This document shows positions 1 to 63,205 of a stretch of 63,205 bases of DNA, in pieces; the stretch's first letter is position 1; every line of letters begins with the position of its first letter. Source of the DNA: Pseudomonadota bacterium (GTDB taxonomy: Bacteria; Pseudomonadota; Gammaproteobacteria; Burkholderiales; Rhodocyclaceae). The notes under the pieces were generated by a model, which saw only the letters and a list, made by a program, of their open reading frames with translations, was not told the origin of the DNA and ran no database searches. The DNA lies in the NCBI GenBank assembly GCA_018241665.1, contig JAFEDK010000028.1, forward strand, positions 1 through 63,205, read 5' to 3'. Both the position numbers and the translations under genes were made by a program.

Positions 1-483
1 CAGCTCTTCGACCTTGGCGTAGGCAGCGGGCTTGTTGTCAGGGGTGACGGGCACGTGGTGGAAGGGGATGCCGTGCCACTCGACGAAGCCGCGGAAGGTC
101 TCGTGGTTGGAGATGACGCAGGGGATGTCGATGTCCAGGTCGCCGGACTGCCAGCGGGCGAAGAGGTCGTACAGGCAGTGTTCTTGCTTGGAGACGAGGA
201 TGACGACGCGCTTCTTGCGGGCGCTGTCGGAAATGCGCCACTCCATGCCGAACTCGGCGGCGATGGGGGCGAACTTGTCGCGCAGGGTGTCGATGCCGAA
301 GGGCAGGGAGTCGGCGAGGATTTCCTGGCGCATGAAGAAGCGCTTGGCTTCGGGGTCGGCGTGGTGGTTCGCTTCGGTGATCCAGCCGTGGTTCTTGGCA
401 AGAAAGGCGCTGACGGCGGCGACGATGCCTACTTTGTCAGGGCAGGACAGGGACAGGGTGTAACGTCGGGTGGGGGTGCTCAT
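1..483 (-). CDS. purU: Formyltetrahydrofolate deformylase PurU, N-terminal part
   Basis: Hydrolyses 10-formyl-tetrahydrofolate to formate and free tetrahydrofolate, so it drains one-carbon units from the folate pool. Reading in from position 483 gives 161 codons without a stop, beginning MSTPTRRYTLSLSCPDKVGI, an ACT-type N-terminal domain, and continuing into the start of the formyltransferase-like catalytic domain (FHHVPVTPDNKPAAYAKVEEL is split here by the window end). The gene runs off the left edge, so roughly the last 120-130 residues of the usual ~285 are missing from view. It lies downstream of, and in the same direction as, the GcvT-like gene at 624-1754, separated by 140 bp that contain a paired palindromic element. 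That neighbourhood suggests a role in disposing of carbon released by folate-dependent demethylation rather than only in purine balance (inference). Confidence 0.9.
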   Translation of the reverse strand, partial: MSTPTRRYTLSLSCPDKVGIVAAVSAFLAKNHGWITEANHHADPEAKRFFMRQEILADSLPFGIDTLRDKFAPIAAEFGMEWRISDSARKKRVVILVSKQEHCLYDLFARWQSGDLDIDIPCVISNHETFRGFVEWHGIPFHHVPVTPDNKPAAYAKVEEL

Positions 484-542
484 GGGCTGTTTCCTTTTGC
501 TCGGCCTCTGGCGGGCCATCGGGGGCTGCATCTAGCGGCGCC

Positions 543-609
543 GTGGGGGCGAATTCATCCGCCCTCCGTCGCCTAAACGAAGTCTGCGGGCGAATGAATT
601 CGCCCCCAC
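543..609 (+). repeat. Paired palindromic element 1 (67 bp)
   Basis: Two inverted arms (543-564 and 588-609) built around the core GGGCGAATTCATTCGCCC, separated by a 23-bp spacer. Each arm is itself a hairpin and the two arms also pair with each other, as in bacterial REP/BIME elements. The left arm has one change (ATCC for ATTC). It lies between the gcvT-like gene and purU. Confidence 0.9.
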
Positions 610-623
610 GGAGATACCCGGGC

Positions 624-1754
624 TCAGCCCTTGGCGGTGCGCTTGGTCTTGTCCGGGTCGTCGAAGGGCAGCGTGTGGGTCGTCGCGCTGCATTCGAGGC
701 TGGCGCTGCGCAGTTGCAGCTTGCGGCCTGCGACGGCGTAGGCCGGGTCGAGGCGGACGATGGCCATCGAGCGCTCCACCAGTCGTGAGTACATGCCACA
801 GGTGACGAAGCCCACCTTGGTGTCCCCGTCGTAGAGGGCATCGCCGGCCTGAGCGGCCTGGTTGCTGGCCAGCTCGACGCCGAATATCTTGAAGCGCTCC
901 TTGCCCTGCAGCCGGTAGTGCTCGGCGGCGCCGCGGAACTCCTTCTTGCCCGGCGATACGGTGAAGTCCAGGCCCAGTTCCCACAGGCTGTCGCCGATCG
1001 GCTCGCCCTCCATCGGGTACATGTCGGAGTTGTCGTAAGGGTAGAACAGCAGGTAGCTCTCCACGCGCAGCCAGTCCAGGGCGGTGAAGGAGCAGGGCAT
1101 GATGCCCATTTCCTTGCCTTCGGCGACGACGGTGTCCCAGATCTGCGGGGCATCGGCGGCCTTGCAGAAGATCTCGTAGCCACGCTCGCCGGTGTAGCCG
1201 GTGCGGGACAGCATCACCGGACGGCCGAAGAGGGTCGTCTGCATGTGGTGGAAGTAGGGCAGCTCGCGGATGCCAGGCACGTGCTTGGCGAGGAAATCGA
1301 CGGCCACCGGCCCTTGCAGGGACAGGTCGTGGAGGTCGTCGTCGAACAGCACCACCACGTTGCGGCCGACCGCTGCGCGGGTCAGGATTTCGTGGCCTGC
1401 GCCGGAGCCGTGCACCACCATGAAGGCGTTGGGGCCGTTGCGGTAGATCACGCAGTCGTCGATGAACTTGCCGGCCTCGTTGAGCATGCAGGCATACACC
1501 GACTTGCCCGGGTAGAGCTTGCTGACGTTGCGGGTGGTGGCGAAGTTGATCAGCGCCTCGGCGTGGGGGCCGATGATGTGCATCTTCTTGAGGCCGGACA
1601 CATCCATCAGGCCGGCACGGGTGCGGATCGCCTCGTGTTCGTCGGCCAGATCGGTCCGGTAGGTCCAGGCGGTACCCATGCCGTTCCAGTCTTCGAGGCT
1701 GGAACCGAGGGCGCGGTGGCGGTCAGCGAGGACCGAGAGTCTCCATGAACTCAT
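624..1754 (-). CDS. GcvT-like folate-dependent aminomethyltransferase
   Basis: 376-residue member of the GcvT/DmdA fold, whose members transfer a methyl or aminomethyl carbon to tetrahydrofolate. The body shows the typical layout: an N-terminal folate-binding domain with AGLMDVSGLKKMHIIGP near residue 50, the LQGP and SRTGYTGERGYEIF motifs in the middle, and a C-terminal beta-barrel. ATG at 1754 was chosen because AGGAG lies six bases upstream; an in-frame TTG two codons earlier is less likely. It is the first gene of a pair with purU. It lacks the other glycine-cleavage genes nearby, so it is probably not the T-protein of glycine cleavage but a demethylase or carbon acceptor for another methylated substrate. 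The true substrate cannot be read from sequence. Confidence 0.8.
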   Translation of the reverse strand: MSSWRLSVLADRHRALGSSLEDWNGMGTAWTYRTDLADEHEAIRTRAGLMDVSGLKKMHIIGPHAEALINFATTRNVSKLYPGKSVYACMLNEAGKFIDDCVIYRNGPNAFMVVHGSGAGHEILTRAAVGRNVVVLFDDDLHDLSLQGPVAVDFLAKHVPGIRELPYFHHMQTTLFGRPVMLSRTGYTGERGYEIFCKAADAPQIWDTVVAEGKEMGIMPCSFTALDWLRVESYLLFYPYDNSDMYPMEGEPIGDSLWELGLDFTVSPGKKEFRGAAEHYRLQGKERFKIFGVELASNQAAQAGDALYDGDTKVGFVTCGMYSRLVERSMAIVRLDPAYAVAGRKLQLRSASLECSATTHTLPFDDPDKTKRTAKG

Positions 1755-1822
1755 CTGCAACTCCTAGTCGAAAAGGGGATGAAGCTTGAGTTCATTAGGC
1801 CAGCCGGGCCGGCGCGGGAAAA

Positions 1823-1840
1823 TACTACTCTGGTACTACT
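1823..1840 (+). promoter_or_regulatory. Two NarL-type heptamers upstream of the gcvT-like gene
   Basis: TACTACT occurs at 1823-1829 and again at 1834-1840, 11 bp apart in direct orientation. Each fits the NarL heptamer TACYNMT. The site is about 70-85 bp upstream of the gcvT-like start, and a NarL-family regulator is encoded next door. Short motif, so chance is possible. Confidence 0.3.
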
Positions 1841-1883
1841 TCAGGGCTGAGGGAGACGGAGTTCGCCTGGTGGAGGGCAATCT

Positions 1884-1908
1884 GTGGGGGCGAATTCATT
1901 CGCCCCAC
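1884..1908 (+). repeat. Single palindromic arm (element 2)
   Basis: One arm of the palindromic family, closed by CCCCAC instead of continuing into a spacer and second arm, so it forms one 25-nt hairpin. It ends two bases after the stop of the NarL-type gene (minus strand) and could act as its transcript end. Confidence 0.75.
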
Positions 1909-1910
1909 GG

Positions 1911-2585
1911 TCAGGCTGATCGTTCTTCCTCCCGCAACTCCCGCAGCCACACGGCAGCCTCGAAGCGGTTGCGCAGGTTGAGCTTCTGCAGCACGTGCTT
2001 CACATGGACCTTCACCGTGCTTTCGGCGATGCCCAGTGAGCGGGCAACGATCTTGTTCGACGCGCCCTTGGAAACCAGCTCCAGGGTTTCCTGCTCCCTT
2101 GCGGTGAGGGAGGCCCAGCCGGCGTCGATGCTCTCCCGGCTCGGCGGCTGGGGCTTGGCGAGGATGCCGCCGACTTCGGCGGACAGCACGGTGCCGCCGG
2201 CCGCCACCTGGCGCAGTTTCAGGCAGAACTCGTCGGGCTCCATGTCCTTCAGCAGATAGCCGCTGGCGCCGGCCTTCAGTGCCTCCATCACGTCGAAGCT
2301 GGAGTCGGACACGGTGAGCATCACCAGTCGCGTCGCCGAGCCGGCGGTTTTCAGCGCGCGGACCACCGAGATGCCGTCGAGGCCCTTCATATGCAGGTCC
2401 ACCAGGGCCACGTCGGGTTGATGGGTTAGCACGGCCTCGATGCCCTCGGCGCCGGAAGCGGCCTCGGCGACCACCTGGAGGTCGCCGTACATCGAGAGCA
2501 GCTGGCCGATGCCCTTGCGGAAGAGGGCGTGGTCGTCCACCACCACCAGGCGGATCGGCGGCGTGTCGTCAATGGGGCTGTACAT
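1911..2585 (-). CDS. NarL/FixJ-family response regulator
   Basis: 224 residues: an N-terminal receiver domain (VVVDDHALF near residue 15, phospho-acceptor Asp in VALVDLHMKGLDG near 62, conserved Lys in YLLKDMEPDEF) followed by a LuxR/GerE-type helix-turn-helix (LTAREQETLELVSKGASNKI, near residues 155-215). Binds DNA as a phosphorylated dimer. It is encoded directly after the NarX-like kinase, overlapping its end by 17 bp, so the two are cotranscribed and cognate. The receiver and output resemble NarL/NarP, but whether nitrate is the signal is doubtful because the partner kinase lacks the NarX periplasmic sensor. Confidence 0.88.
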   Translation of the reverse strand: MYSPIDDTPPIRLVVVDDHALFRKGIGQLLSMYGDLQVVAEAASGAEGIEAVLTHQPDVALVDLHMKGLDGISVVRALKTAGSATRLVMLTVSDSSFDVMEALKAGASGYLLKDMEPDEFCLKLRQVAAGGTVLSAEVGGILAKPQPPSRESIDAGWASLTAREQETLELVSKGASNKIVARSLGIAESTVKVHVKHVLQKLNLRNRFEAAVWLRELREEERSA

Positions 2586-4140
2586 GGGCGGTGTCCCTGT
2601 CGTTGTCGTATGGGGGAGTCGAAGGTGGTGGGCCGGCCCGCGGGCGGAAGCGCAACTCCACGCGGGTGCCGCGGGCGCCCGGACCGGGTTGCAGGCTCAG
2701 GTTGCCGGCCAGTTGCCTGGCGCGGTCGTGCATGATCGAGACGCCGTGATGGCCTTCGCCGCCGCTGCCGGCTGCCATCCCGCGGCCGTCGTCGTCCACC
2801 TGCACGACCACTACGCCGGCTTCGCAATCCAGGCGGATCAGCGCATGCCCGGCGCGGGCGTGGCGGATTACGTTGGTCAGCGCCTCGCGGACGATCTGCA
2901 GCAGATGGAATTCCTCGTTGACCGACAGCGGTGTGTCGCCGAGCCGGTAGTCGAGGCTGATCTCGGTGCCGGCGCGGGCCGACAACTCCTCCACCACCTC
3001 GCGAATGGCCTGCTGCAGGCCGCCGGGCGGCATGCTGGTACGGAAGGCCGACAGCAGTTCGCGCAGGTGGCGGTAGGCGCTGTCGAGGCCGGTCTTGATA
3101 TCGCCGGAGATCTCCAGCACCTTGCCGCCGGGGGCGCAGGCGCCGCAGCTACGCCCGATCTCCAGTTGCAGGCGGGCGATCTGCAGCTTCATGTAGGACA
3201 GGGCCTGGGCCAGGGAGTCGTGCAGTTCGCCGGCGATCGCGTTGCGCTCGTCCATCAGGGCCAGCCGGCGGCGGCGCTGGGTGCGCTGCAGGCTGCCAAG
3301 GGATAGCGCGAACAGGCTGGCCACCGCATCCACCAGCCGGCTGTAGCGGCTTTCGAAGAGCATGTCGCTGCGGGCTTCCACCACCAGGATGCCGTAGATG
3401 CCGTCGGCGTCGCGCACCGGCACCGCCAGCTCGACCCGCTCGCCATCCGGGTGGGTGGCCTGGCGGCGCAGCCCGCCCTTGCGGGCCAGGGTCTCCGTGT
3501 CGAACTCGTCGAGCAGGCTGGCCAGCCGTGGCGCGCCCAGGCGGGTCGGCACGCCCAGGCTCTCGGCGAGGGGCGTCAGCAGGCCCAGCGAGCAGCTGCG
3601 GGCGCGCAGGCAGTCGGCCATGTCCTCCAGCAGGGCGGTCAACCACTGGGCGCTGGCGTTGTTCTCGGCCAGGCAGGTACAGGCGCGGTAGACGAACTCC
3701 AGCGAGCGGGTGGCGAAGCGTTCCTGCTCGTGGGCGTGACGGGACAGCCGTTCGCTGTCGGCGATGCGGCAGGCCAGCTGGGCTGACACGCCGTCCAGTG
3801 CGCGTATCAACCGGTCGATCTCGTCGGTCCCGCCGACTGGCCCGTCCGCACCGCCGGTGTGCGCGGCCAGGCGGGCCAGCGCACAGTCGGTGCGTTGCGC
3901 CAGGGCCCGGTAGGCGATGCGCAGCGTGATCGCACAGCCGATCACGAAGGCCAGCGCCAGCGCGATCTCCATCAGTTCGATGCCTGCCAGCCGGCTGGCC
4001 GCCAGGCTGGCAGGGGCCGCGTGGGCCGCCTCTTCCAGGCGCCCGGCGGCCCCGGCGCAGAGGAACAAGGCCGCGCACAGGCTGGCCAGGCAGCTCAGCA
4101 TGAGGCTCAGGCGGGACAGGAGCGGGTAGCGTTTCAGCAC
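2569..4140 (-). CDS. NarX-like sensor histidine kinase with a minimal periplasmic loop
   Basis: HisKA_3-type kinase that autophosphorylates on His (GELHDSLAQALSYMKLQIARL, His near residue 307) and passes phosphate to the adjacent NarL-like regulator. Two membrane helices (about residues 12-32 and 54-76) are separated by only about 20 residues, so the periplasmic nitrate-binding P-box of NarX is absent. A HAMP-like linker and a GAF-like region (about 140-290) follow, then the dimerisation/phosphorylation helix and an ATPase domain with DDDGRG and GHHGVSIMHDR motifs. The C-terminal tail overlaps the regulator gene. The start is uncertain: I used GTG at 4140; the frame stays open to an ATG at 4257, and no candidate has a convincing ribosome binding site. 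Confidence 0.8.
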   Translation of the reverse strand: MLKRYPLLSRLSLMLSCLASLCAALFLCAGAAGRLEEAAHAAPASLAASRLAGIELMEIALALAFVIGCAITLRIAYRALAQRTDCALARLAAHTGGADGPVGGTDEIDRLIRALDGVSAQLACRIADSERLSRHAHEQERFATRSLEFVYRACTCLAENNASAQWLTALLEDMADCLRARSCSLGLLTPLAESLGVPTRLGAPRLASLLDEFDTETLARKGGLRRQATHPDGERVELAVPVRDADGIYGILVVEARSDMLFESRYSRLVDAVASLFALSLGSLQRTQRRRRLALMDERNAIAGELHDSLAQALSYMKLQIARLQLEIGRSCGACAPGGKVLEISGDIKTGLDSAYRHLRELLSAFRTSMPPGGLQQAIREVVEELSARAGTEISLDYRLGDTPLSVNEEFHLLQIVREALTNVIRHARAGHALIRLDCEAGVVVVQVDDDGRGMAAGSGGEGHHGVSIMHDRARQLAGNLSLQPGPGARGTRVELRFRPRAGPPPSTPPYDNDRDTAHVQPH

Positions 4141-4326
4141 GTAAGCGTCGTGGTCGATGGAGACGGTCAATCGATATGCTGTTCTTATGAAGCAACTTTT
4201 GCGCCGTGTGGGAAACGCTCTATTTCCGCATCCGATCGGCGCTGCGCCATGCCGCATGGAGTGAATCCTGCTTGATGCGGGCGCCGCGCCGTGTCGCTGC
4301 GGCGTTCACGCTCACGGATTCCCACC

Positions 4327-6132
4327 ATGACCCTCTATCTATTTGCGACCCTGCTGGTTTCGGTGCTGGCCGTCATCGTCTGTGGCGATGCCGGGCGGCA
4401 GACGCCGGTACTGACCCTCGTGCCGCTGATCCCCGGGCTGGCGTGGACGGCCCTGCGCTTCGGCGGTCGTCGCCTTGCCGCCGCCCGGCCGAACGGCCCG
4501 ACGCTGACCGATCCGTCCCTCAGCCAGTTCGCCCAGCACAGCGGCCAGCCGGCGGTGCTCGCCGAGAACGGGCGCATCGCTCACGCCAATCGGGCCCTGC
4601 TCAAGGCGCTCGGCCTGGAAGAGCGCGGTGACGAGCTGATCGGCATGCCCCTCGACAACATCGTGCATCCCAAGCACCAGGGGCGGCTGGTCGAACTGCT
4701 GGCCGCTGACACCCCGGCCTGCGATGGCGTGATCACGCTGCTGCGCGCCGACGGTGTGTCCTGGCCGGCGCGGGTCAGCCTGTTCAGGGCCGACCGCTCA
4801 CCGATGGCGCTGCTGCATTTCTCCCTGCCGGAAGACGACGGCGGCGCGGTGGACCACCAGTGGGGCAACCGCTTCGCCCACGGCGCCGCAGAGATCTTGT
4901 TTACGCTGGATGCCCAATTGCATGTGGCCTATCTCAATTCCCGCTGGGAGCGGACGACTGGCCGACCAGCAGCGGACAGCCTCGGTGCGCCCTTCCTGCA
5001 GCTCTTCCCGGTGGAAGACCGCGCCGCGTTGACCAAGGGCCTGCGCCAGTTGCAGGCCGGTGAACGGGACGGGCTGGCGCTGGAAGTGCGCCTGCTCGCC
5101 GCCCGCACGTCCGGCCCGCGTTGGGTGGAACTGCGTGCCTGGCCGGTGGAACTGCCGCCGGGCGGCGAGGCCGGCATCGCCGGCATGCTCCTCGACATCG
5201 ACCAGCGGCGGCGCGGGGAGGAAGCCCTGCGGGCCCAACGGCGCAGCCTGCACACCATGCTCGACAACCTGCCGGGGATGATCTATCGGGGCCAGAACGA
5301 CAAGGAATGGACGATGGAATTCGTCAGCGAAGGCTGTTTCGAGCTGACCGGCTACACGCCGCTGGAACTGGTGGATAACCGCTCCGCCAGCTTCGCCGAC
5401 CTGATTCACCCCGAGGATCGGGACTTTGTCTGGAACTACGTGCAGATGCGCCTGGCCCGCCGCGAGCGCTATGAGCTCAGCTACCGCATCATCGACCGGG
5501 ATGGCCAGACCCGCTGGGTGTGGGAGCAGGGGCGTGGCATCCATTCCAGCCGCGGCGAATTCCTCGGCCTGGAAGGCTTCATCACCGATGTCAGCAGCAG
5601 CCGCGAAGCGCAGGAGGAGGCCCGCCGCCGCCTGTTCTTCGACAACGCCACCGGCCTGCTCGGCTTCAGCCTGTTCCTCGACCGCCTGCAGCACGTGTTC
5701 GTCCATTCGACGATCGCCGGCTATCCCTTCATGGTCGTGCACCTGGCCATCCCATCCCTGGAGCGGATCGCCGCCGAGCACGGCGCGGCGATGGCCGAGC
5801 GGGTGCTGGTGGAAAGCGGCAAGCGCCTGCGCGTGCTGCACAGCGACTGCAACTGCGTGACCCGCCACGGCAGCGGCTTCGCGGTGCTGATCGCCGATTT
5901 CCGGCCGGCGGCGCTGGCATGGGCCGGCGCGCTACCCGACGAGCCAGCCTCACCGTCGGGGCGTGCCCGCCTGACGGCCGCCCTCGTTGAACTGCTAGGC
6001 CATCCGCTGCGCATCGACGGCCATGCCATCAGCCTCGACATTGCGGTCGGTGAGGCGTCCGGCCAGGCTGCCTGCGCCGACGCCCAGGCGCTGCTGATCG
6101 AGGCCGCGCGGAGCGCCCAAACGCCCATCTGA
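4327..6132 (+). CDS. Membrane-anchored multi-PAS protein with degenerate GGDEF domain
   Basis: About 601 residues. An N-terminal pair of hydrophobic segments (residues 2-40) is followed by three PAS-like domains: about 55-165 (FAQHSGQPAVLAENGRIAHA), 185-290, and 300-415 (PAS_3 type, ending in the characteristic W-EQGRGIHS...GFITDVS). The C-terminal 170 residues align in pattern with a GGDEF domain (LFFDNATGLLGFSLFLDRLQ) but the signature reads RHGSGFAVL instead of RxGGDEF, so diguanylate cyclase activity is unlikely; it may bind GTP or act as a scaffold. It is divergent from the NarXL-like pair. ATG 4327 was preferred to an upstream GTG at 4291 because the hydrophobic segment begins there. 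Confidence 0.75.
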   Translation: MTLYLFATLLVSVLAVIVCGDAGRQTPVLTLVPLIPGLAWTALRFGGRRLAAARPNGPTLTDPSLSQFAQHSGQPAVLAENGRIAHANRALLKALGLEERGDELIGMPLDNIVHPKHQGRLVELLAADTPACDGVITLLRADGVSWPARVSLFRADRSPMALLHFSLPEDDGGAVDHQWGNRFAHGAAEILFTLDAQLHVAYLNSRWERTTGRPAADSLGAPFLQLFPVEDRAALTKGLRQLQAGERDGLALEVRLLAARTSGPRWVELRAWPVELPPGGEAGIAGMLLDIDQRRRGEEALRAQRRSLHTMLDNLPGMIYRGQNDKEWTMEFVSEGCFELTGYTPLELVDNRSASFADLIHPEDRDFVWNYVQMRLARRERYELSYRIIDRDGQTRWVWEQGRGIHSSRGEFLGLEGFITDVSSSREAQEEARRRLFFDNATGLLGFSLFLDRLQHVFVHSTIAGYPFMVVHLAIPSLERIAAEHGAAMAERVLVESGKRLRVLHSDCNCVTRHGSGFAVLIADFRPAALAWAGALPDEPASPSGRARLTAALVELLGHPLRIDGHAISLDIAVGEASGQAACADAQALLIEAARSAQTPI

Positions 6133-6191
6133 AGGCGCTGTTTACGCATCCTTTATATGTGGCCCGCTTGAAAAGGGCCATAAAACAAGGC

Positions 6192-6224
6192 TTTGTCGTT
6201 TGTTGTCTTTATACGTGCGACAAA
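6192..6224 (+). promoter_or_regulatory. Inverted repeat upstream of the rnf promoter
   Basis: TTTGTCG at 6192-6198 and CGACAAA at 6218-6224 form a perfect 7-bp inverted repeat, about 115-145 bp upstream of the sigma-54 core element. Position suits an enhancer-binding protein, but it does not match the NifA consensus TGT-N10-ACA. The bound protein is unknown. Confidence 0.35.
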
Positions 6225-6337
6225 CCGGGCCATGTAGCGTCTCCTCCACAAAACGTTCCATCCCATCCGCCCGCCGGACCCCCGTAAAGACTGTAAAACA
6301 CTGCAATTCCGGGCCTTCCGGCGCATCCGCGAGTCCT

Positions 6338-6353
6338 TGGCACAAGACCTGCT
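6338..6353 (+). promoter_or_regulatory. Sigma-54 (-24/-12) promoter of the rnf operon
   Basis: TGGCACAAGACCTGCT has the invariant GG (6339-6340) and GC (6351-6352) exactly ten bases apart and a perfect TGGCAC block, so it matches the RpoN core consensus TGGCAC-N5-TTGCW with one mismatch. Expected start of transcription is near 6364, about 23 bp before the rnfG start codon. Sigma-54 control is known for the nitrogen-fixation-linked rnf operons of Azotobacter and Rhodobacter relatives. Confidence 0.7.
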
Positions 6354-6386
6354 AAATCAGGGCAAACCCCCTTATTTCGACAGATC

Positions 6387-7025
6387 ATGAACGCCACGCA
6401 CGATTCGCCGATTGCTCCGGTCGCCGTTAAGCCGAAACCCTACATCCACGGGGTGATCCTGTTCGCCTTCTGTCTCGGCTTCGGTCTGGTGATGGCGCTG
6501 ACCAACGATGTCACCCTCGACGACATCGCTGCCCGCGCCCTCGAGGACAAGCAGAACTCCCTCAGCCAGGTCCTGCCCGACGACATCCACGACAACAACC
6601 CGGTCCTCGACACCCTCACTGTCCAGAACGAAGACGGCAAGGAAATCACCGTCTATCGCGCCCGCAAGGACAAGCAGGTGACCGGCGTGGCCTACGAGAT
6701 CTTCGGCACCGGCTATGCCGGCGAGATCCGCCTGATGATGGGCATCGACGCCGGCGGCAAGCTGCTCGGCGTGCGCGTGCTGGCCCACAAGGAAACCCCG
6801 GGCCTGGGCGACAAGATCGAGGTGAAGAAGGGCCCGTGGATCGAGCGCTTCACCGGCCTGTCGCTGGGCAATCCGTCCATCGAGCGCTGGAAGGTCAAAA
6901 AGGATGGTGGGGATTTCGACCAGTTCGCCGGCGCGACGATCACGCCGCGCGGCGTGGTGGCCGCCATACGGCGCGGGCAGGAGTTCTATGCCGCGAACAA
7001 GGACAAGCTGACCGGGAGCAATTGA
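6387..7025 (+). CDS. rnfG: Rnf electron-transport complex subunit G
   Basis: 212-residue membrane flavoprotein of the ion-translocating ferredoxin:NAD+ oxidoreductase. A single N-terminal membrane helix (about residues 15-37) is followed by a periplasmic FMN-binding domain. The motif FAGATITPRGVV near residue 183 contains the S/A-G-A-T sequence whose threonine carries covalently linked FMN in this family. First gene of a tightly packed operon; its TGA stop is followed after one base by the rnfE start. The order G-E-rseC-A-B-C-D is not the classical A-B-C-D-G-E order. Preceded by the sigma-54 element at 6338. Confidence 0.93.
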   Translation: MNATHDSPIAPVAVKPKPYIHGVILFAFCLGFGLVMALTNDVTLDDIAARALEDKQNSLSQVLPDDIHDNNPVLDTLTVQNEDGKEITVYRARKDKQVTGVAYEIFGTGYAGEIRLMMGIDAGGKLLGVRVLAHKETPGLGDKIEVKKGPWIERFTGLSLGNPSIERWKVKKDGGDFDQFAGATITPRGVVAAIRRGQEFYAANKDKLTGSN

Positions 7026-7026
7026 A

Positions 7027-7713
7027 ATGTCGAACGCCGAAAACTCGAACCAGTATTCCACCATCGTCAAGGATGGCCTGTGGGACAACAACGGGGTCTT
7101 CAGCATGCTGCTTGGCATGTGCCCGACGATGGCCATGACGACCAGCGCCACCAACGGCTTCGGCATGGGGCTCGCCACCGCCGTCGTGATGGGCGCCTCG
7201 AGCTACCTGGTGGCGGTTTTCCGCAACCAGATCACCACCGAAGTGCGGATCCCGGTCTACATCCTGATCGTTGCCGCCATGGTGACCCTCGTCGATCTGG
7301 CGATGAACGCCTGGATGCATGAGCTCTACAAGGTGCTCGGCCTGTTCATCCCGCTGATCGTTTCCAACTGTCTGCCGCTGGCCCGCCTGGAAGCCTTCGC
7401 GGCCAAGCAGCCCGCGTTCCCGGCCTTGCTCGATGGCCTGTTCATGGGCCTCGGCTTCACCATCGCGCTGACCGTGATCGGCGCGGTGCGGGAAATCATC
7501 GGCTCCGGCACGCTGTTCGCCGACGCCTCGCTGCTGCTCGGCAACTCCTTCAAGGTCATCGAGATGCGCCTGCTGCCCGCTGATATGGGCGTGCTGATGA
7601 TGATCCTGCCGCCGGGCGGCTTCATCGTCACCGGCCTGCTGGTGGTGGCCAAGCGCGTGCTCGATCTGCGTGCCGGCAAGGAAATCCAGATGGCCGGCGC
7701 CCACGCGGTCTGA
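7027..7713 (+). CDS. rnfE: Rnf electron-transport complex subunit E
   Basis: 228-residue integral membrane subunit, paralogous to RnfA, with about six transmembrane helices. The opening (IVKDGLWDNNGVFSMLLGMC) and the PLIVSNCLPLARLEAFA stretch, containing the conserved Asn-Cys, are typical of RnfE/RsxE. RnfA and RnfE together form the inverted membrane pair that holds a buried iron-sulfur centre between them in solved complexes. Immediately follows rnfG, indicating coupled translation. Confidence 0.93.
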   Translation: MSNAENSNQYSTIVKDGLWDNNGVFSMLLGMCPTMAMTTSATNGFGMGLATAVVMGASSYLVAVFRNQITTEVRIPVYILIVAAMVTLVDLAMNAWMHELYKVLGLFIPLIVSNCLPLARLEAFAAKQPAFPALLDGLFMGLGFTIALTVIGAVREIIGSGTLFADASLLLGNSFKVIEMRLLPADMGVLMMILPPGGFIVTGLLVVAKRVLDLRAGKEIQMAGAHAV

Positions 7714-7742
7714 GTCGTCACCATCTGACAGTCATCCCGATC

Positions 7743-8264
7743 ATGACCGCCACCCGCGAGATCGCCAGCATGAGCCAGGACTCCAGCACCCCGATGGTGG
7801 AAGGCATCGCCCGCGTCGTCCGCGTCGAGCCGGGTTGGGCCTGGCTCGAGCCGGAGCAGACCACCAGCTGCGGCAGCTGCGCCTCCAGCGCCAGTTGCGG
7901 CAGCCACGGTGCGGCCGGCATCGGCTCGGTCGCCAGCCGCCTCCAGTCCCGCCGCTTCCGCCTCGACAATCCGCCGGGCCCCGGCGAGCTGCGCGAGGGC
8001 GAGCGGATCGTGGTCGGCGTCCACAACAGCACGCTGCTGAAGGCCGCGGTGCTGGCCTACGGCTTCCCGCTGCTGGCGGCCCTGTGCGGTGGCGGCCTGG
8101 CGCAGTCGGCCTACGAGAGCGATCCGTTGTCGATGCTCGGCGTGGCCGCCGGCCTGGCCTTCGGGCTGCTGGTGGCGCGTATCGGCGCCCACCGCCTGGC
8201 CGTGCGCGGCGAGGCGACCCCCCATTTTCTGCGTCGGGCGCGCCCCGACGAAACCTGCAAATAG
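7743..8264 (+). CDS. rseC: RseC/SoxR-reducing-system family membrane protein
   Basis: About 173 residues. The N-terminal cytoplasmic part holds a cysteine cluster (TTSCGSCASSASCGSHG, C-x2-C-x5-C) and the second half has two membrane helices (about 98-117 and 123-143), the standard RseC/MucC layout. In enterobacteria RseC is part of the Rsx system that keeps SoxR reduced, so its insertion inside an rnf operon is functionally coherent. Start choice is uncertain: ATG at 7743, 7770 or 7794 all keep the frame and none has a strong ribosome binding site; the 7794 start (MVEGIARVV) best matches the length of homologues I know. Confidence 0.82.
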   Translation: MTATREIASMSQDSSTPMVEGIARVVRVEPGWAWLEPEQTTSCGSCASSASCGSHGAAGIGSVASRLQSRRFRLDNPPGPGELREGERIVVGVHNSTLLKAAVLAYGFPLLAALCGGGLAQSAYESDPLSMLGVAAGLAFGLLVARIGAHRLAVRGEATPHFLRRARPDETCK

Positions 8265-8279
8265 GCTTGGGACAAGACC

Positions 8280-8861
8280 ATGAAAGAATTTGCCATGATC
8301 ATGATCAGCGCTGCGCTGGTCAATAACGTGATCCTCGCCCGCTTCCTCGGGCTGTGCTCCTTCATGGGGGTGACCACGCGCATCGATACCGCGGCGGGGA
8401 TGGGCTTCGCGACGACCTTCGTGATCACCGTCTCGTCGATGGCCGACTGGGCCGTGCAGACCTACCTGCTCGACGCCTACGGGCTGGGCTTCCTGCGTAC
8501 CGTGACCTTCATCCTGGTGATCGCCTCGGCGGTGCAATTCACCGAGATGACGATCAAGAAGGTCTCGCCCGAGCTGTTCCAGATGCTCGGCATCTACCTG
8601 CCGCTGATCACCACCAACTGCGCGGTGCTGGGCGTCGCCCTGCTGCTGGTCGAAGGGCGCATGAGCTTCATCAACGCCACCCTGTTCGCCTTCGCGTCGT
8701 CCCTCGGCTACAGCCTGGTGATGGTGATCTTCGCCGGCCTGCGGGAGCGCCTGGCGCTGGTCCAGGTGCCGCGCCTGTTCGCCGGCCCGCCGATCGCGTT
8801 CATCGTGGCCGGGATGCTGGCCATGGCCTTCATGGGGTTCTCGGGCATCGCCGCGAGCTAA
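8280..8861 (+). CDS. rnfA: Rnf electron-transport complex subunit A
   Basis: 193 residues, about six membrane helices. The start (FAMIMISAALVNNVILARFL) and the LPLITTNCAVLGVALL segment with its conserved Asn-Cys are diagnostic of RnfA/RsxA. Forms the membrane core with RnfE, next to RnfD. Starts 15 bp after rseC and ends 28 bp before rnfB. Confidence 0.95.
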   Translation: MKEFAMIMISAALVNNVILARFLGLCSFMGVTTRIDTAAGMGFATTFVITVSSMADWAVQTYLLDAYGLGFLRTVTFILVIASAVQFTEMTIKKVSPELFQMLGIYLPLITTNCAVLGVALLLVEGRMSFINATLFAFASSLGYSLVMVIFAGLRERLALVQVPRLFAGPPIAFIVAGMLAMAFMGFSGIAAS

Positions 8862-8889
8862 TCAGAAACCAGAAACGAGGACGATCATC

Positions 8890-9423
8890 ATGTTGGTATC
8901 AGTCGGAAGCCTTTCCTTGATGGGTCTCGCCCTGGGTAGCATGCTCGGTGCAGCGTCGCGCTACCTGGCGGTCGAAGAGAACCCGCTCGAAGCCGAGATC
9001 CAGGCCATGCTGCCGGGCTCCCAGTGCGGCCAGTGCGGCTACGTGGGCTGCGCCCAGGCTGCCGCCGCGCTGGCCAAGGGCGAAGCGCAGGTGACCCTCT
9101 GCCCGCCGGGCGGCAAGGCCACTGCCGAAGCCCTGGCGGCCAAGCTGGGCATCAAGGTGGACCTCTCCGGGGTGGTGGATTCCGGCCCGCAGATCGCCGA
9201 CGTGACCGAGGAGATCTGCATCGGCTGCAGCCGCTGCCTGAAGGTCTGCCCGACCGACGCCATCATCGGTGCCGCCAAGCAGGTCCATAACGTGATCCGC
9301 GAAGCCTGTACCGGCTGCTCGTCCTGCGTGAACGTGTGCCCCACCGAAGCGCTGAGCCTGATGCCCATTCCGGTGACCCTGCAGCACTGGGTCTGGCCGC
9401 AACCCGCTTCTTCTGCCGCCTGA
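8890..9423 (+). CDS. rnfB: Rnf electron-transport complex subunit B (ferredoxin-like)
   Basis: 177 residues. An N-terminal hydrophobic segment (about 5-22) anchors the protein; next comes a four-cysteine cluster region (GSQCGQCGYVGC near 44 and a later TLCPPGG), then two 4Fe-4S ferredoxin motifs, CIGCSRCLKVCP near 110 and CTGCSSCVNVCP near 140. It is the entry point for electrons from ferredoxin or a similar low-potential donor. At 177 residues it is the short RnfB form of proteobacteria, without the extra C-terminal clusters seen in acetogens. Confidence 0.95.
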   Translation: MLVSVGSLSLMGLALGSMLGAASRYLAVEENPLEAEIQAMLPGSQCGQCGYVGCAQAAAALAKGEAQVTLCPPGGKATAEALAAKLGIKVDLSGVVDSGPQIADVTEEICIGCSRCLKVCPTDAIIGAAKQVHNVIREACTGCSSCVNVCPTEALSLMPIPVTLQHWVWPQPASSAA

Positions 9424-9433
9424 GTACGCCATC

Positions 9434-10954
9434 ATGGGATTCCTCGACCGCTTCTTCAAAGAGCCCAGCTGGGGCGTACATCCGGATGACCACAAGCGTC
9501 CGGCCGCCGATGCCCCCCTGCGCATCCTGCCGACGCCCGAGCGCGTCTACATGCCCCTCAGCCAGCACGTCGGCGGTGCCGCGCGCCCGATCGTGGTGGT
9601 CGGCCAGAAGGTCCTCAAGGGCCAGTTGCTGGCCGATGCCCAGGGCAATATCTCGGCGCCGATCCACGCGCCGGTGTCGGGCACCGTGTTCTCCATCGGT
9701 GAGGTGACTGCGCCGCACGCCTCGGGCCTGCCCTTCCGCGCCATCACCATCGAGTCCGACGGCCAGGACCGCTGGATCGACACGGAGCTGGTCGCCGATC
9801 CCTTCGCGCTGGCGCCCGAAGACATCGCCCGCAAGGCCGCGGCCGCAGGCGTCGTCGGCCTCGGCGGGGCGACCTTCCCGTCGGCGGTCAAGTTCGCCCT
9901 CGGCAAGCGCCTCAAGGTGGAAACGCTGATCGTCAATGGCGGCGAGTGCGAGCCCTACCTGTCCAGCGACGACCGCATCATGCGCGACTTCGCCGACCAG
10001 GTCGTCGATGGCGTCCGCCTCGTCATGCACGCCATCGGTGCCAAAGAGGCGCTGGTCGGCATCGAGGACAACAAGCCGGAAGCCATCGCCGCGATGCGCA
10101 AGGCCGCCGCCTCCTTCTCCGAGGTCAAGATCTGCCCGGTGCCGACGCGCTACCCGATGGGCTCCGACAAGCAGCTGATCCAGACCCTCACCGGCAAGGA
10201 AGTGCCGTCCAACGCCCGCGCGGCGGAAGTCGGCGTGCTGGTCCACAACGTGTCCACCTGCGCCGCCGTGCATAAGGCGGTGCGCCTCGGCCAGCCGCTG
10301 GTGGAACGCATCGTCACCCTCAACGGTGGGGCGATCGCCACGCCGGGCAACATCTATGCGCCGCTCGGCACGCTGGTCACCGACCTGCTGGCCTTCGTCG
10401 GCCTGAAGGGCGAGCCGGCCCGCCTGATCCTCGGCGGACCGATGATGGGCACGCCGCTGGCCCACGACCGCATCCCGCTGGTCAAGGGCGCCTCCGGCAT
10501 CCTGGCCTTCAACGCCGCCGAAGCGGCCACGCCGGAAGCCGGCCCGTGCATCCGCTGCGGCACCTGCGCCGACGCCTGCCCGATGGGCCTGCTGCCGATG
10601 GAGATGGCCGCGCACATCCGCGTCGAGGACTTCGAAGGGGCGGAAGGCTATGCCCTCGGCGACTGCATCTCCTGCGGCTGCTGCGCCTACGTTTGCCCGT
10701 CGCACATCCCGCTGGTGCAGTACTTCAGCTACGCCAAGGGCGAGCTGATGGCCGCCGAGCGCGTCAAGCTGCGCACCGATGCCACCAAGCGCCTGGCCGA
10801 AGCCCGCAGCGCGCGCATCGAACGGGAGAAACAGGAGAAGGCCGAAGCCGCCGCGCGCCGCAAGGCCGAGAAGGACGCCGCCGCGGCAGCCAAGGCGGCG
10901 GCTGCCAAGGCACCGGCCAAGGATAGCGGGCAGGCTCAAGGAGAAACGGTATGA
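9434..10954 (+). CDS. rnfC: Rnf electron-transport complex subunit C
   Basis: 506-residue peripheral subunit that carries the NADH/FMN site related to NuoF and two 4Fe-4S clusters: CIRCGTCADACP near residue 372 and CISCGCCAYVCP near 412. A glycine-rich nucleotide-binding segment (GVVGLGGATFPSAVK near 140) and LIVNGGECEPYL are typical. The last ~70 residues are an Ala/Lys/Glu-rich, charged tail likely to form an extended helix; such tails are common in proteobacterial RnfC. The stop overlaps the rnfD start (ATGA). Confidence 0.95.
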   Translation: MGFLDRFFKEPSWGVHPDDHKRPAADAPLRILPTPERVYMPLSQHVGGAARPIVVVGQKVLKGQLLADAQGNISAPIHAPVSGTVFSIGEVTAPHASGLPFRAITIESDGQDRWIDTELVADPFALAPEDIARKAAAAGVVGLGGATFPSAVKFALGKRLKVETLIVNGGECEPYLSSDDRIMRDFADQVVDGVRLVMHAIGAKEALVGIEDNKPEAIAAMRKAAASFSEVKICPVPTRYPMGSDKQLIQTLTGKEVPSNARAAEVGVLVHNVSTCAAVHKAVRLGQPLVERIVTLNGGAIATPGNIYAPLGTLVTDLLAFVGLKGEPARLILGGPMMGTPLAHDRIPLVKGASGILAFNAAEAATPEAGPCIRCGTCADACPMGLLPMEMAAHIRVEDFEGAEGYALGDCISCGCCAYVCPSHIPLVQYFSYAKGELMAAERVKLRTDATKRLAEARSARIEREKQEKAEAAARRKAEKDAAAAAKAAAAKAPAKDSGQAQGETV

Positions 10955-12024
10955 ACGAGAACCTCGGCAGTCCGGTCGCCGCACCGTACACCACCACCTC
11001 CAACAATCCCGGCCGCATCATGGCGACCGTGATGGTCGCGCTGGCGCCTTCCACGCTGTATGGCTTCTGGCTGTACGGCTGGCCGTCGATCTACCTGTGG
11101 CTGATCACCATCGCCTCGGCGATGCTCGGCGAGGCCTTCTTCCTGCGCGCCATGGACCGCCAGGCCAGCAAGGCGCTGACCGACGGCTCGGCAATCCTCA
11201 CCGGCTGGTTGCTGGCGGTGTCCCTGCCGCCGTGGGCGCCGTGGTGGATCGGTGCCTTCGGCGGCCTGTTCGGCATCGTCCTTGGCAAGCATGTCTTCGG
11301 CGGCCTCGGCCAGAACCTCTTCAACCCGGCGATGGTGGCCCGCGTCGCGCTGCTGATCTCCTTCCCGGTGCAGATGACCTCCTGGGTCGGCGCCGCGCCG
11401 CTCTTCGCCGAGGGTTCGCCGGGGCCGCTGGACGGCCTGGTGATCCTCTTCAAGGGCATCCCGGCGGCTTTCGACGCGATGACCAGCGCCACCACGCTGG
11501 GCTTCTCGAAGACCGAGATGTCCCGCGGCGTCGATCTGCTGCAGTCGGCGGCCCACGCGCCGGCCCTGTCGATGATCGGCGAGCGCGCCGGCAGCATGGG
11601 CGAGACGGCGGCCTGGCTGATCATCGCTGGCGGCCTGATGCTGATCATCAAGCGGGTCATCAGCTGGCACATCCCGGTGGCCATGCTGGTCGGCGTCGCG
11701 CTGCCCGCCGCCGCGCTGAACGCCTACGACCCGGCCCACTTCCTCGATGCCCAGACCCACCTGATGTCCGGCGGCGTGATGCTCGGTGCCTTCTTCATCG
11801 CCACCGACTACGTCACGTCCCCCAACTCGCCGGTGGGCCGCCTGGTGTTCGGCTTCGGCTGCGGCCTGCTGACCTACGTGATCCGCACCTGGGCCGGTTA
11901 TCCGGAGGGCGTGGCCTTCGCGGTGATGCTGATGAACGCGCTGACGCCGATCATCGACAGCCACTTCCGCCCCCGCATCTACGGCCGCAACCGCAAGGGG
12001 CTGCCGCTGCAGGTCGCGGACTGA
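10951..12024 (+). CDS. rnfD: Rnf electron-transport complex subunit D
   Basis: 357-residue multi-helix membrane protein related to NqrB. It binds FMN covalently through a threonine in an S-x-A-T motif; here MTSATTLGF near residue 181 fits. Other family marks are FGGLGQNLFNPAMVARV and the C-terminal FFIATDYVTSPNSP. Its first codons overlap the end of rnfC. It ends the canonical Rnf set; a kinase gene begins 30 bp later. Confidence 0.95.
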   Translation: MNENLGSPVAAPYTTTSNNPGRIMATVMVALAPSTLYGFWLYGWPSIYLWLITIASAMLGEAFFLRAMDRQASKALTDGSAILTGWLLAVSLPPWAPWWIGAFGGLFGIVLGKHVFGGLGQNLFNPAMVARVALLISFPVQMTSWVGAAPLFAEGSPGPLDGLVILFKGIPAAFDAMTSATTLGFSKTEMSRGVDLLQSAAHAPALSMIGERAGSMGETAAWLIIAGGLMLIIKRVISWHIPVAMLVGVALPAAALNAYDPAHFLDAQTHLMSGGVMLGAFFIATDYVTSPNSPVGRLVFGFGCGLLTYVIRTWAGYPEGVAFAVMLMNALTPIIDSHFRPRIYGRNRKGLPLQVAD

Positions 12025-12054
12025 GGCTCCCATGCCGGGCTTCCTCCGCACGCC

Positions 12055-13425
12055 ATGAGGATCCCGGCCGCCGCCCGTCCGTCCAGCCCGCAGCCCACCC
12101 GGCTGCGGGCTGTTTTCTTGGGGAGCGGGGTGGCGATGGTGTGGGCGGCCCTGCTGGTAGTGCTCATGCTGACCCCGCTGCGTAGTGGCCCGATGACCGA
12201 CACGCCTTACTTCCTGCCCGCCGTGCTGATGCTGGCGGTCGCGCTGACCGTCGGCCACACCACGGTCCGCCTGCGCCGCCATGCCGAGATCGCCGAGCGC
12301 AAGTCGCTGCTCAGCAAGACGCTCTACGGGTTCTCGCGGGAGCTGTCCGGCGCGCTCACCGCGGCCGACGTGGCCGACACCACCTTCGCCTTCCTCGCCA
12401 GCGCCGTCGGGGCGCGCAACGCCCGCCTGATTCCGCCGGCGGAGTTCATCGCACCGCCTTTTCCGGTGCTCGCCAGCCGCCTCGAGGCCTGCGTCGAGCA
12501 GGCGCGGCTGAACTGGGAGCCCTTGCCGGACGGCGCGCTGCACGCCCTGCTGCCCCTCGCCGCTGCCAGCGGCACCCAGGGCGTGCTGGCCTTCGAGGCG
12601 ATGCCGGCGGTGGTGTCCCACCCGGATTTCGTCGAATACATCGAGACCGTCGCGTCCCTCGTCGCGGTGGCGCTGGAGCGTTCGCGCTTCGCCGAGATGG
12701 CGCGGGAGACCGAGGTCCGGCACGCCTCCGAGGTGTTGCGCAGCTCCATCCTCGGCGCCCTGTCCCACGACCTGCGCACGCCGCTGGCGGCGCTGGTCAG
12801 CATGGCCGACACGGCGGCTCTCGGCAAAGCCTCGCCGGAGCGCCAGAAGCGCCTGCTCGAAGCAATCCGCAACCAGGCCATGACGATCTGCCAGCAGATG
12901 ATGAACCTTCTCGACATGGCCAAGCTGAGCTCCGGCAGTGTCGAGCTGAACCGTGCCTGGCAGCCGGTGGATGAAGTGGTCGGCGTGGTGCTGACGCAGA
13001 TCCGCGGCCAGTGGCGCGACCGGGAGATCAGCGTCGACCTGCCGCGCAACCTGCCGCCGGTGTGCATCGACGCGGTGCTGATCGAGCGCGTGCTGTGGAA
13101 CCTGCTGGAGAACGCCATCAAGTACGCGCCGGCCGACGCGCCGATTGAGCTGGCCGTGCGCCAGCTTGGCGACAGGCTGGAGATCAGCGTCAGCGATTCC
13201 GGCCCCGGCCTGCCGGACGGCGACGCCGGCCGCCTGTTCAACCTGTTCCAGCGTGGCCGGCAGGAGTCCGACGTGGCCGGCGTCGGCCTCGGGCTGGCGA
13301 TCTCGCGCAGCATCGTCGAGGCCCACGAGGGCGAGATCGGCGCGTCCAACCGCATCGGTGGCGGGGCGTGCTTCCACTTCACGCTGCCGATCGGCAACCC
13401 GCCGGACGTGCTGGCGCTGGGGTGA
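12055..13425 (+). CDS. KdpD-type sensor histidine kinase lacking the KdpD/Usp N-terminus
   Basis: 456 residues. Two hydrophobic segments (about 18-42 and 55-72), a GAF-like region (about 95-215), a HisKA helix with LSHDLRTPLAALVSMAD (His near 238) and an ATPase domain (N box NLLENAIKYAP, G boxes SDSGPGLPDG and GVGLGLAIS). This corresponds to the C-terminal half of KdpD; the ~350-residue universal-stress N-terminal module and two of four usual membrane helices are missing. It starts 30 bp after rnfD and is followed by a KdpE-type regulator, while no kdpFABC genes are in the window, so the K+ role may not hold. Could sense membrane or redox state in connection with Rnf (inference). Confidence 0.8.
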   Translation: MRIPAAARPSSPQPTRLRAVFLGSGVAMVWAALLVVLMLTPLRSGPMTDTPYFLPAVLMLAVALTVGHTTVRLRRHAEIAERKSLLSKTLYGFSRELSGALTAADVADTTFAFLASAVGARNARLIPPAEFIAPPFPVLASRLEACVEQARLNWEPLPDGALHALLPLAAASGTQGVLAFEAMPAVVSHPDFVEYIETVASLVAVALERSRFAEMARETEVRHASEVLRSSILGALSHDLRTPLAALVSMADTAALGKASPERQKRLLEAIRNQAMTICQQMMNLLDMAKLSSGSVELNRAWQPVDEVVGVVLTQIRGQWRDREISVDLPRNLPPVCIDAVLIERVLWNLLENAIKYAPADAPIELAVRQLGDRLEISVSDSGPGLPDGDAGRLFNLFQRGRQESDVAGVGLGLAISRSIVEAHEGEIGASNRIGGGACFHFTLPIGNPPDVLALG

Positions 13426-13430
13426 CGGCG

Positions 13431-14120
13431 ATGAGCGACGGCAAGACCATCCTGCTGGTGGAGGACGAGCGCCAGATGCGCGAGGCGGTGGCCACCGCGC
13501 TGGAATGCGAGGGCTTCGCCGTCTGCGAGGCGGGCAGCGCCAGCCAGGCGGCGGTGGAGGCGGCGGCGCGGCGGCCGGACGTGGTGATCCTCGATCTGGG
13601 CCTGCCGGACCGGGACGGCATCGACTTCATCCGCGACTACCGGGCCTGGTCGCCGACGCCGATCCTGGTGCTGTCGGCGCGCACCCAGGAGAAGAGCAAG
13701 GTCGACGCCCTCGACGCCGGTGCCGACGACTACCTCACCAAGCCTTTCGGCATCGCCGAGCTGCTGGCGCGCGTGCGCGTGCTGCTGCGCCGCGGCCAGG
13801 CCATGCCGGTCGTGCCGGAACCGAAGATCCGCTTCGGAGACCACGAGATCAACTGCGTGACGCGGGTCGTCGAGCGGGCCGGCGAGGCCCTGCACCTCAC
13901 CCAGATCGAATACCGCCTGCTGGTCTTCCTGGCCGCCAATCCGGGGCGGGTGATGACCCACCACCACCTGCTGACCCACATCTGGGGCGCCAAGGCCGCC
14001 GACAACCACCAGTACCTGCGGGTCTATGTCGGCCACCTCCGCCAGAAGATCGAAACCAGCCCGGCCTGCCCCCGCCATATCCTGACCGAGATCGGCGTCG
14101 GCTACCGTTTCGAGCCCTGA
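13431..14120 (+). CDS. KdpE-type OmpR-family response regulator
   Basis: 229 residues beginning MSDGKTILLVEDERQMREAV. Receiver domain with phospho-acceptor Asp in VVILDLGLPDRDG and conserved Lys in YLTKPFG, then a winged-helix DNA-binding domain (LTQIEYRLLVFLAANPGRVM, RQKIETSPACPRHILTEIGV). Start chosen five bases after the kinase stop. Resembles KdpE most, but see the note on its partner: kdp structural genes are not nearby. Confidence 0.83.
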   Translation: MSDGKTILLVEDERQMREAVATALECEGFAVCEAGSASQAAVEAAARRPDVVILDLGLPDRDGIDFIRDYRAWSPTPILVLSARTQEKSKVDALDAGADDYLTKPFGIAELLARVRVLLRRGQAMPVVPEPKIRFGDHEINCVTRVVERAGEALHLTQIEYRLLVFLAANPGRVMTHHHLLTHIWGAKAADNHQYLRVYVGHLRQKIETSPACPRHILTEIGVGYRFEP

Positions 14121-14241
14121 ACGCCGCCGCGTGACACATCCGTCACGGATCGGGGCGGATCCTCGCGCTTTCTGCCGCGACTTGTGCAGGCCCTTTTTCT
14201 ACAATAGCGCGACATTCAGTGTGCCTAAATTGGTTTGACGC

Positions 14242-15066
14242 ATGCATCCCTCCATGGCGATCGAAATGAAGAGACTTTTTGTTGCTGTGGGGTGTGTCCT
14301 GCTGTGCGGCACGCCAGCGCTCGCGGAGAACGGGCATCTCGAGCGGATCAAGGCGGCCGGTGAGGTCCGGGTCTGCATCTGGCCCGACTACTACGGCATC
14401 TCCTACCGCAACCCGAAAACCCAGGCCCTCGACGGCATCGACGTGGACATGGCCCGCGCGCTCGGCCAGGAACTGGGCGTGCGGGTGAATTTCATCGACA
14501 GCTCCTTCGCCCGCCTGATCGACGACATTACGCAGGACCGCTGCGACATCGCCATGTTCGCCATCGGCATGACGCCGGCGCGGGCCGAAAAGCTGCGCTT
14601 CACGCGCCCGCACCTGGTCAGCGACATCTACGCCATCACCACCCGGAGCAACCGGCGCATCAAGACCTGGGACGACATCGACAAGCCGGGTGTCGTCGTG
14701 GCCGTCGCCAAGGGCACCCTGCATGAGCCGATCATGCGCGACAAGCTCCGCCACGCCACCCTGCTGGTCACCGACACGACCCAGGGCCGCGAGCAGGAGG
14801 TCGAGTCGGGCCGCGCCGACGTGTTCATGACGGACTTCCCGTTCAGCCGCCGGATGCTCGAGACCACCGACTGGGCCCGCCTGGTGGCTCCAACATCCAC
14901 CTATCACCTGACCCCTTACGCCTATGCGATGCAGAAGGGGGACGAGCGCTGGCATGCGTGGGTGGAGCAGTTCCTCGGCCGGGTCACGCAGAACGGCCAG
15001 CTGATGGCCGCGATCAAGCGCCACCGGCTCGAACCGATCGCCATTCGCGGGCAGTCAGGCAATTAG
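14242..15066 (+). CDS. Solo periplasmic solute-binding protein (family 3 type)
   Basis: About 274 residues with a signal peptide (MKRLFVAVGCVLLCGTPALA) followed by a type-II binding fold: VRVCIWPDYYGISYRNP, LDGIDVDMARALGQEL, DDITQDRCDIAMFAIGMTPAR and FTRPHLVSDIYA are the standard landmarks of amino-acid-type binding proteins. No permease or ATPase of an ABC importer is adjacent. Instead the gene stops 13 bp before a membrane GGDEF-EAL protein with a large periplasmic region, so it probably presents a ligand to that protein rather than to a transporter (inference). Possible starts are 14242, 14254 and 14266; the signal peptide favours the last. Confidence 0.82.
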   Translation: MHPSMAIEMKRLFVAVGCVLLCGTPALAENGHLERIKAAGEVRVCIWPDYYGISYRNPKTQALDGIDVDMARALGQELGVRVNFIDSSFARLIDDITQDRCDIAMFAIGMTPARAEKLRFTRPHLVSDIYAITTRSNRRIKTWDDIDKPGVVVAVAKGTLHEPIMRDKLRHATLLVTDTTQGREQEVESGRADVFMTDFPFSRRMLETTDWARLVAPTSTYHLTPYAYAMQKGDERWHAWVEQFLGRVTQNGQLMAAIKRHRLEPIAIRGQSGN

Positions 15067-15079
15067 TCTTCTTCGCCCC

Positions 15080-18000
15080 ATGTCCGCCCAGGCCGGCTTC
15101 AGCCGGCGCTCCATCTTTTTGCTGGTCGTGCTGGTGGTGCTCCTCAGCGCCTGCAGCGCCACCGCCTACGGCTTGTGGCGACTGCGCGCCGAGCGTGTCG
15201 ATCACCAGCTGGAGGCGGCCGCGATGACCGCCCGCGGGTTCGAGAACCATCTGACCCAGAGTCTGAACGTCATCGAACGGAGCCTGGTTTCCCTGGCGGT
15301 CGAGGGGGTGGGGCCGGCCAGCCTGCCGCAGGCGCTGCGCCATGCGCCCTACCTGCGTTCCGTTGCAGTGGTGGATGCGCAGGAGCGGATCGCGCGCAGT
15401 ACCGATCCGCGCAACCTGGGCATCCGCGTGCCTCGCGCCGATTTCCGGCCGGCTGCCGCCGACCCGCTCGAGGTGCTGCGTGCCGGCCCCATTGTCAGCG
15501 GACGGGACTTCTACGATGCGAGCCCGGCGGGGGCGAGCGCGCCGGTGGTCAGCTTCATCCCGGTCGCCCGCGATGTCCGCCTGGACGATACGCGGTGGAT
15601 GACGGTCGTGGCCTCGGTGAACACGGATTACTTCCTGAATTTCTACAGCGCCCACATCAACCCGGAACAGGGGGTGGTCGAGTTGCGTGGCTACGACGGC
15701 CGCCTGCTGCTGAGCACCGACGAGAAGGCGGTGCCCGGCAGCCTCCGCCCCGATGACGATCTGGTGCGCCGTCTAGCCGATACGGAAGTCGGCCAGTTCG
15801 AAGAACGGGATGCCGCCGGCAGAACCATGCTCACCGCCTACCGGGCGTCCCGGGCCTACCCCTTCGTCCTCTGCGTCCGCCTCGACAAGGAGCAGGCCCT
15901 GGCGGTCTGGCAGCAGGAGGCCCTGCGTACCGGCGCCATCGTCGCGGTGGTCCTGCTGGCCGCCCTGACGCTGGCGGGCCTGTATTTCATGCGCTTCGAG
16001 CGCCTGGCCCGGGAGCGGGAGTCGGAGCGCGCCCGTCTGCGCATTGCGGCCATCGCCTTCGAGTCCCAGGAAGGCATGGTCGTCACCAATGCGGCTGTCG
16101 AGGTCCTGCAGGTCAACAAGGCCTTCACTGCGATCACCGGCTTCCGGGCCGAGGAAGTCATCGGCCAGTATATGAATTTCATGAAGTCGGGGATGCACGA
16201 TGCCGACTTCTATGCCGCCGTCCGGACGAGCCTGGCGGGTACGGGGGCCTGGTCGGGGGAGATCCTCAACAAGCACAAGGACGGTTCGATCCATCCGCAT
16301 TACCTGACCATCACCGCGGTGCACGGGGATGATGGCCAGACCACCCACTACGTGGGGACGCTGACCGACATCACCGAGCGCAAGCGGGCCGAGGTCGATC
16401 TGCGCATCGCCGCCATCGCCTTCGAGTCCCAGGAGGGCATGTTCATCGCCGATGCCAATCGCGTCATCCTGAAGGTCAATCGCGCCTTCACCCGGATCAC
16501 CGGCTATGGCGAGGACGAGGCCATCGGGCAGACGCCGCGCCTGCTCCGTTCCGGCCACCACGACAGCGGGTTCTACGCCGAGATGTACGCCAGTCTCGAG
16601 ACGACCGGGACCTGGCAGGGCGAGGTCTGGAACCGGCGCAAGAGCGGCGAGATCTTTCCGGAATGGCTGACCATCACCGTCGTCCGCGATGGGGCCGGAC
16701 GGATCAGCCATTACGTGTCCGCGCTCACCGACATCACCCTGCGCAAGGAAGCGGAATACGAGATCAAGAACCTCGCCTTCTACGATCCGCTGACCCATCT
16801 GCCCAACCGCCGCCTCCTGCTGGATCGCCTCAAGCATGTGCTGTCCTCGCTGGGCCGCAGCCAGCGGCAGGGGGCCCTGCTGTTCATCGACCTGGACAAC
16901 TTCAAGACCCTCAACGACACCTTCGGCCACGACATGGGCGACCTGCTGCTCCAGCACGTGGCCCAGCGCCTGAGCGGCTGCGTGCGCGAGGGCGACACCG
17001 TGGCCCGCCTGGGGGGCGACGAGTTCGTGGTGCTGCTCGACGATCTCCACCCGGGCCGGCCGGATGCCGCCACCCAGGCGCGCATCGTCGCCGACAAGAT
17101 CCAGAAGAATCTCGACGAGCCCTACGACCTGATCGGGCACGATTACCACTGCACGCCGAGCATCGGCATCACGCTGATCGACGCCGCCGACAGCAGCTGC
17201 GAGGAGCTGATGAAGCGTGCCGATCTGGCGCTGTACGGCGCCAAGGCCGCCGGGCGCGACACCATCCGCTTCTTCGATCCGGAGATGCAGGAGGCCGTCA
17301 GCTCGCGCGCGGCCCTCGAGAAGGACTTGCGCATCGGCCTGCAGCAGGCGCAGTTCCTGCTGCACTACCAGCCCCAGGTGGATGAGCACGGTGTCGTCAT
17401 CGGTGCCGAAGCACTGGTCCGCTGGCAGCACCCCGGCCTTGGCATGGTGGCCCCCGGCAGCTTCATCCCGCTGGCCGAAGAGACCGGCCTGATCCTGCCC
17501 CTCGGCCAGTGGGTCCTGGAAACGGCCTGTCGCCAGCTGGCAAGCTGGGCTGCCGCGCCGGGCCGGGCGCATATCGAGATCGCCGTCAATGTCAGCGTCC
17601 GCCAGTTCCGCCAGCCGGACTTCGTGGCCCAGGTCGAGGCGGTGCTGGCCCGCACCGCGGCCGATCCCCACCGGCTCAAGCTGGAGCTGACCGAGAGCCT
17701 GATGCTCAACGACCTGGAGGAGGTCGTCGCCAAGATGGCGGCCCTGCGCAGCCGCGGCATCCGTTTCTCCCTCGACGATTTCGGCACCGGCTATTCCTCG
17801 CTGGCCTACCTACGGCGCCTGCCGCTGGACCAGCTGAAGATCGACAAGGCCTTCGTCCATGACGTGCAGGCCAATGCCAACGATGCGGTGATTGCCCGCA
17901 GCATCGTCGCGCTGGCCCGCAACCTGGGCCTCAACGTCATCGCCGAGGGGGTGGAAACCCATGAGCAACACCAGTTCCTGATCCGCCAGGGATGCCCGGC

Positions 18001-18100
18001 CTACCAGGGCTACCTCTTCAGCCGGCCCTTGCCCATCGACGAGTTCGAGCAGTTTCTGGATGCGTGGGGCGCGGCCAACATCGTTCGCCATCGGGCCTGA
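15080..18100 (+). CDS. Cache-PAS-PAS-GGDEF-EAL c-di-GMP signalling protein
   Basis: 1006 residues. Membrane helices at about 13-35 and 278-304 enclose a ~240-residue periplasmic Cache-like sensor (LTQSLNVIERSLVSLA...). Two consecutive PAS domains follow (about 325-445 and 450-570), unusually similar to each other (both open RIAAIAFESQEGM), suggesting a recent duplication. GGDEF: RLGGDEFVVL near 643, with an upstream I-site RxxD (REGD). EAL: GAEALVRW near 774, LELTES, LDDFGTGYSS, LKIDKAFV and AEGVET all present. Both catalytic domains look intact, so net output cannot be predicted. Cotranscribed with the solo binding protein 13 bp upstream. Confidence 0.9.
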   Translation: MSAQAGFSRRSIFLLVVLVVLLSACSATAYGLWRLRAERVDHQLEAAAMTARGFENHLTQSLNVIERSLVSLAVEGVGPASLPQALRHAPYLRSVAVVDAQERIARSTDPRNLGIRVPRADFRPAAADPLEVLRAGPIVSGRDFYDASPAGASAPVVSFIPVARDVRLDDTRWMTVVASVNTDYFLNFYSAHINPEQGVVELRGYDGRLLLSTDEKAVPGSLRPDDDLVRRLADTEVGQFEERDAAGRTMLTAYRASRAYPFVLCVRLDKEQALAVWQQEALRTGAIVAVVLLAALTLAGLYFMRFERLARERESERARLRIAAIAFESQEGMVVTNAAVEVLQVNKAFTAITGFRAEEVIGQYMNFMKSGMHDADFYAAVRTSLAGTGAWSGEILNKHKDGSIHPHYLTITAVHGDDGQTTHYVGTLTDITERKRAEVDLRIAAIAFESQEGMFIADANRVILKVNRAFTRITGYGEDEAIGQTPRLLRSGHHDSGFYAEMYASLETTGTWQGEVWNRRKSGEIFPEWLTITVVRDGAGRISHYVSALTDITLRKEAEYEIKNLAFYDPLTHLPNRRLLLDRLKHVLSSLGRSQRQGALLFIDLDNFKTLNDTFGHDMGDLLLQHVAQRLSGCVREGDTVARLGGDEFVVLLDDLHPGRPDAATQARIVADKIQKNLDEPYDLIGHDYHCTPSIGITLIDAADSSCEELMKRADLALYGAKAAGRDTIRFFDPEMQEAVSSRAALEKDLRIGLQQAQFLLHYQPQVDEHGVVIGAEALVRWQHPGLGMVAPGSFIPLAEETGLILPLGQWVLETACRQLASWAAAPGRAHIEIAVNVSVRQFRQPDFVAQVEAVLARTAADPHRLKLELTESLMLNDLEEVVAKMAALRSRGIRFSLDDFGTGYSSLAYLRRLPLDQLKIDKAFVHDVQANANDAVIARSIVALARNLGLNVIAEGVETHEQHQFLIRQGCPAYQGYLFSRPLPIDEFEQFLDAWGAANIVRHRA

Positions 18101-18134
18101 CTGCCGCTGCCGGCGGCGGCCGCAACCGGCCAAA

Positions 18135-19613
18135 TCACGGGGCTGAGCCGTCGCTGGAGCGCGCCGTAGTGCTCGCCACCCGCAGGCGTGCGACCAGTTC
18201 CGGGATCCGTCCCTCATCGGCCACGCCATAGCCGAGGACCAGCCCGTTGCCGGCCGCCGCGCCGTCGGCGTAATAGCCGCTCAGCGGGCGGGCGATCACC
18301 CCCAGCGCCCGCGCGGCCCGCACCACCGCCACGTCGTCCGGCCCGTCCGGCAGGCGCAGCACCAGGTGCAGCCCGGCCTGGCCGCCGAGGATGTGCTCCG
18401 GCGTGCCGAACTCCGCACCCAGTGCAGCGCGCAGGGCCTGCTGGCGGGCGCGATACACCGGCGCCAGGCGGCGCAGGTGGCGTGTCAGCTCGCCGCTGTC
18501 GAGGAAGCGGGCGAGGGCCCGCTGCTCCACGGATCGCCCGCTGCGGTACAAGGTGCCGATGGCTTCGCCGAGGGCCGCCACCGCCCAGCGCGGCACCACC
18601 ATGTAGCCGATGCGCAGGCCGGGGTAGAGCAACTTGCTGAAAGTGCCCACGTAGATCACCGGCGCATCCGGCCGCAGGCCCTGGATGGCCGGCAGCGGGC
18701 GGGCGCCGGGCTGGGCGTGGTTGAAGTCGCTGTCGTAGTCGTCCTCGATCAGCCAGCTACCGGGTGCCAGCCGGTTGAGGAAGGCCAGCCGCCGCTCCAG
18801 GCTCAGCACGCTGCCCAGCGGATACTGGTGGGACGGGGTCAGGAAGAGCAGGCGCGGCGGATCGGTCCGCCACAAGTCCTCGTCCGGCGCCATGCCGTCC
18901 TGGTCTACCGGTACCCCCTGCACGCGCAGGCCGGCAGCCAGCATCGCGTTGCGGGCGTGGGGATAGCCCGGCTCCTCCATCCACACCGTGTCGCCCTCGT
19001 CGGCCAGCAGGTGGGCACAGGCATCCAGCGCCACCTGCCCGCCGGCGACGATGAAGACCTGCTCCGGCGCGCACGCGACACCGCGCCGCGCCGACAGGAA
19101 GGCCGCCACCGCGCGGCGCAGGGCCGGCTCACCGCCCGGTTCGGTGTAGGCCAGCTGACGGGCGCTGACCTCGCCCCAGGTCTGTTGCAGCAGCCTCGCC
19201 CAGCGCTGCCACGGAAAGGCGTTGAGATCGGCGATGCCGGGTGCGAAGGGCAGCGACGCGTCGCTCCGGTCGATGGGCGGGAGCTGCCGGCCGCGCCGGG
19301 ACAGGATCTCCGGCCCGACCCGGGTTGCGGGGGCCGGGCCGGTCGCCAGCGGCAGCGCCGCCACCCGCGTGCCTTGGCGATCCGCCTCCAGGAAGCCCTC
19401 GGCGAGCAGTTGCTGGTAGGCGAACAGCACGCCGTTGCGGGCCATGCAGAAGTCCACCGCGAGCCGGCGGCTGGCCGGCAGGCGCGTGCCCGGCGCCAGG
19501 CGGCCGTCGAGGATGGACGCCTTGAGCAGGCGATACAGCCGCGACTGGCGCGGTTCACCGGCATCCGCCGCATCACGCAGCGGACCGAGGATCAGCTCCA
19601 GGTCGAGGGACAT
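18135..19613 (-). CDS. MocR/PdxR-type regulator (GntR HTH fused to aminotransferase)
   Basis: About 492 residues. N-terminal winged helix (LAPGTRLPASRRLAVDF near 35-50, then RNGVLFAYQQLLAEGFLEA) joined to a class-I aminotransferase domain that binds PLP; the Schiff-base lysine lies in VGTFSKLLYPGLRIGYM. Such proteins control PLP synthesis or amine metabolism genes, normally a divergent neighbour. Here the divergent gene 86 bp away encodes a flavin-binding PPOX-like protein, a common arrangement for this family. ATG 19613 was chosen because GGAG sits five bases upstream. The intergenic segment 19614-19699 contains GGTTCCATGGATGGTGCC, a near-palindrome that may be part of its operator. Confidence 0.88.
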   Translation of the reverse strand: MSLDLELILGPLRDAADAGEPRQSRLYRLLKASILDGRLAPGTRLPASRRLAVDFCMARNGVLFAYQQLLAEGFLEADRQGTRVAALPLATGPAPATRVGPEILSRRGRQLPPIDRSDASLPFAPGIADLNAFPWQRWARLLQQTWGEVSARQLAYTEPGGEPALRRAVAAFLSARRGVACAPEQVFIVAGGQVALDACAHLLADEGDTVWMEEPGYPHARNAMLAAGLRVQGVPVDQDGMAPDEDLWRTDPPRLLFLTPSHQYPLGSVLSLERRLAFLNRLAPGSWLIEDDYDSDFNHAQPGARPLPAIQGLRPDAPVIYVGTFSKLLYPGLRIGYMVVPRWAVAALGEAIGTLYRSGRSVEQRALARFLDSGELTRHLRRLAPVYRARQQALRAALGAEFGTPEHILGGQAGLHLVLRLPDGPDDVAVVRAARALGVIARPLSGYYADGAAAGNGLVLGYGVADEGRIPELVARLRVASTTARSSDGSAP

Positions 19614-19699
19614 CGTGGCTCCATGAAGGGAGGTGGGCATGGTTCCATGGATGGTGCCACGCCGCGGCTATGCTGGCCGCACATTTCAAGGAGCCCAGC

Positions 19700-20350
19700 A
19701 TGTCCCACCTTGCCCCCAGCCCGCGTACCGAGATCCACCGCAAGGCCCAGCGCGCCCATTACGACCTCGCCGCCGTGCGCGCCATCGTCGACCAGGCCCT
19801 GGTCTGCCACATCGCCTTCAACCAGGGCGGCAGCGTGCATTGCCTGCCCACTGCCTGCTGGCGGGACGGGGATTTCCTGTACGTCCATGGTGCCAACAAC
19901 TCGCGTCTGGTGAATACCCTGCTCGACGGCGAATGTGCGGTCTGCATCACCCACCTGGACGGCCTGGTGCTGGCCCGCTCGGCCTTCCACCACTCGATGA
20001 ACTACCGCTCGGTGGCGATCTACGGCTGCTTTCAGGCGGTGGATGAAGTGGAGGCCAAGGAGGCCGCCTTCCGCGCCTTCGTCGAGCATGTCAGCCCGGG
20101 GCGGGCTGCGCAGGTGCGCCTGCCGTCCTGTGCCGAACTGGCCGGCACCCGCCTGCTGCGCCTGCCGCTGGCCGAAGCCGCCGCCAAGATCCGCAACTGG
20201 GGCGTGGAAGATTCCGAGGAGGACATGGCGATCCCGGTGTGGGCCGGCGTGATCCCGCTCGCGCTGCAGGCGGGGGCGCCGGTACCGGAAGTGGGTGGCG
20301 AGGCATACAGCCTGCCGGCCCGCCCCGCCTTCATCGACGGGGTGGGCTGA
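19700..20350 (+). CDS. Pyridoxamine 5'-phosphate oxidase-family flavin-binding protein
   Basis: 216 residues of the FMN-binding split-barrel family (Pyridox_ox_2 type): RAIVDQALVCHIAFNQGGSV, CLPTACWRDGDFLYVHGANN and the YRSVAIYGCFQAV strand are characteristic. AAGGAG lies six bases before ATG 19700. Divergent from the MocR regulator and probably its target. Function is not assignable beyond FMN or F420-like cofactor binding; it is not the PdxH biosynthetic enzyme. Confidence 0.8.
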   Translation: MSHLAPSPRTEIHRKAQRAHYDLAAVRAIVDQALVCHIAFNQGGSVHCLPTACWRDGDFLYVHGANNSRLVNTLLDGECAVCITHLDGLVLARSAFHHSMNYRSVAIYGCFQAVDEVEAKEAAFRAFVEHVSPGRAAQVRLPSCAELAGTRLLRLPLAEAAAKIRNWGVEDSEEDMAIPVWAGVIPLALQAGAPVPEVGGEAYSLPARPAFIDGVG

Positions 20351-20359
20351 GATCGCGCC

Positions 20360-21376
20360 TCAGTCGCCGACGCGGATCACGATCTTGCCGAAGTGCCCGC
20401 CGTTCTCCATGTGCTTGAGGGCGGCAGGGGCTTCCTCGAACGGGAACTCCCGGTCGATCACCGGCTTGATGCCATGGGCGGCGATGGCGTCCAGCATGTC
20501 GGCGAACATCGCCCGGCTGCCCACGAAGATGCCCTGGATGCTCGACGCCTTCGGGATCAGCATCACCGGGTTGGCCGCGCCGGCGAGGCCGGTCAGCACG
20601 CCGATGTAGGCGATCCGGCCGCCGACGCCGACGCTCATCAGCGAGCGTTCCAGCGTGCCCGGGCCGCCCACTTCCAGCACCACGTCCACGCCTGCGCCGC
20701 CGGTGATGCGCAGCACTTCCTCGTGCCATTCGGGGTGGGTCCTGTAGTTGATGCCGTGGTCGGCGCCGAGGGCCTTGGTGCGCTCCAGCTTGGCGTCGTC
20801 GCTGGAGGTGATGATCACCTTTGCGCCGGCCGCCTTGGCGAACTGCAGCGCGAAGATCGACACGCCGCCGGTGCCCAGCAGCAGCACCGTCTGGCCCGGC
20901 TTCAGGTCGCCCGCCTCGAAGAGGGAATTCCAAGCCGTCACCGCCGCGCAGGGCAGGGTGGCCGCCTCGGCATAGCTCAGGCTGTCGGGCAGCTTGACCA
21001 GGCCGCTCTCGTCGGTGATGAAACGCTCGGTGAAGGCCCCGGTGGATTCGGCGCCGCGTGCGTCGGACAGCGCCCGCGCGTCGGCCTTGCCGCTGTACCA
21101 GTGCGGGAAGAACTGCGTCGCGACCCGGTCGCCGACCGCCAGCCCCTTCACGTCCTTGCCGACCGCCACCACCTCGCCGGCCCCGTCGGAGCACGGCACC
21201 AGGCCATCGACGATGTTGGCGAAATAGGTGTTGCGGGTGACCAGGATGTCGCGGAAGTTCAGCGACACGGCCTTGATGGCCACCGCCACCTCCGTATTGC
21301 CCAGCGGGGCGGGTTCGAACTCGGCGATCTGCAACGGCGAAACCGGGTGGTTCGGGAAAACTTCGTAGCGTCTCAT
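20360..21376 (-). CDS. Quinone-reductase-like medium-chain dehydrogenase
   Basis: 338-residue NAD(P)-dependent MDR-superfamily oxidoreductase. GroES-like N-terminal half (SLNFRDILVTRNTYF, CSDGAGEVVAVGKDVKG) and Rossmann half with LLGTGGVSIFALQFAK. The four-cysteine structural zinc site of classical alcohol dehydrogenases is missing and the catalytic zinc cysteine is not evident, which fits the zinc-free quinone oxidoreductase branch. ATG 21376 has GAGG five bases upstream; the frame remains open much further but that extension is not protein-like. Substrate unknown. Confidence 0.8.
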   Translation of the reverse strand: MRRYEVFPNHPVSPLQIAEFEPAPLGNTEVAVAIKAVSLNFRDILVTRNTYFANIVDGLVPCSDGAGEVVAVGKDVKGLAVGDRVATQFFPHWYSGKADARALSDARGAESTGAFTERFITDESGLVKLPDSLSYAEAATLPCAAVTAWNSLFEAGDLKPGQTVLLLGTGGVSIFALQFAKAAGAKVIITSSDDAKLERTKALGADHGINYRTHPEWHEEVLRITGGAGVDVVLEVGGPGTLERSLMSVGVGGRIAYIGVLTGLAGAANPVMLIPKASSIQGIFVGSRAMFADMLDAIAAHGIKPVIDREFPFEEAPAALKHMENGGHFGKIVIRVGD

Positions 21377-21456
21377 CGGGGCCTCTTTCTTGTGGGTGTG
21401 GATAACAGCGCTGGCATTCTTGCATGAGGGCGGTGATTGCGCCCATGCAATGTGGT

Positions 21457-22713
21457 TCAGGCGAGCCTGTCCCTTGCCTGTCGGTAAAGCCGCGCGAAAG
21501 TCGCGCTGTCGATCCACTGTTTGGTGTGTGCCTGCGTGGAGATGCCCCATTTCCGACCTTGCACGTCGCGGTGACTCATCGCGGCAAGGCTGGCCGCACC
21601 GCCCTGGATGCCTACATGGAAGCCCGGCTTGCCCGGCTGTTCGGCCAGCCACAGCAGCAGGTCGCCAGGCAGCGACAGCTTGCCGTCCGGTGCGCAGGCC
21701 ATCACGGCACCGATGTCGGGGAAGCCGGCCTGCGCGGCGGCGGCAATCGCCAGAACGCTCCGTGCCGGCAGCCAGTTCTGCACGTGGGACATGTCTTGCC
21801 GGGTGAATTGAAAGTCGCGGCTGTCGAGCGGCGCCTCCTTGAGATGGCAAAGCAGGCCGGACAGGCCTGCGGCAATGCCGACAAATCCATCTGCTTCCTT
21901 TGCCAATCCGGACAGGCGGATTCTTTTTTCGGTTGCCGGGTTTGCGCCGCCGACGCTTTTCTTGCGGCTGAAGGGGTAGCCCTCGAAGTCACCGCTGATG
22001 AAGCGGCGCAGGGCCAGCAAGGTGTGGCGGGTCTGATCGTGGAGAGGCTCGATCTCCCCGTCCAGTTCGTCGCCGAGCATGCGCGTGATCACGTTCTCGA
22101 TGGACGGGCGGCCATTGCGGCGGCGCCAGCTGACCAGCACCTTGCCGTCCTGCCGGTGCATCTCGCCGAGCTGTAGTTCGTTCCACTCGGCCAGCACCGA
22201 ACGCTCGAAATCCTCTTCTGCCTGGGCCAGGCTGTGGGGCGGCACCAGGAAGACCATCAGCCGGCGCCCCTCGGGACTGGCCGGTTCAGGCTGCCCGGCA
22301 CAAGCCTCATCGCACAAGCCGCGGTATTGCCCCAGCAGTTGTGTGGAATCCTGGGCCGATGCAGCGCTGATCTTGTTCTCGATGGCAATCACCCAGTCGT
22401 CGTTGACGCTGACCAGCACATCGACGAAGCCCTGGCCGCCGGCGTTGTGTTCCAGTTCCACATCGATCGACAGGTCATCCTCCGAGTTCGAGCGCAGCCG
22501 GTACTTGATGCGTTCGCCAAGCCGGGCCAGTTCGCCCTGGAACTGCGCATCGGCCGCTTCGGCGTGGCTGCCGATCTCGGCGAGAAAGGCTTTCAGGAAG
22601 GCCGGGCCGAAGCCGTGGTCCATGCCCGGATGAAGCAGCCAGGCCAGGCAGGCCGACATGTTTTCCTCGTTGAGCCCCCGCTTGCCAGACGCCAGCACCC
22701 TGAAAAGATTCAT
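21457..22713 (-). CDS. PD-(D/E)XK nuclease-superfamily protein
   Basis: 418 residues. The catalytic pattern of this superfamily can be read at GFVDVLVSVNDDWVIAIENK: an Asp in the first strand, then Glu-x-Lys. Upstream is a conserved-looking N-terminus (NLFRVLASGKRGLNEENMSA) typical of the family annotated as PD-(D/E)XK nuclease family proteins near defence genes. ATG 22713 has AAGGGAA upstream. It follows the metallo-hydrolase gene at 22798-24027 by 84 bp on the same strand. Biological role unknown; a restriction-like or DNA-repair role is possible. Confidence 0.72.
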   Translation of the reverse strand: MNLFRVLASGKRGLNEENMSACLAWLLHPGMDHGFGPAFLKAFLAEIGSHAEAADAQFQGELARLGERIKYRLRSNSEDDLSIDVELEHNAGGQGFVDVLVSVNDDWVIAIENKISAASAQDSTQLLGQYRGLCDEACAGQPEPASPEGRRLMVFLVPPHSLAQAEEDFERSVLAEWNELQLGEMHRQDGKVLVSWRRRNGRPSIENVITRMLGDELDGEIEPLHDQTRHTLLALRRFISGDFEGYPFSRKKSVGGANPATEKRIRLSGLAKEADGFVGIAAGLSGLLCHLKEAPLDSRDFQFTRQDMSHVQNWLPARSVLAIAAAAQAGFPDIGAVMACAPDGKLSLPGDLLLWLAEQPGKPGFHVGIQGGAASLAAMSHRDVQGRKWGISTQAHTKQWIDSATFARLYRQARDRLA

Positions 22714-22797
22714 CGTTCCCTTGTCCCCGACTATCCATGCCCGAAAACGGCGCGCCAAGCATAGTGGCTGGCCTGTGCGCGGATCAATGGCTGGTAC

Positions 22798-24027
22798 TCA
22801 CACCTCCCACCATTCCCCGTCCGGGTGTTGCACCACGTTGGCGAACAGCCCGGCGTACTTGTCCGGTGCAAAGCTGTGGATCGGCACCAAGGCGCCGGGC
22901 GCCAGCGCTTCCGCAAAGCGCCGGAGATCCCGCGGGCTGGCGTGGCCGGAGGTATGGATGTGGTGCATGGAAATCCGGTGCCTGGCCAGCCAGGCCTGGG
23001 TCGTCGCGTAGGCGCCCCGCTCGAGATAGCCCTGCCACTGGGAGTAGATGAATCCCGCATCCTGAAGCGCGTCGGCGCGCTCCAGGTCGGCCATCATCAG
23101 CGGGCGGAACAGCACGGTGCTGGTCGATGCCAGCGCGCGCAGCTGTTCCGGAAACACGCGCCGCTTCGCATGGCGTCGCAGCAGCTCGAACCATTCGTTC
23201 TTCCGGATCTGCGTGCGCTGGGACTCCGGCACGAACAGCGCGATGCCCGGCCAGTCGGACTGCGGGATGTTCCCGTTGCCGGTCGCCTCGAGGATTGCCG
23301 CGGCGTACAGGTCGATGATCAGGGTCCGCCCGCTGCGCTTGCAGGCGCGATAAAGGCTGACGACCCGGTCGATATTCTGGGCCGAGGTGAGCACCATGCT
23401 CAGGCCGGCGGTTGCCCGGAACTGCCGGACAAAGGCCTCCTCCAGCTCCGCCTCGCTCGGGAAGACGTCATCGTCCTCCAGCCGGGACAGGGATGAGCCC
23501 TCCATCAGCAATACATCGATGCCCGCCGGCGGGGCAGACACGATCTGCTCAAACAGCCCGCCCTTGCGCCCGTGGCCGCGCAGGTCGCCGCTGTAGAACA
23601 GGGTCTTGCCCCCTGCCTCGACCTGCAGGGCATAGGCATCGTAGGCCGAGTGGTCCATCAGATAGGGCGTGATGCGGAACGGCCCGATGTCGAGAGGTGT
23701 CCGGTGGGCCAGCGTGAACCCCTCCAGCCGCGGCAAGGCCTGACCGGTGAAGGGCGCCGCCGCCCGCACGATGCGCCGCGCCGCCTGTCCCATGGCGACC
23801 GGAACGTCCTGCCGGAGATGATGCAGCAGGCCGTAATGATCGAGATGCGGATGGGAAATGGCGATGGCCTCCAGCCCGTCGAGGCGGATCGGCGGCAGCA
23901 AGGCCTTGTCGGCCGGATCACCTTCAAGCGGTAGTCCGAAATCCAGCGCGATACGGGCGCCGTCGTGGGCAATCTCGATGCACGACCCGCCGATCTGCCG
24001 GCTGCCCCGGTGAATGCAGACCTTCAT
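22798..24027 (-). CDS. Metallo-beta-lactamase-fold hydrolase, beta-CASP/RNase J-like
   Basis: 409 residues. Opens MKVCIHRGSRQIGGSCIEI, then the metal-binding signature SHPHLDHYGLLHHL (HxHxDH), LMDHSAYDAY and LFYSGDLRGHGRK, all typical of the RNase J/CPSF-like beta-CASP group; the C-terminal HTSGHASPRDLRRF carries the conserved HxSGH motif of exoribonuclease J relatives. Length is shorter than housekeeping RNase J (~550), so it is an accessory paralogue. GGGAG lies six bases before ATG. The stop of a 14-codon upstream reading frame overlaps its start codon. Confidence 0.78.
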   Translation of the reverse strand: MKVCIHRGSRQIGGSCIEIAHDGARIALDFGLPLEGDPADKALLPPIRLDGLEAIAISHPHLDHYGLLHHLRQDVPVAMGQAARRIVRAAAPFTGQALPRLEGFTLAHRTPLDIGPFRITPYLMDHSAYDAYALQVEAGGKTLFYSGDLRGHGRKGGLFEQIVSAPPAGIDVLLMEGSSLSRLEDDDVFPSEAELEEAFVRQFRATAGLSMVLTSAQNIDRVVSLYRACKRSGRTLIIDLYAAAILEATGNGNIPQSDWPGIALFVPESQRTQIRKNEWFELLRRHAKRRVFPEQLRALASTSTVLFRPLMMADLERADALQDAGFIYSQWQGYLERGAYATTQAWLARHRISMHHIHTSGHASPRDLRRFAEALAPGALVPIHSFAPDKYAGLFANVVQHPDGEWWEV

Positions 24028-24068
24028 GCGTAGCTCCCGCGCCGGGGGAGTGTGATTTCCCTGTCCAT
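24024..24068 (-). CDS. Possible 14-codon leader peptide
   Basis: ATG at 24068 preceded by AGAAAGG reads MDREITLPRRGSYA and stops at TGA, which overlaps the ATG of the metallo-hydrolase gene (ATGA). The overlap would allow translational coupling. No homology is expected for such a short peptide; it could be chance. Confidence 0.3.
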   Translation of the reverse strand: MDREITLPRRGSYA

Positions 24069-24188
24069 GTTGCCTTTCTCCGTTGAAGGCTGACCAGTAT
24101 TGGAGATCGGTACGACAGGGAATGACGCTTGTGGCTTGCGCTATCCGGGTGTGGAGACCCAGGGGGCCGAGGCGTCGGGACGAATTGC

Positions 24189-24216
24189 CAAAAGAAAACC
24201 GGCCGAACGGCCGGTT
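24189..24216 (-). terminator. Rho-independent terminator of the DUF900-type hydrolase gene
   Basis: A perfect 9-bp stem (AACCGGCCG / CGGCCGGTT, 24197-24205 and 24208-24216) with a 2-nt loop, followed on the minus strand by TTTTCTTTT. It lies 40 bp past the stop codon at 24256. Confidence 0.8.
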
Positions 24217-24255
24217 GTCGGAAAGCTCCTTGACTGGATATACGTCAGAGAAAAG

Positions 24256-25233
24256 CTACGCTTCGTGAATGATGGTTGATCGGCGCAATTCATCTTCAGG
24301 GAAAACTCGGCCGCTTTTCAGGCATGTGTATATATGCTCAAAAACCAGGCCGGGCGTTCCTTTCTTTCTGCCGCTCCGGAAATAGGAATGTCCTTTCGGA
24401 TTGTCATACACATTGTTGACGTCGTCGCAGTCAACCACATAGACATTCTTCGGCGTCAGCTCCATATTTTCCGGTCCCGTATGGCCCAGGCGCCGGGATG
24501 CAATCTTGTTTTTCAGGTTGGCCGCCTTGCTCGCGCGCAATGCCAAGTCGTCTGAGGCAAAATAGACAACAACATTCCGTGAGGCATCGCAGATCAGCTT
24601 TCCCCTTTCGGTCCGGTGAATGGACTCGTTCTCAATGTCTGCTGCCACAAGGAAAGTGTTGCGGAACAGCAGCGGGACTCCGTCGGCCAGATCATATTTG
24701 TCCCAGGCACACAGCGTTTCCCGGAGAACCCTGTTGCCCATGGAGTGCGCAAGAATATTGATCCGCTTCAGGCAGGGGTCGGTATCCGGTGTGTTCAGAT
24801 TCGACTCCCGCCACTCGATAAACCTGCTCAAAGCTCTTGCCAGGGACAAGGCGCTGCCATCTGCTGACTTCTGATCATCCCAGTAGTCCTTGACGATTCC
24901 GAGATCGTTGTCGCATGGCCAGATGATGGGAACAACCAGGACTTCCTTTTTGTCCTTCTTGTCGCACAGTTTCTGGAATTCGGCGGCAGCCTCGAAAACA
25001 TCGTCGGGAAGGTTCGAGAAGCCGTGAATGTAGATCAATACTTGCCTGTATTCCGAGCTCTTGAGTTGAGAAAGGAAGTTTAGTCCACCAACCTCTCTAA
25101 TGCTTCCGTTCTGTGCTCTTTCGCAGAAAAAAACGGAGTTGCTCGGGGCATTGTTTTCCAGATCAAAAATGAATTCCCTGCCCAGCTCGGTTTTTATTGA
25201 TGCCTTCGGAAATCTATTTGTTATGAATAGCAT
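24256..25233 (-). CDS. DUF900-like alpha/beta hydrolase
   Basis: 325 residues. The oxyanion/nucleophile landmarks are visible: VLIYIHGFSN near residue 77 and the nucleophile elbow NILAHSMGNRVLRE (Ser in G/A-H-S-M-G) near 161. This arrangement matches the DUF900 group of serine hydrolases. ATG 25233 is preceded by a strong AAGGAG. Its base composition and codon use (many AAA, ATT, GAA and TTT codons) are clearly more AT-rich than the neighbours, pointing to recent acquisition. It has its own terminator downstream and a tandem repeat array upstream. Substrate unknown. Confidence 0.72.
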   Translation of the reverse strand: MLFITNRFPKASIKTELGREFIFDLENNAPSNSVFFCERAQNGSIREVGGLNFLSQLKSSEYRQVLIYIHGFSNLPDDVFEAAAEFQKLCDKKDKKEVLVVPIIWPCDNDLGIVKDYWDDQKSADGSALSLARALSRFIEWRESNLNTPDTDPCLKRINILAHSMGNRVLRETLCAWDKYDLADGVPLLFRNTFLVAADIENESIHRTERGKLICDASRNVVVYFASDDLALRASKAANLKNKIASRRLGHTGPENMELTPKNVYVVDCDDVNNVYDNPKGHSYFRSGRKKGTPGLVFEHIYTCLKSGRVFPEDELRRSTIIHEA

Positions 25234-25646
25234 GATGGCTCCTTGGCGTGGTTGGTAATCGAGGGAGAGAAAACAACTGGTGCAGAATAAGTGCTCGGCA
25301 AGCTTTCCGAGCAAGTCGAAATGCGATGCGCTAAACATGCCGCCGACCGCTATACGTTGCTTACGTCTCGATATGCAATAGTGCGGCGTCACCATCGAAT
25401 GGTGACGCCCTCTCGATCATCAATCAGGCGTCAACTTCTTCGTGGCCGTCTGCAACATTGAATATTCATTGATCAACATAGAACATTGCCCAGTGAATAT
25501 TCAATGTGGACTTTTCAGCATCGAATGTTCACCGCACAACATCCTTCGTGCACAGCAAACATCCCCAAGCAGCCGAAGCCACTTGGGGATGCGGGGGCAC
25601 AACATGCAGCGAGCGCCGGGCTAGGTTCCCAGCGCCGCGGCCATCA
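25234..25646. other. Gene-free AT-richer stretch with 21-bp repeat array
   Basis: 413 bp without a convincing gene, between the DUF900-type gene start and the stop of the DUF1989-GcvT gene. Its main content is the 21-bp array at 25454-25558. A GTG-initiated frame at 25442-25624 is open only because of that array and has no ribosome binding site. Confidence 0.6.
25454..25558 (+). repeat. Degenerate 21-bp tandem array (five units)
   Basis: Units start at 25454, 25475, 25496, 25517 and 25538, each opening with AACAT, AATAT or AGCAT. Translated in one plus frame they give 7-residue repeats NIEYSLI, NIEHCPV, NIQCGLF, SIECSPH, NILRAQQ. The segment also contains a perfect 14-bp inverted repeat (25455-25468 and 25494-25507). 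See findings. Confidence 0.8.
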
Positions 25647-27551
25647 TCAAGCCCTGACCCGCGACTTCGTCGGGTCGTAGTGCGGAAACGCCACCACTTT
25701 CGCATCCAGTCGTTTGCGGTGCCCATCCAGCTGGCCGACCTGCAGTTCGGTGTCGAGTGCCGAGTAGGCGACATCCACGCGGGCCAGCGCGATCTGCGTG
25801 TCGAGGACTGGCGAGCGGGTGGTGCTGGTGATTTCGCCGACCCTGGCGCGGCCGACGTAGAGGCCGTCGCCGTGGCTGGCGGCTTCGTTGCTGGCGATGG
25901 CGAGGCCGACCAGTTTGCGGCGGGGATGGGCCTTGCGTTCTTCGAGGGCGGCCTTGCCGATGAAGTCGTCCGGTTTGCTGAGGGCGACGGTGAAGCCGAT
26001 GCCGGCTTCGAAGGGGTCGGTCTGGTCGCAGAATTCGTGGCCGGCGAAGGCGAGCCCGGCTTCGATGCGCAGCATGTCGAGGGCGTCGAAGCCGAGCGGC
26101 ACGATGCCCAGCGGGGTTCCGGCTTCCATCACCGCGTTCCACAGGGCCGGGCCGTCCTTGGGGGCGCACCACAGCTCATAGCCCAGCTCACCGGTATAGC
26201 CGGTGCGCGACACGACCAGCGGGATGCCGGTGGGGCCGCCCAGGCGGGCAGCGGCGAAGCGGAACCAGCCGAGTTCGTCCGGCGTGGGCTGCAGCGGGCT
26301 GGTCCACAGGATCTTCTTGAGCAGCTCGCGGCTCTTGGGGCCTTGCACGGCGAGGTTGTGCAGGGCATCGGTGGCTTCGCGGATATGCACGTTGAAGCCG
26401 CCCGCTGCGGCCTGTTCCTGCAGCCACAGGCCGGTGGTGTCTTCGCCGCAGACGAAGCGGAACACGTCGCGGCCGAGGCGGAACACCGTGCCGTCGTCCA
26501 TCATGCCGCCGTGGGCGTGGCAGACGGCGGTGTAGACCACCTGGCCGACGGCCAGCTTGCGCATGTCGCGGGTCTGCACCTTCTGCAGCAGGGCTTCGGC
26601 GTCGGGACCGGTGACGTCGAACTTGCGCAGCGCCGACAGGTCCATGACCGCCACTTTCTCGCGGCAGGCCCAGTATTCGGCCAGCGTGCCGTGGCCGACA
26701 AAGCTGCGCGGCAGCCAGTAGCCCTTGTAGTCGATGAAGTCGCGGGTGAGGGTTTCGGTTGCCGGCGCGAAGGCGGTCGGCCGGGTCAGGCGGACGGGGG
26801 AGTCGGGTGTCATGCGGTGGGCCATCGCGCGGGGAAAGGAATGGGCGGCGTCGTAGATACGTGCCTCGATATCGGTGGGCTGCCAGGCGTTGGCGGGGTC
26901 GATGTCGTCGGCGCAGGACGACACCGCCACCACCAGGTCCTTCAATGCCCTGAGCAGCACGTAGTCGCCGGGCTTGGACCACGGTTCGGCAAAGCCGAGG
27001 CTGCCGCAGGGCTGGATGAAGGTGTTGTAGAAGAAGTTGATGGCCGGCCAGCCGGCGCGCGGGCGGATGCCGAAGCCGGCCAGCGCGGCGTTGAAGTTGT
27101 CGCTGCAGTTGGCGTGGCCGGGAAAGCCGGCGTCCTCATAGTACTTGGCGGTGCACGCGAGCGCGAAGGCGTCGTGGCGGCCGACGGTGTCCTGCACGGT
27201 TTCGAGCAGCGGCTGCATGCGTGCGTCGAAGTACTTGGCGTGCAGGCCGGGCTGGGGATAGGCGGCACCGGCCAGGGTGCGCGTCACTGTCGGGTCGAGG
27301 CCCCATTCTTCGCTGGCGGCCAGCGCCGCGGCGTCGAAGGCGAGGAGGTCGGAGCACTGGCGGCCATCCACGTCGATGACCTGGATGTACTGCCCGGCCT
27401 TCACCTCGAAGGCACGGGCGCTGGCGGCGGTGACGCGGATCACCGCCAGCGGTTCGGGAAAGGCCTGGGCGAAGCGCGGCGCGGCCTCGGCGGCGAGCAG
27501 GAAGGGGTCGCCTTCCTGCGCCACGTCCGCGGGCGGGACGACGTCGTTCAT
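25647..27551 (-). CDS. DUF1989-GcvT fusion, folate-loading subunit of the N-demethylase
   Basis: 634 residues. The first ~200 form a DUF1989 (urea-carboxylase-associated) domain, with YIQVIDVDGRQCSDLLAFD near 50 and NCSDNFNAAL; residues ~235-634 are a complete GcvT-like aminomethyltransferase (AVMDLSALRKFDVTGPDA, LAVQGPKS, SRTGYTGELGYELWCAP, KLVGLAI barrel). This domain pair is characteristic of the tetrahydrofolate-binding component of haem-dependent oxidative N-demethylase/dimethylamine monooxygenase loci, where it traps formaldehyde as 5,10-methylene-THF. ATG 27551 overlaps the stop of the flavin reductase gene (ATGA), so the two are translationally coupled. It is the last gene of the operon running from 34091. 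Confidence 0.85.
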   Translation of the reverse strand: MNDVVPPADVAQEGDPFLLAAEAAPRFAQAFPEPLAVIRVTAASARAFEVKAGQYIQVIDVDGRQCSDLLAFDAAALAASEEWGLDPTVTRTLAGAAYPQPGLHAKYFDARMQPLLETVQDTVGRHDAFALACTAKYYEDAGFPGHANCSDNFNAALAGFGIRPRAGWPAINFFYNTFIQPCGSLGFAEPWSKPGDYVLLRALKDLVVAVSSCADDIDPANAWQPTDIEARIYDAAHSFPRAMAHRMTPDSPVRLTRPTAFAPATETLTRDFIDYKGYWLPRSFVGHGTLAEYWACREKVAVMDLSALRKFDVTGPDAEALLQKVQTRDMRKLAVGQVVYTAVCHAHGGMMDDGTVFRLGRDVFRFVCGEDTTGLWLQEQAAAGGFNVHIREATDALHNLAVQGPKSRELLKKILWTSPLQPTPDELGWFRFAAARLGGPTGIPLVVSRTGYTGELGYELWCAPKDGPALWNAVMEAGTPLGIVPLGFDALDMLRIEAGLAFAGHEFCDQTDPFEAGIGFTVALSKPDDFIGKAALEERKAHPRRKLVGLAIASNEAASHGDGLYVGRARVGEITSTTRSPVLDTQIALARVDVAYSALDTELQVGQLDGHRKRLDAKVVAFPHYDPTKSRVRA

Positions 27552-28078
27552 GCGCACACCTCCCGCTCGGCCAGGCGCCGGTAGCTGCCGCCGGCGAAGA
27601 CCAGCGGCTCGCCGTCGCGGCAGCGCAGTTGATGAACCTCGGCGACGAAGATGGTGTGGTCGCCGCCCGGATACTGGGCGAAGGGCCGGCATTCGAAGGT
27701 GGCCAGCGCCCCGTCGAGCAGCGGCGCGCCATGCTCGCCGGCGCCGTAGACCAGGTCCGCCCACTTGTCGCCGCCGCCCCGCGCGAAGCGGTTGGACAGC
27801 GACTCCTGCTCGTCGCCGAGCACGTGGATGGCCAGCGGCCCGCCGGCGGCGAAGGCTTCGCAGCAGGCCATGTTCTTGGCCAGGCTGAAGAGCACCAGCG
27901 GTGGGTCTAGGGACACGGAGTTGAAGGAGCTGACGGTGGCCCCCACCGGCCGGCCTTCATCGTCCCAGGTGGTGACGATGGTGACGCCGGTGGGGAAGAG
28001 GCCGAGGACGCGGCGGAACAAACGCCCGTCGAAGGGCGCCCGGTGGGCGGCGATGGGCTGGCTGGTGGTGGCTTGCAT
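27548..28078 (-). CDS. Flavin reductase (HpaC-like, FMN-dependent)
   Basis: 176 residues of the flavin-reductase split-barrel family: LGLFPTGVTIVTTWDDEGRP, SSFNSVSLDPPLVLFSLAKN and the C-terminal GDHTIFVAEVHQLR are standard. Such proteins reduce FMN or FAD with NAD(P)H and hand it to a separate oxygenase. It sits 20 bp after an acyl-CoA-dehydrogenase-fold gene, the usual partner in two-component flavin monooxygenases, and overlaps the DUF1989-GcvT gene. GGGAG lies about ten bases before the start. Confidence 0.87.
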   Translation of the reverse strand: MQATTSQPIAAHRAPFDGRLFRRVLGLFPTGVTIVTTWDDEGRPVGATVSSFNSVSLDPPLVLFSLAKNMACCEAFAAGGPLAIHVLGDEQESLSNRFARGGGDKWADLVYGAGEHGAPLLDGALATFECRPFAQYPGGDHTIFVAEVHQLRCRDGEPLVFAGGSYRRLAEREVCA

Positions 28079-28098
28079 GGCGGCGGTGCTCCCTGGAC

Positions 28099-29481
28099 TT
28101 AGGCTTGCGCCTCGGCGAGGAGCTTGCTGGCGAAGGCGGCCTTCTCTTCCTTGCTCATCTTCTTGAGCTCGTTGTTGAGGACGCGCTGGTTCACCGACTG
28201 GTTCCAGTAGTCCAGCACCTCGAAGCCGAGCAGCGCGGCCTTGCCGACGAACTGGCGCAGCACTTCGTTGGTGGGGCCCATCACCCAGCCGGCCTTGCCG
28301 TCGCGCAGCAGGCGCTCGATGCCGAGGGCCGGCTTGTAGCCGGTGCCGCCGCAGGCGTGGAGCATCTTGTCCACCACGAAGGTGACGTTCTTGGAGGCGA
28401 AGAACTTGACCTGCCACAGCCAGTTGAGCAGCGCGGTGCGCGGCAGGTGGTCGATGGTGGCGTGGGCGGACCAGTCGCAGTTGTTGGTCTGCTCGTCCAG
28501 CGCCTTGGCGGCCAGGTACACGTAGCTGCGGCTGGCGTTGGTGTCGATCAGGCACTCGCCGACGTAGTCCTGGATGGTCGGGTAGTCGGCCACGCGCATG
28601 CCCACGTCGTTGTGCACCTTGCGGGTGGTGTGGTTCTTGGTGATGTCCATCGCGGCGAGGCAGATGCCGTTCCAGCAGGCCGAGGAGCACACCAGGAAGA
28701 AGGGGTCGACCACTTCGTCGTTGGACTTGGCGCCGTCGCCGATCGGGCCGACCAGCGCGTCCGGGGCGATCTCGACGCCGTCCACCGCGATGGGGCCGGA
28801 CTGGTTGCCGCGCATGCCGAGGCCGTCCCAGTTGGCCGGATCGGCGTGGATCTGGTCCTTGGTGACCAGGAAGCAGGACAGGTTGGAGTAGTCGCCGCCG
28901 AAGTCCGGCGAGGTGGTCTGGATGATGTACCAGTCGGCGAAGCCGCCGGAGGTGGTCCACGAGGCCTTCTTGAAGACCTTCCAGCCGTTGTCGGTGCGCT
29001 CGGCGCGGGACGACATCGGGTACCAGAAGTGGGAGCCGGTTTCCGGGTCGGAGTAGGACAGGGTGCCGATCAGCACGTCCTTGTCGACGCGGCGCAGGAT
29101 GTCCTTCAGGCGCTCGTTGTCGTGGTGGCGCAGCAGCGCGGCGGCGCAGGCGCCCAGGTGCATGGTGTAGCACATGGCGGTGGACGGGCAGCCGTAGCGG
29201 GCGATGGTCTCGACCACCATCGCGGCGCACAGGTGGCTCTCACCGCGGCCGCCGAGCTCCTTCGGGATGGTCAGGCTCATCAGGCCCATGGCGGCCAGGG
29301 CCTCGAAGTTCTTGCGCGGGTAGATGTACTTCTTGTCGCTCTCGATGGCGTTGGGGCGCAGCGTGGTTTCGCACAGGGCGATCAGGTCGGCCTGCAGGGC
29401 CTTCTGCTCGGCGGTGAGCAGCCACTGGGGGCTCCATTCGGAACCGATGCCGGTGGGGGTCATTTGGGTGATGGCGTTCAT
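28099..29481 (-). CDS. Acyl-CoA-dehydrogenase-fold protein, probable flavin-dependent monooxygenase
   Basis: 460 residues. N-terminal helical domain, middle beta domain with TTSGGFADWYIIQTT and GMRGNQSGPI, and C-terminal helical domain with ACGGTGYKP. The C-terminal segment that carries the catalytic base in dehydrogenases (consensus xYEGTxQI) here reads WVMGPTNEVLRQF, so a Met appears to occupy the Glu position. Paired with a flavin reductase, this points to a group D flavin monooxygenase (the fold of DszC and isobutylamine N-hydroxylase) rather than a fatty-acid dehydrogenase. In an amine-catabolic operon an amine or C-S/N oxygenase is plausible (inference). AGGA is seven bases before ATG 29481. 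Confidence 0.75.
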   Translation of the reverse strand: MNAITQMTPTGIGSEWSPQWLLTAEQKALQADLIALCETTLRPNAIESDKKYIYPRKNFEALAAMGLMSLTIPKELGGRGESHLCAAMVVETIARYGCPSTAMCYTMHLGACAAALLRHHDNERLKDILRRVDKDVLIGTLSYSDPETGSHFWYPMSSRAERTDNGWKVFKKASWTTSGGFADWYIIQTTSPDFGGDYSNLSCFLVTKDQIHADPANWDGLGMRGNQSGPIAVDGVEIAPDALVGPIGDGAKSNDEVVDPFFLVCSSACWNGICLAAMDITKNHTTRKVHNDVGMRVADYPTIQDYVGECLIDTNASRSYVYLAAKALDEQTNNCDWSAHATIDHLPRTALLNWLWQVKFFASKNVTFVVDKMLHACGGTGYKPALGIERLLRDGKAGWVMGPTNEVLRQFVGKAALLGFEVLDYWNQSVNQRVLNNELKKMSKEEKAAFASKLLAEAQA

Positions 29482-29582
29482 GGTGGTTTCCTTTGCTTGG
29501 GCGTTTTGAAAGGGGAATCGGTTGTGAGTACGGCTGGCGATGCTTGTTGGGGGCCGGGCTGCAGGGTTGTGGGGTGGGCGCT

Positions 29583-29649
29583 GTGGGGGCGAATTCATTC
29601 GCCCTCAGTCGGCGATCCAGAGTCCGCGGGCGAATGAATTCGCCCCCAC
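29583..29649 (+). repeat. Paired palindromic element 3 (67 bp)
   Basis: Arms 29583-29604 and 29628-29649, spacer 23 bp beginning TCAGTCGGCG. Same orientation as element 1. Lies inside the methylamine operon between the haem demethylase gene and the acyl-CoA-dehydrogenase-fold gene, a 200-bp gap. Confidence 0.92.
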
Positions 29650-29681
29650 GGGTTCCGTCCGCAGTCCCTACAGGTTCCTTT

Positions 29682-30758
29682 TCAGCGCGGCGCCAGCGTG
29701 CTGACGCCGGCTTCCGTGCCGACGGGCAATTCGCGGCCGTCGTCGTGCTGGGCCAGCCATTCGAGGGCGGCCGGCAGGTAGCGGGTGAGGCCCTTGTATT
29801 CGACGAGCTGGGGCGGCAGGGAGGACAGCACCCGGTGCAGGCGGGCGCCCCACTTGGGTACGCGGGCCAGGTCCTCGAGGGAGGCCAGGTAGCAGCGGAT
29901 CGGGAACAGGATTGCGTTGCTGCGCGGCAGGCGCCACAGGGTCTGCAGTTCGACGCGCAGGTGCACCTTCTGCCCGGCATTCTCGGGCGTGACGCTGGCC
30001 CGGTCCGGGCCCCACTCGGGGTAGCTCTCCGGCGAGGTGTCGAGGCGCGGGTTGATGCTCATGGTCCAGTTGAGGCGGCGCACCGGCTGGCCGAGGCGCA
30101 GCATCAGCAGGTATTTCAGGGCCCGCTCGAAGACGCCGGTCTGGTGGGCCAGCGGCACCGGGCCATGCCACTCCATGAAGCTCATGCCGACGTCGAACTC
30201 CAGTGACCAGTCGGCCTGGGAGGTGACCATGCCGGCGTCCATGAAGAGGTTGTCGTCGCGCTGGTCGCAGATCGCGAAGTCACCCTGGGCCTGGCGGGTG
30301 ATGTATTCGAAGGGTTCGCAGGGCAGGGTCTCGGCGTTGCCGAAGATGAAGCTCTGCTCGATGCCCAGCGGGCGGTTGATCCAGGTCCACCGGCTGCCGA
30401 AGTCGTCGCCTTCCTTGATCAGCGAGAACTGCTCCGGGTAGTCGGCGGACAGGTTCTCCATCAGCAGCTCCAGCGTGTCCCACTGGGCCATCATCATGTG
30501 CGGCAGCACCTGGCAGCGGCCGGGGTCGCGTTCCAGCGTGATGGCCTTGTCGCGGCATTCGGCGATGTAGTGCTCATCCACGTCGAAGGGGCGCAGGAAG
30601 ACGTCGCTCGGGCCGCTGCGCACATGCGGCTCGATGTTGACGCTGTACATGTAGCGGTCTTCCGGGAAGGGGAAGGGGAAGCGCAGGACGGCCGCGTCGC
30701 TGTTGCGGTAGCTGTAGTCGCCGCGGAAGGTTTCTTCGGGTTTGAATGCGATGCTCAT
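29682..30758 (-). CDS. Haem-dependent oxidative N-demethylase catalytic subunit (DUF3445)
   Basis: 358 residues, full length for the DUF3445/HODM alpha family, in which a haem-binding PAS domain has become a catalyst that oxidatively removes a methyl group from dimethylamine. Landmarks of the family visible here are the N-terminal FPFPFPEDRYMYSVNIEPH, ERDPGRCQVLPHMMMAQWDTLELL, ALKYLLMLRLGQPVRRLNW and the C-terminal AILFPIRCYLASLEDL. GGGAGAA precedes ATG 30758. Its electron-transfer and zinc-ribbon partner subunits lie immediately upstream and the folate-loading subunit downstream in the same direction. Substrate is predicted to be dimethylamine or a related secondary amine from homology, not shown by the sequence itself. 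Confidence 0.87.
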   Translation of the reverse strand: MSIAFKPEETFRGDYSYRNSDAAVLRFPFPFPEDRYMYSVNIEPHVRSGPSDVFLRPFDVDEHYIAECRDKAITLERDPGRCQVLPHMMMAQWDTLELLMENLSADYPEQFSLIKEGDDFGSRWTWINRPLGIEQSFIFGNAETLPCEPFEYITRQAQGDFAICDQRDDNLFMDAGMVTSQADWSLEFDVGMSFMEWHGPVPLAHQTGVFERALKYLLMLRLGQPVRRLNWTMSINPRLDTSPESYPEWGPDRASVTPENAGQKVHLRVELQTLWRLPRSNAILFPIRCYLASLEDLARVPKWGARLHRVLSSLPPQLVEYKGLTRYLPAALEWLAQHDDGRELPVGTEAGVSTLAPR

Positions 30759-30770
30759 GGCGGTTCTCCC

Positions 30771-30837
30771 GTGGAGGCGAATTCCTTCGCCCGTGGACTT
30801 CGTTTCACCGGTTGAGGGCGAATGAATTCGCCCCTAC
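30771..30837 (-). repeat. Paired palindromic element 4 (67 bp, reverse orientation)
   Basis: Arms 30771-30792 and 30816-30837. The spacer, read on the minus strand, begins TCAACCGGTG, matching the spacers of the plus-oriented elements, so this copy is inverted. The left arm carries two changes. It fills the 98-bp gap between two subunit genes of the N-demethylase. Confidence 0.9.
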
Positions 30838-30856
30838 GGAGGGTTCGTGGTGTGGC

Positions 30857-31807
30857 TTACAGGTCCAGCACCAGGCGCCCGCTCCGTGCCCGCGACACGC
30901 AGGGCAGGATCAGGCGGCCGGTCTCCCGCTCGGCGGCGGACAGGTAGTGGTCGCGGTGGTCGGCTTCTCCGTCCAGCAGCGGCGTCACGCACACGCCGCA
31001 GGCGCCGCCGCGGCACAGGCAGGGGGCTTTGACGCCGATCCGCTCGATGGCTTCGAGCAGGCTCTCGTCCTCGCCGACGCTGACCTCGACGCCGGACTTG
31101 GCGAGGAAGGCGCGGAAAGCCTCGCCGCCGGACAGGGCGCTGCCGAAGTGCTCGCAATGGACGTGGCTGGCGGGCCAGCCGGCGGCCGCGGCGAGTTCCA
31201 GCACCTCGTCGTTCATGGCGGCCGGGCCGCACACGTAGAGGTGGGTGCCGACCGGCTGGGCGGCGAGCAGGGCGGGGATGTCGAGGCGGCGGCCGTCGGC
31301 GTCCCAGTGCACGCTGACGCCGCTCTTGCCAGCCAGCCAGGGGTCGAAGACGTGCTGCTCGTCCTCGCGGCAGCACAGGTGCAGCGCGTAGTCGGCGCCG
31401 CCGAAGGCGAAGTCGGCCAGGTAGGACAGGAAGGGCGTGATGCCGATGCCGCCGGCGATCATCAGGTGGCGGCGGGCGGTGCGCACCGGGGCGAACAGGT
31501 TGCCGGGCCAGCCGGCCTCCAGCACGTCGCCGACCTTGATCTGCTCGTGGATGAAGGCCGAGCCGCCGCGGGAGCTGGGCACGCGCCGCACGATGATCTC
31601 GTAGGCGTCGCGGGCGCCGGGCCGGCTGATCAGCGAATAGGCGTTGCGGTGGGTGCGCGTGGCGCCCTTGAGCACGAGCTGGAGGTGGGCGCCGGCCGCC
31701 GCCGGGGGCAGCTTGCCGCCGTCCGCCGCCACCAGGCGCAGGTGGCGCAGGCTCGGCGAGATGGCGCTGGCGGCGGCCACCTTGAGCGTGAGGGTTTCGC
31801 CGATCAT
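30857..31807 (-). CDS. N-demethylase reductase subunit (flavin/2Fe-2S, VanB-PDR type)
   Basis: 316 residues. N-terminal ferredoxin-reductase domain that binds FMN and NAD(P)H (NAYSLISRPGARDAYEIIVRR cut at RPG; GGIGITPFLSYLA; HLCCREDEQHVF) and a C-terminal plant-type 2Fe-2S domain with CRGGACGVC near residue 268 and a final Cys in LILPCVSRA. It passes electrons from NAD(P)H to the haem subunit. The start codon overlaps the stop of the small upstream subunit (ATGA). Domain order reductase then 2Fe-2S is that of the phthalate dioxygenase reductase group. Confidence 0.9.
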   Translation of the reverse strand: MIGETLTLKVAAASAISPSLRHLRLVAADGGKLPPAAAGAHLQLVLKGATRTHRNAYSLISRPGARDAYEIIVRRVPSSRGGSAFIHEQIKVGDVLEAGWPGNLFAPVRTARRHLMIAGGIGITPFLSYLADFAFGGADYALHLCCREDEQHVFDPWLAGKSGVSVHWDADGRRLDIPALLAAQPVGTHLYVCGPAAMNDEVLELAAAAGWPASHVHCEHFGSALSGGEAFRAFLAKSGVEVSVGEDESLLEAIERIGVKAPCLCRGGACGVCVTPLLDGEADHRDHYLSAAERETGRLILPCVSRARSGRLVLDL

Positions 31808-32385
31808 GCGAAGCTCTCCTCGACGGCCGGCACTTCGCCCGGTGCTTCCGCATCCACCATCACGCCCATGAAGGCGCCGAGGCGGCGGGAGAAGTGGTCG
31901 CGCACCAGCAGGTGGCGGTGGCAGCCGGCACAGCTGGCGATGCTGGTGGTGACGTTCTCGGTGACCGTGTGGCAGTGGGTGCACCACACCCGGCGGCGCA
32001 GGCTGCCGGCGTGGTGCAGGTGGATCTGCTCGGCGCTGAAGCCGATGATCGCCGCGGCCTTGGCCACCGACCACAGGAAGGGCTCGGTGCCCTGCACGTA
32101 GAGGCGGTCGCCGATGCCGTAGCCGCGGGTGGCGCAGGCGAAGGCATCCACCACGTCGGCGACCTCGGGCAGGCGCCACACCTTGCCGAGGCCCAGGCCG
32201 CCGGCCTGGGTGCCGACCAGCCAGGTGTGCAGGTTCTCTTCCACCGGCGCGAAGGTGCCGGCCAGGGAGTCGAGGCGGCCCGGCAGCACGGTGTCGCCTT
32301 CGACGATCAGCAGGTGCTGGCTGCCGGACAGGTCCGGCTCCAGCTGGGTGTAGGTGGGGCGGCTCTTGATGTCGGAATGCAGCAT
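31804..32385 (-). CDS. Small zinc-ribbon subunit of dimethylamine monooxygenase (DmmA-like)
   Basis: 193 residues. The C-terminal third has a four-cysteine ribbon, CTHC-x13-CAGC (about residues 140-160), followed by LLVRDHFSRRLGAFMGV; the N-terminal part contains a Rossmann-like segment (LIVEGDTVLPGRLDSLAG...). It matches my recollection of the DmmA-family small subunit found with DUF3445 proteins; its role in the complex is structural or regulatory. Overlaps the reductase gene by four bases and follows the permease by 11 bp, so it belongs to the same operon. Confidence 0.75.
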   Translation of the reverse strand: MLHSDIKSRPTYTQLEPDLSGSQHLLIVEGDTVLPGRLDSLAGTFAPVEENLHTWLVGTQAGGLGLGKVWRLPEVADVVDAFACATRGYGIGDRLYVQGTEPFLWSVAKAAAIIGFSAEQIHLHHAGSLRRRVWCTHCHTVTENVTTSIASCAGCHRHLLVRDHFSRRLGAFMGVMVDAEAPGEVPAVEESFA

Positions 32386-32396
32386 GGTCGTTCTCC

Positions 32397-34091
32397 TCAG
32401 ATCACCGCACAGGCGTGGGCGATGGCCACCACCGCGGCGCCGCCGGCGAGGGTCAGGTAGGGCAGGATGCCGGCGCGGGTGCCGACGCCTTCCTCGCTGC
32501 CGAGGTGCATGTCTTCCTGCATCGCGGCGGGGAACTGGCCCTTGTCGGTGACGTAGTGGCGGTACAGGAAGACCGGCACGATCAGCGCGGCGACGAGCAG
32601 GCCGGAAGCCAGCGTGCCGGCGCCCCAGATGTCGGCGCCCATGCCCATCAGCCACAGGTTGGCGAAGGCCAGCACGGTGCCGATGGCGATCAGCCACAGC
32701 GGGGCCTTGAACGGGCGCGGCCAGCTCGGGCGGTCGATGCGGTGGATCCAGGCGGCGTTGAGGTTGAGGAAGTTGAAGAGGATGTAGCAGACGTTGGAGA
32801 TGGCCAGCACGAAGACGTAGTCGGACATCAGCAGCAGGATCAGGTTGAAGCCGAGGTCGGTCCACATCGCCGGGATCGGCGCGCCGTTGGCATTCACGTG
32901 GGACAGGTACTTGGGCAGCCAGCCGTCGGCGGAGGCCTGGTAGAGGGTGCGCGAGGAACCGGCCATCGAGGTCATGATGGACAGCACCAGGGCCAGCACC
33001 AGCATCGCCATCAGCACGTGCTCGACCAGCGCGCCGCCGCCCAGCATGTGGGCCATGGCGTGGGCGACGCCCATGCCGCTGTAGATGTCCGGCGACAGGA
33101 TGCCGTCGTAGACCGCCGGGGTGACCACGTTGCCGGCGGCGTCCTTCACTTCCGGGGTGACCAGCTGGCCGAGGCCGATGTTGCCCTGGAAGGCCAGCGG
33201 CACGACGGTGAACACGAAGATGCACAGCAGGCCGGAGTACAGGATGGCCTTGAAGGTGTCGGTGCGCGGGTCGCGGAATTCGCGGGTGTAGCACACCGCC
33301 GTCTCGAAGCCGTAGGTGGACCAGGCCGCCATGAACAGGCCGCCGGCCATCAGGGTCAGGCCGCCCATGTCCCAGGCGCCGTCGATCACCGCGCCGCCGG
33401 CGTCCTTGGCCAGCGGGAACAGCGGGGTCAGGTTGGCGGCCGGTACGTCACCGGAGAGCAGCGGCCACAGGCCGATCAGCATCAGCGGGGCCAGTGCGGC
33501 GATGCCGAGCACCATCTGCATGCGGGCTGCCTGCAGGATGCCGCGGTGCTGGATCGCGAAGGCCGCCAGCAGCACCGCCGCGCCGAGCACGAAGGTGGCG
33601 TTGATGCGCAGGGACAGACCGCCCTTGATGAAGCCCAGGTCGAGCAGGGTGATCTGCCAGGTGTTGATGGCCGCGTCCGGCGCGAACAGGATCGACAGGA
33701 TGTAGCCCGCCGCCAGCCCGGAGCCGATGGCCAGCACCGGCGACCAGGCCAGCCAGTTGCACCACACCGACAGCGGCGCCAGCAGCTTGCTGTAGCGCAC
33801 CCAGGCCACCGCCCCGTACACCGACGCGCCGCCGGACTTGTGCGGGAACAGGCCGGCGATCTCCGCATAGGAGAAGGACTGCAGGAAGCCGAAGGCGATG
33901 GAAATGATCCACACCGCCCAGGACGGCTTGCCCACCGTGGCGGCAATGGAGCCGATGGAAAACAGCACCAGGGCCGGGACGCCGCTGGCTACCCAGAAGG
34001 CCCCGGCCCAGCCGATCTTGCGGTGGAGCGTTGCGCTGGCGCCGCCGCTCCCGATGCCGCTCGTCACGGCATCCACTGTCGTGGTGTTCAT
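32397..34091 (-). CDS. APC-superfamily amine/amino-acid permease
   Basis: 564 residues with about 12-14 hydrophobic segments. N-terminal LHRKIGWAGAFWVASGVPAL, YAEIAGLFPHKSGGASVYGA and AAWSTYGFETAVCYTREFRDP follow the amino acid/polyamine/organocation transporter pattern. As first gene of the N-demethylase operon it probably imports the methylated amine or its precursor. GAGGAG lies seven bases before ATG 34091; the frame extends upstream without protein-like sequence. Substrate is inferred from context only. Confidence 0.82.
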   Translation of the reverse strand: MNTTTVDAVTSGIGSGGASATLHRKIGWAGAFWVASGVPALVLFSIGSIAATVGKPSWAVWIISIAFGFLQSFSYAEIAGLFPHKSGGASVYGAVAWVRYSKLLAPLSVWCNWLAWSPVLAIGSGLAAGYILSILFAPDAAINTWQITLLDLGFIKGGLSLRINATFVLGAAVLLAAFAIQHRGILQAARMQMVLGIAALAPLMLIGLWPLLSGDVPAANLTPLFPLAKDAGGAVIDGAWDMGGLTLMAGGLFMAAWSTYGFETAVCYTREFRDPRTDTFKAILYSGLLCIFVFTVVPLAFQGNIGLGQLVTPEVKDAAGNVVTPAVYDGILSPDIYSGMGVAHAMAHMLGGGALVEHVLMAMLVLALVLSIMTSMAGSSRTLYQASADGWLPKYLSHVNANGAPIPAMWTDLGFNLILLLMSDYVFVLAISNVCYILFNFLNLNAAWIHRIDRPSWPRPFKAPLWLIAIGTVLAFANLWLMGMGADIWGAGTLASGLLVAALIVPVFLYRHYVTDKGQFPAAMQEDMHLGSEEGVGTRAGILPYLTLAGGAAVVAIAHACAVI

Positions 34092-34263
34092 CTGCGTACT
34101 CCTCGATGTCGAAAAAATGCGATGGGACTGCAATGGCCTGCACTGTCCGCCGCCGGGCGGGGGGCGAACAATTCGACTTTGGGAGTAGGTCCGAGGGGGA
34201 ATTGAGGGAGTAGGCGCGCGGGCGTGAAATGGCTGCCATCCCAACACCGACGAAGGCAAAAGC

Positions 34264-35145
34264 ATGAAACCCGCGAAGAAGACCGCTCTCCGGAATGCTG
34301 TCCGGCACCTTGGCAGCTGTGCGCTGCCGGCCATCGCCGCCGCCACGCTGGCCGCGCCTGCCCATGCCGAGGACGCGCCGGCGCCAGCGCCCGAACTGAC
34401 CAGCAACATCGGCGTGGTGTCGGAATACGTGTTCCGCGGCATCCGCCAGACCTGGGGCAACCCGGCGATCCAGGGCGGCGTGGATTACGCCCATGCGTCC
34501 GGCTTCTACGTGGGCACCTGGCTGTCCAACACCAGCGGCAACCTGTACGCCAACGCCAACATCGAGGTCGATGTGTACGGCGGCTACCGGGGCGCGGTGG
34601 GTGATTTCGCCTACGACGTGGGCGTGCTGCAGTTCATCTTCCCGCAGGCCAACTACGACAAGATCACCCCGGCCGGCAGCTATGCCAAGAAGAGCTACGA
34701 CTCCACCGAGTTCTACCTCTCCGGCACCTGGCAGTGGCTCAACGTGAAGTACTCGCGGGCGATGACCAACGTCGGCTACTTCGGCTTCACCGACAACAAC
34801 GCCGGCCCCGGCGCCTTCCCGAACAAGCCGGGGGCGGGCGTGACTGGCAAGGACACCACGGGTTCCTGGTACATCGAAGCCAATGTGAACTACGAGTTCC
34901 TGCCGACGTGGACGGCGACCCTGCATGCCGGTCGCCAGACCATTGCAAATTCGAAGGGCCTGGACTATTCCGATTACAAGGTCGGCGTCAGCAAGGCCAT
35001 GCCGGGCAGCTGGACGCTGGGCCTGGCCTACACGACGACCGCCGGTGCCGATTACTGGAAGAACTACCCCAGCGTGGCTGGCAACGGCACCACCAAGGAC
35101 ATGAACGCGGGTACCTGGATCGCGTCGGTCAACCGGGTCTTCTGA
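34264..35145 (+). CDS. TorF-family outer-membrane porin
   Basis: 293 residues with a signal peptide (cleavage expected after APAHA, residue ~35) and a beta-rich mature protein ending in Phe (NRVF), as expected for an outer-membrane barrel. SNIGVVSEYVFRGIRQT and GGVDYAHASGFYVGTWLSN are the recognisable signature of the TIGR02001/TorF putative porin family. It is divergent from the methylamine permease with 172 bp between them, consistent with coordinated uptake of small nitrogen compounds (inference). Followed by a strong terminator. Confidence 0.85.
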   Translation: MKPAKKTALRNAVRHLGSCALPAIAAATLAAPAHAEDAPAPAPELTSNIGVVSEYVFRGIRQTWGNPAIQGGVDYAHASGFYVGTWLSNTSGNLYANANIEVDVYGGYRGAVGDFAYDVGVLQFIFPQANYDKITPAGSYAKKSYDSTEFYLSGTWQWLNVKYSRAMTNVGYFGFTDNNAGPGAFPNKPGAGVTGKDTTGSWYIEANVNYEFLPTWTATLHAGRQTIANSKGLDYSDYKVGVSKAMPGSWTLGLAYTTTAGADYWKNYPSVAGNGTTKDMNAGTWIASVNRVF

Positions 35146-35185
35146 TCCGCTCCCCGTTTCTCCTCAGGCAAGTTGGCACCTGATT

Positions 35186-35216
35186 CGGCTCGCTGGCGAC
35201 AGCGGGCCGTTTTTTT
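35186..35216 (+). terminator. Rho-independent terminator after the TorF-like porin gene
   Basis: CGGCTCGCTG (35186-35195), loop GCGA, CAGCGGGCCG (35200-35209): a 10-bp stem with one G-T pair, followed by seven T residues. It is 41 bp past the stop codon. Confidence 0.88.
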
Positions 35217-35249
35217 GGGAGCGGCGAGAGGGGCGGGGTAGCACTTATC

Positions 35250-35316
35250 GTGGGGGCGAATTCATTCGCCCTCAGTCGGTTGAATAATCACCGCGGGCGA
35301 ATGAATTCGCCCCCAC
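35250..35316 (+). repeat. Paired palindromic element 5 (67 bp)
   Basis: Arms 35250-35271 and 35295-35316, both matching the consensus core; spacer begins TCAGTCGGTT. Located between the porin terminator and the 3' end of the convergent hybrid kinase gene. Confidence 0.92.
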
Positions 35317-35346
35317 AGCAAGGTACCCCCACGGGAGGGTTTGCCC

Positions 35347-36636
<1,290 letters not shown>

Positions 36637-36876
36637 GGCAGTTTTGAGGTGCTTGCTATATAGGTATTGTTGTTTTTGTTGATTATATTAAATGTATGCG
36701 GGGTGCACGGTTAAATGCTTGATTCATGATAAGTGACCTGCCGCACAACGCGGCAAGTCCGCTGTGCCGCCTATCCGGTGCGCGACAGGATGCCCGATTC
36801 CGCGTGGCGCGGGGAGACATCCCGCCGTCCCGCGTTTATGCTGCGGTGCACGTCCGCAGACCCCACGGAGACAACG

Positions 36877-37383
36877 ATGAATTTCCCCGCCCACCAACTG
36901 ACGATGACGGTGCTGATGACGCCGGACATGGCCAATTTCTCCGGCAACGTGCACGGCGGCGCCATCCTCAAGCTGCTCGACCAGGTGGCGTATGCCTGTG
37001 CGGCGCGCTATTCCGGCTGCTACGTGGTGACCCTGTCGGTGGACCAGGTGATGTTCCGCCAGCCGATCCACGTCGGCGAGCTGGTGACCTTCCTGGCTTC
37101 GGTGAATTACACCGGCAACTCGTCGATGGAGATCGGCGTGAAGGTCATTGCCGAGGACATCCGCACCCAGGTCGTGCGCCACGCGAACAGCTGCTTCTTC
37201 ACGATGGTGGCGGTGGACGAGAACCGCAAGCCGGTCAGCGTGCCGCCGCTGCGCCCCTTCACGCCGGACGAGAAGCGCCGCTACCAGGCTGCCCAGGCCC
37301 GCAAGGAATTGCGTCGGGAGCTGGAGCAGCGTTACACCGCGCTGCGCGATGCGGCGGCGGAGGGGTTCGAGCGGGAGCGCTGA
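36877..37383 (+). CDS. YciA-type hot-dog acyl-CoA thioesterase
   Basis: 168 residues of the hot-dog fold that hydrolyses acyl-CoA to free acid and CoA. NFSGNVHGGAILKLLDQVAYACA near residues 17-40 is the typical active-site helix of the YciA/BACH group, and the C-terminal tail is charged and helical. GGAG lies six bases before ATG 36877; an in-frame upstream extension to 36733 lacks protein character. Monocistronic as far as can be seen. Confidence 0.85.
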   Translation: MNFPAHQLTMTVLMTPDMANFSGNVHGGAILKLLDQVAYACAARYSGCYVVTLSVDQVMFRQPIHVGELVTFLASVNYTGNSSMEIGVKVIAEDIRTQVVRHANSCFFTMVAVDENRKPVSVPPLRPFTPDEKRRYQAAQARKELRRELEQRYTALRDAAAEGFERER

Positions 37384-37410
37384 GGCGGCTCCCGGCCCGT
37401 TGAAGCGGGG

Positions 37411-39552
37411 TCAGGCCGCGGCGACCTGGAACTGGCCCATGGTCTGTTCCAGCTTGCCGGTGGCAAAGCCGGTGAGCTCGGCGCTGCGCGCCGATTCCCG
37501 CGTCGCATGGCGCATCGCCTCGGCGGCGGAGGAGATGGATTCCACCCGGTCGCCGTAGGCGTGGGTGGCCGCGGCGATCTGGCTGATGGTCACGAACAGG
37601 CGCTCGACGACCGCCTCGATCTCCCGCTTGTCGGTGGCGGCGGCGGTGGCCAGGCGCAGGCCTTCCTCCATCTCCGACATGCCGCTTTCCATCGTGCGCA
37701 CGGCCTCCTCGGCCTGGCTCTGCACGCCGTCGATCATCTCGCGGATGTCGGAGGTGGCGCCGCGGGTGCGCTCGGCCAGCTTGCGCACCTCGTCGGCCAC
37801 CACCGCAAAGCCGCGCCCGGTCTCGCCGGCGCGGGCCGCCTCGATGGCGGCGTTGAGGGCCAGCAGGTTGGTCTGGTCGGCGATCTCGTTGATCAGCGTG
37901 ACGATGCGGCCGATCTCCAGAGTGCGCTGCTCGAGCTGGCGGATCGTCGTCGCCGACAGGTTGACCGAGCTGCGGATGCCCTGGCTGCGGGCTTCCACCA
38001 GCGCGAATTGCTCGCGCGCTTCTTCGCTGACGCGCTGTACGACTTGTTGCATGGTGGCGGTGTTGGTGGTGGCGGCGTCGATCTCGCCGAGCTGCACGCG
38101 GATTGCGGTGAGGATGTCGTCGATGGCGTCCTGCATCGACGTGGAGACCTGGTCCGCGTGGCTGTTCTTCTGCAGCATGTTGCGGTTGGTGTCGCCGATC
38201 TCGCTGGTGGTCTTGGCGACCTGGCGGATCATCTGTTCCAGGTTGTCGATGAAGCTGTTGGCCCACTGGGCCAGCACCGTGGCCTCGTCGATCCGTTCGC
38301 TGGCCCGTGGCAGGCGCTGGGACAGGTTGCCGCCGCCTTCGGTGGTGGAGCGCAGCACGCGGGTCGCCTCGCGCAGGCGCTCGCTGATCGGCAGGCAGCC
38401 GAGGCGGTGGAAGACCACCGCGCCGCCCAGCTGCAGGGCCAGGCCGGTGCCCAGCACGGCGGCCTGGCCGAGGCCGGCCAGCTCGGCGAGCAGGCCGGCG
38501 ATGCCCCAGCTGCCCAGGGTGACCGCCATGTAGAGGCTGAGCAGGCGGAAGGGGATGCTGCGGAAGCGGTACACCTCTTCCAGGTCGGCCTCGCACATCA
38601 TTCCCCAGGTGTCCGGCGAGCCGGGCAGGCGGAAGGTGACGCCCTTGCCGATGACCGGCACGTGGCGGTAGTCGGAATAGCCCGGGTAGGTGACGAAGAG
38701 GTTGTCACCCTTGCGGATCGTCTCGCGCACGCCGGGGTGGAGCTGCTTGGTGGCCGGGTCGTTGAAGACCAGTTCCAGTTCGGTGTGCTCCTGCACGCGC
38801 ACGGTGCCGAAGGCGGTGCGGATGCCGTCCTTCAGGTTGTCGCCGCCGGAGAAGGTGGCGTCCTCGAAGCGCGAGCGGGACAGGGCGGTGCCGGGGGCGA
38901 CCGTCGGGTCGAAGGCCGACTTCACCATGAACAGATAGTTGTCGCCGGACTCGTGGAAGATGTGGCCGGCCTCGCGCTGGATCAGGTCGCCGAGCACATC
39001 ATTGGGCACGCGGCCGCACAGGGCGCCGACGATGCTGCCGTCCACGCTGATCGGCTGGTAGAACATCAGCGTCACCGCGTCGTGGAAGCGCGAAGTGGAC
39101 GGCGGCAGGCTGCGGGTGACCGGGTCGCGGTAGGGGCCGTGCAGGAAGCGCCCGGCCAGGCCGGCGCGTAGCGGCGCGGTGGCGGCTACGCGGGTGCCGG
39201 CGCGACCCTTGGCAGACGACGCGGTGATCATGCCCTGCAGGTTGACGACGAACAGCTCCGAGAAATCCTCGGCGCGCTGGCGGCGCAGCTGCAACTGGCG
39301 GGCGTCCGCGTCCGGCCAGCTGCCGGCCAGTTCGCGGGCGAGCCCTTCCAGGTGGGCCCATTGCTGTTCGGCCCAGGTGTTCAGGATGCGCACGCGGGTC
39401 TGCGCGAAGGCCTCGAAGGTCTGTTCGATGGCGGGGTAGCGGTGCCGGTTGCGGGACGTGGCCCAGCCCATGGCGATCTTGCCGGTCCGGCCGAACCAGG
39501 GCAGCCAGGTTTTCTCCGCGCCGTTGAGGGACATGTTCTGACTCTTGAGCAT
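37411..39552 (-). CDS. Methyl-accepting chemotaxis protein with internal membrane segments
   Basis: 713 residues. The signalling hairpin is intact ([20 protein letters not shown] near 555, then [16 protein letters not shown]). Two adjacent hydrophobic segments lie at about 330-352 and 356-378. The ~320 residues before them look like a Cache-type sensor ([20 protein letters not shown]) but no N-terminal membrane anchor or signal peptide is visible, unlike most Cache receptors. A HAMP-like stretch follows the membrane pair. AGGA lies eight bases before ATG 39552. No CheRBWY genes are nearby, so it is an orphan receptor. Confidence 0.87.
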
Positions 39553-39943
39553 TGACTGATTCCTGCTACAAAAAGAAGCAGGGTCGGATAGCAAGAGCTG
39601 CGCCTGTTTTGTTCATTGCGCCGTCCCCCATCTGCACCGCCTTGGTGAATCAGACGCTTAGCGCCTTGTGCTATGCAATATATTTCACCCTTTCGGCGTC
39701 ACGGAAATTCACATTGCGCACTGTTCGGGTGCGGATTCGGGGTGTTCTGGAGATGGTCTGTACCTATTTGGTGGTATCGGCACCGTGATGGTGCATTGCC
39801 TTCCTGCCATCGCCTGCCGGACCCGCTGGCGCATTTCCCGGCCGGAATATGTCACTGTCCGCCGGCGTCCTGTGGCATAGGTCGTGGGCTGGCCGGGCGT
39901 GGCACTATCACCTCATTCCTTCATTTCCCCGCGGGAGGTTCCC
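39553..39943. other. Gene-free divergent region
   Basis: 391 bp between the chemotaxis receptor and the DUF3617 gene. Base composition is somewhat lower in G+C than the flanks, as expected of a double promoter region, but I could not identify a convincing -35/-10 pair, hairpin or repeat. Several short frames are open here; none has a ribosome binding site with protein-like sequence. Confidence 0.5.
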
Positions 39944-40432
39944 ATGTCTGTCCGCGTCCTGCGCAGCGTCGTCTTACTGCCCCTTGTCCTCAGCGGTCTG
40001 CCGGTGCTCGCCAGTCCCACCATCCAGCCAGGTGGGTGGAAGGTCAAGACGGTGGTCACCGCGCGCGAAACCCCGGCCAGCCCACCCCGGACCGTGTCCG
40101 AGATGAGCACGCAAGTGTGCTTCACGCCGGCCTTCCTGGCCCGCGACCCCTACCTGACACCCGGTATCGACCGGGACAAGATGGAGAAGCAGGGCGCCCG
40201 CTGCAGCATTTCGGACGCGACCCGCGGCGAGGCCAGTGCCAGCTGGAAAATGAATTGCACGATGGCCGACGGCAATTCGGTGGAGATGCAGATCAACAAC
40301 ACCGTGGCGCCGCGCCGCCTGCGCTCCGAAATCCAGCAGCTCGTCCACAAGGGCGGCCAGGACGTGCAGATCCGTCTCACGATGGATTCAGTGTATGCAG
40401 GGGCGTGCACCAAGGACATGCTGCAGTTGTGA
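39944..40432 (+). CDS. DUF3617-family secreted protein
   Basis: 162 residues. A clear signal peptide (MSVRVLRSVVLLPLVLSGLP, cleaved near VLAS) is followed by PTIQPGGWKVKTVV, MSTQVCFTPAFL and four cysteines (VCF, ARCS, MNCT, GACT) in the pattern of DUF3617, a periplasmic domain of unknown function common in betaproteobacteria. GGAGG lies five bases before ATG 39944. Transcribed in the same direction as the HD-domain gene 89 bp downstream, but no functional link is evident. Confidence 0.8.
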   Translation: MSVRVLRSVVLLPLVLSGLPVLASPTIQPGGWKVKTVVTARETPASPPRTVSEMSTQVCFTPAFLARDPYLTPGIDRDKMEKQGARCSISDATRGEASASWKMNCTMADGNSVEMQINNTVAPRRLRSEIQQLVHKGGQDVQIRLTMDSVYAGACTKDMLQL

Positions 40433-40521
40433 AGCGCCGGGCCTGCCTGGCCCGGCGAGCCGGCGGGAACTCGTGGATCATGCGCGGGTCTGTCCGCCCT
40501 TCGACCACGAGGTATGTCTTG

Positions 40522-41226
40522 ATGTCCGCTTATCCCGGCCTGCTCGCCCACTGGCACCCGCGCCTGATCGCACTCGCCGCCGCTGCTGCCGATGGCGACG
40601 GCGCCCACGACGTGCTGCACCTGCACCGGGTGTGGCGCGTCGCCGCGCAGTTGCTGACTGAATACCCCGAGGCCGACGGCCTGGTGGTGTTGGCCGCCTG
40701 TTACCTGCATGACCTCGTCAACCTGCCCAAGGACGATCCGCGTCGCGCCCAGGCCTCCCGGCTGGCGGCGCAGCAGGCCCGCGCCGTGCTGGCGGAGGCC
40801 GGCTTTCCGGTGGAGCGCCTCGACGCGGTGGCCCATGCCATCGAGGCCCACAGCTTCTCGGCGGGCATCCCGCCACGCAGCCTGGAGGCGCAGATCGTGC
40901 AGGACGCCGACCGCATGGACGCCCTTGGCGCGGTGGGCCTGGCGCGGATGTTCTACACCGCCGGCCGCATGGGCTCGGCGCTGGCCCACGCCGACGATCC
41001 CCTCGCGTTGCGGCGGCCGCCCGACGACCGGGCCTATTCCCTCGACCACATCGAAGTGAAGCTGGCCACCTTGCCGGCGCTGATGAACACCGCCGCCGCC
41101 CGGCGCCTGGGCGAGCAGCGGGTGGCCTGGCTGCGGGAATTCCGGGAGGTGTTCGTCGCCGAGTGGGGATCAGGCTCCGCTGACGCGCTCGCCGGTGAGC
41201 AGGCCGTCCGCGTCGGCGAAGACTGA
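40522..41226 (+). CDS. YedJ-like HD-domain phosphohydrolase
   Basis: 234 residues. The HD metal ligands are visible: HDVLHLHRVWRVA (first His), CYLHDLVNLPKDD (HD), AHAIEAHSF and VQDADRMDALGAVGLARMF (last Asp). The layout matches the YedJ group of predicted metal-dependent phosphohydrolases. A longer start at 40480 is possible in the same frame; 40522 was preferred because the family normally begins close to the first helix. Substrate unknown. Confidence 0.8.
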   Translation: MSAYPGLLAHWHPRLIALAAAAADGDGAHDVLHLHRVWRVAAQLLTEYPEADGLVVLAACYLHDLVNLPKDDPRRAQASRLAAQQARAVLAEAGFPVERLDAVAHAIEAHSFSAGIPPRSLEAQIVQDADRMDALGAVGLARMFYTAGRMGSALAHADDPLALRRPPDDRAYSLDHIEVKLATLPALMNTAAARRLGEQRVAWLREFREVFVAEWGSGSADALAGEQAVRVGED

Positions 41227-41257
41227 CAGCAGCGCTTCGTCCTTCTCCCTCGTTGTC

Positions 41258-41324
41258 GTGGGGGCGAATTTATTCGCCCGCGGAGCTTGTTGAACCGACT
41301 GAGGGCGAATGAATTCGCCCTCAC
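41258..41324 (-). repeat. Paired palindromic element 6 (67 bp, reverse orientation)
   Basis: Arms 41258-41279 and 41303-41324. The spacer read on the minus strand begins TCAGTCGGTTC, so this copy is inverted relative to elements 1, 3, 5, 7 and 9. One substitution in the left core (TTTATTC for TTCATTC) and one in the outer end of the right arm. Confidence 0.9.
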
Positions 41325-41450
41325 AGGGTGTGGCAGGAAGACTGGCTTGGTCGGGATGCCCTTCTCAATTTCCAGAAGCGGACCACGAGCAGTGCAGTCC
41401 TGTCGGGCGACGTTGCCTCCACGAACGCTTCGATTCCCTTCGCCACCGTC

Positions 41451-41633
41451 ACCCGGGCCGTCATCCACCGTTACGGCGGCGCCGAGGAGATCGAACTGGA
41501 AACCGTCGGGTCGCCGGCCAAGGCCGGGCTGCAAGCCAGTGTCGGCGAGGTGCTGCCCCTGGCGCGGGCGGCCGATGCGCAGCGCCTGCTGGAGTCCGGC
41601 CGCAGCAGCGGGGCGATCCTGTTGCGGCCGTGA
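41451..41633 (+). pseudogene. Internally deleted quinone-oxidoreductase/alcohol dehydrogenase remnant
   Basis: The frame reads TRAVIHRYGGAEEIELETV, the usual first 20 residues of a medium-chain dehydrogenase (typical start RAVVIHRYGGPEVL), and then, after about ten residues, jumps to VGEVLPLARAADAQRLLESG followed by RSSGAILLRP, the usual last 30 residues (typical xxxLPLxxAAEAHRxLESGxxxGKIVLxP). Around 270 internal residues are missing, so it looks like a scar of a single internal deletion in frame. A gene product of ~65-100 residues could still be made but would lack cofactor and substrate domains. It starts about 125 bp after palindromic element 6. Confidence 0.7.
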
Positions 41634-41708
41634 CGGCGGATTGGCGATAGCCCGCACCCCGCGGCGATAATGGCAGCCTTGTCACAGGAGGCGCGGATCG
41701 TCGCGGGC

Positions 41709-42974
41709 ATGAACACTTTCAACAGGCGCACCGCCATCCGTATCACCGCCATCAGCGTGCTGCTGGCGGTACTCGCCAGCCCGCTCGCCTGGTTCGTCGC
41801 GCGGGAGCAGGCCGAGGAGGCCACCGTGTCGTTGGGGATGGAGGAGTCGCGCCGCCTGCTGCGCCATTTCGATGCCCTCGCGCTGAACGGCCCGGAGGCC
41901 GCCGACAAGGCCGCGAAGGCCGCCCATGCCATCGCCGGCGGCCTGTTCGACATTGCCGAGCTTTACGACGCGGAGGGCCACAAGCTGGCCGTTGCGATGT
42001 CCGTGGAAGGGACTTCGGTCGAGGCGCGTCTGCCGGAACACCTCAGCCCGGCGCATCGCGGGGCGTCTTACGAGAGCCTGCGGCTGGATGGCGACGCGCG
42101 CTGGATCCTGCGCATCTTCGTGCCATTGCAGGACGTGGCGAGCGACGGGCAGACGCGGATCTCCGGCTATTTCGAGGGCGTACGGGTGGTGCCCGACTGG
42201 CAGCGCGAAGAGATCCGCAGCCACGCGCTGCACGCCGCGCTGCTGGCCGGCTTGGCCTCGCTGCTGTGCGGCGCGGTGATCTACCCGGTGGTGGTCCGCC
42301 TGTCCGCCGACAACCAGCGCAAGGCCCGCGAGGTGCTCGATTCCCACATCTCGATGATGGACGCCCTCGGCCGCGCCATCGCCAAGCGGGATTCCGACAC
42401 CGGCGCCCACAACTACCGGGTCGCCTGGATCGCCACCCGCATCGCCGAACGGCTGGGCCTGCAGGGGCACGCCATGCAGGCGTTGATTGCCGGCAGCTTC
42501 CTGCACGACGTCGGCAAGATCGGCATCCCGGACGCAATCCTGCTCAAGCCCGGCAAGCTCGACGACGACGAATTCGACACCATGCGCAGTCACGTGCAGC
42601 AGGGCGAGGAGATCGTCACCGGGATTGGCTGGCTGGAAGGCGCCGCGGCGGTGGTGGCTGGACACCACGAGAAATGGAACGGCGCCGGCTATCCGCGTGG
42701 CCTGGCCGGCGAGGCGATCCCGCTGGCGGCGCGGATCTTCGCGGTTGCCGACGTCTTCGACGCGCTGTGCTCCAAGCGCCCCTACAAGGCTCCGCTGGGT
42801 TTCGAGGCCGCCATGGCGATCCTCGAGCGGGACAGCGGCAGCCATTTCGACCCCGCCGTGATGGGCGCCTTCCGGCCCATCGCGCGGGAAATCTTCGAGC
42901 GCCTGGCCGACTGTGATGAAGACCAGGCCCGGCAGCTGCTGGACGAACGCGTCCGCCTGCATTTCGGCATCTAA
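41709..42974 (+). CDS. Membrane-bound HD-GYP domain protein
   Basis: 421 residues. Two membrane helices (about 10-30 and 175-197) enclose a ~145-residue periplasmic sensor. The cytoplasmic HD-GYP domain has HDVGKIGIPDAIL near 266 and GHHEKWNGAGYPRGLAG near 317; the family motif HHExxDGxGYP has Asn in place of Asp, while the GYP triad and HD pair are intact. Such domains hydrolyse c-di-GMP to GMP. ATG 41709 was preferred to 41670 because the first helix follows directly. Twelve bp before a nitronate monooxygenase gene. Confidence 0.85.
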   Translation: MNTFNRRTAIRITAISVLLAVLASPLAWFVAREQAEEATVSLGMEESRRLLRHFDALALNGPEAADKAAKAAHAIAGGLFDIAELYDAEGHKLAVAMSVEGTSVEARLPEHLSPAHRGASYESLRLDGDARWILRIFVPLQDVASDGQTRISGYFEGVRVVPDWQREEIRSHALHAALLAGLASLLCGAVIYPVVVRLSADNQRKAREVLDSHISMMDALGRAIAKRDSDTGAHNYRVAWIATRIAERLGLQGHAMQALIAGSFLHDVGKIGIPDAILLKPGKLDDDEFDTMRSHVQQGEEIVTGIGWLEGAAAVVAGHHEKWNGAGYPRGLAGEAIPLAARIFAVADVFDALCSKRPYKAPLGFEAAMAILERDSGSHFDPAVMGAFRPIAREIFERLADCDEDQARQLLDERVRLHFGI

Positions 42975-42986
42975 GGAGATTTTCTG

Positions 42987-44024
42987 ATGAGCATCACCGA
43001 CCTCTTCGGCATCGCCCTGCCGGTCATCCAGGCCCCGATGGCCGGCGTGCAGGGCAGTGCGCTGGCCATTGCGGTGTCCGAAGCCGGCGGCCTCGGCTCG
43101 CTGCCCTGCGCGATGCTGAGCCCCGAGGCGCTGGAGAAGGAGCTGTCGGCCATCCATGTGGCCACCGACAAGCCCTACAACGTCAATTTCTTCTGCCACC
43201 GCCCGCCGCAGCCCAGCGCCGAGCGGGAGGCCGCGTGGCGCACCGCGCTGGCGCCGTACTACGCGGAGTTCGGCATCGACCCGGCAGCGATTCCGGCCGG
43301 CCCCGGCCGCAACCCGTTCAGTGCCGAGACGGCGGACATCATCGCGGCCTTCCGCCCGCCGGTGGTCAGTTTCCACTTTGGCCTGCCCTCCGCCGACCTG
43401 TTGGCGCGGGTCAGGAAATGGGGCGCCAAGGTGGTGTCATCCGCCACCACGGTGGAAGAAGCCCTGTGGCTCGAAGCCCACGGCGCCGACGCGATCATCG
43501 CCCAGGGCCTGGAGGCGGGCGGCCACCGGGGGCACTTCCTGAACCATGACCTGAGTGCCCAGTCCGGCACCTTTGCACTGCTGCCGCGCATCGTGCATGC
43601 GGTGAAAGTGCCGGTGATCGCCGCCGGCGGTATCGTCGATGCCCGCGGCGTGAAGGCCGCGCTGGCCCTCGGCGCGGCTGGCGTGCAGGCCGGCACCGCC
43701 TACCTGCTGTGCCCGGAGGCCACCACCAGCGCCGTGCACCGCAGCGCCCTCAAGAGCTCGGCCGCCGGCCACACGGCGCTGACCAACCTGTTCACCGGCC
43801 GTCCGGCGCGCGGCATCGTCAATCGGGTGATCCGCGAAGTGGGGCCGCTGAGCCCCGCCGCGCCGGAATTCCCGCTGGCCACCACTGCCATCGCCCCACT
43901 GCGCGCCGCCGCCGAAAGCCGCGGCAGCGGCGACTTCTCGCCGCTGTGGTGTGGCCAGAACGTGCTCGGCTGCCGGGAAGTCGGCGCCGCGGAGATCACG
44001 CGGGGGCTGGTCGAGGGGCTGTGA
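42987..44024 (+). CDS. Nitronate monooxygenase family flavoprotein
   Basis: 345-residue TIM-barrel FMN enzyme (2-nitropropane dioxygenase family) that oxidises nitronates with O2. Start LFGIALPVIQAPMAGVQGS and the FMN phosphate-binding motifs GADAIIAQGLEAGGHRGHF, VIAAGGIVDARGVKAALALG and GVQAGTAYLL are all present. GGAG lies eight bases before ATG 42987. It is probably cotranscribed with the HD-GYP gene 12 bp upstream, an unexpected pairing. Some family members act on other substrates, so the name is generic. Confidence 0.85.
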   Translation: MSITDLFGIALPVIQAPMAGVQGSALAIAVSEAGGLGSLPCAMLSPEALEKELSAIHVATDKPYNVNFFCHRPPQPSAEREAAWRTALAPYYAEFGIDPAAIPAGPGRNPFSAETADIIAAFRPPVVSFHFGLPSADLLARVRKWGAKVVSSATTVEEALWLEAHGADAIIAQGLEAGGHRGHFLNHDLSAQSGTFALLPRIVHAVKVPVIAAGGIVDARGVKAALALGAAGVQAGTAYLLCPEATTSAVHRSALKSSAAGHTALTNLFTGRPARGIVNRVIREVGPLSPAAPEFPLATTAIAPLRAAAESRGSGDFSPLWCGQNVLGCREVGAAEITRGLVEGL

Positions 44025-44093
44025 GACGCGGCTGCTTGCAAGACGGGGGCTGTCGTGAGGCTCAGCTGCGGGGCTGAATGATTAAAGGCTGAA

Positions 44094-44143
44094 TGGTGGG
44101 TAGCAAGCTGTGGTGGGTAGCAAGCTGTGGGGGGGAGCAAGCT
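44094..44143 (+). repeat. Three direct repeats of about 18 bp
   Basis: GTGGGTAGCAAGCTGTG appears twice back to back and a third, altered copy (GGGGAGCAAGCTGTG) runs into the left arm of palindromic element 7. Confidence 0.8.
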
Positions 44144-44223
44144 GTGGGGGCGAATTCATTCGCCCGCAGTCGGTGAGCCTGGCTCCCCGCTCCAAGTCCG
44201 CGGGCGAATGAATTCGCCCCCAC
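44144..44223 (+). repeat. Paired palindromic element 7 (80 bp, long spacer)
   Basis: Arms 44144-44165 and 44202-44223 match the consensus exactly; the spacer is 36 bp instead of 23. The terminal CAC of the right arm is also the first three bases of the octamer array that follows. Confidence 0.92.
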
Positions 44224-44318
44224 AGGCCCACAGGCCCACAGGCCCACAGGCCCACAGGCCCACAGGCCCACAGGCCCACAGGCCCACAGGCCCACAGGCC
44301 CACAGGCCCACAGGCCCA
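44221..44318 (+). repeat. Octamer tandem array (CACAGGCC, about 12 copies)
   Basis: 98 bp of perfect 8-bp period, CACAGGCC, beginning inside the last three bases of palindromic element 7. Ends 25 bp before the sbcC stop codon. Confidence 0.95.
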
Positions 44319-44343
44319 GTCCCGGGAACGAAAGGGGGCGCCG

Positions 44344-47300
44344 TTACACCGCCAGTCGCGAATGCCCCACGCCGCCGCCCTTGTCCACGCGGATCTGGGC
44401 GGTGATGCGTTCCTTCAGGCCTTCCACGTGGCTGATGATGCCGATCATCTTGCCGCTGGCGTTGAGGGTGTCGAGGGCGTCCAGCGCGATGTCGAGGGTC
44501 TCGCCGTCGAGGGTGCCGAAGCCTTCGTCGAGGAACAGGGAGTCGATGGAGGTCTTGTGGCTGACCAGGTCCGACAGCGCCAAGGCCAGCGCCAGGCTGA
44601 CCAGGAAGCTCTCGCCGCCGGACAGGGTGCGGGTGTCGCGGGCTGCTTCGCCCTGCCAGCTGTCCACGATGTCCAGTTCCAGCTCGCCGCTGGTCCTGCG
44701 GCGCAGGAGGTAGCGGGCGTGCAGGCGGGCCAGGTGGCGGTTGGCCAGGTGCAGCAGGTGGTCCAGGGTCAGGCCCTGGGCGAACTTGCGGAACTTGTCG
44801 CCCTTGGCGGAGCCGATCAGGCCGTCGAGGCGTAGCCACAGCTCGGTTTCGGCGGCCTGGGCGTCGATCTGCGCGAACAGGGCCTGCTGGCTGCTGCGGC
44901 GCTGGGCGTCGCTGTCGAGCAGCGCGCGCTCGGCGCCGTGGCGTTCGTCGATCTCCTTCAGGCGGCTTTCCTGTTCCGCCAGCAGGCGTTCCAGCTCTAT
45001 GAGTGGCAGCGCCGTGCGGGCTTCGGCGAGCAGGCCGGCGTGCTTGTCGCGGGCGGCGCGCAGCAGCGTGTCGGCCTGCTGGCGGGCCTGCTGCAGGCTG
45101 TCCTTGTGCTGCTGCAGGCGCTGGCGCTCGTCGGCCGGCAGCAGCGCGGCGAGGAAGGCGTCCCGGTCAGCGAAGGGGCTGGCGGCGAGGGCGGCTTGCC
45201 AGGTTCCAGTGGCCGTGAGCAGCGCGCTGCGCTGGTCGGCCAGGCTGTGTTCCAGTTGCTGGCGGCGGCCGTGCAGCGCGGCGAGTTCGGCGGCCAGGCC
45301 GCTGATCCGCTCGGTGCAGCGGGCCAGCGCGGCGGGGGCATCGTCGCCGGGTTGCGGCAGTTCGGCGACGGCCGTGTCGCGCATCTCCTGCAGCTTCTCC
45401 CAGCGGGATTCCCATTGGGCGGCGTCGGCATCGGCAGCTTCGCAGCGGGTCTGTTGGCGGCTGAGTTCGGTGGCCAGCTGCTGGCGGCGTTGCTGCACGC
45501 CCTGCCACTCCTGCCATTCGGCGTCGCGCTCGCGCAGCCACGGGGCGGGCTCGGTGGGCAGGCTGAAGCCGGCGTCGGCCAGGCTGGCGCCGAGGCGGGC
45601 GTCGAGGGCGGCCAGCTCCTGCCTGCGGGCGTCGAGCAGTTTGGCACTGTCGGCGTGGCGGGTCCGGCTGGTGGCCAGCGCCTGGCGGGCCAGTTCCAGC
45701 TGGTTGCCGGCGGCCTGCCAGGCCTGGCTGCGAGTGTGGGCGACTTGGGTGGCCTGCTGGACGAGGCGCTCGCCTTGCTCGGCCGTCTGCAGGGCCTCGG
45801 CGAGGTGGTTCAGGGCCTGGGTTGCGGTGGCGCGGGCGGCCTGCAGGCGCTCGGGCTGCTGCCAGTCGTCGGCGGCCAGCGCATCATCGGCCAGCGCACT
45901 GCGGCGCTCGGACCACTCGGCGGCCAGGCGGGCCAGCTCGCCGCCGACGCGAACGTGCTCGGCCTGCGCGGCATCGCGGCGGGCCTGCAGGGCTGCCAGC
46001 TCGCCACGGGCTTTCTGGCCCTGTTCGATTAGCGTTTCCAGTTCGGTTTGGCGGGCTTTCAGCGCAGCCTCGGTGGCTGAGACGTCGAGGGCCTGGTAGG
46101 CGGCGACGGCCGGGTGCTCGGTTGCGCCGCACAGGGGGCAGGCCTTGCCCGGCTGCAGGTGCTGGCGGTGGGCTTCCAGGCTCTGGATGCGCCGTTCCTG
46201 GTCGAGCATCTTCTGCTTGTCGCCGACCTGTTCCTTGAGCACGGCGTGCTTCTCCCGCAGCGCGACGAGGGCCTTGTCGCGGGCCTCGATGACGGCCTGC
46301 TCGCGCTGTATCTGGCCGCTCAGCTCGGCGTGGCGGGCCGATTGTTCGCGGCGCCGGCCGGCCAGTTCGTCGAGCTGCTGCCACAGGGCGACGGTGCCCT
46401 GGGCGTGTTGCCAGCGCTGGCGCAGGGCGTCCAGGCTGGCGCCGGCCAGGCGCTGCAGCTGGGCCGCCTGGGCGGCGTTGAGTCCCGCTTCGGCCTGCGT
46501 CCGGGCCTGCTCGGCGCTAGCCAGGGCCTGGGTGTGCTGGGCGAGCCGGGTGTCGTGGCTGAGGATTTCGGCGGCCAGTGCGTCGAGGCTGCGTTGGCCG
46601 TCGATGAGGCCCTGCTGCAGCGACTGGCGTTGCTCGAACTGCTGGCGCCAGGCACCGAGCTGCTCGCCCAGTTGGGCGCGGCGCGCGTGGCTGGCGCAGA
46701 AGGCGTCGAGGCGCAGCTGCTCGTCCTGCAGTTGTTGCCAGTGCTGGCGCGTGGCGGCGGCGACGTGGCGGGCCAGCTGGTCAGCGGCGGCGTGCTGGCG
46801 GTCCTGCTCGCCTTCCAGCGTGAGGCATTCGGTGGCGAGCTGCTGCAGCTGTGCTTCGCCGTGGCGGACGGCGGCTTCGGCCTGCTGCCATTGTTCATGC
46901 ACCGGCTTGAGGGCCTCGGCGGGTTCGCCGGCGGCCAGCCGGTCGAGCAGCGGGGCGGCCTCGGCGATGGCCTGGTCGGCGGCCTGCAGGCGGGTGGCGG
47001 CGACGCCGGCGTCCCGTTCGGCGTCGTCCAAGCCGCTCCGCCACTGGCGCAGGGCCAGCGTCGCGTCCCGCTCGCGGCGGGCCTCGGCCTGGGCGCTGGC
47101 GAGGGCGGCGAGGGCCTGTTCCTTTTCCGCGCGGGCTTCAGCGCTCAGCAGTTCGACGCCTTCGGCCCGGGCCTTCAGGTGGTCGAGCTGCTGGCGGGCT
47201 TCCTGGGTCTGGCGGTAGACGCGCTCGGAAATCAGACCGTAGATGTCGCTGCCGGTCAGCTCTTCGAGCAGCTCGGCGCGTTCGTTGGCGTTGGCGTTGA

Positions 47301-47796
47301 GGAAGGCTGCGAAGCCGCCCTGGGCGAGCAGCATGGACTTGGTGAAGCGGGCGAAGTCGAGGCCGGTGATCGCCTCGATGCGCTTCAGCTTGTCGTTGAT
47401 CTGGCTGCTGAGGATCTTGCCTTCGCCACTGGCGGCATCCACTTCGGCCAGTTCCACCTTGGGCGCCTGCAGCGCGCCGTCGGGCTTGTTGTAGGCCCGG
47501 CGCTGGCTCCAGAAGGCCCGGTACACCGTGCCCTTCACCTCGAACTCGACCTCCGCCAGGCAGTCGGCGGTGTGGCGGGTCATGATGTCGTTGGCCGACG
47601 CGGAGATGCTCTTCAGGCGCGGCGTCTCGTGGTAGAGGGCCAGGCAGATGGCGTCGAGCAGGGTGGACTTGCCGGCGCCGGTGGGGCCGGTGATCGCGAA
47701 CAGGCCGTTGTCGGAGAAGGGCGGCCGCGTGAAGTCGATGCTCCACTCGTCCTTCAGGGAGTTCAGGTTCTTGAGGCGCAGGCGCAGGATCTTCAT
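44344..47796 (-). CDS. sbcC: Exonuclease subunit SbcC
   Basis: 1150-residue SMC/Rad50-type ATPase that, with SbcD, cleaves hairpins and palindromes and processes DNA ends. Walker [20 protein letters not shown] near residue 38, long Gln/Ala-rich coiled coils on either side of a zinc-hook CPLCGATEH near 552, signature [20 protein letters not shown] near 1055 and Walker [12 protein letters not shown] near 1090. Its start overlaps the sbcD stop by four bases (ATGA). In E. coli SbcCD attacks long palindromes, so it is notable that repeat elements made of nested palindromes sit directly at its 3' end. Confidence 0.95.
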
Positions 47797-49022
47797 GCCG
47801 CGTTCTCCTCCAGGCCGGCGAGCACGCTGCGGAAGCGCTCGGTGAGGGCGGCGCGCAGCTCGTCGGTCAGCTCTTCCAGGGCCAGGCGGCGTGCGAAGAC
47901 GTCGTCCGGGGTCAGCTCGTCGAGCGTTTCGCGGGCCTCGGAGACCAGGCTGGCGGCGGCGTTGCCGCGGGCGCGGCGGATGCGCAGCACCTCCACCGGC
48001 AGGCCGTCGGTCATGCTTTCGATGCGGGCCGGCAGGTCGGCCAGGTAGTCGTCGGTGCGTACCACCACTTCCAGCCAGACCGGGTTTTCAGGATTGCCGT
48101 CGAGCGCGGCGGCGGCGATGGCGCCCTGCAGTTCGTCGAGGTTGCCGGTCAGGCTGGCCAGGGCCTGAAAGCGCGGCACCGGCAGCGGCGTGACCGCCTG
48201 CAGGCCGGTGGCGTCCAGGTCCACCAGCAGCATTTCCTTGTGCTGATCGGCCTCGTCGAAGGACAGCGGAATCGGCGAGCCGCTGTAGCGGATCTGTTCC
48301 AGCCCGCCGACCCGCTGCGGGCGGTGGATGTGGCCGAGGGCGATGTAGTCGGCCGGCGGGAAGGCGCTGGTCGGAAAGGCTTCCAGCGCGCCGACGTAGA
48401 TCTCCCGCACCGACTCGCTGGCGCTGGCGCCGACGGTGGTCAGGTGGCCGGTTGCGATCAGCGGCAGGCTGCGCCCCAGTTCGGTGGCGAGCGCGCTGCG
48501 CCGCGCTTCGGCGGCGGCGAAGACGGCGTGGTAGTGGGCCTGGATGGCCGCCTGCAGGGACGCCTGCTTGTCCTCCGCGCTGTCGCCGGCCTGGCTGCGG
48601 ATCACGTCGCGCGGGCGGATGAAGGGGATCGCGCAGACCACGCAGCCCGGCGTGCCGTCCCGCCGGGGCAGCACGCGGACCTGCTCGTCCGCCACGTCGG
48701 CGGCCGGCACCACCGTGGCGCCGAGGCGGGCCAGCAGGTCGCGGCTCTCGCCGAGGGTCGCCACCGAGTCGTGGTTGCCGCCGAGCAGCAGCAGCGCCAC
48801 GCCGGCCTCGTGCAGGCCCACCACCAGCTGCGAATACAGCTCCCGCGCGTAGCTCGGCGGCGTGCCGGTGTCGAAGATGTCGCCGGCGATCAGCAGCGCA
48901 TCCACTTCCTGGGCCGCCACCTGTTCGAGCAGCCAGGCGATCAGCGCCTGGTGCTCGGCCTGGCGGGTCTTGCCGATGAAATGCTGGCCGAGGTGCCAGT
49001 CGGACGTGTGGAGGATGCGCAT
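47793..49022 (-). CDS. sbcD: Exonuclease subunit SbcD
   Basis: 409-residue Mre11-type phosphoesterase, catalytic partner of SbcC. Metal-binding motifs are seen in order: [43 protein letters not shown] and the later LIATGHLT and [15 protein letters not shown]. First gene of the sbcDC operon; translation of sbcC is coupled through ATGA overlap. The divergent gene begins 207 bp away; that intergenic segment is AT-rich (49090-49160) and probably holds both promoters. Confidence 0.95.
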
Positions 49023-49229
49023 GGAATCGGGGCTGAGGGCGACAGGGGCGCTAATTTACTCCACTGCGCGCGCCGATGGCGGTGAGGAAATTTGACACTG
49101 TCGGCCGCAACTATGAATTCAATGAATCATCAAATTTGATATATTTGAGATTATCCCAAGCGCAATGCGGCGCGATCCTGGTGGCGGCAGCCGAGTTGCC
49201 CGTGCCAGCCGAGGAGGCAACACCCGAGT

Positions 49230-50432
49230 ATGTCCATGTCTGAACCGGATCCGCGCCAGGTCATCGAGCGCGCCCTGAAAGCGCGTCTGTCCCTGATTCC
49301 GCCAGCGCTGCGGGACGCTTTCCACGCCTACCAGGACGAGCACTACCGGCGTTTCCTGCTGGTGGTCACGCTGCTCGGGCAGGCCGCCTACCTGTCCTAC
49401 GTGCTGGCCGACATGATCATCGTGCCGGACGTCTTCGGCCTGTCGCTCGCCGTGCGCTCGGCCTACGTCGCGCTGGTGCTGCCGCTGACGCTGGCGGCGT
49501 TCCTGTGGTCGCGCAACGTCCGCCTGCTCGACCTGCTGCTGCCGGCGCAGATCTTCTTCGCGGCGATCCTGTGGTTCTGGCTGCTGGCCCGCAGCAGCAG
49601 CCCGTGGGTGCCGAGCTATCAGTACGCGTCGGTGATCTTCATCGTGCTCGCCAACTTGTGCGTGCAGGTGCGCTTCCTGCCTTCCCTGGCAATCTCGCTG
49701 CTGATCTCGGCGGCGATCATGCACGGGGTGTACCGGCTGGCTGCCGGCAACCAGGAGGTGGTGCTGGTGTTCTCGCTGGTCTATCTGCCGGTGCTGCTGT
49801 TCAGCCTGTTCATCAGCTGGAGCACCACCCTGGACCGTCGCCGCGCCTTCCTGCGCGCGCTGCTCGACCGGATGACCCGGGAGGACCTGTCGGCGGCCAA
49901 CGACAAGCTGCAGGCGCTGGCCCACCTCGACCCGCTGACCGGGGTCAGCAACCGTCGTGACTTCGAGGCCCGCGCCCTGCGCGAGCTGGCCCGTGCCCAG
50001 CGCCACCGGCGACCCCTGTCGGTGTTGAGTCTCGACGTGGACCACTTCAAGCGCATCAACGACAGCCATGGCCACGATGTTGGCGACGAAGTCCTGCGGG
50101 TGCTGGCCGGTGTCGCCCGGCAGGAACTGCGCGAACACGACCTGCTGGCCCGCTTCGGCGGCGAGGAATTCGTCGCGCTGCTGCCCGATACCGCGCTGGA
50201 CGAGGCGCTGGTGGTCGCCGAGCGCCTGCGGGGCGTGCTCGGGGCCTGCCACATTCCGATGGACGACGGGGCCATCCACTTCACCATCTCGGCGGGCGTC
50301 GCCCAGCTGGCGGACGATGCGTCCGGGCTGGCGTCCTTGCTGAAGGCCGCCGACAAGGCCCTCTACCGGGCCAAGCAGCAGGGGCGCAACCAGGTCTGCC
50401 TGGCGTTCTGCGGCATGGCCACCGAAAGCTAG
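49230..50432 (+). CDS. Six-helix membrane diguanylate cyclase
   Basis: 400 residues. About six membrane helices between residues 45 and 195, a short helical linker, then a GGDEF domain with ARFGGEEFVALLPD near 308 (GGEEF variant, normally active) and an inhibitory I-site RxxD (REHD) five residues earlier. LDVDHFKRINDSHGHDVGD supplies the metal and GTP contacts. ATG at 49230 or 49236; GGAGG lies upstream of both. Cotranscribed with a FIST-domain gene 10 bp downstream, suggesting a sensor-output pair. Confidence 0.88.
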   Translation: MSMSEPDPRQVIERALKARLSLIPPALRDAFHAYQDEHYRRFLLVVTLLGQAAYLSYVLADMIIVPDVFGLSLAVRSAYVALVLPLTLAAFLWSRNVRLLDLLLPAQIFFAAILWFWLLARSSSPWVPSYQYASVIFIVLANLCVQVRFLPSLAISLLISAAIMHGVYRLAAGNQEVVLVFSLVYLPVLLFSLFISWSTTLDRRRAFLRALLDRMTREDLSAANDKLQALAHLDPLTGVSNRRDFEARALRELARAQRHRRPLSVLSLDVDHFKRINDSHGHDVGDEVLRVLAGVARQELREHDLLARFGGEEFVALLPDTALDEALVVAERLRGVLGACHIPMDDGAIHFTISAGVAQLADDASGLASLLKAADKALYRAKQQGRNQVCLAFCGMATES

Positions 50433-50441
50433 AATCCAATC

Positions 50442-51566
50442 ATGCCCAACCGACTTTTCGCGTACACCGATGCCCGTCCCGCCGCCGTGGCGGAGGTGAT
50501 CGCCCGCTGGCGGCACGACCACCCCGGGCTTGGTGTGCTGCTGCTCCTGCCCGAAGCGGAAAAGGCGCACATCCCGGCCATTCAGGCCGTGTTCCGCGAG
50601 GCCGCGGTGCCGCTGCTCGGCGCGGTCTTCCCGGCGCTGATCGTCAATGACGAGTTCGTGCCCCACGGTGCCTGGCTGATTGGCCTCGATCCGATGCCGC
50701 CGGCCTTCCTGGTCGACGGCATCGACGGCGATGTCCAGGCCGCCAGCGCGCGCATCGTCTCGGCGGTCCGCCAGGTCCGCCGGGACGAAGTGCGGGACGA
50801 CACCCTGTTCCTGATCTTCGACGCCACCGTGCCGACCATCGGCTCGATCCTGCTCGGCCTCTACGGCGAGCTGCAGGACGGCGTGGAGTACGCCGGCGTC
50901 AATGCCGGCAGCGAGACCTTCCAGCGCATGCCCTGCCTGTTCGACCACCAGCGGCTGGTGGACAACGGTGTCGCCGGCCTGCTGATGCCGGCCCTCAAGA
51001 CGGTCGTCAAGCACGAATACCCGGTGGCCCGCAGCCTGATGCAGGCCACCTCCACCCAGGGCAACAAGATCAAGCTGATCGACCAGCGCCCGGCGATGGA
51101 GGTGTACCGGGAGCTGATCCAGGCCGAATACGGCGTGGCCCTGACCCACGACAATTTCTACGACTACGCGGTGCATTACCCCTTCGGGCTGGTGATGGCC
51201 GCCAACGTGGTGGTGCGCATCCCGGTTGGTTTCGAGGAAGACGGTTCCATCATCTGCGTCGGCGAGATCCCGCCGTATTCCATCCTCAGCGTGCTCAAGG
51301 CGCCGGGGCTGGAGACGAGCCGCTGCGTCACCGCCATTACCAATGCCCTCGGTTGCGATGTGGATTCGTCCCGTGACGCGCTGGTCACCTTCTACTGCGC
51401 CGGCCGCCGCCTGCACCTGCAGGACGACTCCCTGAAGGAACTGCGCCAGCTGCGCCGCCGCAGCGGCGCATCCCGGCTGGTCGGCGCCCTGTCCCTCGGC
51501 GAGATCTCGTCCTTCGAGGACATCGGCATCCCCGATTTCCACAACGCGGCGCTGGTGTGCTTCTGA
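50442..51566 (+). CDS. FIST-domain sensory protein
   Basis: 374 residues. Bipartite FIST_N/FIST_C layout: an N-terminal alpha/beta region (YTDARPAAVAEVIARWR; GVEYAGVNAGSETFQRMPCLF near 150-170) and a C-terminal region (MEVYRELIQAEYGV, PFGLVMAANVVVRIP, DALVTFYCAGRRL, GALSLGEIS). FIST domains are predicted to bind small ligands, possibly amino acids, and in FIST/GGDEF pairs regulate output. No membrane segment or signal peptide, so cytoplasmic. Ten bases separate it from the cyclase gene. Confidence 0.8.
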   Translation: MPNRLFAYTDARPAAVAEVIARWRHDHPGLGVLLLLPEAEKAHIPAIQAVFREAAVPLLGAVFPALIVNDEFVPHGAWLIGLDPMPPAFLVDGIDGDVQAASARIVSAVRQVRRDEVRDDTLFLIFDATVPTIGSILLGLYGELQDGVEYAGVNAGSETFQRMPCLFDHQRLVDNGVAGLLMPALKTVVKHEYPVARSLMQATSTQGNKIKLIDQRPAMEVYRELIQAEYGVALTHDNFYDYAVHYPFGLVMAANVVVRIPVGFEEDGSIICVGEIPPYSILSVLKAPGLETSRCVTAITNALGCDVDSSRDALVTFYCAGRRLHLQDDSLKELRQLRRRSGASRLVGALSLGEISSFEDIGIPDFHNAALVCF

Positions 51567-51599
51567 ACGCGGTTTGATCGGTTGGGGTGGCGAGCCGCG

Positions 51600-52934
51600 T
51601 CACGGCTGCCGGGCCAGAAAGTTCACCGCCATCGAGGCCATCGCCCGCGTCCCGACCACCAGTGCCTTCTCGTCCACGAAGAACTGGGGGTTGTGGTTGG
51701 GGGCCGCCTTGGCGGGGTCCTGTCCTTCCGGCGTGATGCCGAGAAAAACGAACAGCGCCGGGGTCTGCTTGGCGTAGAACGAAAAATCCTCCGCCGCTCC
51801 CGGCAGCGCCGCAGTACCGACCTTGCCGTCGGTGGCGCGCTTCAGCACCGGGGCCATCTGCAGCGCCAGCGCTTCGTCGTTCACGGTTTCGTCGTACATC
51901 GGGACGATGCTCACGTCAGCATGGGCACCGCTGCTTTCGGCGATCTTCTCGGCGCTGAGCCGGATGTCCTCGCCGACCTGCTTGCGCACCTGCTTGTCGT
52001 AGCTGCGGATGGTGCCGCTCATCTCCACGCTGTCGGGCACGATGTTGGGGCCGGTGCCGCCGTGGATCGAGCCGATCGTCACCACGACCGGCGACACCGT
52101 GAGGTTGGCCTTGCGGCTGACGACGGTCTGCAGGCCGCTGATCATCAAGGCCGAGGTCGCCACCGGATCGACCGTGAACCACGGCATGCCGCCGTGCCCC
52201 TGCTTGCCCTTGACGGTGATGTTGAGCGTATCGCTGCTGGCCGTGGTGGAGCCCACGCGCCAGGTGATCTCGCCGGAACGGCCGGGCATCACGTGCAGGC
52301 CGAACACGGCGGCGGGCTTGAGCCGCTTGAACAAGCCTTCTTCCAGCATCATCCGCGCCCCCCAGGTCTTGCCCGGGCCGGGCATGAACAGGCTCGGCCC
52401 CTCCTCGGCGGGCTGGAAGATGAACATCACCGTACCCGGCAGTTGCGCCTTCATGCCGGCGAGGACCGATGCGGTCGCCATCAGCATCGCGGTGTGCGCA
52501 TCATGGCCGCAGGCGTGCATCACGGACACCTCGTTGCCCTGGTAGTTGCCTTTGGCCGTGGAGGCGAACGGCAGGCCGGCCGGTTCCTTCACCGGCAGCG
52601 CATCCATGTCGGCCCGCAAGGCGACCACCGGGCCGGGCTGCGCCCCGCGCAGGATCCCCACCACCCCGTGCCGGGCGACGCCGGTCTGCACCTCGATGCC
52701 GAGGCTGCGCAGATGGTCGGCCACCAGCTTTGCCGTGCGCACTTCCTGGTCACCGAGCTCCGGGTGCCGGTGGATGTCGCGGCGCCAGGCAATCAGCTGG
52801 CTTTCGACCGCCGCCGCCCGCGTGCGGACCTCGCTTTCAAGGGCTGCACCGTCTGCGGCGCGGGCGCTACCGATGCCAGCGCCCATCATCAGCATTGAAC
52901 TGCAGAGCAGGGACAGGCATTTCCTCTCGTTCAT
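51600..52934 (-). CDS. Exported M20-family amidohydrolase
   Basis: 444 residues with an N-terminal signal peptide (cleavage near GSARAAD, residue ~27). Metal-binding motifs of the M20D/hippuricase group: HRHPELGDQE, ALRADMDALPV, HACGHDAHTAML, FQPAEEG, LHVMPG and PGAAEDFSFYA. Cleaves N-acyl or peptide amide bonds of unknown substrates, probably in the periplasm. ATG 52934 has GGAG seven bases upstream. Convergent with the FIST gene. Confidence 0.87.
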   Translation of the reverse strand: MNERKCLSLLCSSMLMMGAGIGSARAADGAALESEVRTRAAAVESQLIAWRRDIHRHPELGDQEVRTAKLVADHLRSLGIEVQTGVARHGVVGILRGAQPGPVVALRADMDALPVKEPAGLPFASTAKGNYQGNEVSVMHACGHDAHTAMLMATASVLAGMKAQLPGTVMFIFQPAEEGPSLFMPGPGKTWGARMMLEEGLFKRLKPAAVFGLHVMPGRSGEITWRVGSTTASSDTLNITVKGKQGHGGMPWFTVDPVATSALMISGLQTVVSRKANLTVSPVVVTIGSIHGGTGPNIVPDSVEMSGTIRSYDKQVRKQVGEDIRLSAEKIAESSGAHADVSIVPMYDETVNDEALALQMAPVLKRATDGKVGTAALPGAAEDFSFYAKQTPALFVFLGITPEGQDPAKAAPNHNPQFFVDEKALVVGTRAMASMAVNFLARQP

Positions 52935-52989
52935 TCTTGTTCTCCAGTGGATCCACGTGGCCGCCACTCGCTGCTCTGCAGATGCTCAG

Positions 52990-53289
52990 TCATTCCACAT
53001 TGTCGTTGCTGCTGGGGCCGGTCGAGAAACCGGGCGGGTAGAGGACGGACGCGGTTTCATGCGGCGCGTCGGGGGTCTTTTCGGTCGCAGCCTGCGTGCG
53101 GGCGCGTTCCTCGCGGGCGCAGGGCGAATCCTTGTGGGCGACGTGATCGGCCTTGCCCTTGTGTTCCGTGGCTTCGGTCGACGTACGGGCTGCTACCGTT
53201 GGTTCGCGCTTGCCGGCGTTGCCCTGGGCCAAGGCGATGGCGGGCAGGATGCACAGCGCCGCCAGCGTGAGCGTGCTTTGGATCTTCAT
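52990..53289 (-). CDS. Small secreted protein of unknown function
   Basis: 99 residues. Signal peptide (MKIQSTLTLAALCILPAIAL, cleaved after ALA near 21) and a hydrophilic, low-complexity mature part rich in Thr, Ala, Glu and Lys with one Cys (DSPCARE). GGAG lies seven bases before ATG 53289. It is 55 bp upstream of the M20 amidohydrolase gene in the same direction, so the two may be cotranscribed. I do not recognise a family. Confidence 0.6.
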   Translation of the reverse strand: MKIQSTLTLAALCILPAIALAQGNAGKREPTVAARTSTEATEHKGKADHVAHKDSPCAREERARTQAATEKTPDAPHETASVLYPPGFSTGPSSNDNVE

Positions 53290-53489
53290 GGACGTACTCC
53301 CATGTCAAGGTGAATGGCAGGTTGATGGACTGCCGCGGTCGTGCTCCTTTCCTGGGGGGTGGTCTTGTCGTTATAGACCAATGGGCTGCGCAAGGTGCCG
53401 CCCGGCATGCTGCGGGGACATGCCTTTGCAATGGAAACCGAGTGTGGGAGCATGCCGGTGAGCAGCGTCCCGTACATGGAGGTAGTGCC

Positions 53490-54605
53490 ATGCGATACGA
53501 GCTTCCCCCCATCGCCTTCGCCCCGTGTTCCTGTGGAATGGCCCCGCCCGACATGCGGCGCCGCCGATTCATCGCCGGCGCTGCCGGCCTGGCCCTCGGG
53601 GGCGCGGCGGCGGCCCTGTCCGGCTGCACCTCCCTGCCGTCACCGGTCGTCCGCCACGATGACGGCCTGATCGATGTGCACCACCACCACGTTCCGCCTT
53701 TCTACCTGGAGGAATACCGCGACCGCATCGCCGGCTCGCGTGGTGGCAGGATCAACCCGGCCTGGCTCAGCTGGTCCCCGCAAAAAGCCATCGACGCGAT
53801 GGACGCCGCCAATGTCGCAACGGCCGTGCTGTCGCTGACTTCGCCCGGTGTCTGGTTTGGCGACCCGGTCGCGGCACGCCGCAGCGCCCGCCAGGTGAAT
53901 GACTACGCCGCCGGGCTGGCCAGGACCTACCCGGGGCGTTTCGGCCTGTTCGCCGCGCTGCCGCTGCCCGACCAGGGCGCCAGCCTGCAGGAGATCGAAT
54001 ACGCCCTCGACGTGCTGAAGGCGGACGGCATCGGCCTGCTGACCAGCTATGACGACAAGTGGCTCGGCAACCCGGCCTACGATGCGGTGTTCGCCGAGCT
54101 GAACCGCCGCAGGGCGGTGGTGTTCGTCCATCCGACCATCGCCGCGTGCTGCCGCAGCCTGCTGCCCGACGTCACGCCGCTGATCAGCGAGATACCGCAG
54201 GATACGGCCCGGGCCATTACCAACCTGCTATTCACCGGCACGTTCTCCCGTTACCGGAATATCCGCTTCATCTTCACCCACGCCGGCGGCAACATGCCGA
54301 TGATGGTCGGGCGCATGAAGCAATACGGTCCGGCCAGCCTGAGCACGCTGGCGCCGCGGGGCATAGAGGATGAACTGGGGCGGCATTTCTACGATCTGGC
54401 CGGCACCGCGAACAAGCCGGCGCTGGCGGCGATCAGGGGCCTCGTGCCGGTCTCGCAGATCCTGATGGGCAGCGACAACCCCTACGTGCCCCTGGCCGAG
54501 ACCGCCCGCGACCTCCAGACCCTCGGGCTGTCCGCGGCGGAACTGCGGGCCATCCGGCGGGACAACGCCCTGAACCTGTTGCCGGCGCTGGCCGGTCACG
54601 CATAG
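53490..54605 (+). CDS. Tat-exported lipoprotein amidohydrolase (amidohydrolase-2/ACMSD type)
   Basis: 371 residues. A Tat motif with lipobox, RRRRFIAGAAGLALGGAAAA then LSGC (residues ~24-46), indicates a folded, membrane-anchored export. The catalytic TIM barrel opens with IDVHHHHVPPFYLEEY (HxH metal ligands) and has FVHPT, FIFTHAGGNMP and LMGSDNPYV, the pattern of the ACMSD/2-amino-3-carboxymuconate decarboxylase-like branch. GGAGG lies seven bases before ATG 53490. Its last ten bases overlap the 3' end of the convergent muramidase-like gene. Substrate unknown. Confidence 0.8.
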   Translation: MRYELPPIAFAPCSCGMAPPDMRRRRFIAGAAGLALGGAAAALSGCTSLPSPVVRHDDGLIDVHHHHVPPFYLEEYRDRIAGSRGGRINPAWLSWSPQKAIDAMDAANVATAVLSLTSPGVWFGDPVAARRSARQVNDYAAGLARTYPGRFGLFAALPLPDQGASLQEIEYALDVLKADGIGLLTSYDDKWLGNPAYDAVFAELNRRRAVVFVHPTIAACCRSLLPDVTPLISEIPQDTARAITNLLFTGTFSRYRNIRFIFTHAGGNMPMMVGRMKQYGPASLSTLAPRGIEDELGRHFYDLAGTANKPALAAIRGLVPVSQILMGSDNPYVPLAETARDLQTLGLSAAELRAIRRDNALNLLPALAGHA

Positions 54606-55741
54606 GCACTCTGCCAGGCCGCGTCGTAATGGGCGACGGTGCCCTTGCCGCCGGGCGTGTTGTAGTGAGCCTTCCAGTACGCCGCCATGCCGGCCTGGTC
54701 GCCCGCCGGGGGTAGCGCGGCGCGAACCCGCAGGTAATGGGCGCGTGCCATCGCGCAGGCGTAGGCATCGTTCTGTTCCATCAGCGCGGCGGATGGGGTG
54801 GCGGCCGGGCCGGCGAGGGCGCGGATGGCTGTCGCGAGGGGGGTACGGTAGCGCAGGAAATTGGCCCAGATGTCGTCGTGGGTGGCCGGTTCCATCTGGA
54901 ACAGTCCCCTGGCCGGGCCGCCGCCCCATTGCACGCGTTCGGTGAGCCCGCTTTCGGCGAGGGCCGTGCCGAGCAGCAACTGTTCCGCCGCTGTGCTCCA
55001 CAGGCCGAGCTGCTGCAGGGTTGGGCGGATCGTGCCGCGCAGGAAGGCGTCGGCGAGCTCCCGCCGGGTCGGGTTGCGCTTCGGCGGGGCCGCCCCGGCA
55101 AGCGGGGCGCTCGCCTCCGCGGCGATGGCAGCGGCATCGATCAGCACATAGGGGATGACGCGCCTGCGCAATTCGCTCTTGAACAATGCCCGGCCGGCAT
55201 CCTGGGCGGCGGTGATGAAGTCGCCCCACTGCTGCGGCGGAATCGTCTGGCAGCCTTCGCTGGACGTGGAATAGTTGCCGCCGCGGTGGATGTTGATGCC
55301 GAACCAGCCGCTGTCCGGATACGGTGGCGTGCCGTCGCGGGTCACCGTCACCGGCGCGGCACGCTGGCAGATCGCCTCGTAGGCGGCCGCTTTGCCGCGA
55401 TGCATGTCGAAGTGGTACGAGAACCAGGCGCCCGGGTTCAGCGAGGCGATGCCGCGGCTGCCTTCCTGCCTGCCGGCGCCGGGACGGAACTTGCTCGGAT
55501 CGGTGTTGCCGTTGAAGCCCGCGTAGAGGTCGTGCGCCGGTGCGTACAGGAACAGGGCGTCGTCGTAGATGTTGCGCTCGTTGCCGGGGGTCGCCCCGTC
55601 GGCGGCGAAGAAGCCCCGGATGCCGGCGACGACGAGGGGATATTCCGCCAGGTCGATGCCGTAGGGGGCGATGAGCGCTTCGAACTCGGCCTTGGGCAAC
55701 TGCGGGCGGCCGGCGGCTGGCAGGATCGACACGGTGGGCAT
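54596..55741 (-). CDS. Two-domain peptidoglycan-targeting protein (muramidase-like)
   Basis: 381 residues. The middle part has NIHRGGNYSTSSEGCQTIPP near residues 152-172, a His...Ser-x-Gly-Cys arrangement like the DUF5675/YkuD-type enzymes. The C-terminal ~150 residues contain LLLGTALAESGLTE and GPARGLFQMEPATHDDIWAN near 265-295, resembling a lysozyme/lytic transglycosylase core with catalytic Glu in LAESG. No signal peptide is visible. It follows, 10 bp downstream, a membrane protein with a peptidoglycan-binding-like C-terminus, so the pair probably acts together at the cell wall (inference). Possibly phage- or toxin-derived. Confidence 0.6.
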   Translation of the reverse strand: MPTVSILPAAGRPQLPKAEFEALIAPYGIDLAEYPLVVAGIRGFFAADGATPGNERNIYDDALFLYAPAHDLYAGFNGNTDPSKFRPGAGRQEGSRGIASLNPGAWFSYHFDMHRGKAAAYEAICQRAAPVTVTRDGTPPYPDSGWFGINIHRGGNYSTSSEGCQTIPPQQWGDFITAAQDAGRALFKSELRRRVIPYVLIDAAAIAAEASAPLAGAAPPKRNPTRRELADAFLRGTIRPTLQQLGLWSTAAEQLLLGTALAESGLTERVQWGGGPARGLFQMEPATHDDIWANFLRYRTPLATAIRALAGPAATPSAALMEQNDAYACAMARAHYLRVRAALPPAGDQAGMAAYWKAHYNTPGGKGTVAHYDAAWQSAYA

Positions 55742-55751
55742 CGTCGTCCCC

Positions 55752-56984
55752 TCAGTTGGCAGGGTGGAGGATCGCAAGTACGGTCGGCTCGTCGAGCGTC
55801 CCGCTTGGGCTGCGGCCGTTGTTCTGCTGCCAGGTACGCAGCATCGCGCGGGTGTTCGCGTCCAGCACGCCGCTGAGTTGCGTGTCCGGCATGCCGAGCG
55901 CGCGCTGGATGTTCTCGATGTCGATCTCGTCCAGGCGGGTGCTCTCGAAATCGTTGAGCGGCCCGCTGGCCTGTGTCGCCTCGGGGGGCGCTGCGGGGGC
56001 AGGGTTCTGGACCACGACGGTGGTCTGGGACGGCGGCGCGGTGGCGGGCGTGGCGCCCGCGCTGCCGCCGCTCTCGGGTTTGGCCCCGGACCCGCGCAGC
56101 GAGACGAGCTTGGACAAGGCATCGAACCAGAACGGGGCGCCGAGGGTTGCCGCCAGTGCCGAGATGATCCAGCCAGCCAGGGTCAGTCCCCAGGCGGCGG
56201 CGGAATCCGCGTCCGCGGCGGCCCGCGGCCAGCCGATGGGCAGGCGCAGCTCGTTGAGCTGCTTGAGCTGCTCCTTGACCTGGGCGACTTCCTTCTGGAG
56301 GTCCGCGTTGGCTGGCGGGGCAGCGGGCGCTGCGGCTGCCGCTGTTGCCGGAGCGGGCGGGGCCTGCTTGACGACCAGTTCGGCCTGCGCGACCAGCCGG
56401 TTGCGCAGTTCCGTGTCATGGACCAGCTGGCGGCTGATCGCGAAGGTGTCGATGTTCAGCGCGCCGGCCACGACGAGGGCAATCAGGAACACGTAAAGCT
56501 GGGATTTCCGTTTGTACCAGCCGCTGACCCGTTCCATGATCTTGTCGAAATGCCCCTCGAGCAGGGTCTGCAGCTTGGCGGCGTCGCCATTGGCCTGGGC
56601 GACGAGGACTGTCAGGGCCTGCCGCAGATTGCCGTCGGGCAGTTTCGAGACCGCCTCGGGCAGGCCGGCGAAGAGCGGCGCGGCGGTCTTGTAGCCCTGG
56701 GTCAGGGTGTCCACGAAGGCCAGCGCAAAGCTCGCCGAGGGAATGTAGGAAGGCAGCCGCTTGCCGTCCCGCAGCGTGTCGATCATCGGGTGCGCGTAGA
56801 TCCTGTCCTTCAGCGACAAGTCGTTGTTGTTCAGTGCGGTAGCGCCACTCAGCAGGCTCTCGATGCCACGCAGCAGGGTCTTGCCGCGCAGCTGGAGGAT
56901 CATCGCCAGCAGCTCACCGATGCCGCTGACGAGCGCCGCGAGCATCATGAAGATGAGGGCCAGCGCGATGGCAGTATCGATCAT
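55752..56984 (-). CDS. Membrane protein with peptidoglycan-binding-like C-terminus
   Basis: 410 residues. N-terminal helix (IALALIFMMLAALVSGIGEL, residues 5-28), a ~140-residue region, a second helix (LYVFLIALVVAGALNID, near 165-182), an Ala/Pro-rich stretch with a short coiled coil (LQKEVAQVKEQLKQLNEL), a third hydrophobic segment (LTLAGWIISALAATLGAPFW, near 268-288), a Pro/Ala linker, and a C-terminal domain NIQRALGMPDTQLSGVLDAN then TRAMLRTWQQNNG that resembles PG_binding_1. The N-terminus resembles a widespread uncharacterised family. GGAGGG lies six bases before the start. Cotranscribed with the muramidase-like gene. Confidence 0.6.
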   Translation of the reverse strand: MIDTAIALALIFMMLAALVSGIGELLAMILQLRGKTLLRGIESLLSGATALNNNDLSLKDRIYAHPMIDTLRDGKRLPSYIPSASFALAFVDTLTQGYKTAAPLFAGLPEAVSKLPDGNLRQALTVLVAQANGDAAKLQTLLEGHFDKIMERVSGWYKRKSQLYVFLIALVVAGALNIDTFAISRQLVHDTELRNRLVAQAELVVKQAPPAPATAAAAAPAAPPANADLQKEVAQVKEQLKQLNELRLPIGWPRAAADADSAAAWGLTLAGWIISALAATLGAPFWFDALSKLVSLRGSGAKPESGGSAGATPATAPPSQTTVVVQNPAPAAPPEATQASGPLNDFESTRLDEIDIENIQRALGMPDTQLSGVLDANTRAMLRTWQQNNGRSPSGTLDEPTVLAILHPAN

Positions 56985-57090
56985 GGGATTCCCTCCGGCG
57001 AGATGTCATAGTGCTATAGCACATGCACATGTAACCGCAAGGAGGGTGGCGCCGGATGCCTTTCGTGCGCTCGCCCGCTGCTTTTGTCCT

Positions 57091-57420
57091 ATGGCAAATT
57101 CTTAAGGCGGCGTGGGAAAATCGTTTCTCCATATGGCAAAAACTATTTGTCACGCAGCGGAATTGTTTTTCCATATGAAAAAAACATTTTGTCAGGCCGC
57201 TGGAAGACCGGGGCACATGACAAAAACAGCGCGACATGCCACCCATTGATTCCGGCATATGACAAAACCGTCGGGCGGCGCGGCGCAGCCCGCCGGTGGT
57301 GTGACGCAGGCTTCCGGCGGTGTGACGCGGTCCGTCGGTGGACCGCCGTAGTCTTCGGGTGGCGTGAAAAAACCTGTTTTCCACGCCACCCGAAGTTTTT
57401 GTGGCGTGACGCAGGCTTTT
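57091..57420 (+). repeat. Degenerate 42-bp tandem array with 21-bp half-step
   Basis: ATG or GTG triplets recur at 57091, 57133, 57175, 57217, 57259, 57301, 57322, 57364 and 57406, i.e. every 42 bp with one 21-bp step. The first units share CATATGRCAAAA; later units share GTGACGCAGG or GTGAAAAAAC. On the minus strand a conserved His codon recurs every 14 residues. See findings. Confidence 0.85.
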
Positions 57421-57487
57421 TTTCAGATCAACCAGCCTGTGGGGGGAAATCCTTTGGGGGAAATCCTGTGGGTGGAAAAGCCTGTCG

Positions 57488-57509
57488 GGGCGAATGAATT
57501 CGCCCCCAC
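57488..57509 (+). repeat. Single palindromic arm (element 8)
   Basis: Right-type arm of the palindromic family, exact core, without a partner arm on its left. Its terminal CAC starts the octamer array. Confidence 0.85.
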
Positions 57510-57536
57510 AGCCCCACAGCCCCACAGCCCCACAGC
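57507..57536 (+). repeat. Octamer tandem array (CACAGCCC, about 4 copies)
   Basis: Four CACAGCCC units beginning within the last three bases of palindromic arm 8, the last one ending in CACAGCCG. Confidence 0.85.
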
Positions 57537-57554
57537 CGCCGGACGGCCTGCGGT

Positions 57555-58319
57555 TCAGCCGACGGTGACGGTCAGGCCAGGGTCAAACGCCGGGTTTTCG
57601 GCGATGCCGTCGCGCACGTAGCCGCGCGGGTTGGCCAGCACGCGGGTGCTGCCGAGCCGGTAGTCGAAGCTGTCGTGGGTGTGGCCGTGGATCCACAGGG
57701 CGGCGCCGCTGTTGGCGACCAGGTCTTCGAGGTTGGAGACGAAGCAGGCGTTGAGTGGTGAGCCGGCGAAGCGCGGGGCGATGCTGCGTGGCGAAGGTGC
57801 GAAGTGGGTGACCACCACGGTGTGGCCGGCGAAGGGTTCGGCGAGGCGGCGGGCCAGCCAGTCGGCGTGCTGCGCGAACAGGCTGGCGCAGTGCTGCGGG
57901 CTCAGGCTGTCCGGCGGGTCGTCGGCGATGGTGATGCGGCTGAAGTCGCGGCTGAAGCGGATGGCGTCCTGCATCACCTGCTCGCGGGGGGAGCCGTCGC
58001 CGGCGATACGGAAATCGGTCCACAGGGTGGCGCCGAGGATGCGCAGCCTGCCGATGCGCTTTTCGCCGCAGTCGAGCACCGTCACCTGGCTGTCGCGGCT
58101 GAGGTCCTGCAGCAGCCGGTTGGTGGCCGGGATGCTGGCGCCGTAGTACTCGTGGTTGCCGGCCACGTAGATTGTCGGGCGGTTCAGCGCCATCGCCCAC
58201 TGCAGCGCCGCCTGCGGGCGCTGGATGTCGCCGGCGAGGATCAGCAGATCGGCGCCGGTATCGGGCAGTGCGCAGGGCGCCAGCCCCAGGTGCAGGTCGG
58301 AGACGATCTGGAGTTTCAT
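57555..58319 (-). CDS. Metallophosphoesterase
   Basis: 254-residue calcineurin-like phosphoesterase. Metal-binding motifs in order: MKLQIVSDLHLGLAP, LLILAGDIQRPQ, IYVAGNHEYYG, VVTHFAPSPRS and IHGHTHDSFDY. The start at 58319 begins directly with the first strand; the frame extends upstream without protein-like sequence. Cytoplasmic, single domain; substrate not predictable. Followed downstream by the repeat region at 56985-57554. Confidence 0.87.
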   Translation of the reverse strand: MKLQIVSDLHLGLAPCALPDTGADLLILAGDIQRPQAALQWAMALNRPTIYVAGNHEYYGASIPATNRLLQDLSRDSQVTVLDCGEKRIGRLRILGATLWTDFRIAGDGSPREQVMQDAIRFSRDFSRITIADDPPDSLSPQHCASLFAQHADWLARRLAEPFAGHTVVVTHFAPSPRSIAPRFAGSPLNACFVSNLEDLVANSGAALWIHGHTHDSFDYRLGSTRVLANPRGYVRDGIAENPAFDPGLTVTVG

Positions 58320-58441
58320 CGGTGGTGGCCTGGCCGTTGCGGTGAGCAAGCATAGCCGCCGCCGGCCCGTTGGCGGAAACCCCGGTTGTCGGCCGGCGGC
58401 GGGCGGGCAACAATCGGCCATTGCCTCATTCCGTGTGCCCC

Positions 58442-59077
58442 ATGCTCGCCATCGCCGCCCTCGCCATCAAGAAGACTGTGACCCTGTTTGCGCTGGTGGG
58501 GCCGGTGTCGATGATCCCGATCTTCCTGTCCGCCACCGATGGGCTCGATCTGCCGGCCCGGCTGCGCTTCGCGCGGACGATCGGGGTGAGCGTGACGGTG
58601 GCGCTGCTGGTGGCGGCCTTCCTGGGCCTGCCGCTGCTGAGCTTCCTCGGCGTATCGCTGGGGGCGATGCAGGTCGGTGGCGGCATCATCGTGCTGCTCC
58701 TGGCGATCGCGATGGTGCTCGGCAAGGAGACCAGCTTCAAGGGCTCGCCTGCCAACGGCGGCCAGCCGGAACGCCGCGAGGCGTCCATCGTGCCGCTGGC
58801 GGTGCCGCTGCTGGCCGGCCCGGCGGCCTTCAGCTACGTGATGGGCAACAGCGTGTGGGACAGCCGGCTGGACCTGATCCACGTGGTGCTGCCGATCGTG
58901 CTGGTCGGGCTGTCATGCTGGCTCAGCTTTCGCATCGCCTGCACCGCCGGGCGGGAGATCCGCCAGGCCACGCTGAACGTGGTGGAGCGGGTCAGCGGCT
59001 TCATCCTGTCGGCGATGGCCATCGAGATGATGGCGACCGGGCTGCGCCAGCTGTTTCCGCTGCTCGGGGGCGCCTAG
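58442..59077 (+). CDS. MarC-family inner-membrane protein
   Basis: 211 residues with six hydrophobic segments. FALVGPVSMIPIFLS in the first helix and IVPLAVPLLAGPAAFSYVM near 128-146 are the recognisable signatures of MarC/UPF0056. Function of the family is unknown; the original link to multiple antibiotic resistance was not upheld. Stops 17 bp before the end of the convergent PAS-GGDEF gene. Confidence 0.85.
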   Translation: MLAIAALAIKKTVTLFALVGPVSMIPIFLSATDGLDLPARLRFARTIGVSVTVALLVAAFLGLPLLSFLGVSLGAMQVGGGIIVLLLAIAMVLGKETSFKGSPANGGQPERREASIVPLAVPLLAGPAAFSYVMGNSVWDSRLDLIHVVLPIVLVGLSCWLSFRIACTAGREIRQATLNVVERVSGFILSAMAIEMMATGLRQLFPLLGGA

Positions 59078-59093
59078 CCGCGCGTCGCGGGCC

Positions 59094-60827
59094 TCAGCCC
59101 GCGGCGAAGCGGATCTGGTTGCGGCCGGCGGCCTTGGCGGCGTACATCGCGGCGTCGGCGCGCCGGAGCATGGCCTCGCCGTCCATTTCGCAGGGCGGGA
59201 AGAGGGTCACGCCGACGCTGGCCGAGCAGTGGTGTTCGACCTGTTCGGCGGCTGTGCCGTCCCTGTCCATCGTCAGCAGGTAGGGCCGGGCCAGCGCGTC
59301 GCGGATGCGTTCGGCGACGTCGAGGGCATGCCGCTGGGTGGCGTCCCGCTGGTTGTCCGGCTGGCCGTCGTCGATCTGCGCCAGCAGTACCGCGAATTCG
59401 TCGCCGCCGAGGCGGGCCACGGTGTCCTCGTCGCGCAGGCAGGCGGACAGGCGGTAGGCGACTTCCTGCAGCAGCAGGTCGCCGGCCTTGTGGCCATGGC
59501 GGTCGTTGAGCGGTTTGAAGTTGTCCAGGTCGAGGTAGATGATCGCCCCGTGGCGGCCGCTGCGCTGGCTGCGGGCCAGGGTCTGGGCCAGGCGGTCGAA
59601 GAACAGGCGGCGGTTGGGCAGGCCGGTGAGGGCGTCGTAGTAGGCCAGCTGGTGGATCTGTTCCTCGTAGCGCTTGCGCTCGGTGAGGTCGCGTATCGTT
59701 GCCAGCAGGGCCGGCTGGCCGTCCAGTTCCAGTGCGCTGAGCGTTACGTCCACCGGGATCTCGGCCTGGTTGTCGTGGCGCCGCACGATCCATTCCAGCT
59801 GGTGATGGCCGTTGCGCCGGGCGGCCGCCATGTGGCCGGCGGCCAGTTCGGACGACGCGCCGCCGCAGGGCTGGAACTGCGGGGCCAGCATGCCGGCGGA
59901 GAGCTGGCGGAAGGCTTCCCGGCTGGGTACGCCGAGCAGGTCCAGGGTGCTCTGGTTGCAGTCGATCAGGCGTTCTTCGTCGAAGACCACCAGGGCTTCG
60001 TGGCTGGCTTCGAAGATCACCCGGAAACGGGCCTCCGAGCGTTTCAGTTCCGCCTCGGCGGCCTTCAGTTCGGTGATGTCGGTGGCGAAACCGAGCAGGG
60101 CGTCACCGTGGCTGTGGATCAGCAGCTTCTTGGCCCACATCTGGTGCACCAGGCCTTGTCCGTCGGTCAGCTGTTCCTCGACGGCCAGTGGCACGCCGGT
60201 GGTGAAGACCCGATCGTCGACCTCACCGATGCGGCGGGCCTCCTCCGCCGACAGCAGGGCCTGGTCGTCCTGTCCGATGATCTGCCCGACGGGGCGCAGG
60301 AAGAGGTCGGCAAAGGCCCGGTTGGCGTAGAGGTAGTGCCGGTCCGGCCCCTTCATGAAGACATAGCCGTCCACGTTGTCGAGGATGGTTTCGAGCAGTT
60401 GCCGGTTCTCGCGCAGCTGCTGCTCCGTGCGCTCGTTGTCGGTGATGTCGATCAGCACCCCGGACAGGCCCGAGATGCGGCCGTCGCTGTCGAGGACCGG
60501 GGCCTTGACGGCCAGGTAGCAGCGTTCTTCGTGGGTGTTCTTGCCCAGGCGCAGCTCCCGCCGGGACAGGCGCTGGCCGGTGTCGAGCACCTGCCGGTCG
60601 TCGTCGCGCAGGCGCCGGGCGGTGTCGGCATCGAAGAAATCGGCGGAGGTCCGCCCGATGATGGCCGTCAGTGTGGTGCCGAGGGTTTCGCAGAAGCGCT
60701 GGTTGGCGTAGGTATAGGCGCCGCTGCAGTCCTTCGTGAAGATCAGCGCGCCCAGGCCGTCGAGGACGCCGCGCAGGGCGTCGAGCTGGCTGCCCAGGGG
60801 ACGCTTGTCCTCGTCGCAATCCTGCAT
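59094..60827 (-). CDS. Cytoplasmic PAS-PAS-PAS-GGDEF diguanylate cyclase
   Basis: 577 residues, no membrane segment. Three PAS domains (about 15-135, 140-255, 265-395; each ends with a D-I-T/D-L-T motif) followed by a GGDEF domain with LAYYDALTGLPNRRLFFDRL near 408 and ARLGGDEFAVLLAQ near 470; an I-site RxxD (RDED) precedes it, so product inhibition is likely. The second PAS opens with LETILDNVDGYVFMKGPDRH, a pattern common in redox or small-ligand sensors, but the ligand is unknown. The start at 60827 has only a weak ribosome binding site. Confidence 0.87.
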   Translation of the reverse strand: MQDCDEDKRPLGSQLDALRGVLDGLGALIFTKDCSGAYTYANQRFCETLGTTLTAIIGRTSADFFDADTARRLRDDDRQVLDTGQRLSRRELRLGKNTHEERCYLAVKAPVLDSDGRISGLSGVLIDITDNERTEQQLRENRQLLETILDNVDGYVFMKGPDRHYLYANRAFADLFLRPVGQIIGQDDQALLSAEEARRIGEVDDRVFTTGVPLAVEEQLTDGQGLVHQMWAKKLLIHSHGDALLGFATDITELKAAEAELKRSEARFRVIFEASHEALVVFDEERLIDCNQSTLDLLGVPSREAFRQLSAGMLAPQFQPCGGASSELAAGHMAAARRNGHHQLEWIVRRHDNQAEIPVDVTLSALELDGQPALLATIRDLTERKRYEEQIHQLAYYDALTGLPNRRLFFDRLAQTLARSQRSGRHGAIIYLDLDNFKPLNDRHGHKAGDLLLQEVAYRLSACLRDEDTVARLGGDEFAVLLAQIDDGQPDNQRDATQRHALDVAERIRDALARPYLLTMDRDGTAAEQVEHHCSASVGVTLFPPCEMDGEAMLRRADAAMYAAKAAGRNQIRFAAG

Positions 60828-60989
60828 GTCTGATAGGCCTCCCGACGGTCGCTTTTCAGTTGCCCGGCATTTTCGATGGTTTTGGCGTTTTCAAACCATT
60901 CTAGTCCATGGGCGCAGGGCGGGGGGTGCGTGACAAGGGAGGTGTCGGATGCTATCACTACGTCATCACCTGCCCTTTTGGGACGAGCC

Positions 60990-61442
60990 ATGCGCACCTT
61001 TCAGACATCCACCGAAATCATGGCCCCGGCGGAGCATGTCTGGCAGATCCAGACCGATGTGGCGCGCTGGCCGGAATGGACCGCGTCGGTGTCCAGCGTG
61101 GAGCCGCTGACGCCCTTGCCGCTGGCCGTCGGGTCGAGCGTGCGCCTCTCCCAGCCAGGCTTTCCGGCGGCGGTATGGACCGTCACCGCGCTGGAGCCGG
61201 GGGTGCATTTCGTCTGGGAGTCCCACAGCCCGGGCATGAAGGCGGTCGCCCAGCACATGCTGACGCCCACCGCGGCGGGCTGCGTGGTCGATCTGAGCGT
61301 GGTCTACGAGGGCCTGCTGGGAGGCGTGGTCGGCTTCCTGATGCGCCATGTGACCCAGCGCTTCCTCGAAATGGAGGCCCGCGGGCTCAAGTGGCAGGCG
61401 GAGAGCCTGCCCGAGGAGGCGCTGGTCTTCAACGCTAGCTGA
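60990..61442 (+). CDS. SRPBCC-family protein
   Basis: 150 residues of the START/Bet v1-like fold: TEIMAPAEHVWQIQTDVARW then PEWTASV is the classical N-terminal strand-helix motif, and the C-terminal helix LMRHVTQRFLEMEARGLK closes the hydrophobic cavity. Likely binds a lipid or other hydrophobic ligand. GGGA lies just upstream of ATG 60990. Divergent from the PAS-GGDEF gene with 160 bp between. Confidence 0.82.
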   Translation: MRTFQTSTEIMAPAEHVWQIQTDVARWPEWTASVSSVEPLTPLPLAVGSSVRLSQPGFPAAVWTVTALEPGVHFVWESHSPGMKAVAQHMLTPTAAGCVVDLSVVYEGLLGGVVGFLMRHVTQRFLEMEARGLKWQAESLPEEALVFNAS

Positions 61443-61580
61443 AGCTGGCGGCCGGCGCCATTGCCCAATTTTTAGGCAGCGGCCGAAAAACCCGCTGCTT
61501 CAGGGGTTTGCGGCCAACCCCCACATCTTATCCACAGGCTTGGCCACGGCGGACGGGGATAATCCACCGTCCGCGGCCGT

Positions 61581-61976
61581 TCAGCCGGCGGCAACCGCCT
61601 TGATGGTCTCGCGCTTCCATTCACAGCTGCGGCTCACCGATACCCGGCGGGCCTTGGGCACCGCCAGCGGCTTGGCGATGGTGATCTCGGCCCGGCGCAC
61701 CGGAAAGCGCGCGCCGACAGCGTCGAGCATGGCCTGGCTGAGGTTTTCCAGCAGGTTGAAGTGGCGGCTGGCGAGGAGTTCTTCCAGGCAGTCCACGACC
61801 TGGTCGTAGTCCACCGTGTGGCGGATGTCGTCGCTGCGCGCGGCCAGGGTGCCGTCGATGGCCAGCAGGAGGTCGATCTCCAGCGGCTGGCGGGCGGCGA
61901 GTTCGTGGGCATAGATGCCGATGGAGGCGTCGAGGGCGAGGCCTTCGAGGCGGATCAGGCAATCATCGGTGGACAT
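61581..61976 (-). CDS. folB: Dihydroneopterin aldolase
   Basis: 131 residues. Cleaves 7,8-dihydroneopterin to 6-hydroxymethyl-dihydropterin in folate synthesis. IRLEGLALDASIGIYAHELA near residue 8, TVDYDQVVDCLEELLASRHF then NLLENLSQAM, and ITIAKPLAVPKARRVSV are typical, including the Tyr and Glu of the active site. It follows folD by 69 bp on the same strand. ATG 61976 was chosen as it begins directly before the first strand. Confidence 0.9.
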   Translation of the reverse strand: MSTDDCLIRLEGLALDASIGIYAHELAARQPLEIDLLLAIDGTLAARSDDIRHTVDYDQVVDCLEELLASRHFNLLENLSQAMLDAVGARFPVRRAEITIAKPLAVPKARRVSVSRSCEWKRETIKAVAAG

Positions 61977-62045
61977 GGGCGGGCTCCGGCGGCGGTGAGT
62001 GGGCGACGCGCCGGACATCCATCCGGCGCGTCGAGGGCGGCATTG

Positions 62046-62951
62046 TCAGCCATTCTTGAGGGTTGGTGCTTCCCATTCCTGAAAATCGTCGGCCTGGCGC
62101 ATGCGCAGGGCGCGTTCGGCGGAGCGCAGGGTGTTCTCGATGAGCATGGTGACGGTCATCGGGCCGACGCCGCCGGGCACCGGGGTGATCCAGCTGGCCT
62201 TCTCCTTGACCCCGTCGAAATCGACGTCGCCGACGATCTTTCCGTCGGGCAGGCGGTTGATGCCCACGTCGATGACGATGGCGCCCTCTTTGACCATCTG
62301 CGGCACGATCAGGCCCGGCTTGCCGGCGGCGACGATCAGGATGTCGGCGAGGATGGTGTGCTGGGCGAGGTCGCGGGTCCTGGCATGGCAAATCGTCACG
62401 GTGGCCTCGCGCTGCAGCAGCATCAGGGCCATCGGCTTGCCGACGATGTTGCTGGCGCCGACGACGACCACGTTCTTGCCGGCCACGTCGGTGCCGGTGG
62501 TGTCGAGCAGGAGCTGTACGCCGTAGGGCGTGCAGGGCGGGAAGATGGTGTTGCCGACGACGAGTCCGCCGACGTTGTAGAGGTGGAAGCCGTCCACATC
62601 CTTATGCACCGAGATGGCTTCGAGCACGGCGCGCGGCTCGATGTGCGGGGGCAGCGGCAGCTGGATCAGGATGCCATGCACGGCCGGGTCGGCGTTGAGG
62701 CGGGCGATGGTGGCGAGCACCTCGGCCTGGGGCGTATCGACGGGCAGGGCGATGTGGAAGGAGCGCACGCCGCACTCCTCGCAGGCCTTGACCTTGTTGC
62801 CGACATAAACGCGGGAAGCGGGGTTGTCGCCGACGAGGATGACGGCCAGGCCGGGCTGCACGCCCTGGTCGGCGAGGTGATCGACACGCTCGCGGAAGCC
62901 TTCGCGCAGCCGCTTCGAGAGGGCCTTGCCGTCGATGATCTGGGCGGTCAC
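62046..62951 (-). CDS. folD: Methylenetetrahydrofolate dehydrogenase/cyclohydrolase
   Basis: 301 residues, usual length. Converts 5,10-methylene-THF through methenyl-THF to 10-formyl-THF using NADP+. Landmarks: VGDNPASRVYVGNKVKACEE (Tyr and Lys of the active site), GILIQLPLPPHIE, KDVDGFHLYNVG, the NADP-binding GASNIVGKPMALMLL and the C-terminal TPVPGGVGPMTVTMLIENT. I read the start as GTG 62951 (VTAQIIDGKALSK) because AGGAG lies nine bases upstream and no ATG is suitably placed. Upstream are octamer repeats and a paired palindromic element. Confidence 0.95.
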   Translation of the reverse strand: MTAQIIDGKALSKRLREGFRERVDHLADQGVQPGLAVILVGDNPASRVYVGNKVKACEECGVRSFHIALPVDTPQAEVLATIARLNADPAVHGILIQLPLPPHIEPRAVLEAISVHKDVDGFHLYNVGGLVVGNTIFPPCTPYGVQLLLDTTGTDVAGKNVVVVGASNIVGKPMALMLLQREATVTICHARTRDLAQHTILADILIVAAGKPGLIVPQMVKEGAIVIDVGINRLPDGKIVGDVDFDGVKEKASWITPVPGGVGPMTVTMLIENTLRSAERALRMRQADDFQEWEAPTLKNG

Positions 62952-63050
62952 GGATTCAGTCTCCTGGAAAAAAGCGGGGCGATCCGTGGTCGGATCGCCC
63001 CGGCGAAACGCCTTGCGGGGCGAGAGGGAGAAACTTGCATACTGGCCACC

Positions 63051-63106
63051 CTGTGGCCCTGTGGCCCTGTGGCCCTGTGGCCCTGTGGCCCTGTGGCCCT
63101 GTGGCC
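63051..63106 (+). repeat. Octamer tandem array (CTGTGGCC, 7 copies)
   Basis: Seven perfect CTGTGGCC units (on the minus strand CACAGGGC-type) followed by a partial one, 17 bp left of palindromic element 9. Lies in the folD upstream region, about 100 bp before the start codon. Confidence 0.93.
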
Positions 63107-63123
63107 CTGTGGGCCTTGAACCT

Positions 63124-63190
63124 GTGGGGGCGAATTCATTCGCCCTCAGCCGGTGGAGCGACCACCGCGGGCGAATGAATTCGCCCCCAC
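63124..63190 (+). repeat. Paired palindromic element 9 (67 bp)
   Basis: Arms 63124-63145 and 63169-63190, both exact; spacer begins TCAGCCGGTG. At the right edge of the window, upstream of folD. Confidence 0.92.
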
Positions 63191-63205
63191 AGGAAGCCCC
63201 CACAG

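Follow-up and report, generated by a model that had tools for sequence, protein, structure and literature searches.

A dispersed REPIN family in a Rhodocyclaceae genome, its probable RAYT partner, and short tandem arrays at REP feet

Fixed-length inverted pairs of REP sequences with conserved arms have been described, together with their RAYT genes, as the REPINs of Pseudomonas fluorescens SBW25 (Bertels and Rainey, 2011; PMC3116915). For Pseudomonas and Stenotrophomonas, the REP classes, orthogroups, and "orthoswitch" were described by Nunvar (2013; PMC3686654), the Stenotrophomonas REPs having 8–9 perfect pairs adjoining a GTRG foot. Thauera was reported to contain a Pseudomonas-like RAYT (56% identity) and many REPs, more than one third of them near the gene (Nunvar, 2010; PMC2817692; PMC3733652). 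Statements on these and the other cited papers refer to the portions of their text that were available. The family described here bears on the movement of REPINs by RAYTs and on changes of REP class, questions left by the available parts of PMC8266576 and PMC3686654. Its genus offers a well-populated system: 757 arms accompany a single RAYT, some near relatives have a detected RAYT and others do not, and both hybrid elements and tandem arrays occur.

The window analyzed is a single stretch of 63,205 nt. A first-pass annotation had listed nine elements within it, seven paired and two consisting of a single arm, all of which were recovered:

543..609, plus strand: REPIN of 67 bp, spacer in plus orientation; one stem mismatch in the left arm
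1884..1908, plus strand: single REP arm with a GTGG foot
29583..29649, plus strand: REPIN of 67 bp, plus orientation; the orthologous gap is armless in G016, G020, and G021
30771..30837, minus strand: REPIN of 67 bp, minus orientation; two mismatches in the left arm; the orthologous gap is armless in G016, G020, and G021
35250..35316, plus strand: REPIN of 67 bp, plus orientation; G016, G020, and G021 lack the pair, and G016 has one degenerate arm
41258..41324, minus strand: REPIN of 67 bp, minus orientation; loop variant TT in the left arm
44144..44223, plus strand: REPIN of 80 bp with a 36-nt spacer; plus orientation by eye
57488..57509, minus strand: single REP arm
63124..63190, plus strand: REPIN of 67 bp, plus orientation

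A search of both strands of the window with the core sequence (≤3 mismatches) gave 31 matches compared to 0.13 expected (100 shuffles, largest 2); these represent 16 distinct arms, near-palindromic arms being counted on both strands. The exact length of 67 bp was reproduced for six pairs, the seventh (44144–44223) being 80 bp. The spacers are indeed related, with a mean column identity of 0.63 versus 0.38 at random (largest 0.405 of 200) for 44 spacers in a 301-kb sample, and the five plus and two minus orientations were recovered, six by computation and the seventh by eye. In the codon-usage gene calls of this analysis, all nine elements fall between genes, as had been claimed. Three 67-mers were folded as single-stranded DNA, and each gave a single long hairpin (−23 to −36 kcal/mol; z −7.6 to −10.3); one arm folded alone gave a 7-bp hairpin with GTGG left unpaired. 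No tRNA was found in the window, nor any Rfam family reaching its gathering score. Between 28000 and 45500, terminator-like sites numbered 10 versus 8.1 in shuffles, and a promoter scan called 0, a count that carries no information on promoter presence.

The family is not restricted to the window. Searching the 5.43-Mb genome with the family sequence recovered 757 arms when at most one mismatch was allowed (0 in the control); perfect pairs numbered 224. Each REP arm comprises a GTGG or GTAG foot, a perfect 8-bp stem (GGGCGAAT), and a TC loop, and a REPIN is formed by two inverted arms joined by a spacer, usually of 23 nt. Among 276 arms, the foot was GTGG in 202 and GTAG in 48; 208 were exact with a perfect 8-bp stem, and 222 were in inverted pairs, with an offset of 41 bp in 91 of 111 pairs. 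Exact arms made up 142 of 188 in a 701-kb sample of the same genome. The combination of a GTRG foot beside a short-loop palindromic stem, high intergenic copy number, and inverted pairing at fixed distance is that of REPs and REPINs, confirming the REP/BIME architecture proposed from the window. We rejected membership of the enterobacterial BIMEs (group 2), as the stem here is a perfect 8 bp and lacks their bulge. The sequence had been noted as differing from familiar enterobacterial and pseudomonad REPs. It has no bulge compared to E. coli, differs from the SBW25 sequence, and is not among the 22 and 13 classes listed in the available text of PMC3686654; a GGGCGAAT class was not found in print. 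The variant GGTCGAATTCATTCGACC (4 in 701 kb of this genome) was considered as a compensatory arm mutation, but is a separate REP class in the relative G004.

The window contains no RAYT, as noted in the first-pass annotation, and the sole RAYT of the genome sits on another contig. It is the Y1-type gene that had been anticipated between copies of these arms, and the only PF01797 (Y1_Tnp) match in the genome, scoring 150 bits with the RAYT model NF047646 (REP-associated tyrosine transposase; cut-off 80) and matching PDB 4er8 TnpArep in sequence (E 1e-5). It has paired elements to either side, the nearest approximately 45 and 115 bp away, and the surrounding 11.8 kb contain 30 exact arms. The neighboring gene presumably encodes a metallo-beta-lactamase fold, and we take the next gene in G016 and G019 to be secF, both judged by eye. 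The RAYT motifs DHLH, WQ, and YIVANP match the group 3 / subclass 2.5 motifs DH[LF]H, WQ, and YI[VI]ANP (table of PMC6006769, as available).

It is very probable that the elements are REPINs, i.e., non-autonomous replicating partners of this one RAYT (TnpA-REP) gene. When a REPIN becomes single-stranded, e.g., during replication, its arm would fold, and the RAYT, an HUH/Y1 enzyme of the group 3 / subclass 2.5 type, would bind the foot and hairpin. It would then cut beside the foot, where CT is the commonest dinucleotide immediately outside (106 of 258 feet), and help copy the unit, in many cases nearby and occasionally to an intergenic site farther away. The arms may stay constant because only recognizable arms would replicate, with the spacer left to drift, and selection would keep copies behind genes and purge those in divergent promoter regions. 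We infer these steps, from binding, cutting, transfer, and replication by the RAYT to selection on copies.

Across the genus, arm copy number ranges from 0 to 757, with zero in several complete genomes. The RAYTs of relatives are each flanked by their own REP class, which also abounds in that genome, and REP class tracks RAYT clade; GGGCGACT and GTCGGACT are classes other than the GGGCGAAT class cognate to the RAYT described here. This RAYT is single-copy in its own genome, and G013 carries two for one REP class. Within the genus, RAYTs with different REP classes occur in one chromosomal neighborhood. Hybrid REPINs, containing two REP classes in one element, were also observed in relatives. 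Speaking against the RAYT partnership, arms occur without a detected RAYT in G016 (220), G015 (131), and G011 (73), which we assume to reflect RAYT loss or incomplete assembly. The fraction of arms in perfect pairs, which may be lowered by fragmented assemblies, was 448/757 in this genome (G000), 118/176 in G019, and 68/121 in G013, all with an intact RAYT; 142/199 in G022, with a split RAYT; and 72/220 in G016, 66/131 in G015, 44/73 in G011, 22/57 in G004, 16/45 in G009, 10/31 in G010, and 6/22 in G005, which are without a full-length close RAYT. We considered and rejected a decay of pairs after RAYT loss: the trend agrees, but G011 and G022 deviate and RAYT presence is not strictly followed.

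An unexpected finding points to a foot-anchored duplication process. In 1.4 Mb, 57 intergenic short tandem arrays were found, and 39 of them adjoin an element at its outer foot, compared to a mean of 1.7 (largest 7 of 500) when placement was restricted to gene gaps; an earlier null without this restriction, with a mean of 0.9 for placement at any point of the stretch, was discarded as too lenient. The units are locus-specific and mostly have a TGTGGG end. The window contains the following arrays:

44094..44147, plus strand: 17-bp unit, 3.2 copies; ends at the left foot of REPIN 44144
44219..44318, minus strand: CCCACAGG, 12.5 copies; starts in the right foot of REPIN 44144
57436..57490, no strand assigned: 14-bp period, 3.7 copies; touches the tail side of single arm 57488
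57504..57537, minus strand: CCCCACAG, 4.2 copies; starts in the foot of single arm 57488
63049..63127, plus strand: CCCTGTGG, 10 copies; ends at the left foot of REPIN 63124

The foot motif was present at 71 of 248 feet in this genome versus 1 of 25 in G016, a small sample with the same arms and in which a RAYT was not found (Fisher p = 0.007). In 100 kb of E. coli K-12, also a small sample, it was present at 0 of 21 feet, ten of which belong to a single tandem array. Among the flanks of relatives, counts were 8/33 in G019, 5/24 in G013, 4/36 pooled over G004, G011, G022, and G010, and 13/40 in G003, but with 16 matches in the far control of the latter. G018 had the motif at 2 of 38 flanks despite its RAYT, and hence a RAYT alone is no predictor of arrays.

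There is about an even chance that the arrays arise by replication slippage at forks stalled before the hairpin, with the RAYT uninvolved. Such slippage is consistent with arrays on both outer sides of pairs, with some units that enter the stem, with arrays on the tail side of single arms (3 of 51), and with a native GTGGG approximately 14 bases outside the right foot of a shared element, which by eye is possible microhomology; the difference between this genome and the small samples from G016 and E. coli K-12 argues against it, and the G018 count favors neither view. Head-side arrays occur at 5 of the 51 single arms, and these counts do not separate the mechanisms. A more doubtful proposal has the REP feet here actively and repeatedly generating tandem duplications outward: the RAYT would nick between CT and GTGG, and the freed end would re-prime approximately 8 to 23 bases upstream to give TGTGGG-ended units. 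The same reaction would swap single arms, yielding hybrid REPINs and a route for "orthoswitch." The arrays may be traces that activity at REP feet has left behind.

The elements could instead be old, vertically inherited, deletion-prone relics, with absence from relatives reflecting loss rather than gain in this lineage, although we judge this improbable. Copies differ in their spacers by 47% per base (better orientation, orientation-corrected), a wide divergence that would make the lineages old, and the gaps in relatives are ragged. On the other hand, 21 of 91 spacers come within ≤3 differences of a spacer from a different stretch, where the null gives ~0.2; three of these 21 lie within ~10 kb of each other in adjoining stretches. 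Most arms are also exact in the 701-kb sample. Empty sites, expected if the elements are mobile, were also found: the paired element is missing at 29583, 30771, and 35250 in all three close relatives (G016, G020, and G021), with a single degenerate arm in one of the nine site-genome combinations. The window-site comparison rests on these sites, with no clean result at 41258 and 44144 and none at 543, 1884, 57488, and 63124. Among nine sites of this genome testable in G016, two share the element, two have one degenerate arm, and five have none. Lineage-specific presence is thus supported.

The earlier suggestion of a unit mobilized as a whole is supported, with a qualification. Whole-unit copying is supported by the near-identical spacers at distant loci, but exact insertion boundaries (67 bp) were found at none of the four aligned sites. 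As presence and absence do not differ by an exact 67-bp insertion, how the units move is an inference; tandem arrays at feet would help account for the ragged empty sites. Within spacers, pairing was rejected because, of 11 position pairs, only that of positions 6 and 18 rose above shuffles (z 3.0), and an apparent anti-pairing was an artifact of mixing two orientations. The G016 spacer consensus, built from 27 of its 36 perfect pairs, matched the 42-nt consensus of the GGGCGACT class (29 hand-picked spacers) at 19 of 23 positions with one 18-base gap (0/1000 shuffles), and the consensus of this genome matched at only 14 of 23 (38/1000 shuffles). Spacers of different REP classes may possibly be homologous.

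The elements lie preferentially at the 3′ ends of genes and are depleted at divergent promoters. By the gene calls of this analysis, 84 of 86 clusters are intergenic, with 26 in convergent gaps (8.9 expected) and 3 in divergent gaps (23.7 expected). This bias, together with the stable hairpins, would suit host sequences (terminators, mRNA 3′-end stabilizers, or protein-binding sites) multiplied by recombination, with the RAYT as a bystander. We nevertheless regard such an origin as very unlikely, given that the bias equally fits selection against harmful insertions, that the arms flank the only RAYT of the genome and other classes flank other RAYTs, that several complete genomes of the genus have zero copies, and that few sites are common to the close relative. 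Although the RAYT belongs to the Y1 HUH proteins, the elements have a negligible chance of being the ends of an autonomous IS200/IS605 insertion sequence, with a single gene copy against hundreds of arms and a score of 19.8 bits for the IS200/IS605 model (cut-off 55) versus 150 for the RAYT model.

The REPINs and their putative partner RAYT resemble those of SBW25 (PMC3116915) in the less conserved spacer, the clusters beside the RAYT, and the occurrence of whole REPINs, flanks included, in tandem arrays. The REP sequence differs, and the available SBW25 descriptions of clusters and tandem arrays contain no short foot-anchored arrays, unlike here. In common with the account in PMC3686654 are RAYTs at one chromosomal place with different flanking REP classes, RAYT loss, and a dependence of REP copy number on the cognate RAYT; hybrid elements, found here, are not mentioned in the available part of that paper. 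The Thauera REP is Pseudomonas-like with a 5-bp stem (PMC2817692; PMC3733652), compared to 8 bp here. The GTAG foot, the joining of REP and inverted REP, and one domesticated Y1 enzyme are shared with the BIMEs and TnpAREP of E. coli (group 2; PMC8266576), whose required stem bulge and enzyme C-terminal extension differ from the present system. The motifs, short perfectly palindromic REPs, and single REP-flanked gene are those of group 3 / subclass 2.5 TnpAREP (Corneloup, 2021; PMC8266576; PMC6006769), reported in the available text mostly from Pseudomonas and Xanthomonas relatives. In kind, the present system is a familiar one found in a new host: REPINs with a RAYT of the group 3 / subclass 2.5 type.

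All nine elements that the first-pass annotation had described were found in the window, where 31 core matches represent 16 distinct arms (REPs, typically comprising a GTGG or GTAG foot, a palindromic stem, and a TC loop), compared with 0.13 expected. The fixed length of 67 bp was borne out for six paired copies, the seventh pair being 80 bp. When folded as single strands, each of three 67-mers tested formed one long hairpin, and one arm formed a small hairpin that left its GTGG foot unpaired. Two elements occupy gaps within a same-strand gene run at 28099-31807, the genes of which match acyl-CoA dehydrogenase, haem-dependent oxidative N-demethylase, and a DmmA-like flavin/iron-sulfur protein.

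The family extends well beyond the window. Searching the whole genome (5.43 Mb, 55 contigs) with the arm recovered 757 arms at ≤1 mismatch and 224 perfect pairs; a reversed-pattern control gave none. We read closely a sample of 1.405 Mb, i.e., the window and 68 further stretches, 12 of which were picked for containing arms. It holds 276 arms at ≤3 mismatches (208 exact; 202 with GTGG feet and 48 with GTAG feet), of which 222 belong to inverted pairs, with a 41-bp offset in 91 of 111 pairs. In the 1.167 Mb that remain without the 12 arm-selected stretches, the intergenic location reported initially holds for 84 of 86 clusters by our own gene calls. For the 79 clusters in gaps of ≥60 bp between two called genes, with expectations set by gap length, convergent gaps were enriched (26 vs 8.9 expected), divergent gaps were depleted (3 vs 23.7), and tandem gaps contained 50 (vs 46.4).

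Among 91 elements with 23-nt spacers, per-base differences were 2.6% for arms and 47% for spacers at the better orientation. Of the 91 spacers, 21 have a neighbor within three differences outside their own stretch, compared with ~0.2 for column-shuffled spacers; three of these 21 come from adjoining stretches and are separated by no more than ~10 kb. In one case, two contigs with unrelated flanks carry an identical spacer. The near-identical spacers in separate stretches support copying of the unit as a whole, in line with the initial proposal; units thus seem to be copied together with their spacers, and the wide overall differences between spacers indicate that the lineages are old.

Sites without a paired element were found in relatives. 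The orthologous gaps at 29583, 30771, and 35250 lacked an arm in all nine comparisons with the close relatives G016, G020, and G021, in which identity of the flanks was 93.7-98.6%; one degenerate arm appeared at 35250 in G016 once the gap was padded by 25 bases. In other species, other REP classes (types by arm sequence) occupy gap 29583 in G004, G011, G013, and G018 and gap 30771 in G004, G011, and G013, and no REP was found in either gap in G012 and G006. When 125 clusters of this genome were compared with eight stretches of G016, which has the same arms (four stretches being chosen because pairs were listed there), both flanks were found for nine: two share the element, two retain one degenerate arm, and five have none. 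The reverse test of 14 G016 clusters gave four matches, namely both shared elements, the 35250 site, and an artefact at a locus end that was discarded. Element presence is species-specific, with no exact 67-bp insertion among the four presence/absence differences aligned. The two shared elements differ at 1/23 and 2/23 spacer positions, and hence spacer hypermutability is not needed.

Several elements adjoin short tandem repeats that touch the outer foot. In the window, such arrays occur at three places:

44094-44318, units with TGTGGG, starting or ending at a REP-arm foot
57436-57537, units with TGTGGG, starting or ending at a REP-arm foot
63049-63127, units with TGTGGG, starting or ending at a REP-arm foot

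Across the 1.405 Mb, 155 tandem arrays were detected (period ≤60, score ≥50), 57 of them mostly intergenic. Thirty-nine, every one of them intergenic, lie against an element's outer foot, compared with 0.9 by chance when placed anywhere (largest 5, 200 runs) and 1.7 when placed in gene gaps (largest 7, 500 runs). Their units span 8 to 23 bp (13 to 16 bp in 29/39); in 35/39, reading in the direction of the foot, the unit includes GTGGG or GTAGG, and its remainder is locus-specific. In this same reading direction, 78 of 258 flanks contain TGTGGG within 150 bp (173 occurrences in all), against 7 occurrences at 450-600 bp; the opposite strand gives 31 near and 12 far. Insertion of elements into ready-made arrays is disfavoured by five elements that carry an array at either side, the two arrays being built of different units. 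At an element common to this genome and G016 (L218:10495 and L228:14044), the former carries one additional unit at each side, of 15 bp at the left and 14 bp at the right; therefore, duplication here, or loss in G016, occurred in place. The motif lies within 60 bp of 71/248 feet in this genome, 1/25 in G016, and 0/21 in 100 kb of E. coli K-12 (ten of these feet in one array). It is present at only 2/38 feet in G018, which has a RAYT (the TnpA-REP Y1 HUH transposase gene), counting against a simple RAYT link. Specialists may not expect these arrays, of which no description was found in searches of open-access papers or in the sections of PMC3116915 on clusters and tandem arrays.

Hybrid elements, with arms from two classes, may also be unexpected to a specialist. 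Relatives contain nine (three in G019, two in G008, and one each in G022, G010, G005, and G013), with both arms exact in eight; many of the stretches were chosen for a lone GGGCGAAT arm, and these counts therefore give no rate. The single hybrid in the studied genome has one mismatch in each arm. G019 has 19 GGGCGAAT-type arms: 17 match exactly, and one-step intermediates to GGGCGACT are absent. The exact arms and missing intermediates hint at whole-arm replacement rather than slow drift.

The arm was present in 16 of 60 genomes, including this one, all within the genus (220 arms in G016, 28 in G008, 21 in G020, 19 in G019, and ≤10 in others); several complete genomes of the genus in this search had none. 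In a 398-genome phylum sample that included no other member of the genus, the 22-mer occurred only in this genome, 600 times. Yet twelve stretches of IMG/VR contigs (49-68% G+C) contain the 22-mer, part of them in pairs whose spacers are of different length. On the IMG/VR contigs L130, L131, L132, and L137, which differ in G+C, the identical 22-base arm forms REPIN pairs (two inverted arms and a spacer) with other spacer lengths; unrelated hosts carry the same REP, through either transfer or convergence.

The genome has a single PF01797 match, a Y1-type gene flanked by the same arms, on stretch L032:

L032:9853-10302, minus strand, RAYT gene, 148 residues translated, one short of the stop
L032:5428-6116, whole-REPIN tandem array including flank, period 115 bp, 6 copies, near the RAYT
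L032:13279-13689, whole-REPIN tandem array including flank, period 113 bp, 3.6 copies, near the RAYT

The nearest pairs are ~45 and ~115 bp away, and the surrounding 11.8 kb contains 30 exact arms. The protein scores 150 bits against NF047646 (REP-associated tyrosine transposase; cut-off 80), and 4er8 (TnpArep) is its sole PDB match at E ≤0.001. A REP tandem array of E. coli (L232) likewise has a 113-bp step.

RAYT matches were found in 9 of 23 genomes of the genus. Five encode full-length close RAYTs (this genome, G013 with three, G019, G018, and G003; 54-64% identity), each flanked by arms of its class; the G022 RAYT is split, that of G008 is partial, and the matches in G006 and G015 are all distant (30-37%). 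Class GGGCGACT flanks the RAYT of G019 and two of those of G013; the remaining G013 RAYT and those of G018 and G003 have class GTCGGACT beside them. Genome-wide abundance agrees with the flanking class (GGGCGACT: 176 in G019, 121 in G013; GTCGGACT: 405 in G018, 190 in G003, 23 in G013), although, contrary to simple agreement, GGGCGACT is also abundant in G022 (199) and G015 (131). In a tree of 13 RAYTs, both multi-member REP classes form clades (support 0.97 and 1.00). A rare second class in the genome sample, GGTCGAAT-TC-ATTCGACC, comprises three pairs and one hybrid; it also occurs in G004 (L106, L114), and no RAYT was found beside its arms. In the gammaproteobacterial MAG SJ420, a 58% identical RAYT adjoins arms of another class (L061:3868-3910; GTGG + GTCAGACT-TC-AGTCTGAC).

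A common neighbor gene precedes the RAYT in this genome, G019, and G003, despite their different classes; in G022 the RAYT lies on its opposite side, and in G016 (a fragmented assembly), G020, and G021 the neighbor is present and a RAYT match absent. RAYTs at one place have been termed an orthogroup, and a class change there an orthoswitch, in Nunvar 2013 (PMC3686654). The initial impression was that the arm differs from familiar enterobacterial and pseudomonad REPs; this class was found in no paper searched: its core strings gave no occurrence in a literature full-text search, and GGGCGAAT is absent from the main text of PMC3733652, family figure apart. The system itself is of a kind already known, a REPIN-RAYT system of the group 3 type in a proteobacterium. 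The motifs of its RAYT (DHLH, WQ, and YIVANP) are those of subclass 2.5 in PMC6006769; according to PMC8266576, that subclass largely equals RAYT group 3, the REPs of which are short and generally perfect palindromes.
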